Below, in pieces: positions 1 to 64,000 of a stretch of DNA of 64,000 nt (position 1 is the first letter of the stretch; each line of letters begins with the position of its first letter). The DNA comes from Trebouxia sp. TZW2008 (Eukaryota; Chlorophyta; Trebouxiophyceae; Trebouxiales; Trebouxiaceae), in contig BDIU01000360.1 of NCBI GenBank assembly GCA_002118135.1, positions 62,001 to 126,000 of the forward strand, given 5' to 3'. The position numbers were made by a program, and so were the translations under genes. A model generated the notes under the pieces. It had not been told where the DNA came from. It saw nothing but the letters and a program-made list of their open reading frames with translations, and did no database searches.

Positions 1-115
1 AATTTTCATCAGCTTCTCCCCACAGAGGCGTTTGTTTTGTTTTATGATGGCATACACTTTTCTCTTTTTTTGTGTTTTTGACAGCAGACATGCAGTCACT
101 CATACTTGAGCTACT

Positions 116-660
116 CTTGTCAGAGACGGCAGCTTGAAGCAAGTGTGTTCAATGGTCTTCTATTTCTGCGTGTTGCAGAGATCTTGTGACCAGAAGACCA
201 TCATCGTTGCTGCCTGATGCAGTCAAGCTTGTGACTTCTTTCTGATTCTTGCAATCTTTTGGCTCTTTTTCAAAACGACATAGACTTGTCTTTCGCAGTA
301 CTGTTGACAGCAACCCCGCATTGATTGGGGTTTGTGCTACCTTTGTGAGAGCTGCCAGCTTGAAGCGGGTGGTGTTCATGTCTAAGGTGCCATCATCAAA
401 TTCGGCCGCTTCTAGGATTCTTGTGACCAGGAGACCGTCATCCTCGCCTGCTTCAGTCAAGCTTGTGTCTTCTTTTTGGGCTTCTTCGTCTCTCATAGCT
501 GACACAGAACTTGCAACTTCAGCAGCAGTGACGGCAGCTGCAACAGAGACACACGAGTCAAGCTGTCACTAAAACGCAGTGCATAACAGCGTGACAGCAG
601 CATCATTGCTGCTGCAGTAAAGCTTGTGTGATCTTTTTGACCTTCATCGCCTCTCATAGA
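116..660 (-). repeat. Three tandem copies around the 341-498 exon of the SAP gene
   Basis: The intact exon (341-498) encodes an acidic peptide with the core EAGEDDGLLVTRILEAAEF. A downstream copy (about 116-290) keeps the core as NDDGLLVTRSLQHAEIED but its donor position reads AG instead of GT and a stop follows. A shorter copy of the exon 5' end lies upstream near 600-659. Offsets are 225 nt (donor side) and 161 n (acceptor side), counted in nucleotides. Confidence 0.7.
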
Positions 661-3600
661 TGATGCAGAACTTGCAGCTTAAGCATCGTGACAGCAGCTG
701 CAACAGGCAACCCCTGAGCAAAGGCTTGAGTCAGAAGCATGGCTCAGCGCAACAAGATACGGCAACAGTGTTCTTCTTCAAGAGCAACAAGATCAGCTAT
801 ACTGTGTTGCAAGACACAACATTGATGGCAGGCAACATCAGTAGACGTCAGTTGCAGCATTGACTTGAAGTGTATCACTAGAAAATGCATTGTGACTGTG
901 TTGCAGAAAGGGTTTCCTTTCCACAAACAACATGTTATAAAAGTGAAGATCCAAAACGGTGTAACATATCACAAAAGTCACAGCTGAAGCAAGCATTTTT
1001 ACATAACTAATGTTTTTCAGCAAAAATCACTAGCAATCAGCAGATGAAGGCAATGAGCAACTCATGCCTAATAGGAGCCTAAACCCCATGTGCCTTGACA
1101 GCTGGTGGTTTGCAAACCTTCCAATTCCTGAGCTTGCATCAGACTCACAAGTCATCCATCATCCTTTACACAGCGACCACATGAGTGTCTGTGCAAACTG
1201 ACTTGTATGCTGTTCACACGTTGTCCATACACATGGACCTGGCATTGACAGTTGGCAGATCACTGACCTTCAAGTTCTCGGGCACGAATCAGGCTCACAA
1301 GATCATCCTTAGAATAGCTGTCAGACACCATGCCTAACTCTCGCGCTCTGGCCTCCAGCTCGTTCTGCACAATCACATGATGCCCTCAATGCTTGCTAGG
1401 GCAATGGTCTGTGGTGACAGGTAAACAGGCTGGATTAGATGTGTACCTCAGTGTAGGCTTGCAACTGCTCTACAGAGCTCACATGGTCAGCCGGTTCCCA
1501 ACTGGATGTTTGATGCATCAGATCCAAAACGGATGGGCTTATTTCAACAGGTGCAGGATAGCAACATTGTCTACAAGCATGCCATGTTGACACAGGTAAA
1601 CACGCTGAGATAGCCTTGTGCAAGAGAAGGCAGGTCAGGGCAGGGCAGGGCACGGCATCAAGGCATGGCACTAGGGCGGGGCACTAGCGGTTTTCACAGC
1701 ACAGCGCACTAGGGCAGGGCAGGGCAGGGCACTTCTCAAGGACACTAAGGCATGCTTGACTGGCCGTGGTTGTACACATAGAGGCAAGGTGTGTACCTCA
1801 CTGCAGGGCTTGCAACGGCTCTACAGTGCTGAGTCTATCGGCCAATTCCTAAATGAATGTTGGGCTTGTCAGATCAGGCACAGACGACCCTGTCTCAACA
1901 GATACAGGATAGCAACGTGGTCTATATGCATGTTGCATCACGCTGCTGACATCACACAGGCATTGTGGCATGTTGACTTGAGGATGCTGAAGTAGTTGTG
2001 TACCTCACTGTAAGCTTGCAACTGCTCTACAGAGCTCACACGGTCAGCCGGTTCCCAACTAGATGTTTGATTTGTCAAATCAGGAACAGCTGGCCCTCTC
2101 TCGACAGGTGCAGCGTTCTGGCGGGAGTTCTTGGCCGGAAAGTTCATTGCTTCCAGGATTTGCGCTTCGGTGGCTGCAGCAGTGCATATGCAGAAATGTT
2201 GAAAACATATTCAACTTTTGTTGGTGATTAGCTGACTTCAGTCTGCTGTTTGAGCTGTCACATCAGCAATGCACATATTCATGTTTTCCACAAAATTTAG
2301 AGACAGGTTCTTAGAAATCATTCATTTCAGAATGGCTGACCTGTGCCAACTGTGTTGTGAAGGTTGTTGGCCAGAACAGCTTTGCTTCCTCTTCTTGACA
2401 GCCCCGCAGCACCGCACCTCCTTCTGAGCTCCTCCTACAAACCAGCATGCACACTTGAGCCTTCACCACAAAATGCTGAGATGGATGCGCTGTATGCCGA
2501 CCTATGCATAGATGACCCGGACCCTATGAATGTGTGACTAATGAACCTGCATGTCTAGCACTATAAGCACAGATCAGAATGCTGAATGACACACAGTGTA
2601 GAAGAGTGAATTGGGCAAGCTATGAAAGCTGTTCAAGAGTGGGCAAAACCATGGCATGCAGTGTGATTATGATTCAATGAGTCATTTTGGAATCCATGCA
2701 TGTATGATTAGTGATTGTGCATGCATGACGCGTTACTCACTGATGTGCAACCCATACCCCATGCATGCATGACCCATGACTCAAGCATCTCTGTTCTGTA
2801 AGCCTGCACGTATGCCCCATAACCCCGCAAATGCAGCTCAAAACGGTCAGGTCAAAATGGCAATGTTTTGGCTTTCAGCTGCCTAGAGCCCGGAGCGTTC
2901 AAGTATTCTGCTCAATTTGCTTGTGATGCAACTGCATCCTGGCATTTTCAAGGGCAAATTATGGCTGTGCAAATTGACCAAGGCAGACCATGGCCGGTGC
3001 GAGGCAAAGTGCATTTGATAGCATGAAGCGACTGATGTCACACATAAGTTGTGTGGCACAGGATACATGTAGACGGCCTGCTGCTACCTTGGGCTATATC
3101 TGCTAGATTGCACATTGAGGAATGAACTGTTGTGGTGGGATCAATGAATCAGCATACGTAATGCTCACACAACGCGTTATCTGTGACGTTTGCGAGCACA
3201 GATCCCTGACATGTAGTGCAAACTGTGAAATACGCAAAGCATTGGCACCACAACACCTCAGTACATTGGAGGAACAATTGCTAAAATGGAGGGGGCATAC
3301 CCTAGGCAATGCCATCAGCAGGTCGTACGCCTCTTCATCTGCTGCATCTGCAAAATGTGGCCTTTCCTCAACGTCTTCTTCATCTGAAGGGCTCTCATCT
3401 GATGCACTGGCATCTGCAGCAGTGGCAATGCAAGAGTGATCATCAACGCCAGAATGGATGGCGCTGAGACAGAGCATTGCTGCCTCAGTGCCCCTTCACA
3501 ACAAGTGCAGCATGCTTCCAAGCAGGAAAGAGGCTGTTTGCCTTATTGCACGTTTACAGAACTCATGATGTGACTCATTGCGGTTTGATGCAGTGAGATA

Positions 3601-4756
3601 TGAATCTATTTGACATGATCAAAAAGCAGCAAGCTTGAGCATTGTGCGTCCGTCTGCCCTCAGTGACAAAGTGTGGCGTGTACATGAGGACATGAAGCAC
3701 TCACGCGTTACAGCTGCTGGCATTTGGAATCTGAGTGCATGCAGGCATGAACAAGCAAAGCTGGCAGGTGGGAATGCAATCATTCATTCCAAGTCGCTGT
3801 GTGATCGACGTACCAAAATTCATTTAGACATAAACAAGCAAAGCTGGCAGCAGTCATTCATGCAACGCAATTGTTCATTGCACGCAGCTCTGTGATTGAC
3901 GCACCAATATCCATACAGACATAAACAAGCAAAGCTGGCAGCTATCATTGATGCAATGCAGTTACTCTTTCCATGCAACTGTGTGGTTGACGCACCAAAA
4001 TTCATGGTCTCCAGCAAGCTCTTAGCCAGCTCCTCCTTGGTTCTTGACTTCGATAGACCAACAGCCAGACACTGCTTCTGCAAATCAGACTGCATAGCAA
4101 AGACAAGGTAATCGTCAGAGCATGATCCTGTTCGCTTGCATCCCTTCCAAACTGGCAGGATGATGAAGTGAACTGGCTGCAATTATTGCTGAGCTGCTCA
4201 TGCTGTTCCTTGACGCAGTCATGATGTGACCTTGCGGCAACAGGTTGAAGCAGCCTTTGACAATATGCAGATGAACAGAAAAAAAGGTCTGATTGGGGAA
4301 TGTATCTTGCACACAATGTCTTTAGCTCGGGCAGGTAGCAAGATGCCGCATGCTGCAATTCATCTGGTGAGGCGAATTTTGCCATTTATGCTTTCGACTT
4401 GCACAACATTTGCACAGTTGTTTGACAATGACTGTACCCTTGAAAGTGTCATTAGCTCTTCATAGGTTGGCTGCAGTTCTGTGTTGTCTGGATTATTGTC
4501 ACCTACTACATCTGACAGAGCCTGCAAAAGTGGCAAAGAAGGGCTGAGCTTATACTAACCTGACTATGCATACTGCACATATCTGCAAAGCTTGTTCCTC
4601 ACCATCAAGACTAGCGTCAGGAACATTTACAAACATGCATGCCGGCGCCAGCACACATGGCATGCAGCAGGCCTGTTGCATCTCACATGTATAGAATGGG
4701 TACTTACCTTGTCCTGAGAAGCCTTTGTGGCAAGTCTCCTTCGTCTGTATGGTGAG
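341..4756 (-). CDS. Multi-SAP-domain protein, partial (continues beyond the left edge; 5' end unresolved)
   Basis: Exons on the minus strand in coding order: 4708-4756 (weak), 4438-4521, 4311-4352, 3996-4077, 3301-3413, 2341-2434, 2004-2173, 1268-1364, 341-498; phases agree across all junctions after the first. Three SAP-like helix-turn-helix motifs are split by introns: one joining LPELKTLC to KQCLAVGLSKSRTKEEL, one at EELRRRCGAAGLSRRGSK, and one at NELEARARELGMVS followed by SKDDLVSLIRAREL. Between them lie acidic stretches such as SDESPSDEEDVEE. SAP motifs usually bind DNA or RNA in nuclear proteins, so a chromatin or RNA role is inferred. The 4311 donor is GC (TGT|GCAAGA). The first exons probably lie in the CpG-rich stretch near 5.0-5.26 kb, but I could not join them. 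I do not recognise the orthologue. Confidence 0.6.
1128..1364 (-). repeat. Donor-side second copy of the third SAP exon
   Basis: The intact exon (1268-1364) ends in ARELEG before a GTCAGT donor. A copy of its 3' half ends at 1128, 140 nt downstream, with a GTTTGC donor. It reads LVSLMQAQELEG but carries a stop just before that core, so it is a decayed copy. Confidence 0.65.
1447..2173 (-). repeat. Three donor-side copies of the SAP-gene exon at 2004-2173
   Basis: The intact exon ends in SSVEQLQAYSE at donor 2004. Copies of the 3' half end at 1797 and 1447, each followed by GTACAC like the original. The 1447 copy is still open (SSWEPADHVSSVEQLQAYTE); the 1797 copy has stops. A GGGCAG-rich low-complexity stretch (about 1635-1740) sits between the two copies. 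Confidence 0.7.
3814..4077 (-). repeat. Three donor-side copies of the first SAP exon, exact 91-nt period
   Basis: The intact exon is 3996-4077. Its 3' end plus following intron recurs with donors at 3905 and 3814, exactly 91 nt apart each time. All three keep a GT donor (GTGCGT, GTGCGT, GTACGT). The intron part includes the shared stretch GCCAGCTTTGCTTGTT. Confidence 0.8.
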
Positions 4757-6189
4757 CTGAATGGCAGGCATGGGTAGCTTGAAAAGGCATGGCTACGCCT
4801 GGCCATTGGCCATGAGGAGCAAGGTCGCATACTTTCAACCTGGGTTGAACACAGCAAACTCTTTGCCATGGCTGGGGAATCCTTGGACGCATGCAATTGC
4901 ATACAGCGGCAACACGGCTGCAAGAAGCACTGATCAATTCTGGAGAATGCGCACGGCACCTTCCGCTGGAACGGTTCGATGGCTTGCATGCATTTTGGCC
5001 TATGCTGGGACGGTTGCCAGCAAAAAGATATGCGTTGCGTCAGGCCGAGCATCCCTGGAAACAGCGTTTGGAACAAGCTCCACAATGTTTGTACACCTGT
5101 TATAAGTGCTAGAGAAACAGTCGCAACCCGCAAGTCGACACGCGAGCAAAGCGCAAACTAGTCTCAGGAGCTGGCGAGTGATGGTCGACGGGCCAGACTG
5201 TTTCTTGCGCAGTGCTCGAAAGCAGCAACATCGCAGTCGAGTGCAGTGCATGCCGATGAAGAAGCATGCAGCATTTGCTGCATGAACTCCAAAGAAGTTC
5301 GACTTTGTGATGCCACAATCACAGAGTCGTTGCAGTCATCGTGGTTCGCAAGCATGGCAAATTCCATAGCTGCGCATGATGTGTGAGACAATGTACAGCT
5401 GTAAACCTGTCCGCCTGCATTGCACACTCACCCCGAACATCATTCTTCAAGGTCCTGCAAATCATATGAGAAATTCATGCTGACTGCTACAGCTGCAGGC
5501 TAGCATGCACCTGGATACAATGTTGAAATTGGTAGATCGCCAGAAAGTGACAGTCAACTGTCATGCAAGTGTACTCATGCAATATGATTACCGGCTCTGC
5601 ACAACAGATCTCTGCCAGGAAGCAAGACTGCACATTTGTGAGAGGATTGTGCCCTTCAGTGCTGCGAGAGACTCGGCGCTGCGCATTGCCACGGTTGCTT
5701 GGTCAAAACTGACCTGCTGGAGACGAAGACAAGGGGTGTCAGTGAAGCAAGACTGATGAAGAAGATGTAGAGGTTTGAGTTGCTAGCGTAGCTGATCACT
5801 GAAATAGTTAATCTGGCCTCTACAGGGGCTGTGAGAATTCGGGGGTTGCCCACACTATGTGTGTAGGTTTGCAGGGCAGTTTGTGTGGGCTACACTAGAA
5901 TGTACTGATATAAAGGCAAATTTATGTGGGGTGCCCGGTTTTGGGTGCTCCCACCCCCCCAGGGGAAGCAGGGGGTGCAGAGGCCCGCTGATCAGCCACT
6001 CGAGAGGCCACCCCATGCAGGGAGCCTTTCTGGGCACAATGAGCCACGTTCTTGAGCAACGTTGCACATTCCACTGAGCTGTAGTGGTGCTGGTAGCAAT
6101 TCGCATGGCAGACATGGGCTGCCCATCTTGCCCATCTAGCAACAGCCCATGTTGTGTCCATGCACTTAACCGCTCTACATGTATTTCAG
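4757..6189. other. Unassigned stretch upstream of the SAP gene
   Basis: No convincing gene model. 5000-5260 is clearly richer in CpG than its surroundings and probably holds the promoter and first exon(s) of the minus-strand SAP gene; a minus-strand open stretch there contains NIVELVPNAVSRDARPD but I could not splice it. 5430-6189 shows nothing I can support, apart from a C- and G-run-rich patch near 5930-6020. Confidence 0.4.
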
Positions 6190-7266
6190 AGATGGCTGTC
6201 TTGGCGACCCATCTGGAGGATGAAGGCTTGACTTCCACCAGTCTGCAACCTGGCTGGCATGGACTGCACCTAATGCATGCATGCACTTGACATCACTGTA
6301 TGCCCTGCAGAGACGGTGGTGTTGGGAAATGCTGTGAAGGACAAAGCTTTCACCTTCATCGCTCTGCATCCTGGCTGGCATGCATTGCACCTAATGCATG
6401 CATGCACTTGACATCACTTTATGCTCTGCAGAGATATCTGTGGTGGCAATTGATGTGGAAGATGATGGCTTCACCTTGATTGCTGTGCAACCTGGCTGGC
6501 ATGGATTGCTCATAATACATGCATGCACTTGACATCACTGTATGCTCTGCAGAGATATCTGTCTTGGCAATTGATGTGAAAGATGATGGCTTCACCTTGA
6601 TTGCTGTGCAACCTGGCTGGCATGGATTGCTCATAATACATGCATGCACTCGACATCACTTTGTATCTTGCAGAGGTGGCTGTTGTGTTCAATGGCCTGA
6701 TGCGTGATGGCCATGCCGTCATTGCACTGCTTCCTGGCCAAAAAGAATTGCTCGTGATACATTCGTGCGCTTGACGCCACTTCATGTGCTGCAGAGACAG
6801 CCGTTGTAGCAAATCAACCGAAGAACATAGGCATCACCCTAATCCCTCTGCGTTCTGGCTGGCATGGGTTGACTATGATACAGTCATGCACTTGACGACA
6901 ATTTATGTCCTGCAGGGACAGCCGTCTTGGCAAATGATTTCAACGACAATGGCTTCACCTTCACAGCTCTGCATCCTGGCTGGCACGGACTGCTTATGCT
7001 ACATTCACGCGCTTGACAACACTTCATGTCTTGCAGAGACAGCGGTCTTGGCAAATGATCTGAAGTGAGAGGGTTTCACTTTCATTGCCCTGCATCCTGG
7101 CTGGGTTGAGACAGACATGGGAAAACTTGCCGGGCCAAAACTGGGGGGGTCCCCACCCCTCAAGCCCCCAGGCAGCATTGCCAGCCAGCACAAGGTCATC
7201 TTTGGGTTGACTAAAAACCAAAATGGACAGTTCCTTGACTGGGAAGGCAACAAGATGGACTACTGA
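6190..7266 (+). pseudogene. Orphan array of eight SDR terminal-exon copies, broken
   Basis: Eight copies of the start of a short-chain dehydrogenase last exon begin at 6190, 6311, 6432, 6553, 6674, 6795, 6916 and 7037, each after an AG acceptor (mostly TGCAG) and each exactly 121 nt from the last. The landmark TGGCTGG, or its decayed equivalent, keeps the same spacing. Only the eighth copy continues through the rest of the exon (ALHPGWVETDMG to a TGA at 7264-7266), and it has an in-frame TGA at 7066-7068. No exons 1-3 (no nucleotide-binding or catalytic motif) and no CpG-rich start are visible upstream. The sequence closely matches the last exon of the intact SDR at 13872-14101, so this looks like a detached, amplified and decayed duplicate. 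Confidence 0.85.
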
Positions 7267-8825
7267 CAAAACGTGTGGCAGTCAAGCAAATTGGGTACTG
7301 AAGTCAAAGCGGCTTAAGTTCAATGTCCGACATTATTAAAAAGACGGTCTTTTACTTGGTCAATGCTCCAGCATTATTCAACAAGGATAATCTGCGGCCC
7401 AAGTTGGCAAAGATTTTGACATTGTTTGCGGCACTTGATTGTGTTGCTAGCTAGCTGCAACACAATCAAGTGCCGGAATTGGGCAATTCGCACAGGGCTA
7501 CTTGCGTGCAGCAACAACTGGCTAAACTGTGGTGAACAGAATGAAAAGGTTGCATGATATGAGTATTTGTGCTCATCTGCAGTGACTGGGTCAGTAGTGC
7601 TAAGAATATTGTGAAGATACTGCTCAGGATAATGTTTTGCAGCCTTACAAGGCGGATTTCATGGTGCCTTTGCAATTATGGATCAGGGCAAAGTTTACTT
7701 GATGAAACAGACTGATCTATTAACACTGGCATACATGTCAGCTGCTTCTTCACAAGACAAGTTGGCTCAGCTTCCATCAATGTGAATGTTGACTCAAGGT
7801 GATTGTTGGCGCCTGATGACAACAGTGGAGTATTTGGTGCAAGCACGCTTGATTTTGATGTGCCTCACAACAATTGACCAAAGTCGTGGACGGTGTGTTG
7901 GGCTTCTGACTTTCTCCTGTTCTGTTGTGTATCCTGAGGAAAGCTGTATTGATAGATTCGCCTGAGAGAGAGAGTTTTACAAGTTTTGGCCAGCATGTAC
8001 CCTCAAAATTGCCAATTTACTGTGTAGCACTGAGATGATGTAAGTCTATTGTGCCAACAACTGGCAGCTCGAAACGCTGGAACAAAAGGCAAAACATCGC
8101 CCCAACGCCTACAATATAGCAGCAAGTGTGAACCCCCCAGCTTGCATAAACAACAAGCCAGTCCCAAAAGTCAAACTGCTGTGAAACAAGTGCCCATACT
8201 AAGCTGGGTGCTCAAGCCAGCAAATTGCAAGCCCTGACAACCTCACCCAAACAAAACCAGATTGATGAGACTGCAGCAAAGCACAATGCGCACAAGGTGA
8301 CCATGAGACACCCAGTAGGACAAATTAGCCCACGCTGAGCAGGCTTTGATCATGATATCAGCAACTCGCCGATTTGTCTCCCTATCTAGCTTGCACCAGG
8401 TAACTCTGTTGCTTGCTAGGACCAGGCAAGCCTGTTGTACGAGGAGTTGTATCGCTGACTCGAATCACCCCGGTAATATCTAGGTGTGCGCTTGCTTGAA
8501 TAGCTGTCATAGTGTGCACTTCGACTTTGGGTACGCGGGTTGGCATGCTCGCACTTGTGAAGGTCACTTGCCTCGACAGGTGACTCGTGTTGAAAGTGTT
8601 GCTGGTCTTGATCGCAGACGTCATTCCAGCTGCTGCACTCAGCATCAACAGAGACAAGTCACACACAAGCCATATAGACTTCATCTGTGCTTGTGAACTG
8701 GTGGCTGTAGGCTTGCGTCTCAGAGCTATCCTAGATGCGGACAGCAGGCTGCGCATCCTCAAGCACGACGGCCCAGCCTGCCATGCATTGCTTCAGGTAC
8801 TGCAAAGTCCGGTGCACGAAGTCGT
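7267..8825. other. Intergenic stretch
   Basis: Apart from the stem-loop at 7429-7475 nothing is supportable. Short open frames at 8049-8237 and 8587-8829 have no recognisable motif. 8400-8560 is mildly CpG-richer and may be the promoter side of the zinc-ribbon gene. Confidence 0.4.
7429..7475. other. Perfect 19-bp stem-loop
   Basis: The arms 7429-7447 and 7457-7475 are exact reverse complements (left arm CGGCACTTGATTGTGTTGC) with a 9-nt loop, TAGCTAGCT. It lies about 160 nt after the broken SDR array. It could be a fold-back in a transcript or a recent inverted duplication. A perfect 19-bp stem with an 8-nt loop also occurs at 62332-62377. Confidence 0.9.
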
Positions 8826-9953
8826 TTGACGACAACCTGTGTCCCCTCTGACCGTCACACCAGGAAGGGATCACAGTCTGCCTGTGCAGGATCTTTCTTG
8901 CATCAAACAAGGCGATGCAAGGGACAGCTTAGATGCGCTTGTCATTCACTGACACAACATGACTTGCCGTCAGAAGGTCCAGACATCAGTGCCCTGGACC
9001 AGACACTGCAGCAACAATGGAATCACTCAGCCAATAAATACTTGGGCAACATTGTCATGAAAAGGTTCAGCCACAAGAAAGTGTGGTGGAAATGCGGTGA
9101 ATGTCCTGATGGGCATCCACATAACTGGCTGGCCTCGGTTCTGGACAGGAGTGTTGGCCATGGATGTCCACAGTGCTTTGGGATCAAAGTGTGCAAACAT
9201 AACTCCTTGGCCACCCTAGCTCCCAGAGCTGCGTCATACTGGGACAGCGCTAAGAATCAGAACTCAGCTGAGGAGACTGTGGCCAACAGCCCCGCCCTTG
9301 CTCACTGGGCCTGCCCTGAGTGTACGTATGAATGGACCGCGCGCATTCAAGCACGTGCCCGCAGCAACAGTGGCTGTCCAAAATGCCAAAGTCACTCATC
9401 TCGGACAAAGCGGCCCACTTTTGCTGCAAGCAATCACCACCTGCTGGAAGAATGGGATCATCCAAGAAATGCCCTGGAAGGCATCTTTCCCAACAAGATC
9501 ACCCTGGGCAGCAAAAAGCAGGTGCATTGGGTGTGCAACAAGTGCCCAGCAGGCGAACAGCATTGCTGGAAAGCCGTGGCAAGCCATAGGACTAGACCCA
9601 ACAGGCCGTCCGGCTGCCCATATTGCACAGGAAAAGCCGTTTGCAAGTGCAACAGCTTGCAGACGCTGTTCCCGCAAATTGCTGCAGAGTGGCACCCAAC
9701 GAAGAATGCCAAGACGCCTTGTGACTATGTCCGATTCTCCACCTCAAAAGCTTGGTGGTACAATGCTCGCAGAGGCAGCTGGGAACAGAGCATCGACCGT
9801 CGTACTTCTGCTGCAGTTGTCACAGCTGCCAGAAGGAAGCATTTGCAGTCTCAATCAGCCCAACAGAAAGCTGCAGCTGCTGCTGTTGTCGCAGCTGCAA
9901 GAGCAAAGCGTGCGGCATCTCAATCAGCCCAATCAAAAGCTGCAGTCAAGTGA
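8826..9953 (+). CDS. DUF4379-type zinc-ribbon repeat protein
   Basis: A single open frame of 375 codons. From about residue 60 it contains three to four repeats of a zinc-ribbon unit: a Trp-Trp/Cys-x2-Cys half (KVWWKCGEC, HWACPEC, HWVCNKC), then a second Cys-x2-Cys half (GCPQC, GCPKC, GCPYC), linked by WD or WH and NSL motifs. This matches the probable zinc-ribbon family PF14311/DUF4379, found in bacteria and expanded in some algae; the function is not established. The fourth unit has lost its first Cys pair (AWWYNARRGSWE). The last 60 residues are an Ala/Gln/Ser repeat. The ATG at 8826 is the first in frame, but the first 50 residues show no motif, so the true start or an upstream exon is uncertain. 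Confidence 0.7.
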   Translation: MTTTCVPSDRHTRKGSQSACAGSFLHQTRRCKGQLRCACHSLTQHDLPSEGPDISALDQTLQQQWNHSANKYLGNIVMKRFSHKKVWWKCGECPDGHPHNWLASVLDRSVGHGCPQCFGIKVCKHNSLATLAPRAASYWDSAKNQNSAEETVANSPALAHWACPECTYEWTARIQARARSNSGCPKCQSHSSRTKRPTFAASNHHLLEEWDHPRNALEGIFPNKITLGSKKQVHWVCNKCPAGEQHCWKAVASHRTRPNRPSGCPYCTGKAVCKCNSLQTLFPQIAAEWHPTKNAKTPCDYVRFSTSKAWWYNARRGSWEQSIDRRTSAAVVTAARRKHLQSQSAQQKAAAAAVVAAARAKRAASQSAQSKAAVK

Positions 9954-10200
9954 TTGTCGGGGTCAGCAATCATCTTCCCTTGTCAACTGCCCCGCTTCTG
10001 CTGCTGTGGCGACAGCTGCCAGAAGAAAGCATTTGCAACCTCAATGAGCCCAGCCAAAAGCTGCAAACAAGTGATTGTCCGCGTCAGCAATCATCTTCCC
10101 ATGTCAACCACAACACTTCTGCTGCTGTGGTGAGGGCTGCTAGAAGACAGTATTTGCAGTCTCAATCAGCCCAGCCAAAAGCTTCAATCATATGGTTGTT
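9787..10200 (+). repeat. Tandem Ala/Arg/Gln-coding repeat, intact at first, then frame-broken
   Basis: Four related units encode a peptide like AAVVTAARRKHLQSQSAQ. The first two are in frame with the zinc-ribbon ORF, which stops at 9953. Two further units of about 120 nt (beginning near 9955 and 10075) share TGATTGTC, GTCAGCAATCATCTTCCC and GCTGCCAGAAGAAAGCATTT-like stretches but no longer keep the frame. It looks like a once longer repetitive tail that is decaying. Confidence 0.75.
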
Positions 10201-12279
10201 CAGGTTAGCTGATGACATGACAAGTGACACGTTCTAGCAAACCTGTTATTTGCATGTGGCACAAGCTGTGTCTCGCCAGACATGTCTTCATGCTGGAGGC
10301 TTACTGCTTATGCATTGCAGAGTTAGCAAAAGTCGTACTTCAAGTGACACTTCGCAAGCTTGTTTGACATCATGCTGCATGCTCTGCTATGCGCTTAGCA
10401 AGCATCTGATCCTGGTGTGAGTTGGACGTCACCTGACTGAAATCTGCAGCAACCTTGCTCGACATGTCGACATTCTGAGCAAGATGGTTTTGTCTGATTT
10501 CCAGCTGTTGAGCATCAGACATCCTTACCATGACTCTCAGGATAAGCAAGCCTGCCAACGCAGGGCTTATGCCACGCACACCTAGTGCATTTGCTGGAAA
10601 CTGTGACAAACTGTTGTTATGCTGTCAACATTTGCTGCTGTGAATGCAGGCGAGGTGTTGAGGGCAAACTGGCCTAGGTTACTTGCTTACTGAGCCACAA
10701 GACTGTCCAAAAGCATTTTGCCAGTTGGGCTCCTGGAGGCTTTTGAGGGAGATTGTTGGGACTGGTAAGCTACCTGCAGCTGTGTTGTCAGGCTCTGACC
10801 ATCAGTTCTGATATGACATCAAGATCGCTGAAGTTGTGACTGCTGACGCTTAGTCTGTCCAGTGCATGCATAAACCTCAACATGCAGAGTCGAGAATGTG
10901 AATCACCAAGATGCAGCGCAAACCATCAAATGCGCAAGAGGTGGTGCCATGCCAGTACGTTATACGCAACACTCCAGTGTTTTGAAGTATCAAACACTGA
11001 AATTACTAGCATGTTCACAACTGAACATGTCAAACCTGCACTTTTTGCTTTCACTCCAAACCCTTTGCGCCAGTTATTGACATTATGGAACGCTGACGCG
11101 TCGCTCACTCGTAATCCGCCTACTCACCACTACCAACTATGAGGAACGTAGACACGCAAGGCAGATATGACTGTAATTGGCAAATGCTACAATCATTGCA
11201 GGAATATATATAGCAGAAATCATGGAGGTGTTTTGAGTTGTCGCTGACGCTGCCGGCTAAGCTGTACATGCTAGCGCTGTCATTATATGTGTTTGTTACT
11301 GCAAATAAGTCATGCTGACAGCTTTGCATGGCATGCTTGCAGGCAGGCGGCCAGACGTTGCCAAAGGGGTGGGCAGAAAGAGAACACCAGCTTTCAGCTG
11401 TCTTGGAAACTGTGAAGTTCTCAGTGTGACAAACCTCACATGTGCTGTTAGATCATGCCAAAATGGAGCTTAATTCTGCTTGACTTCTACCTGAAGAATA
11501 GATGTCGGTCTCTGTGGCGGTTGTGTCTGTTCAATTGAAAGCTTCATTGCAGCAATCAAAAGGGAATGATTGTTGCACATATGCAGCATGTATCATTACA
11601 ACCCAGTATGCAAGTGACTTGCATGAGTGCTTGTACTTTAGGCTGCCTCTATGGAGGCTCCTGTTATGACTGCTTAACAAAGCAGAGCTTTCTTTTCTTT
11701 ACTTTGGCTGTTGAAACATGTGATTTTTGCACTGAGCACAGCATCACATTTGCAAACAAGCCAGATAACGACTGTGGTTGCTTAGCTTTAAAGATGTGAA
11801 CTTTGTGGTGCTTTTGTGAGGTCAAATGCCTGATCCCTGTTTAACTACCACATGCATGCCACTGTCTAGCAGTAGTTCAAGTTCCTGTACTTGCAATTGT
11901 CCTTGCTTTCCCTGTGACAACGCTCTATGTGACGAGAATCATTGCGTGAAGGATCGCTGAATTCTGCCATTTGCAGCAGCATTTGGCTTGTGATATGCTA
12001 TACTTACACATATGCACATGATCAAGCCGTCTTCCATGCTGCTGCAATGTCAACAAGCTCCATAACAGACAGTCAATGTATGAGGTCGCAGAAATTCGGT
12101 CGCCCAACCATAGCTGACATGAGGGATTGAGAGGATTTCACATGCTTCAGCCAGAACAAGGAAGTCTGCATGCATGCACTTCTGTGATGTGTTTGGCATA
12201 ATGCATCGACTAGAATCCGACCGTTCTCCTTGCGCGCTGCTGCTCACAGCTCCCAGATGGGCGGTGCAAACGCTCCGTG
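10201..12279. other. Unresolved stretch before the SDR gene
   Basis: No confident gene. Possible coding pieces: a minus-strand open frame 10370-10609 without recognisable motif, and a plus-strand piece after TTGCAG near 11341 reading TLPKGWAEREHQLSAV and ending at a TGA, which looks like a terminal exon without visible partners. 11060-11160 has several CpGs and could be a promoter. 12200-12280 is the CpG-rich start of the SDR gene. Confidence 0.35.
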
Positions 12280-14101
12280 ATGGCTCCAGCAATAGTTCCT
12301 AGAACTGCAGGTTCAATATTTCTGGTGACCGCTGGTAACAGAGGCTTGGGACTTGAGCATGTCAAGCAGTTTCTGCAGACAACTGAAGTGAAAGTTGTGG
12401 CAACTGCTAGGCAGCCCGGAAAAGCTGACGAGTTGAAAGAACTGAAGCAAAAATACGCAGACAGATTGACAATTGTACAGCTCGACACCGGCGACGAGGC
12501 GAGCATCGAGGTGCGATTCTTGACCTTGAACGGGGCTCGCGAGGTTTGACCGCTTGATTTAGCGTGTGTGACTTGCGACCTTGAACGCGACATCATGTTG
12601 CAGGCAGCCGCACAACAAGTGGAGCAGCTACATCCTGGCGGAATCGATTTGATCCTCAACAATGCTGGCATACAGGAGCAGATCACTCGAGGCATTGAAG
12701 CGTAGGCTTGCAGATGCTGGCAACCGCATGCCTCAGCTTTGATGTCTTGCGTGCATTGAGCCGTGAATATTGCCTGCGTTACCCTGCTGCAGATCAGGCG
12801 AAGACTATAAGCATGTTTTTGAAGTCAATGTGGTTGGTCCTTTCCTGGTGACCAAGCATTTCCTACCACAGCTGCTAAAGAAAAGAACCAGGGTGGTAGT
12901 CAATCTCAGCTCTGGCTGTGGGTCCATTTCTGCCAATGCAGCTGGTAGATTCAAGGGTCTCATGTTGCCTTACAACTCCAGCAAAGCTGCTATCAACATG
13001 CGTAAGGCCCTGTATCTTTTGCTGGTCCATCCATGACAATGTACTCTGCCAATGCCTTTTGGTATAAAAAGCAAATGTTCTGGTTTTCATGCTTTTAGCC
13101 TGCTTGAAACTGCTCTGCAGCCATGTCCGCACTCAACATGGTAAAGGCCTTCTGTCTTGTGCTTTTGCATTCATCATCATGCTTTCTGCAGATGCCTTTT
13201 CACATACAAAGCAAATTTTGCTTTCCAGAGCGTGCTTGAAAGTGTTTTACAGCCATTCCTGCATCCAACATGTTGAAGGCCTTCTGTCTTCTGTTTTTGT
13301 ATTCATCATCATGCCCTCTGCAAATGCCTTTTACATCAGATGTGCAACTTGCTTTCAAGAGCGTGCTTGAACTGCTCTGTAGCCGTTCTTGCACCCAACA
13401 TGTATAATGCCTTCTGTCTTCTGCCTGTGCATTCATCATTCATGCTCTCTGCAGATGCCTCTGGACATGAACATCATAAAATGCACTTTCTAGCATACGT
13501 CGCTCCATGTGTGTGGCACAAGTCCTGTGCCAGGCAGTTTTGTCTTCACCGTCACGACAAGAGCGCCTCTCAAACACAATATGAAAAAGCTTCTTGCTTC
13601 TCGAAATTCATTTGTATTTGTCCAGCAGGCTTTCTAGAAATGCCACAATTGTGCTGACAGGCGTTGTTGCACTTGCCCATTGTGAATTGCAAACCTGATT
13701 TGCATCTAGTAGCATCCTGAAGCACTTTTTGTTTGCATACTTCCGTGTGCATGGCAAGATGATCTTTGATGCATGACAAAGCATTAGTATTGCAGCATGC
13801 CGCAGGAACTGCTGTTTAGGCAATAGTCAATGACGTATTGGTGCACTGAACACCCAATCTATGCGCTGCAGAAACGGCCGTTTTGGCAAATGATCTGAAG
13901 GAAGAGGGATTCACTTTCATTGCTCTGCACCCTGGCTGGGTCAACACAGACATGGGGAAATTGTCTACCCCGTTTCTTGGAGGGGAGCCCCCCCTAGACC
14001 CCCCTGCTAGCATCAAAGGCCAGCAGGAGGTGATCTTCAGTCTTACTAATGAACAGAATGGACGGTATCTCAATTGGAAAGGAGACAGCGTGCCATATTG
14101 A
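12280..14101 (+). CDS. Short-chain dehydrogenase/reductase, complete, four exons
   Basis: Exons 12280-12510, 12604-12701, 12793-13001 and 13872-14101 give 768 nt, 255 residues, with all phases matching. It is a classical Rossmann-fold NAD(P)-dependent oxidoreductase of the C-factor/carbonyl-reductase-like group. The cofactor motif reads TAGNRGLG, with Ala where the family usually has the first Gly of TGxxxGxG. Then come NNAGI, the catalytic Ser in NLSSGCGSIS, and YNSSK with the catalytic Tyr and Lys. The last exon holds ALHPGWVNTDMG and the usual C-terminal NGRYLNWKGD before the stop. The ATG at 12280 lies in a CpG-rich stretch; a GTG precedes it directly. The substrate cannot be told. Intron 3 (870 nt) is largely repeated copies of the exon 3 end. 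Confidence 0.9.
12985..13470 (+). repeat. Four donor-side copies of the end of SDR exon 3
   Basis: The exon 3/intron junction, with AACATG just before the donor at 13001, recurs with AACATG at 13135, 13267 and 13397 (spacings 140, 132, 130). Each copy is followed by AAGGCC or ATGCC, TTCTGTCTT and a CATTCATCAT stretch ending in CTGCAGATGCC or a variant. The second copy keeps a GT (ATG|GTAAAG); the later ones do not. Confidence 0.85.
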
Positions 14102-14400
14102 GGCGCAGCCATTTATTCAATCTGTGCTTGTCTTTTGTTTCAGCAATGACCAGAATGGACAGTACCTCAATTGGAAAGGAGACAGGGTGGCATATTGAGG
14201 CGCAGCCATTTATCCAATTTCAGCTTGTTTTAATTTTTGAAATGACCACAATGGACAGTATCTTGGTTGGAAAGGAAACAAGACATGAAATATCAAGGCG
14301 CAGCAGCTCACTTGATTTGTGATCCCTTCAGTCTAACAGTGACCAGAATGGACAGTATCTCAGCTGGAAAGGAGACAGGAGAACATCAAGAAGCAGCATA
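14046..14400 (+). repeat. Four copies of the SDR C-terminal coding end, period about 97 nt
   Basis: The segment coding NGRYLNWKGD, the stop and about 50 nt of 3' sequence is repeated, with CAGAATGG or its equivalent at 14054, 14151, 14247 and 14344 (97, 96, 97 nt). Copy two still encodes NGQYLNWKGD plus a stop and follows a TTTCAGC acceptor-like sequence, so it could serve as an alternative last exon. Copies three and four lose the stop context. Confidence 0.9.
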
Positions 14401-14783
14401 TGCAAGTTGGACGGACCCTCTAGTACTGGGCTTTAACCCCTTCGCCCCCCCCTGAAGCGCATGGGCAAGCTTGGCGCATCACTCAAACCCTGTACAGGAA
14501 TGCCAGAAGGCATAGGCTTGTCTGTAATCATCCAGCTGATCATGACCACCAGCAAATGAACAGAATTGCCTAGGCTGCTGATTTTGAACTTGGGAAACCT
14601 GAGTTTTCCTCACTGAGTTGAGAAGCCGACTGCAGCTGCACGGAGGGTGCTCTGCTGTTTACTAGTTCTGTTTCTGTCAGATACAGATCTGTTCCCTAGC
14701 CTTTAAGCAGCATGCCAGTTTTCACGATGCAGTCTTAAGAAACAACACCAGTTTGCGCTTTGTCATGACCGCAAGTGTCTAGC

Positions 14784-14808
14784 AGTACCCAAGAAATACT
14801 TGGGTACT
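14784..14808. other. Perfect 10-bp stem-loop
   Basis: AGTACCCAAG, a 5-nt loop AAATA, then CTTGGGTACT, an exact inverted repeat. It lies 28 nt before a longer fold-back. Confidence 0.85.
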
Positions 14809-14836
14809 GGTACATAGCATCCATCACATTGTCCAA

Positions 14837-14916
14837 GAGGCAGCTTTGCTATGTCGCCTACATGAACAGCAGGCTTTTCATATAGGCAACATACACGTCT
14901 GTTGCAAAGCTGCCTC
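14837..14916. other. 80-nt fold-back with a side bulge
   Basis: GAGGCAGCTTTGC at 14837 pairs with GCAAAGCTGCCTC ending at 14916 (13 bp exact). Inside it TATGTCGCCTACATGAA pairs with TTCATATAGGCAACATA with two mismatches, and the right arm carries about 10 extra nucleotides as a bulge. Such an imperfect hairpin could be a small-RNA precursor or an old inverted duplication. Confidence 0.8.
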
Positions 14917-15485
14917 CCAAAGTTTGTACCATTCTCTCAAACATGAGAACATTGAGTTGCGTATGTGTCAGTGTGTGCAGCTGCGCTGCATGCCACATTT
15001 CAATTCGATGCTTATGTAGTCCGGCAAACAACGTCATGCTGTACTGTACAACAACTAGTGTGCGCTAGGCAAACGCGCAACGGATCTTTGTTCTGCTTGG
15101 CCTAGGGTGTCCTTGCCAGTACAGCACCGTGAAAGTCAGCAGCTGCCGCATGCAGCAATCATTCATTGCACCTTGGTATGACCCTCACATGGGTGATCTC
15201 AGCGATGCAATGCAATGCAATATGTTTCAAGAGAAATCTTGCATGCACGCTGGCTGTGCATCTGCTGCAATCTCTGCTGTAAGTTGCAAGTGTGTAAAGG
15301 CGTCAACTCTGTTGCTTGATTTGCTGACATGACTTTGACTTGCATGCTGACTAGCATTTGCATGATGGGTTGCAGAATAGCAAAATGGCTTCATATTATG
15401 ATTCATGTTGGTGTTGCAACACGTGATGACAACGTATAACTTTTTGCTCAAACAGACTCTGATTCCTGACTGGATAAAAGTCTTA

Positions 15486-20144
<4,659 letters not shown>

Positions 20145-20754
20145 GCAGGTGCGCAGACTTTGTGTTGTTGCTGTGATAACTCACGAATTTGATGCAATCG
20201 ACGATGCAGTCAAGGCTTGTATTGACACACGCTTGTATGCAGTGTGTCAAAATGCTATTGTTTGCGCTTTTGAGGTCTAACCGCAGATTGACGCAGCGTT
20301 GACGATGATTAAGGTTGGTACCACCCACCTTAAATGTGCATTTCATGCACACAAACAAATGGTCTGTTGTTGCACATTCTGGAGAAAAATTGTGCCAGCC
20401 ATCATGATCAGCAGACACCAAGTTGCAGATCATGACACATCTGCAAAGCACGCATGCAGGTAAGGCAAGCTCTGATCATGACTTTGATGACCGCTATGAC
20501 ACCTGGTTCAAGGTAGAGAAGCATTTGTTTGCAGATGCAGTACTTACTGCAGCTGCCTTCCAGGCTGGCTTTGATATCTGACTGTGGCAATAGCATTTGC
20601 AAATTCAGCAGGTTGCATGGGCACTGTCACAAAAGCTAGCAGCCTCAACGCATGCAATGTTCCTCTCATGACAACAAACAACGCTGAAACTTGCTAGCGC
20701 CAGCTGGCTATTCACACAATTCATTGCCGGACCGCCATACACATGTGAGAATAT
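20145..20754. promoter_or_regulatory. Gap between the METTL1 start and the ADP-ribosylglycohydrolase end
   Basis: Contains the METTL1 promoter side (minus strand) and the 3' end region of the next gene. CpG density is raised only in the first 60 nt or so. No motif is identifiable. Confidence 0.35.
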
Positions 20755-22852
20755 TTAGTTTGGACTGTGTGAAGGAGCATTGTCAACTAACTGCTGGCAC
20801 AGGCTGGGCAGATTCTTGGTAGCCAGAAAACCTGGTCTTGGTACTCCTGGACTGTTTGCATCCCTAGCAAGAACAGGTGCTTTCATCTCTTCTGGAATTG
20901 CGGCAGCCCCATGCAATGCACCAATGAGTCCTCCCACAATGGCAGCATTTGTGTCTGTGTCTCCTCCCAGCAACAAAATCTCTGTGATGGCCTTTTCGTA
21001 TGGGGTCTGCCTTCTCAGATGCCTGCAAGCGCATACATTGCACATAGATCAGCACACTGCTGCATTGATGCTGCACAATCTGTCTCATAGGTGCACATGC
21101 CGATGATTTGACGTTTGCACTGATGCTTGACGTTCTTGCAGACATGGGCAGAATGAGCGGTGATGTGTGACCAGACGCATGTCAGTCAGCAGTTGATCAG
21201 ACATCACGTACGCATGCATGCATGGATAGTGCCCATGGAAACAAGAGAATAGCATTGTCACAGTTAGGTGTGGCTCTGTTGCAAAACAAGCCATGCATGC
21301 ATTCCAGCTGCTAAGAGCGTACACCTTCACAAAGCCTCACCTGAATGCATATGTAAAGCCCCACTTCACAAAGCCAATCATGTCAACACAGTCATCAGCA
21401 CAGCCATCGCACGCAGAGTCTGCGAGCCACTGCTGAACTTCAGGCACAGCATGTGCCTTTGCCCAATCTTCAGCTGCTTTCACTGCCCCTGATGCATCCT
21501 CTGGCTTGTTGATTAGGTGTACAATGGCGATGCAGTAGCAGGCATTGCAGTCCTGCACACAAGGCGCTGAGTACAGTGCGACGGGTGCTTTTCCTGCCCC
21601 TGATGCATCTTCTGGCTTGTTGATTAGGTGTACAATGGCAACGCAGTAGCAGGCATTGCAATCCTGCACATAACGCATTTGAGTACAGTGCGTAGGATGC
21701 CCATGTGGCAAGCTTGTTTGAGTACAATGCATGGGATGCCCATGTTGCAAGCTTGTCTGCTACTTCGTAAGAATTGAAAGGCTTTCATGCGAAGCAGTTG
21801 ATGCTGTGAAGAGATTGAGAGATGTTGAGTCTGTACAGCTCAAAGCAGATCTTGCACAGTGAGATTGTAGAAGCAAACCTGAACGGTTGTGCATAGGGCC
21901 AACATTCTATGAGATCAGTGTCTAGATCAGTGTATGTGATGCGGAAGGCTGGGGAGCTTACCAGGCACACTTTGTTAGGATGAGTTAGCTGAGCATCTGC
22001 AGCAGCAGCAGCTACAAGGTCCCGCTGCGACAGCTTATGGCCCCACACTGCCAAGGGTGTGATGCGCATCAATGCCCCATTAGCTTTGGATGCCATGTTG
22101 ACCTGCAGCAGTGTGGCTAAAATGGGTGTGATGCAAGCAGTTCATGTTGGCAAATTGACTCCTCTCAATGCCTGGCATGCACGGTAATCGTGCACAGGCA
22201 GACTTGACCATGCGACTATGTCCCCTGCCTTGCTCTGCTCCACGTAAGACGTTTGTACAAGCAAACATAACAGTCACACACTCACCCCAGCTGCATTAAT
22301 GACCATGGTGGAGGCAATTTCTGCATTGCTCCCTTCTCTTTTACGAACGTATGCGCCAGCTGAAATAGCATTACGTGTGGTGTTGCCTGCAGCTCAAAAT
22401 GCCCCAATTGTGCCAAAGCTCTAGCGTCGAGGTTGTTCAGAAGGCTGCATCAAACAAACGCGACTACCAATATCGAATGGTTCGCTCGCTAGCCACTGCA
22501 CGTACTTGGCGGCGACTGCGCCTTGTTGTTCGCCATAGCGACTGTCCACCAAGCCTTGCGCCAAGCACAAGGCTAACTCGCTGTCGTCAGTGATTTGGCC
22601 TGGTCCCACTCCAAAAACGCCTCCTCCAGGCATCTTCAGTGCTGCTCGGACCTGCACATTGGCAATCGCTGTCATGTGCGCAACACAAGACTTATCGTTT
22701 TAGTGAAGCACTCTGGTGGTTGTCAGTCAGCGGTGAGCTGTGCAGTTGCGCACTCTAGCAAGGTCAGGTCGTGGCCTGAACTCCAGAACAGCGCCAGCAG
22801 CATCACCGACGAAGGCTCCCAACACAGCGCCATAAGCTTTATCGAACCTCAT
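20755..22852 (-). CDS. ADP-ribosylglycohydrolase (DraG family), complete
   Basis: Six minus-strand exons: 22754-22852, 22468-22651, 22286-22386, 21962-22102, 21341-21552, 20755-21022; 1005 nt, 334 residues, phases all matching. The family removes ADP-ribose from proteins or small molecules using a two-metal centre. Metal-site motifs are present in order: GAFVGDAAGA near the N-terminus, GPGQITDDSELA, and GGDTDTNAAIVGG near the C-terminus. Also seen are NTTRNAISAGAY, SKANGALMRITPLAVWG, and AIVHLINKPEDA followed by IGFVKWGFTYAF. The start ATG is in a CpG-rich stretch shared head to head with the Gln-rich gene. Which ADP-ribose substrate it uses cannot be told. Confidence 0.93.
21590..21760 (-). 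repeat. Acceptor-side copy of ADP-ribosylglycohydrolase exon 5, plus a short tandem repeat
   Basis: Exon 5 starts at 21552. A second copy of its first 75 nt starts at 21663, 111 nt upstream, after the same TGTGCAG acceptor, and reads DCNACYCVAIVHLINKPED before drifting. Just beyond it (21680-21760) a unit of about 43 nt containing GAGTACAATGCATGGGATGCC-like sequence is repeated twice. Confidence 0.85.
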
Positions 22853-23097
22853 CCTCGCATTTTTGACAGCATGCATACCCAGCGCAGCTGGTTTGCCGAA
22901 GTTTTCAGCTGCTTAGAGCGCTTGAAGCTGCTGAGTGCGCTTCCTGAGTCGAGATCATGACTAACTGCTGCGTTTACCACAGCATGCGGAGCAAGCGAAG
23001 CATGCACGACTTGGTACGCAGTTGCAGAGCCTGCAATTGGAACTCGGCGCGGATTTGGTTGGCGATGATTTCATCCTAGAGGTGATAGCGAACCAAA
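22853..23097. promoter_or_regulatory. Probable bidirectional promoter, ADP-ribosylglycohydrolase / Gln-rich gene
   Basis: A 245-nt gap between two divergent starts. CpG is common here and in both first exons, against a CpG-poor background. No TATA box or other named element is clear. Confidence 0.5.
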
Positions 23098-26000
23098 ATG
23101 CCGCTGCTGGCAGCGATGCTTCTCGTCACGCCCTCACGGGAGCTGCACGCTGAGGGCAACCAGCTGCCCAGACACAACGATCAGTCGCAGACTATTCCGT
23201 CGTACAACCTGAAGATGCTAACTCCTCGACAGATCCAGGATGTCAGGTTGCTTCAGTTTGAGCTTCTGCGAACAAGGTCGCACGTAAGCACCTGCTGTCT
23301 CTGTGAGCAGGCGTGCAGCTAACAGCTGTTGCAGCTAGCATTTGCTGCAATCCATACAATGACTGCCTGCACAGGACGGCATTTGTGATCCAGAAACGGT
23401 GGCTCTGCTGGAAGATCTGCTTCCCCTGGACCTTCACAACCGTAAAGTCCTCAACATACATATCACTGTCAAGCGACAGGTCTGCAGAACTATGCTTGTT
23501 GCTAGCTTTTGTCTTACCTTGTCATTCAAACAAGGTTGAGAAGCTGCAAGTGGCATGCAGGTGGTGATCTCGTATCTCCATGGGCCTGAGCCTGACTTGG
23601 AAAGCAGTCATGCAGCATATGAGGCATACTTTGCAGAACCTTTGCAAGCAATGATGAGTGGTACAACTGGACTCACTGCTCCGAATGACAGGGGCCTTGA
23701 AATCTTTGCGTCTGAAACCAGGAACCTCAGTCAGATGCTGTCCAAAGCTGAAGATGCCCTGGCAAAAGGAGGCTCCAGTATCCTGCAGCATGCTGTCAAA
23801 ATTCATCCTCTGGTCTTCCCTGCCAAGGCTTTAGAGGATGCATTAGCAATCATTGCTGACTCTGTTGGCTCATGTGGTGCATCAGATGCGCTGCAGCCAG
23901 AGTCAGATCTTGACATGTCAGGTATGCAATCCATGAGTGAGCATACTTGCATACAAAAGATGTGCATGCATGACATCACGTGACGCATGCGCAAACCATG
24001 ACTGACAGGCACTTTGAATAGACAACACTCGAGGCACTCAAGCATCACTTGGGCCAGACTAACAACATTCAGTTGCTAGCCAGAACAAGATGACAGTAAA
24101 AAGAGGACTTATCATTGAGTCCCGTAGTGACACAAGGCTCTGTTCTAGTCACTCCTGACAGAACGTCGCATGGCATAGCATGTTGCTTGCCTGTGTAACA
24201 ATTCCATGCTTGTACAGGTACAGGAGCAGGCAAGCACAAGCTTGGCAATAAGAGCCAGTCAGGATATGAACCATCTGGCATCCCAAAGCCTGATGATCAT
24301 CTGCCAGAGCCAGCTGCCGCTAACATTGCAAACACAGAGCAGCCAAATGGCTGTTCAGGCACAGAGCCAGCTGACAACATAGATTCAGGGCAGGCTCATG
24401 GCGTTCAAGAGACAGAGCCAAATGCTGCTAGTATGGCAGATGCAGAGCAGCCAAATAGCATTCCAGGCACGGCATCAGCTGACAACATCAATACAGGACT
24501 GGCTGAAGGAAGTCAAGAAACAGAAACCGCTGTTGCTGATATGCCAGATACAGAGCAGCCAAATGGCAACATGGATAACGGGCAGGCTAAAGGAGTCCAA
24601 GATACAGAGCCAGAGCCTGATACCGCAGATACAGAGCAGTTGAATGGCATTTCAGGCACCGAGCCAGCTGACAACATGGTCATAGCGCAGGTTGCAGACG
24701 TCTTAGATACAGAGCCAGTCGCTGCAAATTCTGCTGGCGCAAAGCAGTCAAAAGGCATTTCAGATACAGCGCCAGCTGACATCATGGATACAGGGCTGGC
24801 TGGTGACATTCAAGAAACAGAACTAGCTGCTGCTGATATTGCAGACATAGAGCAGCCAAATGGTGTTTTCAGCACACAGCCAAATGACAATATTGGTGTA
24901 GGACCGACTGAAGAGATGCAAGGCACAGAGTTGGCTGGTGTAATGGGAACAGGGCAGGCTGACGCAATCCAAGACAGAGAATTGGTCGAAGGTGCTGATC
25001 TTTTGGCAGCATCAACACAGCCAGCCGACCAGTCGCAGCCTGACAGCGCCAACATGCAGAAGACAAGCAGTGCAGCTCCAGTAGCAGTTCAGCTGAAAGC
25101 AAATGAAGGCAAAGTGGCTGTGCAGCTACTCCTGCTCAATGGTGACAAGGCTCAGTCAGCCGACAGCAGCTTGAGTTGTAGTCCAGCCGTTGTAACTGCT
25201 ACTGATCAGGGAGCAGCTACTGAAGGAGCTCAAGCAGATTGTGTACCATCAAACAGCTTTCAAAGGCAAGATGGTGTTCAGCTCAAGAACAGTCTGCTAT
25301 CTCAGTCACACCCACCGTTGCTAGACACTCAGGTATGCTCTGCAGCACATCTCCTGCCATATTTTTACGACAATTGCAGCTGTACAGCACAAGCGTGCAC
25401 CAATGCATTTGTGGATACAGCACATGGCACTTTGGAGGCGTCGCAGCTTACTAATGCAAATACAGCAGAAACGGCTCTGTGTGTTTGCATATTGCCATGT
25501 TGTTGCCAATTTGGTGCAGCGCTGCAAGACCTGAGGGTGTATGCATGCAAAGTGCTCATGTCAGCATGGAAAGGTACATCTGCTTCTGCTGGTAGACTGT
25601 ATTGGGCTTGAAGCTTATATGCCTGTTGCTGCAGTGGCCAGATGTCTTTCTATGTGCAAGTGATGCTATGACAGAGCCTGCCACAGAACCACAAGGCATC
25701 AACAGCACAGCTGTTGACATAACCCACCTGCAGTCATTCAAGCCAGCTGCAGTTCCAGAGGCAGCTGTGTCAGGGCAGCTGCAGGACTGTGACCTGCCTG
25801 ATGGCTTTGAAGCTGCCAATGTCAACAACAAAGAAGTAGTCATCAATGGTCATGCTCAACAAGCTGCTGACATGCAGACAGACAGGCAAGCTACAACTGA
25901 GGAGGCTATAGGACAGTTGCAAGACTGTGACATGCCTGATGCCAATGAAGCTGCCAAGGCAGTTAGTTGCAATGAACAAGCTGGGTCTGCAGCGTGTGTG

Positions 26001-29000
26001 CCCATACCCAGCACTGACACCGTCAGCCACTCAGGGGCTCCAGAGATGCAGTTGGACGCATTAGACAGCACTGATGCCCCAAAGCAAACAGCAGCATCAG
26101 AAAGCGGCAGAGCATCACAGCTGGAGCTGACAAACAGCTGCATCATCATCCCTGATTCAGAGGACAACAACACCCTGCAGGCAGTGCTGTTGCAGCAAGA
26201 TGCTGTTTGCCGAAGCCAGGATGCACCAACTGCAAACACGATAGAGCTGCAAAAAGATCCTGACAGCTCTCAAGCTGAGCAGCACCAGCATGAGGAGACG
26301 CCACAGACAGAACAGCATCTGGAGGGTGGCAGTCAGCACGAGCGCAAGAAGCAGTTGCGGATTGATCAGGACCTGCATCAAGCCAGTGGCAGTCAGCATG
26401 AGCGCGAGCGTGTATTGCAGCTCAGTCAGCACCAGAATGGTGATAATCAAGTGGCTGACAAGTCACAGCCTGAGCCGCTCAGCATGCCTGCTGATCAGCA
26501 TCAAGAACAGAGTGGCAGCCTCGGCGAGAGTGAGAACAGACTGCCGCCCACTCAGCATCAAGGCAATGACAGTCAACAATATGGCAAGTTTTTGCCTGAG
26601 CCACTCAGCATGCCTGCCTCATCAGGGGTCCCGCCTGCAGTTGATGGTCAGCGTCCTTCAGAGGCTCAGCAACCCTACAGCTTGCCAGCAGACCCAGTGT
26701 TGCCACAGCAAGCTGAGCCTAACAAGCTTGGCACAGAGCGCCAACAGGCTCCAGAGCTTATCACTGATGCTCGGCCTCCATTTGAGCAACAACAAAAGGT
26801 TGCAAAGCTTGTCACTGACGCTCAGCCACTAGTTGAGGTGGATGCTTCGGAGCTCACAAGGACTGTGCAAGGTGCAATTGCTGCAGGCAGTGCCCATCAA
26901 CAGAAACAGCTTCAAGAGACAGCGAACAGGCGTGATGCTGTCAAGACAGGTCATACAGCTGTTGAGCATGCTATGGACATCAATATTGCAGGTGAGCTGG
27001 TCACCTTTGCAAGCATCGTCTCAATTCACTGCATGAGTCTGATCAACAAGCAGGCTGGAAAGTCATGTTCTGATAGCTGCGCCATTTGACCAGGTTCGCT
27101 CGTCTTTGTGAGGGATCTCTTCTGTTGCATTTGGCTTCATTCCTGTCCCCTTTGTGGGAAAAGTATACAACATGCTGCAAAGTAAGCTTGCAATCTAATG
27201 CCTTAAAGTGCAGCAACAAACAGTCAGACCAACTTGATGTTCGCAGCGGCTATGTTGTCCGACAACCTTGCCCACTTTGCAGGTGATAAGAACATGCCAA
27301 GCCTGGCAACCTCAAGCTCTGACAAAGCAACAGAGATATCTCAGCAGCAGGTATCAGCCCAGCATGATCATCAAGCCCAGCACCCAGTGCAAGACCCCAG
27401 CAGCCGCTACTCAGGCAACTCTAAGCAAGATGGTAATGACGCTGACGATGCCCCAGAGTGTAGTCCAGCAGACAACGAGCCTGTTGCTACAGCTGCTGCA
27501 GCGTCACAACCTGATCATGCACAGATAAGCAAAGCTGGCCAGGGCTTGCAGAGTGTCAATGCACAGAGCGTGCATGCTTCGCAACAGGCTGTTGCTGCTA
27601 AGCAGTCAGGCAGCAGTCAAGAGAGGCTAGCAGTCAGCAAAGCTCGCAATTCAAATGCTAGCAAGCCAGGCTCAGCCAGTCAGGCTTTGACTGTAATCAA
27701 AGACGCCTCCCCTCAAGCAGGCAGTACTGTCAGCACAGTCGCATCCGCTGAGTCAGAAGCAAGAGCACTTGTGACTGCAGTCCAGAGGAGCTCTCTTCAG
27801 GAAAGCAGTCAGCTAGGCAGTGTGGCAGCTGAGCCAAACCCTATGCTGCCAGACTCCGTGTTAGCCAAGTCAAAGGACACACCAATGCCTGCGGTGGGGT
27901 GCAAGCTGGGTCATGGTCTGCCTGTTGAGGAAGAAGCAAGAGCTCTCGTGACTGCAGCTAAGGCTAGCACTCTTCAAGAAAGCAGCCAGCCAATCCCCAT
28001 AGCAGCCAAACCAAACAGCATTGTCCCAGACTCTGCAGAGGCCAAGCTCAAGGAAGCAACAGTGCCTGCAGTTGTGTACAAACCAGACCAAGTCTTGCCT
28101 ATTGATGCAGAAGATAAGGAGAATGACAGCAGCTCGTTGTCCCTGGCAGGCTCTGATCCGCAGTCACAGTCACAGGGTCTCAAGCAGCAGCAGCAAAGCA
28201 ATGCGGCCATTGCTGCGGCTGCTCAGGTACTGCTTGATGCCTCTCATGCAAGCATGCATGCTGATTGGCCCAGCTTGAGGTGGTGTGTTCAACAGGGGCA
28301 GCCTGTGCAGCCTCTGCATTGCGAGTTCAACAAGTTGCTTGCTCCACATTCTGATCGTTACAGGGCTTCAAAGTGTTCACAACGTCTTCGCAGCCCAGAG
28401 TTGAATGTGCATGGCAATTTTCACAGTCCTCAGCCGCATGGGCTCAGTGTCAAACTCTGACAAATGATTGCTCCGACAATCATGCACGCCAACTGAACTC
28501 ACCTCAGACTGTCTGCAGTGTGTTCAACACAGGTACTTGATACGTGCAGATGTTCCGTGCCAGCAATTGTCAAGCCTTGTTTGATATGCCTGATGCGGCC
28601 TCAGCAACATTGTTTTTTAAAGCAGCAGTCATGCATGGTACAACGCACTTGTTGCATCAAAATTGCCTTTGCATGTTGTCTCAGGTTGTAGCTGAAGCAT
28701 ACATCAAGCAAGCGCCTGCTGCTAGGTCACTGCCAATCAGACGCAAGCCCACTGTGGAGAGCAAGGCACCTGCAGCAATCCCTGCAGCATTGCTCACGGT
28801 ATTACTGCATGGTCAATGCAACCCCTACATCAACAATGCTTTTGATTGTCATCTCAGGTAGTAGCTGAGGCATATACCAAGCAGCCGCTTGCTGCTAGGT
28901 CAGTCAGAAGTAAGCTGGCAAGGCACCTGAAACAATCCTGACAGCATTACATATGCTACTGATGCGTGGTCAATGCACTCCCTACCAACAACAGGCTTCT

Positions 29001-32000
29001 GCTTTGCGTGCAGGTAGTAGCTGAAGCATATACCAAGCAGCCGCCTGCTGCTAGGCCAAGGCCAGTCAGGCGCAAACCCACTGTGGAGAACAAGGCACCT
29101 GAAGCAATCCCTACAGCTTTGCGTACACCGCCGAAGGGCAAGCAAGGCCAGGTGAATACACTGCCACCAGCATATGCTTGTACATTGGCTTGCTGATCAA
29201 GGGAATCTCTGTTGGGCACAGACGCGCTGTGGTGATCAGGCATCAGGGGACTGTTGTGCAATCTATGATATTATTTAGCCTCTGGTACTGCAGTGCACTC
29301 ATGCAATCAGCAAATTTGTAGTGTGCTTAAAGCTGTCAGACAGAGCAGGAGTGCTGTGTGTCAATGCAGCAATCGAGAAACCGTCAAATAAGCCAAGTGA
29401 ATCACCATACTCTTCATCTCAGTGATTGATACTTTAAAATACTTGCGTATTGGGTATTACGTATTGGCCCCAACGTATTGCGTATTTCATGGGGTGCACT
29501 GCATCTCAGTGATTCATACTCTGGAACACTGCGTATCGCTTATGTGTTGCGTATTACGTATTATGTATTGCGTATTGAGTATTACGTACGGTGATTCACT
29601 GAATAAGCGCCTTCTGGTTCTGCAAGAAGCAGCATCTTCACAAGAGGATGCACCTATGCTGCAATGCTGATTTCCTGACTGACATGAGCGGCTTGCTACA
29701 GGCCAATGCAGTTGCTGTCTGGAAGCGGGCTCATTCTGAAGCATGTATGCCTGAAGAGTCAAGCCCACCATTGCAGCAGGAAAGAACTGCTGGGCATGCA
29801 ATACCTGCTGCAGCTAGGGGACAGGCGCTGGCATCAGCTCAATTGGATATGCAATCAGAACTTGGGGATGCAACACCTCCTGTAGTCAAGGGACCGGCCC
29901 TGGAATCAGCTCAAGCTGACATGCAGTCCCCATCTCTGCCTGGTCAAGCTGCAAAGCCTAAGGGGGCAGCTAGCACAGTGCTCAAGCAGCAGGAGTTGTA
30001 TCCTGCTGTCAAAGAGTATGTCACAGGTCAGAAGCCACAGCACAGACAGGCACAGCATTGCCAGCAGGATGCAGCAAAGCATGCTCAGCATGGTACAACA
30101 CCCAGCCATGCTGCCAGAGTTACTGTCAGTGTACAGAAAGGCAAAGCAGCTGATGCACAGCAGTCTCCGCTCCCACTGCATGGTAGGGCAGGTGAGGAGC
30201 CAGGCAAACTCACGGAGCATGTCTCAGCAGCTCAGCTCAAACAGCCAGGGCAAACTGAGCTGGCACCTGTCAGAGGTACAACTGCTGACGTTGGACAAGG
30301 CTCATATGATGCGGTGCAGCTTGGTCCTGAGAAGGGCCCAGAGCCTAGTCAAACTCCAAGCAGGCAGGTGTCTGCCTCTGTTGCAGGCGGCAAAAGGCCA
30401 TTAGATGCACCTGTTGAGGATGTCAGCAAGCGTCATAAGGTATGCGCTGCTGCTTGAATGCTCAGACGAGGAGCTTTGTTGGCTGGGTCGCAGAAATGCT
30501 CAGGTGCTTGTTACTTAAGCGGCGTTGCAGCAGTTGAATTCAGCAGGCATTGCTATGTTACTGCAATGCTCCAAAAGATACAGCATTGTATCTGCACTTG
30601 CTGCTTGGGTGTCTTGATTGCCGTATGTCATTGTTGCAATGCGCTTGTCTCCTAGTCTCCAAACAGCTCCTGCCACAGAAAGTGCAGCATGTCAGTATGG
30701 CACACATGCTTATAGCCCCAGCATGATGCTGAATTGCGCTACAGTATAGGCATCATCACTACAAATTGAGTCCTGTGCACAAGAGCCATGCCATATGTAA
30801 ACATGGCATGAACTGACCCACAGTTCTGTAATGTGTCAGGGTGGCTTGTGAGCTTTAGTGCACCGTGTGATGGGTGGCATGGCTCAGATCATCGGTTCAA
30901 CTTTGGTCCTGTGCACAACAGCCATACTATATGTGAACACTTTCTGAATTGACCAACAATTCTGTATTGTGTCAGGGTGGCTTATGGGGCTTAGCGCACA
31001 GTGTGATGGGTGGCATGGCTCAGCGACTGCAGACCCAGAGAGGCACGTGCACTGCAGAACCCTCAGCATCAAGGTATGCTCAGCAATCAAGTCATCAGTG
31101 ACTGAGCAACCTCTGCAACAGTAGCACACTGCAGTACTGTTCAGAGGCTCTTGTGCTGAAAGCAGGCCTATATTGGCGTTTGTTGGGGCAACATTGCAAG
31201 GTAGAGGCAACAAGCTGTTAGCTCCTCCTGTTGTCTTGCAAGCTTTACAGCAGAGCATGCATTGATCAGCAGTGTCATCAGCATGTGCATGCTCTTCAGC
31301 TATAAGCATCTCAAGCCAATGGCAGCTAAGTCTGTATTCAGGAGCATGCTGTTTCGGTTGTCGTTTGCATTCAACACATCATCACAACTCATTTTGCTGT
31401 CACACACTGTGTCAGCAATTGCGTCTGACATTCCCAGTGAGCGCTTGCCTCTTGATCTCCTTCTCATTACAGTCTGGCTATTTGCAGAGATGTATGTCTC
31501 CAGGCGGTCATATGAGTTTGTAGCTGCTGCAACAAGTTTGACTCCGTGCTTGACAAAGTCTTCGCTGCATACATGCCCTGCATTGACATCAGCGCTGCTT
31601 GGAGTTGAGCAATGCTGCGACAAGCTTGTCAGTTTGCAGAGCACAATCTCAGCCCCCAGGCCCCAGGCAGCAACTCCAGGGCTCAGTGGCACAGCCCCAG
31701 GGCTCAAGGCAGCAGCCCCAAGGTTCTAGGCAGCAGCTGCAGGGCCCCAGGCCGCAGCCCCAAGGCAGTAGGCAGCAGCCCCAGGGCCCTAGACAGCAGC
31801 CTCATGCAGCAAAGGGCCCTGCCTCCCTGCCCTGCAGCGGGACCAGAAACGCGCCTGCAGGACCAGGGCAAAAGACAACTGCTAGTGCAAAACAGGCAAG
31901 ATAGTGCTCAACCAGTGTATTCATGCAGCAGAAAGCCTTGCCCGCCTGCCCTGCAGCGGGGTAGAAAATACAATTGCAAGAGCAGAGCAAAAGAACTGAT

Positions 32001-35000
32001 CTGCTCCTGCAAAGCAGGCAAGACTTGTGCACAGCCGGTGCATGCGTGCATGCACGCTGTGGTTGGACTAGTACATCTTCAGCAATGGAAGTGGTGACAT
32101 GTGCATGCATGCGTATATGCTGTGACTTGACTGACACAAGACGCAAGCAGCTTTGTGCTGAACCCAAGCACGCTCACGCCATGTCAATCATGTCCAGGGC
32201 TGAGCACGCAGTCAAGCTCTGACAGCCTATGTGTATGAAGCTATCAACACCCTCAACCTATGTAAAGCGTGTTTGGCTGCCTAGCTCATGTTGTTGTAAT
32301 GGACACAGGCTTTCAGTGAAGTGGCTTTTGCAGCACATTGGCTGACTCTTGTGCTCAATGGCTGCAATTCACTTCTTTTATGCTTCTTACAGGCTATTGC
32401 CAGGGCTCAAGCAGCCAAGCATGGGCCTTTGCCACTGACTATTGCTAACCATAGAAACACCCTGCCAGCTGTCACCCACATCCCCCACCAACCCCAAAGT
32501 GGAGCCCCACAGGGGCTGCCTGATGGGCAAGTGCGGAACTTCAGTAATCGAGGCGTGTCAGCTCCTTCCACTGCTGTGGGTGCGGCTAGCCTGAGGTCCT
32601 CTTCTTCTTTCACGGCTGGCTGTCAGATGGCTGCAATGAAGGATGCAGTGTCAGCAGCGGTGAGATTGATTGCAGTATAATTTTGTGTTTAGTTGGCACT
32701 GTGCACATGTGCCATCAGTCATGTGTGTAAGTGCTGTTGTGCACATGTGCCATCAGTCATGGTGCATCAGTGCCATCAGTTGTGCAAATGCTGCTGTGCA
32801 AATACCTTTACTCAGCTGCCCTACCCCACTGTCAGCAGCAGTGAGATAGATTGGATGCAGCGCTTTCCTGAGGTCTTTGCATTGCAACAGTGTACAAAGT
32901 GGTCATGGCTGCAGATGCTGCTGTAGGTACAGTGAATGCAAGATGCTGCCCAACTGTTGACAGGGGTGAAACTGACTGCATTATCTCGATTGTCTCACAC
33001 TTTGAAGCAGTCATGGTGACCTGCTGTGCCCCACTTTCAGCAGCAGTGAAACTGGCTGCAAGGTTATTCTGATTGTCTTGCACTGTCAAGCAGTCATGAC
33101 ATAATTATGCTGCGAGCTCATTGAGCACGGCACGTCATCTCTGTCCAAGACTCTGTCACTCAAGACGTCAGTCTCTTGTTCCCTGTGTTGCTTGAGCGTG
33201 TCGATGCATACAGTCTGCAAGGCAAGGCAATGACGCACCTTCTCAATTAAGAAAAGAAACCTTGTTATCACAGTCACACACGCGCTTTTAATACCAGTAC
33301 TCACTGATGGGGCTGTTTTGGCCCTGGACATGGTGCGATACCCTTTGCATGCCTGCTTGGTGTCCAACCCTGCAAGCATTTGCTGCCATGCAATGTGCAC
33401 AGTGTCATATGACATATTCATGTCTTACATGTGTTCCCTGACAGTTTCAATGTAATGCTCCGGGTGGGGGATGGCAGCAGAGCATCTGCGCCTATGGTTG
33501 TGCGATCACTGAAACAAACAAGCTTTTGTTGTGCAAATCTTTCACCCCCAGCAATCTTGACTTATTGCTTCGGGTGGGCAGTGGCAGCAGAGCATCTGTG
33601 CATGTGATTGTGCCATCACTGAAATGATCAAGCTGATTTTGCATGAACTTGTGTCTCCTTAGCAGTACTAATGCATTGCTGCAGGTGGGCGGTGGCAGCA
33701 GAGCATCTGTGCCCATGATTGTGCCCAAGTCTTTTCAGCGTCAAAATATGAGGGCTTCCCTGGCTGTCAGGTGTGGCTGACAAATCACAAAAATCTCTTC
33801 AAAAGCTATAGTCTGTAGTATGCTGGCAATGCTTACAAGCCTTGCATGTAGAAGCATGCGTCAGCAGTCTCTTTCTCTGCTGCAGCTACATAGTACCTCC
33901 TAAATATATGACTTGCTGTTTGACAGCGACCTGTACCCATGCTGGATCATGAACAGTCTTGCCACCACTATTGACCGCATTCTGCCTGCATAGCCGCTGA
34001 TATATGCGCTCTCACGGTTATGCAACGACACTGGCAAGTCAACAAGGACTGGTCTACACTGCAGGGCTGCCTTAAAGGCTGCATCACCCAGAGTCAGTGA
34101 GCCTGTACCACAGCCATCTTCAGCGCAAGTGCCGTCAGGCAATCACAGCGACGATCATGTCAGCGCTGCTCCTGACAGCACTCAACCCTTGGTGTCAAAT
34201 GTGATCTCAAGTGCAGCAGATGTGCAAGGGCACTGCAACAACATGCCTACCCAGCAGATGCTGCATGAGGGGTTATGGACTCAAGAGGAGGGTGTGGGTG
34301 CATATCCTATGGAGTACAGGCAGCTGGTAAGCTACTTGACAAACTGTTGCCATGTTCAAACCTGTGCATGCAGCTTAAAAATGAATCACCACAATTGGTA
34401 CACTGTGCTTGCAACATATGTGCCGGAAATGGCTCAACCCATACAGCTCGTATACCGTTGTGTTGATACATGACTTTGACCACAACACTTGTTGTTGTTG
34501 TTGTGCTGCACCAGCATGAGCTGTCAATCTTGCTGCTTGTTGTCTCTGTGATTGACTTTGCCATCCAAAGCACCAAACCAAAGCGCAAAACGTCATCAAC
34601 AAATCTGTTTGATAGGAGGATGCAAGCAAGTTGGGTTGAATAAGTGTTGCATCAGGTTTGTACCGGACTCACACAGTCTCCTTTTCATCCATTTCTTCCC
34701 GCATCATGCCGCTACAAAAGCAACTTCAAGTCTTTTGCATTGTTGTTGCAGAGCCATAGGCAGGAGGACCCGTCAGCCGATACACTGCGGCATCAGACTC
34801 TGCAAAGCAGATCTGCAACTCCAGCCAATCAGCTTGCCTGTGTTGCTCGAAAGTCAGCAGACCCAAGTGGACAAGACGCTGTCAGTCATGATGCAATGCC
34901 TGCACCAGGTGGACACGCTGCAACAGGCCAATCAGCAGGCCTGTCAGCAGGTCAAGCTCTGACAGACGGGCCAGCACAACCTGGCTGGGTAATGCCATTC

Positions 35001-38000
35001 CCAGGGGTCTCCAAGTCTGAGTCTGCCTTCCCCTGTGACCTGCCTAAGGCACCTTTGCAGAGGGCAAGCACAGCGCCTTTTCAGCAGTGGAAAGATCTGG
35101 GACAGCATCTTGGTGGGCCCTTGAGCAACAGCCCTTTGTGCCACAGCAATTATGCGACACATGCCCACTTGGACCTGTCAAGGCCGCTCTGCTTGCAGCA
35201 GCCATCTGTGTTTGCATACCAAGGAGCGCACTCTTATGGTCAAGCCATGCAGTCCCCTTCTGTACAGACTGCGTACCAGCAGCGGCAGGGTGTAGATTAT
35301 CCTGGGCTTGCTCAAAGTGCTAAGCTAGGAGGTGCTTATTCTACACATTTGCCAATGCTTTTGGATCAGCAAACACAGCAGCAGCAACAGCATCAGAGAC
35401 CAAGCGCTGCAAGAGGAGCAACCTTTGATAGAATTGGCAAGGATTCTGCTTGGCAAGCTATGCCACAGCACAATGAAGGACGTCAGCAGCAGGTCCCAAG
35501 AATGCACCACTTGCAACCATCTGATCGGCAACAGCCAGATGCTGCTGTCGTTGGACAAGTGCGAGGGCCACAAAAGCACCAAGACCAGGCATTTCCCAAG
35601 CCTGAGATGGTTGCACATCAGGGCAGTGAGCCCTTCTGCCAGCAACATGAGACCACTGATTGGCGGTTCAGTCGGTCAAGCAATGCTGCTCGGCCACAAG
35701 ATCTGCAAAGACCTGAGGGGGATGGCAGTGAGATCATCTTTGCACAGACTCAGGAGCATGATGGCTTGCATCACCACCGGCTCCAAGGTCCGAATAGGCA
35801 GAGCATCTGGCACCAACCTGAGCAGCATCAGCAGGATGTGGCACAGCAGCAGCAGCCGCTCCAGGGTCTCAGCAGGCAGAGCAGCTGGCAATCTCCTGAA
35901 ATGCATCAGCAGGCTGCACAACAGCAGCATAAGCAGGCTGAGCAACAGCAGCATCAGCATGCGATGGCACAGCAACAGAAGTTTTTGGCACTGCAGCATC
36001 AGCAACTCACTGATCACAATCAGCCGGCTGTAGCACAACAGAAGAATGCTGTGCCTCAGCGTGTCACTCCTGCCTCGCCACCTCACAGGTGGCTCAAGGA
36101 AGAGCTAGAAGCTGCTAGACTGTCACGCCAAGCTGAACAGGCAGGACAGGAGCCCTGGTTGCAAGCCACTCATGCACATGAGCACTCCAATGCTGAGGCT
36201 GTTGGTCAAGGTCTTCATCAGCAGCCACAGCTTGCCAATCAAGGTGTCTATCAGCATCACCAGGCTGCCAGCCAGGGAGCCCATCAGCGTCAGAGCGCTG
36301 CTCGTCAGCATCAGCAGGCTGGCAATCATCAGGCTGAACAGCACCACACTGATGGTCAAGAGGATTGTCAACAGCCTCCCCATCAGAATGCCTTTCAGCA
36401 TGACCAGGCTGCCCAGCAGCAGCTACAGTCTGCCAGTCAGGCTGCTTTTCAGCATCAGCAGCCTGCCTTTCAACAGGCATTTGATTGTCATGCTGCTCAG
36501 CAGCATCAACACGCTACTCATCAGCAGGCTATCAATCACCAGGTTGCCAATCAAGCTGCCCATCAGCCACAACAGGCTGTTCATGACCAAGCTGCGAATG
36601 ATCTGGCTGCCAATGAAGGTACCCATCAGCAGCTACAGCCTGTCGATCAGGCTCCCCTTCAGCACCAACATGCTGCCCATCAGCAGCCACATTTTGCTGG
36701 TCAAGGTGCTTATCAGCACCAACAATCTGCCCATCAGGCTGCCCTTCAATGGGATGCACCCTGGAGAACACAGACCCTTGCAGCTGTTGCCCCTATCAGC
36801 TGGCAGCACATTGCCCAACAAGAGATGCAGTCTGCCCATGAACAAGGTCAGTACAGTAGGGGCCAGAGGCCCATGGCTGCCCCTAGTGCCATTCTGCAGC
36901 AAGGCGCTGTTGATACAGCTTGGCAAACCTCTAAACCTGACATGCGGGAGCGCATGCAGCTATCAGGCAGGTCAGTGCCAGCTGATGACTGGCAGCACAT
37001 GCGTCAAGAAGTTGTCCCACGAGCTGCAGCATCAGAGCATAGACCTGATTTCAATGTGCAAGGACATCAAACAAGCATGACGTCTCAAGTGACGAGACAT
37101 GGGCAACCATCAACTCAACCCCACCCAGCTTATGCTTGGCAGCATCAGCAGCAGCATCAGCAGATGCACCAACTTGCTGTGAGAGCAGCTCAGCAAATCA
37201 TGCCTGTTGTGTCCACTACTGCTGTCAGTCTCCCTCAACAGCCCCAGCAGCCCCATGTCCAGCTGTGGCAGCAGTTGCATCAGCAGATGTACCCATTGGA
37301 TGTGACATCTGCTCAGCAAAGCAGGCCCATTACCTCAACTGCTTTCTGTGTCCCTGAGCAACCCAATGTCTTGCAGCATCAGTACCAGCAGGCAAACATT
37401 GCTGAGCGGAGCGTGCGTCAGCAGGTGCATTCAGTGGATGCTGCAATTCACCAGCCTGCTGATCGTGGTGTACGTCAGCAGGTGCCTTGGATGCATGCTT
37501 CATCAGCTCAGCAAGTTCCACCGGTTTTACATCAGTCGCACTTGTTTCAGCAGCCACATCAGCAGCAGCCACATCAGCAGCAGCCACATCAGCAGCAGCC
37601 ACATCAGCAGCAGCAAGAGCCGCAGCTGCAGCATGAGGACCAGTTGATTGCAAAAGGTAGCTTACAAAACCATCAGCTAACACAGCAGCAGTGCCAGCAG
37701 CAGCATCAGTTGCAGCAAAGGCATTCTGAAGAGCATGCAAAGCAGCCCAGCAGCCCAGTAAGCATGCCAGCACACTTTGGTGGTGCGTCTCAGACAGGTA
37801 TAACGTTATCTGGTCAAGCTTGTAGTTGTGTACAGTGTACCCTATTCTTTCTGAGCTTTGACCTGATTCTCCACCTGCTCTGCCAAATGCCTCATAATGA
37901 AAAAATAGCTGCCGCACTTTCTATGCATGAACTGGTCTACCTGTAATGCAAATGCACTCTGTGCTTGGTCACCAATTACTTGCGATAGTATGGTGTGTCT

Positions 38001-39519
38001 CATGCATGGCTTACTAAGTAGACGACGCTAGTCATGACCTTGGTCAGTCTTTGATACATGATGCTGAGCTTGAAACGGTCAGCTTTGACACAATGGCTAT
38101 CGCTGACTGCAGGCTTGAGAACCAGTGTTGGGCCACAACTCAGCTTTGGAAAGTCAATCACCTTTCAGCATGTTGGTGGTGCTTCACCTGCTTCAGCTCA
38201 TGCACAGCCTGTGAGCAGTACAGGTGAGCTGGTTCCAAATTGGCGAGGATGCAGCTTGTCAGCAGCGCAAGCGCGCATGCACAGTTATGCAAGCTGTTGG
38301 AAAGACAAGCATTACTGCAATGTCATTTTGTTCAACATAAGTAATTGAGGCACAGGAATGAAATGGTTGGAGACAAATAACTGCTGCGGTACGTAGCTAG
38401 CAGGGCCTGCTGAGCCTGTCTAGCAAGCGTTCTGAATGAGTATGAGGTCTGTTGAGGTCACTGTGTGCTCCATTGATGCAATGCAGTGGCTCCTCCCAAA
38501 GCAAGCATTGCTTTCCTGACTGTCATGCTGAATTGAATCTGCAGAACATTTGCAAGGCAACTGCGCTATCTTGCTTACGGTGTTGTCCTAACTTCCATAA
38601 TAAGCTCGCAAAGAATGCTTCATGAGACTGCTGCCAAGCATCATCCTTTTTGTGCTCAAGGCAGCTTGGGCAGCATACAACAAAGCATAAAAGTCGACCT
38701 GGAAGCAAACAAGCATTACAAATGATGTCTTCAAACTGGTAATTCCGGGTATTTGCTAACTGCTCAGTTTGTACAGGGCGCAACTCTGCAGTCTCAGCTG
38801 AGCACAGCATGAGCCTGGGCAACTGGATTCCAGCTCAGCGCACTCAGACTTCCACTGAGCCGACCTCAGCCCCTCACCCAGCCCACGCCCCTCACATGGG
38901 CAACGCTCAAAGCGTGCCGCAGCACAGCACAGCAGTTGTTGCCTCTGTATACAGACAGGCCAACCCTGAGGAAGGACATCTGCAGAGTCTAGTGCCCTCC
39001 GGCCTTCCTGGGCAGCTACCAGCTGCCATGACCATGAGTCACCAGCAGAGTCATGAGCAGGGGCAGCAGGCGGGGCAGAGGCTGCATGCAAGGAGCATAA
39101 AGAACGATGCCAATCAGAGGAGGCGAAAGTGTTTGCTGGAAATTGAGCGTGAGCTGCTGCGCCACTCTAGCAGTGATGAAGAGCAAGGCAATGAGCTGCA
39201 GCTGCCAAAACGCCAAAGGACAGCATGCACAGGTAATTGAAGTACATGTCATCATTGATTGTGATGATGCTGTCAGCGCATGCCTGTATGCGGGGTCCAT
39301 CTACAGCACAATGTACAATGTTGTTAGTGTGCTTACAAGCGAACTTGTATACACAGGCTGCATGCCATGGCTGCGTCACGTCGCACCAAGATCTTGATGT
39401 TCCTGAGATGCCTGTATTCTAAAGAGTTTGCAAGCACTGAGGCGACCTCTGCTGATTAACACATATGGCCTGCAGCTGAGCGTGTGGTGGATTTGTTTGC
39501 TGGTATCGAGTCTATGTGA
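23098..39519 (+). CDS. Very large Gln/Ala/Ser-rich nuclear-type protein, unknown family
   Basis: About 17 exons: 23098-23283, 23375-23479, 23561-23921, 24218-25332, 25635-26991, 27283-28226, 28685-28798, 29014-29151, 29702-30439, 31033-31073, 31640-31895, 32393-32659, 33685-33765, 34114-34326, 34752-37797, 38777-39232, 39476-39519; phases agree, total about 3,150 residues. Only the first 220 residues look folded (LTPRQIQDVRLLQFELLRT, then DPETVALLEDLLPLDLHNRK, then VVISYLHGPEPDL). The rest is low complexity: 40-residue repeats around TEQPNGISGTEPADN (exon 4), Gln/His-rich exon 15, and basic clusters such as KRPLDAPVEDVSKRHK and NQRRRKCLLEIERELL near the end. A transcription or chromatin cofactor is a guess from composition. 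Uncertain points: the start ATG, whether exons 7 and 8 are both used, and the last two junctions. Confidence 0.6.
24330..25010 (+). repeat. In-frame protein repeats of about 40 residues in the Gln-rich gene
   Basis: Exon 4 repeats a unit built on ADTEQPNGISGTEPADN, then TGQAEGIQETE, about six times, with spacing near 114-120 nt. The frame is kept throughout, unlike the intron arrays elsewhere. The unit length is close to that of the intron arrays, so coding repeats may arise by the same duplication process. Confidence 0.7.
28685..29151 (+). repeat. Triplicated exon in the Gln-rich gene
   Basis: Three copies start at 28685, 28858 and 29014 (173 and 156 nt apart), each after a CAG acceptor and each opening with VVAEAY. 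The first (VVAEAYIKQAPAARS) and third (VVAEAYTKQPPAARP) are intact, phase 0 to phase 0, with GT donors at 28799 and 29152. The middle copy has a deletion and a broken frame. Including one or both intact copies keeps the reading frame. Confidence 0.8.
30765..31023 (+). repeat. Two-copy intron repeat, 136 nt
   Basis: A segment with GTCCTGTGCACAA, GTGTCAGGGTGGCTT and GTGATGGGTGGCATGGCTC occurs twice, with the last motif offset by 136 nt. The second copy leads directly into the short exon 31033-31073. This again is the acceptor-side arrangement. Confidence 0.75.
31640..32017 (+). repeat. PQGSRQQ-coding repeat and duplicated exon end with a GC donor
   Basis: Exon 11 codes repeats of QPQGSRQQ. Its end, from CTGCCCTGCAGCGGG to the donor at 31895, is duplicated 122 nt downstream, ending at 32017. 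Both the original and the copy have a GC donor in the same context (CAG|GCAAGA). Confidence 0.7.
33440..33765 (+). repeat. Three acceptor-side copies of an 81-nt exon, period 110-111 nt
   Basis: The intact exon (33685-33765) reads VGGGSRASVPMIVPK after CTGCAG. Copies of its start lie upstream, with the landmark AGCATCTG at 33481, 33591 and 33702 (110, 111). The upstream copies keep GGGTGGGCAGTGGCAGCAG-like sequence but lose the acceptor (TTCGG or CCGG in place of CAG). Confidence 0.8.
37551..37610 (+). repeat. Perfect 15-nt coding repeat, four units
   Basis: CAGCCACATCAGCAG is repeated four times exactly, coding QPHQQ each time, within the Gln/His-rich exon 15. This is likely a length-variable minisatellite. 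Confidence 0.95.
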
Positions 39520-40226
39520 GATACAGAAGCAGCGAGTACTTGACAGGGCGAAGCTCTGCAAAGATGTCATCCACAGCTTGAAATGGCAGTCCCGGCAGAT
39601 GATCCCCTTGCAGGCAGTGATGGAACCCAGCCTTTCAAACGCTTTGTGTTAATGAAAACAGGTTTCACTGCACCTTGAAGGCATATGCAGCCTCCAACCG
39701 TCTGCAAGCATATGACCATGTTTCCATGGAAATGCACGGGCTGCTTCCTGCCCAGGATGCTCAATGATTTTGTGGCATGTGACAGAAAATGAATGTGACA
39801 CTGTCAATTACAATACAAGCCACAAGTAAACATGATACAATGTACGAAATATCAACGTCTGCCTGCCAATGTGAAACAGTCATACCCAACGACTGCCTCT
39901 CGATCCAAGTTGCAAGCTGACTTCACCAGCCTTGCTAACCATGACCAGAATCCCAGACCTGTCAATGCCTGGCCTTACAATAAGCAATAAAACGAAATGT
40001 GATCAACTGATACCTCTGACTCTGTAATGAACTTACTAGCACCAGTTGCAGGATCATGGTGCTGTGACTCATCTGTTTGGACAAAGATGTAGTTTTGAAC
40101 CCTCTACAAACTCACATAACTCACAACCCAATGCGACCATACAAAATCAATCAGCGTCTACTAGCAAAATGACGCTCGCGTCAGAAGCGTATGCACTTCT
40201 CAGGAGTCAGCAGTCCAACTGAAACC
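39520..40226. other. Convergent intergenic stretch
   Basis: Lies between the 3' ends of the Gln-rich gene (+) and the chloroplast-protein gene (-). No gene is visible. It presumably holds the 3' untranslated regions of both. Confidence 0.5.
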
Positions 40227-41025
40227 TTATACGCCTGGAGGTGGAGCTGGTGGTGTTGATGTTTGAGACACCACATATGCAACAGCGCCAAACAGAGCTA
40301 CAACCACGCCAATCAAAAAAGGCAAGCCTGCTACTTTCTGGGGCTTGTCAACATATCCAGACTCTGTGTACTCTCCATCAACATCAACCCAGTCCTTCCA
40401 GAAATCCCTGGCTGTGCCTCCAATCTTACGCCTCAATGCCCTGCAAATGAGAAGCTATCAGCAGAAGAAATTTTATGCTTGCTGTGGCACACTGGAATTC
40501 ATTAATGTGCAATACAGCTTTGAGCAAAGTTATGACACAGCAGCGTAGGAGTGCTGTGATGGGGAACTCACGCTGCTTGTGCCTCTGTCAACTTGCCGCC
40601 TTTGCCAGCTCTGGCTTGATACAACAATTCCTCGTCCTCTTTGCTACGTGCAGCGGAGAAATCCAGTGCGTTGGTGACCGTGGAGAAAAAGCTCGGCTTC
40701 TTCCGTGGCCTGCGCACAGAAGCCAGCTCTGAATCGCACTGTCAAAAAATGCATTGCAGGGCACTACGACTGCTGTGCTCAAGGCGTTCCGGACTCACTT
40801 TTCAGCCTCTGCGAGCAATTCTGCCTCCCTCTTTGACCTAGCACGCGGCTGCTTGTTGTTCAGACCGAACAGGCCGCCTTTCTTCTTTGGCTCCTCAACG
40901 ACCGGTTCTGGCTTTTGCTTCTTCTTGAAAAGCGCTCTCGGTGTGCTCACTGATCTGCTCCTGGTTGTTCGCGTCTGCGACGTAAGGGGTGTCCCGGTCG
41001 CGAACGATGCATTGGTCATAGACAT
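40227..41025 (-). CDS. Small chloroplast-targeted single-pass membrane protein, unknown function
   Basis: Three exons, 40799-41025, 40572-40709 and 40227-40440, 579 nt, 192 residues, phases matching. The N-terminus is rich in Ser/Thr/Arg without acidic residues (ATGTPLTSQTRTTRSRSV), as in chloroplast transit peptides. A basic linker follows (KKKGGLFGLNNKQPRARSKR). The body reads as a conserved block: KEDEELLYQARAGKGGKL, then ALRRKIGGTARDFWKDWVDV. One transmembrane segment, GLPFLIGVVVALFGAVAYVV, is close to the C-terminus, followed by a Pro-rich tail. This suggests a thylakoid or envelope protein anchored by its C-terminal end. I do not recognise the family. An alternative in-frame ATG lies 12 nt upstream at 41037. 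Confidence 0.75.
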
Positions 41026-41511
41026 CGCGACATGCATGATGCAAAGCGATTACAGGCACTGCTGCGTTGGCCTATCGTTGCGCGCACTGATTGACCGAAG
41101 TCCTGAGGCTGAAAGCTTGCTGGGTTAATCTCATTGAACTCCCACGTGCGTCCAACAGGCACGTGATTCGATCTGTTATAGAAAAGAACGTATGATGGAT
41201 TGTTTGACAATTCCAGCTTGGCATGACTCATCTTGCGTTGACTGCCAGCTGTGCATTTGCCTTCGAGAGCACTAATCGCAATCAAAGCCGCAGGAACTGG
41301 ACTGAAGACGCGAGTCTAGGCCTCTTAAGCAGGTGCGATGTTGAGTTGATTGGGTTGCATGCCACTCAAGGTCAGTTTTGACGTGCAACCTGACCTAAGA
41401 CTTAGCATGCTTTCTGTCAACTGATCTTGTGGCACGAAAGGACGGCCACAACGCGGCCACAACGCCGTCGAAATTGTCGTGAACGCCTTGAATGTGTGTG
41501 GTCTTTGCAGC
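41026..41511. promoter_or_regulatory. Divergent promoter region, chloroplast / mitochondrial protein genes
   Basis: About 490 nt between two divergent starts. CpG-rich patches lie near 40980-41120 and 41420-41480, against a poor background. No specific element was identified. Confidence 0.45.
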
Positions 41512-42396
41512 ATGTTGTCGCAAGCGTGTCGGCTGTCAAGGCAGCTCAGAACGTCACAAGCTGCAAAACTCTGCTGTAATCAGCTGTGCAACGGCTTTGC
41601 AACCGGCCCACAGTTCACAGATGAAGCAGATCAGTTTGTGAAAGCGGCAGCAACGTTGAAAAGCAAGCCAGGTCGAGCAGAGCAGGTAAAAGCCTTCGCT
41701 GAAAGCAAAGAAGCTGCCAGGCGCATTGCTGAGAAAATGAGTGGAGAGGCTATCAACTGGCAGCAAGAGGAGACCAAAGCGCGCAACAACTTGAAAAGGA
41801 AGATGATGGAATGGGGTACGTTGCCACCAATCTTTGCATACAAAACATTGCCATGATGCCTGCTGGGTCTGCAAACTCAGCCCAAGCGTGACAAACTTGA
41901 GAACCACAATCATGGCCTTGCGCAGTGAAACAATTGCGTCATCCGCATGCCAGTTGCATTTGCGCTTCGCTGATGCATTGTTTCCCAATTATGCAGCTGC
42001 AGTTGTTCCTGAGACATTGTCCTGAAACCAAAATTTCCGTATTCAAAAAGTCTCATTGCAGTCAGAATGCAGTGTTTCGCCCCCAACAGCAATGTCCTTA
42101 CAGCAAGCGTATCCTTGAGCTGAATCCTCTTGTATCGTGCATCAATTCACTGTGCATCAATTGACCACAGCATGCTTGTGAGCAAGAGCTTCATGCAACC
42201 GTGTACTGCAGCTCGTGACGGAGTGGAGGGTTGGGAATTGTCAGAAATGAAAGAACTAAGGAAAGAGAGTCCTGTCATGGAGCAGCTGTGGACTGATGCC
42301 ATTGTAGAACTGGAAAGTGAGCTAGGCAAAGACTGGAAAGGACTTATGCATCATCACTCCATGAGCGATCCATCATACACACCCCGCAGCCGGTAG
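41512..42396 (+). CDS. Small protein with probable mitochondrial presequence, unknown function
   Basis: Two exons, 41512-41815 and 42212-42396, 489 nt, 162 residues, joined in phase (G|CT). The start MLSQACRLSRQLRTSQAAKL is basic with Ser and no acids, typical of a mitochondrial presequence, which probably ends near FATGPQFTDE. The rest is helical and charged (QVKAFAESKEAARRIAEKM, KARNNLKRKMMEW) and likely coiled-coil. The C-terminal part has VMEQLWTDAIVELESELGKD and ends in a basic tail. Upstream in-frame ATG at 41479 is possible. No family recognised; a subunit or assembly factor of a mitochondrial complex is only a guess. Confidence 0.65.
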
Positions 42397-42723
42397 CGGC
42401 ACCTGTATTCTTTACTGCATGCGGCTTTAGGGCTGATTCACAGCAAAACGGTCCTGTCTTGTGTGCGGGGTTCACCCAGTCATTTTACTAGTCAGCCTTT
42501 CCAAGCAGACGTGGCACTTCCTAGATAGATCTTGCCCCCGTTTGTGAGCGCACTCGAGCCTCTTGTTCCAGTGACTACACTCAAGAGTGTGACGGAACAA
42601 GCCTGCAATTTGGCCATTTTCCCAGACCATATGACTGACCTTCTCAGGTCCATCAATGAAAGGATGACTCATTCACCTCTGTCTCAGTCATGCACGTGCA
42701 AACACATTGTTGCTGCTTCATTG

Positions 42724-49347
<6,624 letters not shown>

Positions 49348-49600
49348 CGCTACGCTTGTCGCCGCATCGGTCAAGCTTTCAGTGGCTTGATGTCGAGGCG
49401 AAAAAGCGAAGCAGAAGAGTACAAAGTCCGCGAGAGGTATAAACGTCAACCTCTCGCCTCTCACGACTCAATTCGCTGTCGATTGTGCCGTGCCAGTCTT
49501 GCCATCATGTCGTGTCGTGACAATCGTCAGCGCTTATAGACCAAGTGCGAGGTTCTGTTCGCATCGCGCTCGACTCGTTGCGCAAGCTCGAGAGCGGGTT
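49348..49600. promoter_or_regulatory. Probable bidirectional promoter, SerRS / aldehyde oxidase
   Basis: 253 nt separate the chosen divergent starts. The region and both first exons are CpG-rich (for example GCATCGCGCTCGACTCG near 49561). Both genes also have alternative upstream ATGs here, at 49464 (-) and 49490 (+), so the true gap may be much shorter or the starts may overlap. Confidence 0.5.
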
Positions 49601-52600
49601 ATGGATCACCGAGCGAGGTTCAACATCAACGGCGAAGACGTGACCTTGCCCGCAAGCTTTGATCTCGGAAAGAACTTGAACTCTGTCATCAAAAGCGAGA
49701 CTGGGTTCAAGGTATGACACATCGCAAACACACACTCTCTGTCTTCCACAGCTGTCGGAACTGCATGTCCCTCTGCGTCGCTGCAGGGCACGAAACTCGC
49801 TTGCGCGGAGGGTGGTTGCGGAGCCTGCGCCGTTCAAGTGACCAGCTTCAATGTCGCAACAGGTCAATTAGGTGTTTACGTTCTGCAATTGGCTATTTTC
49901 TGACTCTAGTTCACTTGCTGCTGTATGCGACCTAATCGAGACCATGGGTTTTGGCTTTCAGGCGCTGTGGAAAGGCGTAGCATCAACTCCTGCCTTTGTC
50001 CAGTGGGATCTGTTGATGGGTGTGTTGTGACAACCTCTGAAGGCATAGGCTCCTCCAAGAAGGGCTTCAGTCAAATACAAGGTGCACTTCACTCAGCTTG
50101 CTTTGCATGCTGCCGAGTTGCTGCTTCTGACCAACTTGAATGCTGTGCTGTCAGACAATGCTCGTATTAGCATGATGACATTGGTCTTGACCACATGATG
50201 ACTGCAGACTGCTTGCTTTAAATGCTTCTCTTCCGCCCATCGACCTTTTCCCTGCTCAGTACTGCTTACGGGCGCAACGGCAGTGCTCCTTGCACACATG
50301 CCAGATGCCTGCTGAACAATGCCCACGCGCATGGTGATCTTGAACCTGGCATACATGCGACATTAACGACACCCAGATGATGCAGACAGCTTGCGTTCAA
50401 TGCTTTGGTGGGTACCAGCAGAATGGTAGCAAATTCTTTCCCGCTAAACATCGCTAATGGGCCTGTAATTGTTGGTCCTGGCATGCATGCCACATGCCTC
50501 TTCAACAACAATCACAGGCATGATGCTGCTGACCTTGGCGGCAATATGTGTGCCATCTGCTGCCGCAGATCGCTTTACTTTGGATGGTGCCTTTTTTTGC
50601 TGTTCAATAGTCGTGGGCATGCTATGCTAGCTGGTGTAGACGCCATGTAACTGGCATTTGCTGCTGCAGACCGCTTTGCAGAGTACAGTGCCTCACAATG
50701 TGGCTTCTGTACTCCTGGGTTCATTGTGGCAACCCATCAGGCTCTCACCAAGTGTCAAGAGAAGGCTCAAAAGGCAACACCAGAGGCTCTGCAGAAAGGG
50801 CTTGATGGTAATCTGTGCAGATGCACAGGCTACAGACCCATATTGGACGCCTGCAAAGTAAGCCGCAGTAGTGTTTCCATGATGGGTATGCATCAAATGG
50901 CTCAAAAGGGCTTGCAATCAATGCAGGCTAGTCATGCAAAGTCCAACTTTTGCGTGCGCAACGAGTATGCATCCAACGGCCAACAATGGCCTGCAATTCA
51001 TGCATGTCAGTGTGAGTCCCATCTGTGGTTGCATGATGGGTCTGCTTCAGATGGCTCCAAATGAACCTGCAAGCCTTGCAGTTCAGAGAAGGGTGATTTA
51101 AAAATCATAAACAGCCTTGGACCCAAAGCCATGACTGCTGTGCAACTTGGAGATAGCACTGTTCTTTCAGGCAAATTCGTTCTGGAACGATGTCATGCAT
51201 ACATGCATTGTCAGCATGTTGCACATGCAACCAGCATTACGGTCTGGCTAAAGCATGTAAGTCAAGGTGGCCCTTTTTGCAGAGCCTGGTTGCTGGTGTT
51301 GACATGGAGGACCTGGGAGTGCGCACATGCTCAGCACCCTTCAAGAATGCGGCTGTTGAGCAAGCTGAGTTCCCTGAAGACTTGAAGCAGTACGTGAAGG
51401 TGAGCCATGTCCACCCAGTCATGAGGTTGTGTGGCGTACCAAGATAGCATTCATTGACGTGCATGCTGGGTGTTGTGAAGGCTTGGCCCATTATGTCAAT
51501 GTGGGTATCAGCCGCTCAATTCACTGCTGAGCATGACATTGTCAACAAGGCCATTCGGCCATTCAAAGTCACTGCCTATCTGGTGGTTGTTTGTGGTATT
51601 GCCCCAGGGAGTGCACCTGCTCAGTACCCTTCAAGAATGCTTCTGTTGAGCAAGCTGAGTTTCCTGAAGACATGAAGCAGTATGCCAAGGTGAGCAACAT
51701 GCCCTGGTCGTGGGGTTGAGTGAGCAAGACCTTGAACAAGATCACAATTTGGACATGCCTAATGCAACTCTGCCAAGGCCAGTGTTGTAGTGAGTGTCCC
51801 AAATACCTGAAGCTGTACGTCAAGGTGACCGTCAGCTGCCAACTTTGGTTGAGCGTGACACCCAGCTTGCAAAGACTGATTGACTGTGGCTTTGGTGTGT
51901 GATGTTGCCTGAGTGTGTGCATCTGCTCTGCCAGCTTCTGGAACACACCCACTGAGCAAGCTGAGATTCATGCCTGATGCAGTATGTCAAGGTGGGTGTC
52001 AGCTGTCAAATTTTACTGAACATGACATGCAACAACAAAGTTGTTCAGCCAGCTGCATATCTCGTCATGGTGGCAATGTTGTGTGATTATGTTTTGGCTG
52101 CTGAACTCGCCAATGCTGAGCATCGCATCCAGCAATCTGACTGCTCAGCACCCAAAGATGAAATACCATGCAGTGTAGCACAGTGATGCATAACATCCCA
52201 GAGTGTGGCACATATTGCATTATACGCCACACTGTGGCGTGTACTGCACCCCTGTGCAATACAATGCATCTCTGAGCTTCTGAGTAGCCATGTGCTCCGT
52301 GTACAGATGAGCTAATCCATTGCTGCTTTTGGTGAGTGCACAAACCACATGCTGTGGTTGCAGCAGCTTGCATGGTGCAACACAATGTATTTTTGCAAGG
52401 ATGTCAAGCACGTTTTGAAGTGCAGTAGCTGCTAGAGGTGAGTTTCTGCTTCAATCAATCAAGAAATCATGATGCCATCACAATGCAGATTGACAATGTG
52501 CTGTGAGATCTTATGCTTTAAAGGACATGTGGTGCCTTCACAAGGAGGCATCACCATTCATGATCTGTAGAAGGCGTCTGCATATGCCCAGCCTGCACTA

Positions 52601-55600
52601 CCCAAGGGCAAGCAGCACCTGGTACCCAAAACTAAAGCACAATCTGATGCAATCAAAGAATTACGATATGCGGCTTGACAAGTCATGTGCCGTAGGACAC
52701 GGCAGCTGCGTCTGCTGAGCCTGCGCTAGCCAAGGGCAAGCAGTACCTAGTCCCCAAGTCCCCCCTTGAGCTCCTCAGCATGCTATCAACATGCTGCCAA
52801 CACAGGGCGAATTGACAAGATGTGTACTCTGCTGTAGGAGAAGGCAGCTGCATGTTCGCTCATGAGTCAGTTGACCATTCCTCTTGTGAGCTGTAGGACA
52901 AATCTATTGCGTCTAATGAATTTGCAGTACCTCAGGGCAAGCAGTATCTGATTTCCCATCTGAGCTGTTCAGCATTCTGGACCTACTCACCAAGCAGGAC
53001 GACAACTTGACAAGTCATGTGCTGTAAGACAGGGCAGCTGCATCTGCCAAGGCTGCACCAGCCAAGGCCAAGCAGTGCCTGGTCTTCAAATCCCTGCTTG
53101 AGCTTTGCAGCATGCTGGAAACATGTTGCCACCACAATGCAGGGTGACAAGTCATGCTCCTGTAGGACAAGGCAGCTGCATATGCTGAGCCTGTGGTAGC
53201 CAAGGGCAAGCGATACCTTATCCCCAGGCCTCTATCTGAGCTTTTCAGCATGCTGGAGATGTGATGACACCACAGTGTGAACTGACCAGTCATGTGCTGT
53301 AGGACAAGGCAGTTGCATATGCTGAGCCCGCACTGGCCAAGGGCAAGCAGTGCCTGCTCCCCAAACCCTTACCTGAGCTTTTCAGCATGCTATCCACATG
53401 TCGCCACCACAATGCGGATTGACAAGTCATGCTCCTGTAGGACAAGGCCGCTGCATCTGCTGAGCCTGCGCTAGCCAAAAGCAACCATGTGGTCTCTCCC
53501 AGTCCCTACCTGCGCTGTTCAGCATGCTTTCAACTACTGCCATCACAAGAGCAAGCTATAGATGGCGCCACGACAGCGCTGCTTGACAGGTTGTGTATCG
53601 TAGGGCAAAGCAGCCGCATCTGCTGAGCCTGCACTGGCCAATAGCAAGCACTACCTGGTCTCCCTGTCCCTTCTTGAGCTTTTCAGCACTCTGGGGACGC
53701 TCATCAGTCACTTGACCATTCCTCTTGGGAGCTGCAGGACAAAGCTCTTGCGTCTAATCAGCCTGTGCTAGCCAAGGGAAGCAGTACCTGGTCCCAAGGC
53801 TCAAAATGCAGAATGTTATGAAGTACAAGGTCTGTTCTGTAGCACAATTCACGTTCTGAAAAGCAGCTCATGCTGTGTAGGACAAGGCAAATGCATCTGC
53901 TGAGCCTGCGCAAGCAAAAGGGAAGCAGTACCTCGTCCCCAAGTCCCTACCTGAGCTTTTCAGCGTTCTGGAGACACTCACCAAGCAGGATGACAGCTTT
54001 AGGGTGGTTGCTGGTAACACAGGCGCTGGTGTTTATCACGATTGGCCTCTGGAACGGGTGCTTGTTGACATCAAGTCAATTCCTGTGCTGACAACGATTC
54101 AGTACAGCAAGGTGAGAGAAACCGGATCAACACTAACACAAGTGAGCATAACCACCAGACGATGGACTGTTGTGAACAGCCCCGACAGCCCCGGCTGTCG
54201 GGGCTTCCACATGAGCTTCAGGTAACCAAATATGAACAGGTACCATAGGGAACAATCACATGAGCTCAGCTGGTGCTGCTGCTGCGAGTATGCAGCTTGA
54301 CCTTCAGGTCAACAAAAAGAGTGCTTGCAGTGGCATCACAAGTCGCATTGTGCAGTGATTGTTTGGCGTCAGCACAACAGAACAGAAGTGAGCTGAAGTC
54401 ATGCAAGTCTGAACAGTGTGAAATTGAGTGACAATGTATCCAGCTGTTTGCTATCCAAGAAAAACTGTTTACACTCGCATGAGCTCAGCTTGCTTCTGCT
54501 GTTGCGGTCATGCAGCTTGGTTTTCAGGACAGCAAAGTGCTGTTTGCATCAGTGTCAGAACTTGCTTTGTGCACTGGCATGAGTCTAGCGCACTTCCGCT
54601 GTGGATGCCATGCGCCTTGATTTGCAAGATGACAAGGAGCTGGTTGCACTGGTATCAGAAGTCACATTGTTGCAAACTCGGTTTACGTCAACAACAGAAG
54701 TGTGCTGACCTCAACTGAGTTTGAACAGTGTGACTTGGAACGCCAATGCATCATCAGCTGTTTGCCATCTTGAAAACGCTGTGAACACTTGCATGAGCTC
54801 AGCTTGCTTCTGCTCTCAAAATGATATGGCTCAATGTTCAGGACAGCAAAGAGCTGTTTGCAGTGGTGGCAGAAACCTTGGTGATGTGTACACTTGCACA
54901 GGCTCAGTGGTGCTGCTGCCGAGGTCACATGACTTGATATTGAGGATCGCAAAAAGCTGGTTGCATTGATATTTTAAGTCACACTCTTCAGAACCCGCTT
55001 GGTGGTGTCAAAAACAGAAGTAAGCCGACCTCATGCGAGTCTGAACGGTGTGTATTTGCATACCAATGCAACCAGCTCTTTGCCATTGAAAAGGCTGCGA
55101 ACACTTGCATGAGCTCACTTTGCTTCTGCTCCTGATGCCATGCGTCTTGACTTGCAGTTGGCAAAGAGCCGTTTGCGTTGGTTTCAGAAGTTGAATTCTT
55201 GATGACTTGTACCATGTCGACAACAGGAGTGAGCTGAAATGCTGCAAGTATACTCCACAGTATGACTTTGAGTACCAATGCATCCAGCTCTTTAGCAACC
55301 CCTGAAAACATGTGAACAGTTACATGGGCTTAGATCCCCTCTGCTGCTGAGCTTATACAGCTTAATTTCCAGCATTGCACACAGCTGGCTACATTGGTAT
55401 CAGAAATTCAGAATGGTGCCGACACCCATGGAGGTCAGCTGACTTCTGCTATTGTGATCATGCTTTTTCATGGTCAGGATGGCAAAGGCTGTCTGCATTT
55501 GCATCAGAGTTTAGACTGCTGTGTACGCTTGCATCCAGAAATTACTGCTGACTTGCGTGCTGCTGCTGAGATTGTGCGGTTTGATTTGCAGGGTGGCAAG

Positions 55601-58600
55601 GAGCTGTCTGCACTTGTATCAGAAGTTAAAATGCCATGTACACTCGCACAATTTCAGCTGACTTTTGCCATTGCGGTCATACGGCTTGAATTTCAGGATG
55701 GCAAAGAGCTGTCTGCATCTGTATCAGAAGCGTTCTGGTTTTGTGCAAGCAGCTCTTTGCCATCCTGAAAACACTATGATCACTTGTATGAGCTCATTTC
55801 ATTTCTGCAATTGAGGTCATACAATCTGACTCTTCATGATGATGACGTGGTGCTTGCGTTTGTGTCAGAACTCACTCTACTGTACACGCTTGCATGAATT
55901 CAGCTTTTGCTGCTGCAGAGAGCAGGTGTCTAGGTGTTCAGGACAGCACAGACCTGGCGTTTACGGCTAATGTGAGGCAGACTGCTGTCTACAAGCACAT
56001 GAGCTCGCCTCACTTCTGCTACTGACATCATGCACCTTGAATTGCACAATTGGGCAGAGCTGGCTGCATTTGCACCGGGTCTTATGCTGCTGTATACACT
56101 TGCATGATTTCAGCTTGTGCTGCTATTGAGATAATGTGATTTGATTCTCAGGATGGTAAGGAGCTGGTGTTTGGGGCGAATGTGAGCCAGACAAGGGCAA
56201 TAGACGAGCTACAAAAGCCCTCACAGCCCGAGCCCTTCCACCGCATGGCTGACCACCTGCTGCGCATTGCTGGTACGCTTGCACAGCAGTTTACAAACAC
56301 CTACAGCAAAAACAGCCTGAGAGCTTTTTGGTCTGCTGCAGGCTTGTACGCACCTGTCCCGTATGCTGTTGTGCTCCAAGCTGAACATCTGCTGGGTAGA
56401 ATTGTTGAGCGTTGTCCTATATGCTGGTTTCCCTGAGGCTGACCACCTGCTGCGCATTGCTGTGCGCATTGTGTTGTATGCTTTTGCGCTCAAGGCTTCC
56501 TAAGTGTGCTACTGCATGTGTGCAACCCTTGTTCAAGCTCAATCTGCAACAGCTCTGTACTGCAATACGCTCCTCAACGTCGCAGCCCTGTTACCTTTGT
56601 ATAGTGTTGTCAGAGGTTGCAAAGTGCCTCAAGCTGCAAGCCACATACCCTGCACCCTGACGAACATCATGTGTACACCAAGGCTGTGTAATATGCTTGC
56701 AGTAAAAGGGCTGAGTCATGAGGCCCAACCTCAGCCTGGTTTGCTTGTCTTAACTAAAGGCCTGACAATTGCCCTTCATGTCCTGGCTGTAGCAATGTTG
56801 ACTTTGATGATGTCTGCAAGCACTCATGTGAGAAGCGCTGCAAGCTTATGAGGCAACATAGCGCTTTGCAGGTTGAAGGCCTCGTCTTTCTTGGGGTGCA
56901 AGCAATGTTGAATTTGTTGAACACTGACTTGGTTGCTGATGATGTCTGTAGGCACTCATGTGAGAAGTGCTGCAACCTTGGGAGGCAACATAGCGCTTGG
57001 CAGGCTGAAAGCATTGGAGTCTGATGTCATCACAGTGTTCATGGCAGCTGGTGCATCTGTTCAGATTTCCAGCAAAAACGCTGCCAGGTAAGTGCCCTCA
57101 ATGTGTGTCATGTAAGCTAGTGTGCATCAGTCCAGATTTTTTTCTAGCATAACACCAGGCATGTTGCCTTGGAGAGTGCTTGAGTGCTTAGTAGGCTGAA
57201 GTCTGTGTAGCGCTGTTACAGTTGCATTTACAGCTTTGTGGCAGCTGATGAGTCTGTGCAGGCTTTCTAGCAACTCTGACACCAGGTATCTTGCCATCAA
57301 AAGTGCTCGAGTGCCTGGAAGGCCAAAGACTTCTAACCCTGATGTGATCACAGTCTTCGTGCCTGTGAGTAGGCATTCGTGCTTGGCAGTGAAGCATCAG
57401 TGCACATTGTAAGGCAAATCTTCTGGTGTTGGACTTGCTACATAAGTAGACAAATGCATCAGTGCTGTAAAGACTGTGATGATATCAGATAAGCAAGGCT
57501 TGGCACGCTGAAGCCTTGTTTTTTGATACCGTCGTCATGGCAGTTGGTGCATCTGTGCATGTTCCTAGCAAGTCTGACACCAGGTAAGCTGCCATTGACA
57601 AAGCATGAGTGCCTGGAAGGCCTAAAACTTCTGAACCTGATGTGATCACAGTCTTTGTGCCTTTGAACAGGCATTAATTGGCAGCAAAGCACCAGTGCAC
57701 ATTGTAAGCAAATCACTTCGTGCTGGACTTGCTAGAGAAGTAAACAAATGCATCAATCGCCATAAAGACTGTGACGACATTAGACTGCAGAGGCTTCAAA
57801 GGCAGAAACCTCTGCAGAGTGATGTCATGGTCTTCATGTCAGCTGGTATACCTGTTCAGATCTTCAGCAACTCCAGCACCAGGCAAGGAACCGCTAAGAT
57901 TACGCATCAGAGCCTGGCAGCATAAACAGGGGTGCACGTCGTAAGGCAGCTCACTTGGTGCTGCATGTGTTAGGGACTTGGGCAGGTGCATCAGTGGCCG
58001 TGAAGACTGTGATGAGATCAGACTGCAGAGGTTTCTGCCTTTAAGCCTCTGCAGTCTTCAAAGGCAGAAACTTTCACAGTCTTCATGTCAGCTGGTATAC
58101 AGGTCTTCAACAACTTCAGCACCAGGCAAGCAACTGCCAAGGTTATGCATCACTGCCAGACAGCATAGACAAGAGTACACATGCAACGGCATCTCAATTG
58201 GTACTGGACTCGCTAAAGTCTTGGACAGATGCCCCAGTCACCATGAACACTGTGATCACATCAGACTATAGAAGCTTGACAGGCTGAAGCCTCTTAGGTT
58301 GATGAGTTGCAGTTGGCATGGCAGCTGATGCATCTGGGCAGGAGTTCAGCAACTTCAACGCCAGGTAAGTTACCCTTGTTAACATGCATCAGTGCCTGGA
58401 AGCATAAGCAAGGGTGCACATTGTGTGTCAATTGACTTGGTGCTAGACGTGTTAGAGATAGATGCGCAAGTTGCTACAAAGACTGTGGTGAGATCAGACT
58501 GCAGAGGCTTGAACGGCACACCTCGCTGCAGTTTGACATCATCACACCCTTCTTGTCAAATTTTGCATTTGTCCCGGTCCCCAGCATTTCTAGCAGCAGG

Positions 58601-61600
58601 TTAGTAATCATTGCACGTGCAGTGCTGCCTGGCAGCGTGAGCATTGCTGACCTGCTGCTAGAGGTGCTGGAGGCCCGGACAGATGCAAGAATTGACTGGA
58701 GCATAGTGCTCAGTGTGTTGTATCTTGGTGATTGTTGAGCGGTCAAGCTGCCAGTCAAGCTGCCGGTCAAGCTCCCAGTTTCTCTAGCCAATGACAGCTT
58801 CTGGTATCACAAGCTGTATTTCACAGTCGTCTGCAGCTTGTCTGTGTTGTCTGCAGGTGGCTGTCCTTGGAAGCGATCTTGGATGCTGAGACACATCTGC
58901 AGTTGGGCAAGAGGGACATCATCACAGCAGTCAAGCTGCCAGTGCCTCAAGCAAATGACACATTCTGGTCTCACAAGCTGTCCCAGCGTTTCTGGAACGC
59001 CCATGCCATGATCAATATGGCAGTGTGGCTCAAACGGCAACAGCCAAGCTTTGCCGCTTCCCTAGGGTCCCGTCTTGGGGTCACGACGGCTGCTGCCCCT
59101 GTTGAAGAAGTACGGGTGGTCATTGGGTCACCCAGGGCGGAGTTGCAAGGTACAACAATCTCTCTTTCTACGTGCTTGATATTAAGTAGATTGTCCTCAT
59201 AGTATTGTCCCAAGGCAAAGCAAGCACTGCAGCATGCATGCAGTAATGTGTTTCCAGTTGCGCTGCCCTTTCATCAGAAACATCCCTGTTTCAAGTGTCC
59301 TTGTCATGTAAGATGTCATCAAGTATATGCTGCTGCTTCCGTTGAAGAAGCATGTATGGTCATTGGATTGAAATCATATTCAGTTGTTGTTCAGATCATC
59401 ATCAAATGTTCATCAATGTTTCATGAGGCTAATCAAAGGTCTGGTTGGATCTCGGCTGCCTGACTGCATCAGCACTGTTGGCACTGCAGCTCACATGCAC
59501 ATGGCCAATGGTGTGACCAGCGTTAACTCACAAGCAGCACTCCTAGTCAGGGGAAACTTGCTGTCAGACAGCAATCTACATTGGCCAGTATGTGCCGCTG
59601 TGAAAGACCTGTGCTGTTGGCAGTGGTCATGTTGCAAACTTAGGGGCAGGCAAATGGCTTGCACAGCTTGGCCACGTTCACCCCGCCACAATCAATGGCC
59701 AACCCAGGGCAGACTGACAAGCAGCCTCCCTTGCCAATGACCTGCTCAGGGCAGAGCTCTGAGCAGATGATGTTGGCCAGGCAGGTGGCTTGTGAGCTTG
59801 GTTCCTTGTGTCAAAGAGCTGTTGCTGCTCAGGGTTGAGTTGCAGCAAAGTCAGCAGCAGGCTTCTGACTAACATAGTCCAGAGGTGGAAGTCACGCCAG
59901 TAATCCTGCCCGCAAGTGCTAAGCTTGTGTGCCAATTTGCTGCTGTTTTGACAGTAGGCACAATGGCGGTGCTGATTGGTCTCTGTTGCAGTGAAGATGC
60001 GGAGCTCACTGACCTGCAGCCGTCTTGCCCTGCGGAGCCTGTCATGTGAGTCCTGTGAGCACCGCGGCTCGCCATACAAGCAGGGTCCAGCAAAGCAACT
60101 TGCCCTGATGTTTAGTCCCAAAAGTCAAAGTGGCCCCAGTCACCAACAAGGACCTGAGCTTTGCAAGCCAAGTGCTGCTAATCAGATACACCAGGATTTC
60201 CAAACTTGCGGCATTGACTGGGTTTGACTTCACCAATTGCATTCTTACTACAGGCCAACAACACGGGGCAGAGCGCCAGGGCAGTTGAGGAAGTCCTCCT
60301 GGGCACCCAGGTGGTTGCTGCTTTGATGGATGATCAGTACCTGCATCATCGGGCATTCATGGCCTTACCAGTTTAACTTTCTGCCGGGGCATGGCAAGGG
60401 CAAAGGGCAAGGGCGCTTGAGGAAGTCAATCTGGGCAGCCAAATGGCTTTTTCTTCTGTTGATGATGAGCACCTGCATCGTTGAGCGTTTCTCGCTTTGA
60501 CAGTTGGATATTTTGCAGGGGCATGGCAAGGGCAGAGGGTCAGGGCAGTTGAGAAAGTCCTTCTGGGCAGCCAAATGGCTGCTTTTGTTGAAGAACAGTA
60601 CCTGCATTGTTGGGCATTCTTGGCTTTACCCAAATTATGTTTTGCAGGAGCATGGCAAGGGCAGAGGGCCAGGGCAGTTGAGAAGGTCCTGCTGGGCAGT
60701 GCCCTAGGGATAGACAGCCTGATCAGGGCATTACAGGCCTTGCCGCAAGATCTGAACCCCACCCCTACCCCAGGTAGGACTGCCTTACCCCGCCGCCCCC
60801 CCCCTTCCCCAACCCCAAACAAATCTTCAGGCCTTGCTGCAAGATTCACACTCCTACCCCTTTAGGTAGGATCAAGTGTTGCACAAATTTCAGATGCAGT
60901 ACACGTGTCTGCTAAGGGACATTTCCGTAGCTGTTCGTTTGGTAACTGCTGTTGATGACAGGCTGTCAGATCATCTTTGTATGGACACAGAGATGTGTGG
61001 ACCGCCTGTCATGACAAGCAGCTGTTCAAGACGCAGGGCAGGAATGTCTTTAGTTGTGAACACTACAAATACATGTCAGGTGCTAGCACACTGTTCATGC
61101 CATTCAAGCCCTCCCTATACCTTCTGCCAAAGTCATCGGATGCTTATGGAACCATTATTTTGCTGTACAATTGCTTCTGCTTGCAGTTTCAAAGAGCATA
61201 TGCCTGTTGATGCAGGTACACTTATTCAAGCATTATGCAGTCAAGATCAATAGCAAGCATTTGCCAGCTGAGCAGTCATGAGTCTGTGCTGTATGGCAAG
61301 TATTGAACAGTTGTCAGGTGCAAGACATATGTCTGCTGAGGGACGTTTCTGTAGCTGCCTTGGTTGGTAGCTGCTGTTGATGGCAGGCAGTCAGATCATC
61401 TTTGTATGAATAGAGAGATGAGCTGATTGCTTCTCATGAAAAGCAGCTGTCAAAGACACAAGGCAGGATCTCTTGGTGTATCTGTCAAGACTTGCAAACA
61501 TGTGTCCTGTACTGGCTTGACAGCACACTGTTCATGCCACCGGCTGCAAAGGATTGATGCATACACACACCAACCTTAGTTGGCTACATCAAATGCCGAC

Positions 61601-62907
61601 TTGGAGCATATATGCACCTGACAGAAGCTTTACCTGCTTATGACACTGTATCTGTTTTGCTGTGCCGGTACTTCTGCTTGCAGTGTCAAAGGGCACATGC
61701 CTATTGGTCAAGTTTCACGTATGCAAGCATCAATGCAGTTGAGGTCACAAGCACTTGCCAGCATAGCAGTCACAGTCTGTTCTGTATGGCAAGTGTTGCG
61801 TGACTGTCAAGTGCAGGACTCATGTCGGCTTAGGGACATTCTGTAGCTATCGGTTTTGGCAGCTGCTGTTGATGCCAGACAATCAGCGTATCCTCTGTGT
61901 CACACAGAGATGCGCTGGCTTCACGGCATCAACAGCAGCTGTTAAAGAGTCAAGACAGGAGTGTCTCTGTATGGTCAACAAACCAGTCAACGCTTTGTCT
62001 TGTACTGGTCTGACAGCACAATCTAGATGCTTATCACAGGGTGCATGCAGTGTCAGCATCAAGGATTTGGACTTGTACAGAAATAGGAGAGTATTTTAGC
62101 TGGTTATCAAGCATCGTTTTGCAAGCTTGAATGCTTGCTTCAAGCAAACAACATGCAGCTGATCTCTGTGAGTATTTGTATTTCTAAATTACACTTTCTA
62201 GCATACTTTGCAATGTGTGTGGCACACAAGTCTTGTCTTGCCAGGCAGGCTTGGCTTGAGGGTTTGATCCTGACTCACCCGACCAACAAGACATTATAGA
62301 ATGTTGTGTCTTGCATCCTGCAGACATGTCTTGAGTGAGCCTAGAACACACACAAAACTGTGTTCTAGGCTCACTCAGATTTGCATCAATTTGCTTGCAT
62401 CCCCCCAAGTTTACAACTTGTATTCTAGCAAACAGCTGCATGCTGCAAATACCAATGGGGTGCAAGCAATTTGATGCAAACTGGACTTTGCCCGGAAAAG
62501 GGGCTTTAGGATCGCAAAGGCTGTGTCATTTTTTCAGCTGAATTGTACGCCTGTCAATGTACACCAACACCTGCTCAAGACTAGTACCTTGGCGATTCAG
62601 CCTACAAAGTCTGTGCCTTCAACCTATGATCAGTCTTTACGTCCTACATAGGTGTCCTGCATTGCTTACTGTCCGCACTCTGCGCTCTGCCTGTGGTCGA
62701 CAGGACACTTCAGTTTGTCCACACTCAGTACAGTGTTGATTGTTGTGACCGTTGCAAAGTTTCAGCCTCGTTACTTGTGTTTGTACACTTACCAAGATGC
62801 TGCCTGATTGCAATGCAGGGGTGACAGCAGACTTTGTGTCCGGGGCAGGCGAGGGGCTGCTGCTGGCAGCCCTTGCTCCTCATGTTGCCAAGCACCCGTC
62901 AGCACAG
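49601..62907 (+). CDS. Molybdenum aldehyde oxidase (plant AAO-like), 5' part; continues past the right edge
   Basis: Eleven exons found: 49601-49711, 49787-49862, 49962-50081, 50670-50857, 51283-51399, 53881-54111, 56152-56272, 56952-57087, 58857-59149, 60648-60773, 62819-62907; 1608 nt, 536 residues, all phases agreeing. The enzyme oxidises aldehydes through Moco, two 2Fe-2S centres and FAD. The plant-type 2Fe-2S domain has CAEGGCGAC and VGSVDGCVVTTSEGIG; the second cluster has QCGFCTPGFI and NLCRCTGYRPI. The FAD domain has RVVAGNTGAGVYHD, RSAATLGGNIALG, DIITAVKLPVP and SQRFWNAHAMINM. The AGNT-G-Y pattern favours aldehyde oxidase over xanthine dehydrogenase. The Moco domain is not in the window. 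The last exon, 62819-62907, fits in phase but is weaker. An upstream in-frame ATG exists at 49490. Over 85% of the span is intron made largely of exon-fragment arrays. Confidence 0.92.
50208..50857 (+). repeat. Four acceptor-side copies of aldehyde oxidase exon 4 start
   Basis: Intact exon 4 starts at 50670 (GACCGCTTTGCAGAG, with the split G). Copies of the acceptor plus exon start lie at 50208, 50386 and 50569 (steps 178, 183, 101), reading CTGCAGACTGCTTGC, ATGCAGACAGCTTGC and CCGCAGATCGCTTTAC. Confidence 0.75.
51283..52060 (+). repeat. Donor-side copies of aldehyde oxidase exon 5
   Basis: Intact exon 5 ends at 51399 (EFPEDLKQYVK before GTGAGC). Copies end at 51689 (EFPEDMKQYAK, open, GTGAGC), 51824 (KYLKLYVK, GTGACC) and 51991 (QYVK, GTGGGT). 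The intervening intron is also repeated: 51508-51600 matches 52011-52075. Confidence 0.85.
52571..54111 (+). repeat. Eleven acceptor-side copies of aldehyde oxidase exon 6, period about 137 nt
   Basis: Only the last copy (53881-54111) is complete. Upstream copies of acceptor plus the first 70 nt or so start at 52571, 52696, 52838, 52897, 53029, 53166, 53303, 53441, 53604 and 53738. The shared start is TGTAGGACAAGGCAGCTGC, coding DKAAASAEPALAKGKQYLVP. Several units end in GAGCTTTTCAGCATGCTG (ELFSML). Steps cluster at 132-143 nt. Two neighbouring units (52838 and 52897) are only 59 nt apart, suggesting an internal deletion. Confidence 0.92.
54308..56272 (+). repeat. Mixed direct/inverted array of aldehyde oxidase exon 7 start
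   Basis: The intact exon is 56152-56272. Thirteen upstream direct copies of acceptor plus exon start (CAGGATGGCAAAGAGCTG type) begin near 54308, 54528, 54628, 54842, 54945, 55158, 55373, 55478, 55592, 55697, 55838, 55942 and 56048. The basic step is about 105 nt. Where the step is double (about 214 nt), the missing slot generally holds an inverted copy (CAGCTCTTTGCCATCCTGAAAA type), near 54440, 54760, 55065 and 55275; one more lies near 55745. Copy 55942 extends furthest into the exon (TFTANVRQT against VFGANVSQT). Confidence 0.9.
56246..57087 (+). repeat. Copies of the exon 7 end and exon 8 start
   Basis: The exon 7 end (GCTGACCACCTGCTGCGC) recurs at 56431-56460, about 185 nt downstream, now followed by TGTGCGC instead of GTACGC. 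The exon 8 start (GCACTCATGTGAGAAG) is present at 56820 and at the intact exon 56952, 132 nt apart, with the Gly-Gly core shifted out of frame in the first copy. Confidence 0.8.
57087..58599 (+). repeat. Donor-side copies of aldehyde oxidase exon 8, with inverted segments
   Basis: The intact exon 8 ends at 57087. Copies of its end plus donor finish at 57158, 57285, 57583, 57882, 58125, 58364 and 58599 (later steps about 235-300 nt). They share ATCACAGTCTTC, GCAGCTGGTGCATCTG and AGCACCAG before GT or GC. Several copies contain the fold-back GACTGCAGAGG/CCTCTGCAG, whose loop is inverted between the copies at 57783 and 58021. Confidence 0.85.
59101..59380 (+). repeat. Second copy of the aldehyde oxidase exon 9 end
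   Basis: GTTGAAGAAGTACGGGTGGT (59101, coding VEEVRVV) recurs as GTTGAAGAAGCATGTATGGT at 59341, 240 nt downstream, in the donor-side position. Confidence 0.75.
60254..60773 (+). repeat. Four acceptor-side copies of aldehyde oxidase exon 10, period about 131 nt
   Basis: Starts at 60254, 60387, 60519 and 60648 (133, 132, 129). All code RARAVEKVLLG or a close variant. Only the last continues into SLIRALQALPQDLNPTP. The second copy has lost its acceptor (CCG for CAG); the first and third keep CAG. A fragment of the exon 10 end (CAGGCCTTGCTGCAAGATTC) also follows near 60829. Confidence 0.9.
60900..61990 (+). repeat. Three long intron repeats in aldehyde oxidase intron 10
   Basis: A unit of about 425-490 nt marked by CTGCTAAGGGACATTTCCGTAG and GCTGTTGATGACAGG (60948, 61373, 61865) is repeated three times. 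No exon of this gene was matched within it, so it is an intron repeat or carries an exon fragment I could not place. Confidence 0.7.
62332..62377. other. Perfect 19-bp stem-loop in aldehyde oxidase intron 10
   Basis: Arms 62332-62350 (TGAGTGAGCCTAGAACACA) and 62359-62377 are exact reverse complements with an 8-nt loop, CACAAAAC. It resembles the 19-bp stem at 7429-7475 in size but not in sequence. Confidence 0.9.
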
Positions 62908-63446
62908 GTGACATCTTTGCCCTTGTATACTTTCTCGAGCTTGTATCCCTTGTTCATGACTTGCCCTGTTTTCAACAGAATCAGGTTCTTTTTAGGATTT
63001 TGAGTTAGGTGCAGACACAAACAACTTGTTGCTGTGGTCATGTTGAGTGACAGCACATTTGTTGCCAGCCACCTCTCAGCACAAATGGCGTTAACTCCCC
63101 CAAATGTCATTCGTAAAACAAGCAAAAGACATTATTCATTAAGCAGTGCGTCTTGAGCCTTCATGCTCTGTGTGACTGTACTACGCCTGTCAGGACATGC
63201 CAGTGGCAAAAGTTGTTTTTGTTTGATTGCTGTCTCACTGAAAGACGAAGTGTCATGGGCGTAATGGTAGTCCGTACAACAATCTCAACTGCAGTAAGCT
63301 ATGCCAGCGCTGACACATACAGGTCAAACTTCAGCACTACAACTTCTGTCTGGCGTCTTCAAAGCAGCAGAGCTTGTGGAAACTGAGGTATGGAGGTTTG
63401 CTGGCTGTTCGTTTGTCAACCTGTTGTACATCTGTACAACATGTGA

Positions 63447-64000
63447 TGATCAAGCAGCGAGGAGGCCTTCATACCATGACTTCAGCATGCTCTGCTGTCA
63501 TTTGCAGCTGTACATATAGAGCGTCCTGCCATTGCTGTTCAGCCTTGATGGTAGTGATTGAGCAGCAAGCAAGCCTGTATGCAACAACTTCAGCATGCTC
63601 TGCTGGTGTTTTCAGCTGTTCAGGTAGGGCAGCCTGCCATCGCTGTTCAGCCTCACACTCATCTGGACGCATAGCTGTTGCTTCCCACGCTGTTGACTAG
63701 ATGTCAGTGGTCGAGTAGCGAGCAGACGTTTGTACAGGTGACTGCAGCGTGCTCTGCTGTTATTGTTGAATGCTCCCATGTCAATGCATAGCTGTTTTTA
63801 TTCACGTCGTTGCCTTGATTTTTATTGTTGAGAGTAGCGAGCAGACGCTTGTACCATGACTTCAGCGCATTCTGCTCTTCTTTTCAGCTGTCCATGTAGA
63901 GTGGCCTGCTACTGATGTTCATGTTCATACTCCTATCTCAATGCACGGCTGTTCTGTTTTCACGCTGTCGCCTTGACATTTGTGATCGAGCAGCAAGCAG
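63447..64000 (+). repeat. Acceptor-side-like array at the right edge
   Basis: Units marked by GATCAAGCAGCGAGG (63447) or variants recur near 63556, 63710, 63830 and 63985. They share CTTCAGCATGCTCTGCTGT and TTTCAGCTGT with acceptor-like AG ends. By analogy with the other arrays this should lead to the next aldehyde oxidase exon just beyond the window. Confidence 0.7.

Follow-up and report, generated by a model that had tools for sequence, protein, structure and literature searches.

Tandem arrays of half-exons at exon edges are widespread over the sampled part of a lichen-alga genome

Exon-edge arrays, described before in a few amphioxus genes, are widespread over the sampled part of the genome of a lichen alga (Trebouxia-like; 68.5 Mb). 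Their copies are dead half-exons under neutral drift, in contrast to the constrained intact exon, and their polarity, with exon 5' parts upstream of the intact exon and 3' parts downstream, follows from tandem duplication together with the need to preserve the reading frame. We propose that frequent local tandem duplication, survival of junction-spanning units, drift, and homogenisation with the intact exon together account for the arrays, and put the probability of this combined explanation at roughly 0.55.

Self-alignment of the window, by which we mean the whole 64,000-nucleotide stretch analysed, gives 115 near direct pairs, which merge into 34 arrays, and 4 near inverted pairs, and one dinucleotide shuffle of it gives 0 pairs; direct near-repeats make up 27% of the window and are absent from the shuffles. 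An earlier note on this DNA had tied such arrays to exons in seven genes. This holds for SerRS, aldehyde oxidase/XDH and SDR, while for the SAP, METTL1, ADP-ribosylglycohydrolase and Gln-rich genes self-alignment establishes the presence of arrays only. The SerRS exons were placed by homology to a Trebouxia SerRS, which shows exon 6 flanked by three 5' fragments on its upstream side and three 3' fragments on its downstream side, both types being present as that note described, and exon 4 has two 3' fragments, both downstream. By reading, the unit of the SDR array consists of the intron end, a TGCAG-like acceptor and the 5' part of the exon; exon relations in aldehyde oxidase/XDH come from reading of open reading frames together with self-alignment offsets. 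A stricter home-made gene finder returned no gene in the window, and pieces only at lower penalties, and neither an Rfam scan of the window at gathering scores nor a tRNA scan gave a match. The features are as follows.

44947–45101, minus strand: SerRS exon 6, intact copy, 5' end approximate (homology)
45183–45251, minus strand: upstream 5' fragment of SerRS exon 6 (homology)
45271–45387, minus strand: upstream 5' fragment of SerRS exon 6, containing stops (homology)
45866–45946, minus strand: upstream 5' fragment of SerRS exon 6, containing one stop (homology)
44620–44739, minus strand: downstream 3' fragment of SerRS exon 6 (homology)
44452–44517, minus strand: downstream 3' fragment of SerRS exon 6 (homology)
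44285–44353, minus strand: downstream 3' fragment of SerRS exon 6 (homology)
47720–47958, minus strand: SerRS exon 4, intact, 3' end approximate (homology)
47603–47671, minus strand: downstream 3' fragment of SerRS exon 4 (homology)
47497–47577, minus strand: downstream 3' fragment of SerRS exon 4 (homology)
6159–7104, plus strand: SDR array, about seven 121-nt units upstream of the continuing exon (self-alignment; exon relation by reading)
13842–14398, plus strand: second SDR-like stretch, a paralogue, with its own 97-nt array at 14030–14398 (self-alignment)
51283–51399, plus strand: aldehyde oxidase/XDH exon, with a downstream 3' fragment copy at 51604–51722 (reading)
52547–53999, plus strand: XDH array with a period of about 137, made of 5' exon fragments and upstream of its intact exon near 53.88–54.11 kb (reading)
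54252–56192, plus strand: XDH array made of 5' exon fragments, upstream of its intact exon 56152–56272 (reading)
57239–58542, plus strand: further array in the XDH gene (self-alignment)
60266–60699, plus strand: XDH array, period 132, read as upstream 5' fragments of an uncertain exon near 60665–60773
17293–18759, no strand assigned: arrays of 144 and 130 nt (self-alignment)

The arrays are real and extend beyond the window, with direct-repeat coverage of 16.3% at 10 arbitrary 6-kb loci and 17.8% at 30 helicase loci; what stands of the proposed route of intron growth is a part in intron bulk at many loci. In 54 sequences, some of them overlapping, there are 342 direct near pairs against 8 inverted ones and 0 in shuffles, totals that still include loci nested in others (L001, L003, L004, L009, L024, L031 and L032), which are omitted from later pooled counts. 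Direct pairs have a median spacing of 144 nt with a peak at 120–180 nt, detection being equally good to 500 nt, and spacing is alike whether or not exons are touched (medians 170, 154, 136 and 142). A simple repeat adjoining a run of N (L019, block 628–883) is still inside the pair totals, the exon-edge coverage and the spacing figures, and was removed from the 240-pair exon split and from the test for splice sites at block edges, which excludes blocks longer than 220 nt.

A first self-trained gene finder was dropped as a gene list, and the stricter one was used for three things only: to bound the Pfam-anchored exons, to score splice sites and to split the 240 pairs roughly. Copies are found at 22 of 55 Pfam-anchored exons, a set that excludes the helicase loci L018 and L026 (stop within the match). 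Leaving out the 10 exons of five loci admitted only for two Pfam hits, the figure is 18/45 (40%), made up of 16/29 helicase and 2/16 kinase exons, with a second exon of L039, a locus admitted on two hits, still among the 45. The claim that nearly every multi-exon gene is affected is stronger than these counts, though many loci do carry arrays.

The rule that 5' fragments lie upstream and 3' fragments downstream is obeyed outside the window in all 61 alignments to Pfam-anchored exons, upstream alignments being at the exon 5' end in 40/40 cases and downstream ones at the 3' end in 21/21. Four loci chosen later from hit tables, in which the intact copy was judged by reading, agree in 4/4 copies, one locus having no copy. 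Copy totals depend on the count: 61 in the alignments and the frame count, 57 under stricter merging (39 upstream and 18 downstream, so that both exon boundaries are affected), and the 39 upstream in the acceptor test. None of the 61 alignments reaches both exon ends, and the complete, coding-constrained copies that define tandem exon duplication or mutually exclusive exons are not what is seen here. Outside this set, locus L050 has one likely whole-exon duplication.

The copies match the exon region at 66–93% identity. By codon position, changes that a single copy carries number 95:105:130 and those that only the intact exon carries 7:2:31, and a frame-shifting gap is present in 25/61 copies and a stop in 9/61. 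This pattern, together with the gaps and stops, led us to reject selection on the coding content of the copies; the earlier note's picture of local tandem duplication with drifting outer copies is supported. Mismatches are clumped within 45 longer copies (variance 134.9 vs 98.5; 1/500 permutations), although gap columns may cause the clumping, and the longest identical runs in longer copies are not above chance (112/500 permutations).

Spare splice sites are supplied by the copies, as had been suggested. Decoy acceptors are strong (median score 7.54, against 7.16 for authentic ones), so the spliceosome must presumably pick the exon-proximal acceptor as a rule; in 38/38 copies, splicing to an upstream decoy would put the product out of frame or run it into a stop. 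Across 39 upstream copies, the decoy scores 0.16 below its own authentic acceptor (−0.16) where neutral decay gives −1.26 (P 0.0003), and the acceptor AG is retained in 36/39 against 29.5 expected (P 0.011). With one copy per exon (17), P is 0.07 (nearest) and 0.34 (farthest) for the AG, and 0.012 and 0.045 for the score; identity of the last five bases is not above neutral. Decoy donors (18 copies) change by a mean of −2.19, against a neutral −1.00, −1.42 or −2.05 by assumed rate; thus donors lose at least as much strength as under neutral decay, whereas acceptors hold theirs.

How much of this requires a special process was judged against a simple null model, of uniform duplication with one indel rate and random sequence, copies within an array being non-independent. 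Simulated uniform tandem duplication with a coding filter, and no junction preference, yields polarity of 93% and 85%, and no special process is needed to explain the rule. That such duplication, filtering and neutral drift account for everything is nevertheless unlikely: the neutrality of the copies fits, and copies are predicted at 21–28% of exons against the 40% observed, but coverage at exon edges should be about half of background (exon 0–50 against far intron, 0.084/0.168 and 0.129/0.227) and is instead about twice (0.35 against 0.17), the highest ratio among 20 null replicates being 1.18. This excess over the simulated 0.08–0.13 bears out the suspicion of something special about exon edges. 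Slower decay of the constrained exon was withdrawn as its cause, the simulations predicting a deficit instead. Outer alignment edges fall no more than 20 nt from the splice site in 39/61 cases, against 0.36–0.40 under the null. A recognisable intron half (z≥3) is present in 11/37 pairs where 75–87% is predicted, and the intron half is unrecognisable in 20/37 against 9–20% expected; local alignment with slack finds it in 12/37 against 4/37 for unrelated controls. Exon-derived sequence is therefore in excess over the null, and what is special seems to be the persistence of the exon half. The earlier note had placed the speciality in the duplication itself, targeted to splice junctions, and the exon-edge excess would agree, as would the strong splice sites that gather at the edges of 218 annotation-free repeat blocks (124 acceptors 0–20 nt past the block start where 66 are expected; 152 donors within the last 30 nt where 99 are). 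However, targeting of a spanning unit requires enrichment on the intron side, where coverage at −50 to −20 is 0.18 against 0.17 in far intron, and 49 of 240 pairs (spacing <300) have no predicted exon or splice-like edge site, although gene models are weak, with a similar median spacing of 142. Targeting is accordingly somewhat less probable still.

Copying of exon edges alone, for example through an RNA-templated step, with the intron half never duplicated, would explain the several pairs that lose similarity at or just beyond the splice site while the exon part is 85–90% identical. We consider this improbable, as arrays L029, L005 and L007 have clearly homologous intron halves and the spacings of the two classes overlap widely (128–307 and 137–270 nt). 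It is equally improbable that decoy acceptors or half-exons are retained by selection for aiding splicing: the score and AG retention point that way, but the effect is weak with one copy per exon, the last five bases show no excess identity, and two-fifths or so of the copies carry frame-shifting gaps. That the copies are more than debris, the introns carrying arrays of working 3' splice sites which sit on non-coding half-exons, are kept at authentic strength and serve as intermediates or enhancers of 3' splice-site choice, is likewise doubtful, if marginally less so. For an assembly artefact or a dispersed element such as an introner or transposon we found no supporting point, and either is most improbable. 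Misassembly does not produce codon-structured differences at the identities given above, and of three arrays searched genome-wide two matched only their own neighbourhood and the SDR array two additional places, one of them its window paralogue, which gives no sign of a mobile family, nor of the similar introns dispersed over many genes that mark introners.

In the combined explanation that we prefer, the genome would often duplicate local segments of about 90–220 nt in tandem with little homology at the joints, where the overrun has a median of 1 nt (19 two-copy pairs picked for a match 0.93–1.12 periods long, a choice that bounds the value). Units spanning one splice junction would survive because splicing presumably keeps using the original site, and the remnants left in the intron are half-exons of the polarity described. 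The copies afterwards drift as non-coding DNA, the exon half with its splice site outlasting simple drift and the intron half often being lost. We favour homogenisation with the intact exon as what keeps the exon half alike, probably repeated and by gene conversion or unequal exchange, the intact exon being presumably the sole array member fixed by selection. Against homogenisation, the longest identical runs do not exceed chance, and conversion should renew donors too, yet decoy donors lose strength; against the explanation at large stand the few copies at kinase exons and the 45 near inverted pairs that come up beside 267 direct ones when the threshold is loosened. Loss of FEN1 was considered as the cause and rejected: the genome has exons for XPG_I, Ku and family-A polymerase, with gene identity at domain level, so there is no simple loss.

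If the arrays are genome-wide, the growth of introns in this alga is a continuing process that can be traced, and its intermediate stages can be seen across many genes. An array also amounts to a natural experiment on how splice sites are chosen, since it offers a series of similarly strong acceptors, all in exon context, with a readable product from the last one only; the arrays also allow the persistence of exon-derived DNA in introns to be measured, and are a trap for gene prediction.

Besides staggered breaks, paired nicks in plants are reportedly a further source of small tandem duplications, and Vaughn and Bennetzen are said to have described natural tandem duplications in rice. Staggered breaks give small tandem duplications through CST/Pol alpha-primase fill-in (PMC8355091); these are local and tandem and a candidate origin, although known, in the excerpted text, from induced breaks. 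In the potato RdRp gene an intron was gained through tandem duplication over an intron–exon boundary, and there, as in the AGGT model of Rogers and in the alga, a boundary-crossing unit brings an acceptor into the new intron; as excerpted, however, that is one event creating a new intron, whereas existing algal introns seemingly grow repeatedly (PMC4974935). Among green algae, Chlamydomonas and Volvox have their highest repeat density in introns, rising toward intron ends; exon copies are absent from the excerpted description, and since the survey was limited to units of 1–50 bp the present class would be invisible there (PMC3887541). No green alga with exon-junction arrays is named among the literature matches listed. 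The kind itself was held in the earlier note to be undescribed, which is wrong because the amphioxus 'mirage' minisatellites of Adh3 and the globins BflGb6 and BflGb9 are tandem repeats across an intron–exon boundary (PMC3087553). Their globin units are 150–160 and 157 bp, concerted evolution of clusters, undisturbed splicing and length instability are reported, and, as in the alga, where tandem boundary-spanning copies occur at both 5' and 3' exon boundaries, either boundary may be involved and many copies have AG/GT signals (PMC3087553). The mirages, as excerpted, concern single chordate genes, with a remark on possible generality (PMC3087553), whereas the algal arrays were found over arbitrary loci and were examined for neutrality, for polarity and against a null model. 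Whether amphioxus and the alga have in common a mutational process of ~150-nt units is a question that this raises; what is new is the green alga, the many loci and the strong decoy acceptors, in a kind of array already known from amphioxus.

Direct repeats are abundant both in the window and outside it. Near-repeats at offsets of 30–1500, counted with a strict threshold, cover 27.1% of the window and are entirely lacking from shuffled versions of the sequences, so the arrays are real. With the same threshold, coverage is 17.8% in 30 helicase loci and 14.5% in 10 loci whose selection rested mainly on a pair of helicase hits. In 10 arbitrarily picked 6-kb loci it is 16.3%, with such repeats absent from two of them; the arrays are thus not confined to the window. 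Direct near pairs outnumber inverted ones by 342 to 8 (54 sequences, partly overlapping). A looser threshold gives 269 adjacent direct pairs with a spacing peak at 120–180 nt (median 144, quartiles 121–180, for those <300 nt apart), together with 45 inverted pairs within 1500 nt. Detection power is 0.93–1.0 at spacings of 130–500 nt and 0.7–1.0 at 100 nt, drops at 60–80 nt and is zero at ≤45 nt; Tandem Repeats Finder, which is sensitive to shorter units, reports periods of 25–65 nt in 3 of 32 rows for the window. Non-local repeats are few in the window; one consists of two segments of some 110 nt in inverted orientation (75% identity; 10890–11003 and 29416–29525, 18 kb between).

The sample is one assembly (68.5 Mb, 527 contigs), of which about 0.36 Mb was looked at; the window occupies 62001–126000 of its contig C338. 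Its size and the 49% GC of the window agree with the 69.1 Mb and 49.7% GC stated for a published Trebouxia genome (PMC12712428). A SerRS query that we joined from window exons finds Trebouxia proteins as its nearest relatives, namely those of strains C0010 (82% identity across the whole query), C0004 (86% across 91%) and A1-2 (78%).

We anchored 55 exons through Pfam hits (helicase PF00271, kinase PF00069) and took their boundaries from a splice-aware HMM; gene models away from these anchors are weak. A copy of an exon edge lies within the fetched flank of 22 of these, and of 18 of the 45 left after removing 10 exons of five loci included only for two hits. Copies are scarcer in kinase exons (2/16; loci L054–L069) than in helicase exons (16/29). 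A separate array of four 80-nt units (81–86% identity) occupies L072 1–316, near the kinase exon.

The claim that 5' exon fragments lie only upstream of the intact exon and 3' fragments only downstream holds in 61 of 61 alignments: all 40 upstream partners touch the exon 5' end (≤20 nt) and none the 3' end, and all 21 downstream partners the reverse. SerRS exons 4 and 6 add eight copies, 8/8 on the predicted side, and the XDH arrays, read by eye, have the same polarity. In a later check of four loci whose family hit tables showed overlapping profile ranges, three held copies, 4/4 of which obey the rule, and the fourth (on contig C273) held none. Three XPG_I-type exon copies stand in series at L070 779–1255 (C57:178778–179254), first spotted in the hits for that family and only then inspected as DNA; the second and third read as 3' fragments downstream of the first. 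A 166-nt tandem duplication (92% identity) at L050 5521–5854 seems to hold a whole exon and a very short intron, and would then be a full exon duplication and not a half-exon. By reading, the exon fed by the SDR array has an in-frame TGA at window 7066–7068, and the gene copy here is perhaps a pseudogene; window 13842–14398 resembles it.

Polarity is ordinary, because a simple null model also produces most of it. In this model genes undergo uniform tandem duplication (~150 nt), deletion and neutral drift with constrained exons, and events are rejected unless one intact exon is left (20 replicates of 45 exons).

Simulated and observed values
Measure: null at matched background 0.168; null at background 0.227; observed
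Alignments obeying polarity: 93%; 85%; 100%
Exons with copies: 21%; 28%; 40%
Exon 0–50 coverage: 0.084; 0.129; 0.35 (45 exons, background 0.17)
Edges ≤20 nt from splice site: 0.36; 0.40; 0.64 (39/61)
Intron halves unrecognisable: 9%; 20%; 54% (20/37)

The excess of exon halves is not ordinary, since the exon/far ratio is about 2 against a maximum of 1.18 over 20 replicates and intron halves are lost far more often than simulated. In a separate power test, intron-piece pairs at 8–20% divergence per branch were almost never unrecognisable. With all 55 exons, exon coverage is 0.30–0.31 over a background of 0.18–0.19. An annotation-free test on 218 repeat blocks agrees: strong acceptors cluster immediately within the block start (124 against 66 expected), and the block end shows the same for strong donors (152 against 99 expected). 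The intron side of the junction is not enriched (0.18 vs 0.17), which speaks against duplication targeted to junctions. Of the junction-limited amplification proposed earlier, the special standing of exon edges holds up, and limitation to junctions appears unlikely. Pair spacing, too, is alike with or without exon contact, with medians of 170 at anchored exons (30 pairs), 154 at other predicted exons (49), 136 with a splice-like edge site only (112), 142 with neither (49) and 144 in arbitrary loci (36).

The copies probably originate through tandem duplication, because arrays at loci L029 and L037 have full-length homology and spacing is shared; joints with little overrun point weakly the same way, the pairs being preselected by length. 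Staggered-break fill-in would be a fitting candidate source (PMC8355091). The copies are dead and the intact exon alive, in keeping with the drift earlier proposed: in exons with at least two copies on one side, changes private to a single copy number 95:105:130 at codon positions 1:2:3, as against 7:2:31 for the intact exon, and frame-shifting gaps and stops occur in 25/61 and 9/61 copies.

We favour homogenisation with the intact exon as the process by which exon halves would persist. Mismatches are clumped within copies, which weakly supports it, and concerted evolution is reported in amphioxus mirages (PMC3087553). A bolder alternative is that selection on decoy acceptors maintains them. 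Mapped copies appear to supply the spare sites anticipated, retaining AG in 36/38 upstream and G[TC] in 14/15 downstream. With a matrix trained on predicted exons, the anchored ones among them, the median score is 7.54 in the 36 decoy acceptors, 7.16 in 55 authentic acceptors and −1.58 over all AG; for donors it is 4.39 in decoys and 5.72 in authentic sites. A score equal to or above that of the corresponding authentic site occurs in 16/36 decoy acceptors and 6/16 decoy donors. Acceptor score is retained beyond the neutral-decay expectation over all copies (P 0.0003), copies of one array being non-independent; one copy per exon gives weak support (score, P 0.012 and 0.045; AG, P 0.07 and 0.34). 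Decoy donors lose strength at or above the neutral prediction, depending on the assumed rate. Splicing to the upstream decoy would disrupt the reading frame or run into a stop codon in 38/38 copies. GC replaces GT in 15% of 132 predicted donors, which would be high for a nuclear genome.

The earlier note took genome-wide, junction-limited amplification of this intensity to be undescribed. Among the matches listed in the literature searched, no report concerns exon-junction arrays of this sort in green algae, but the anatomical kind is already known from the mirages of amphioxus, minisatellites that span an intron-exon boundary (PMC3087553). The algal structures fit the anatomical definition of mirages and have nearly the same unit length, and differ in host kingdom, in number of loci and in the quantified excess of exon halves.
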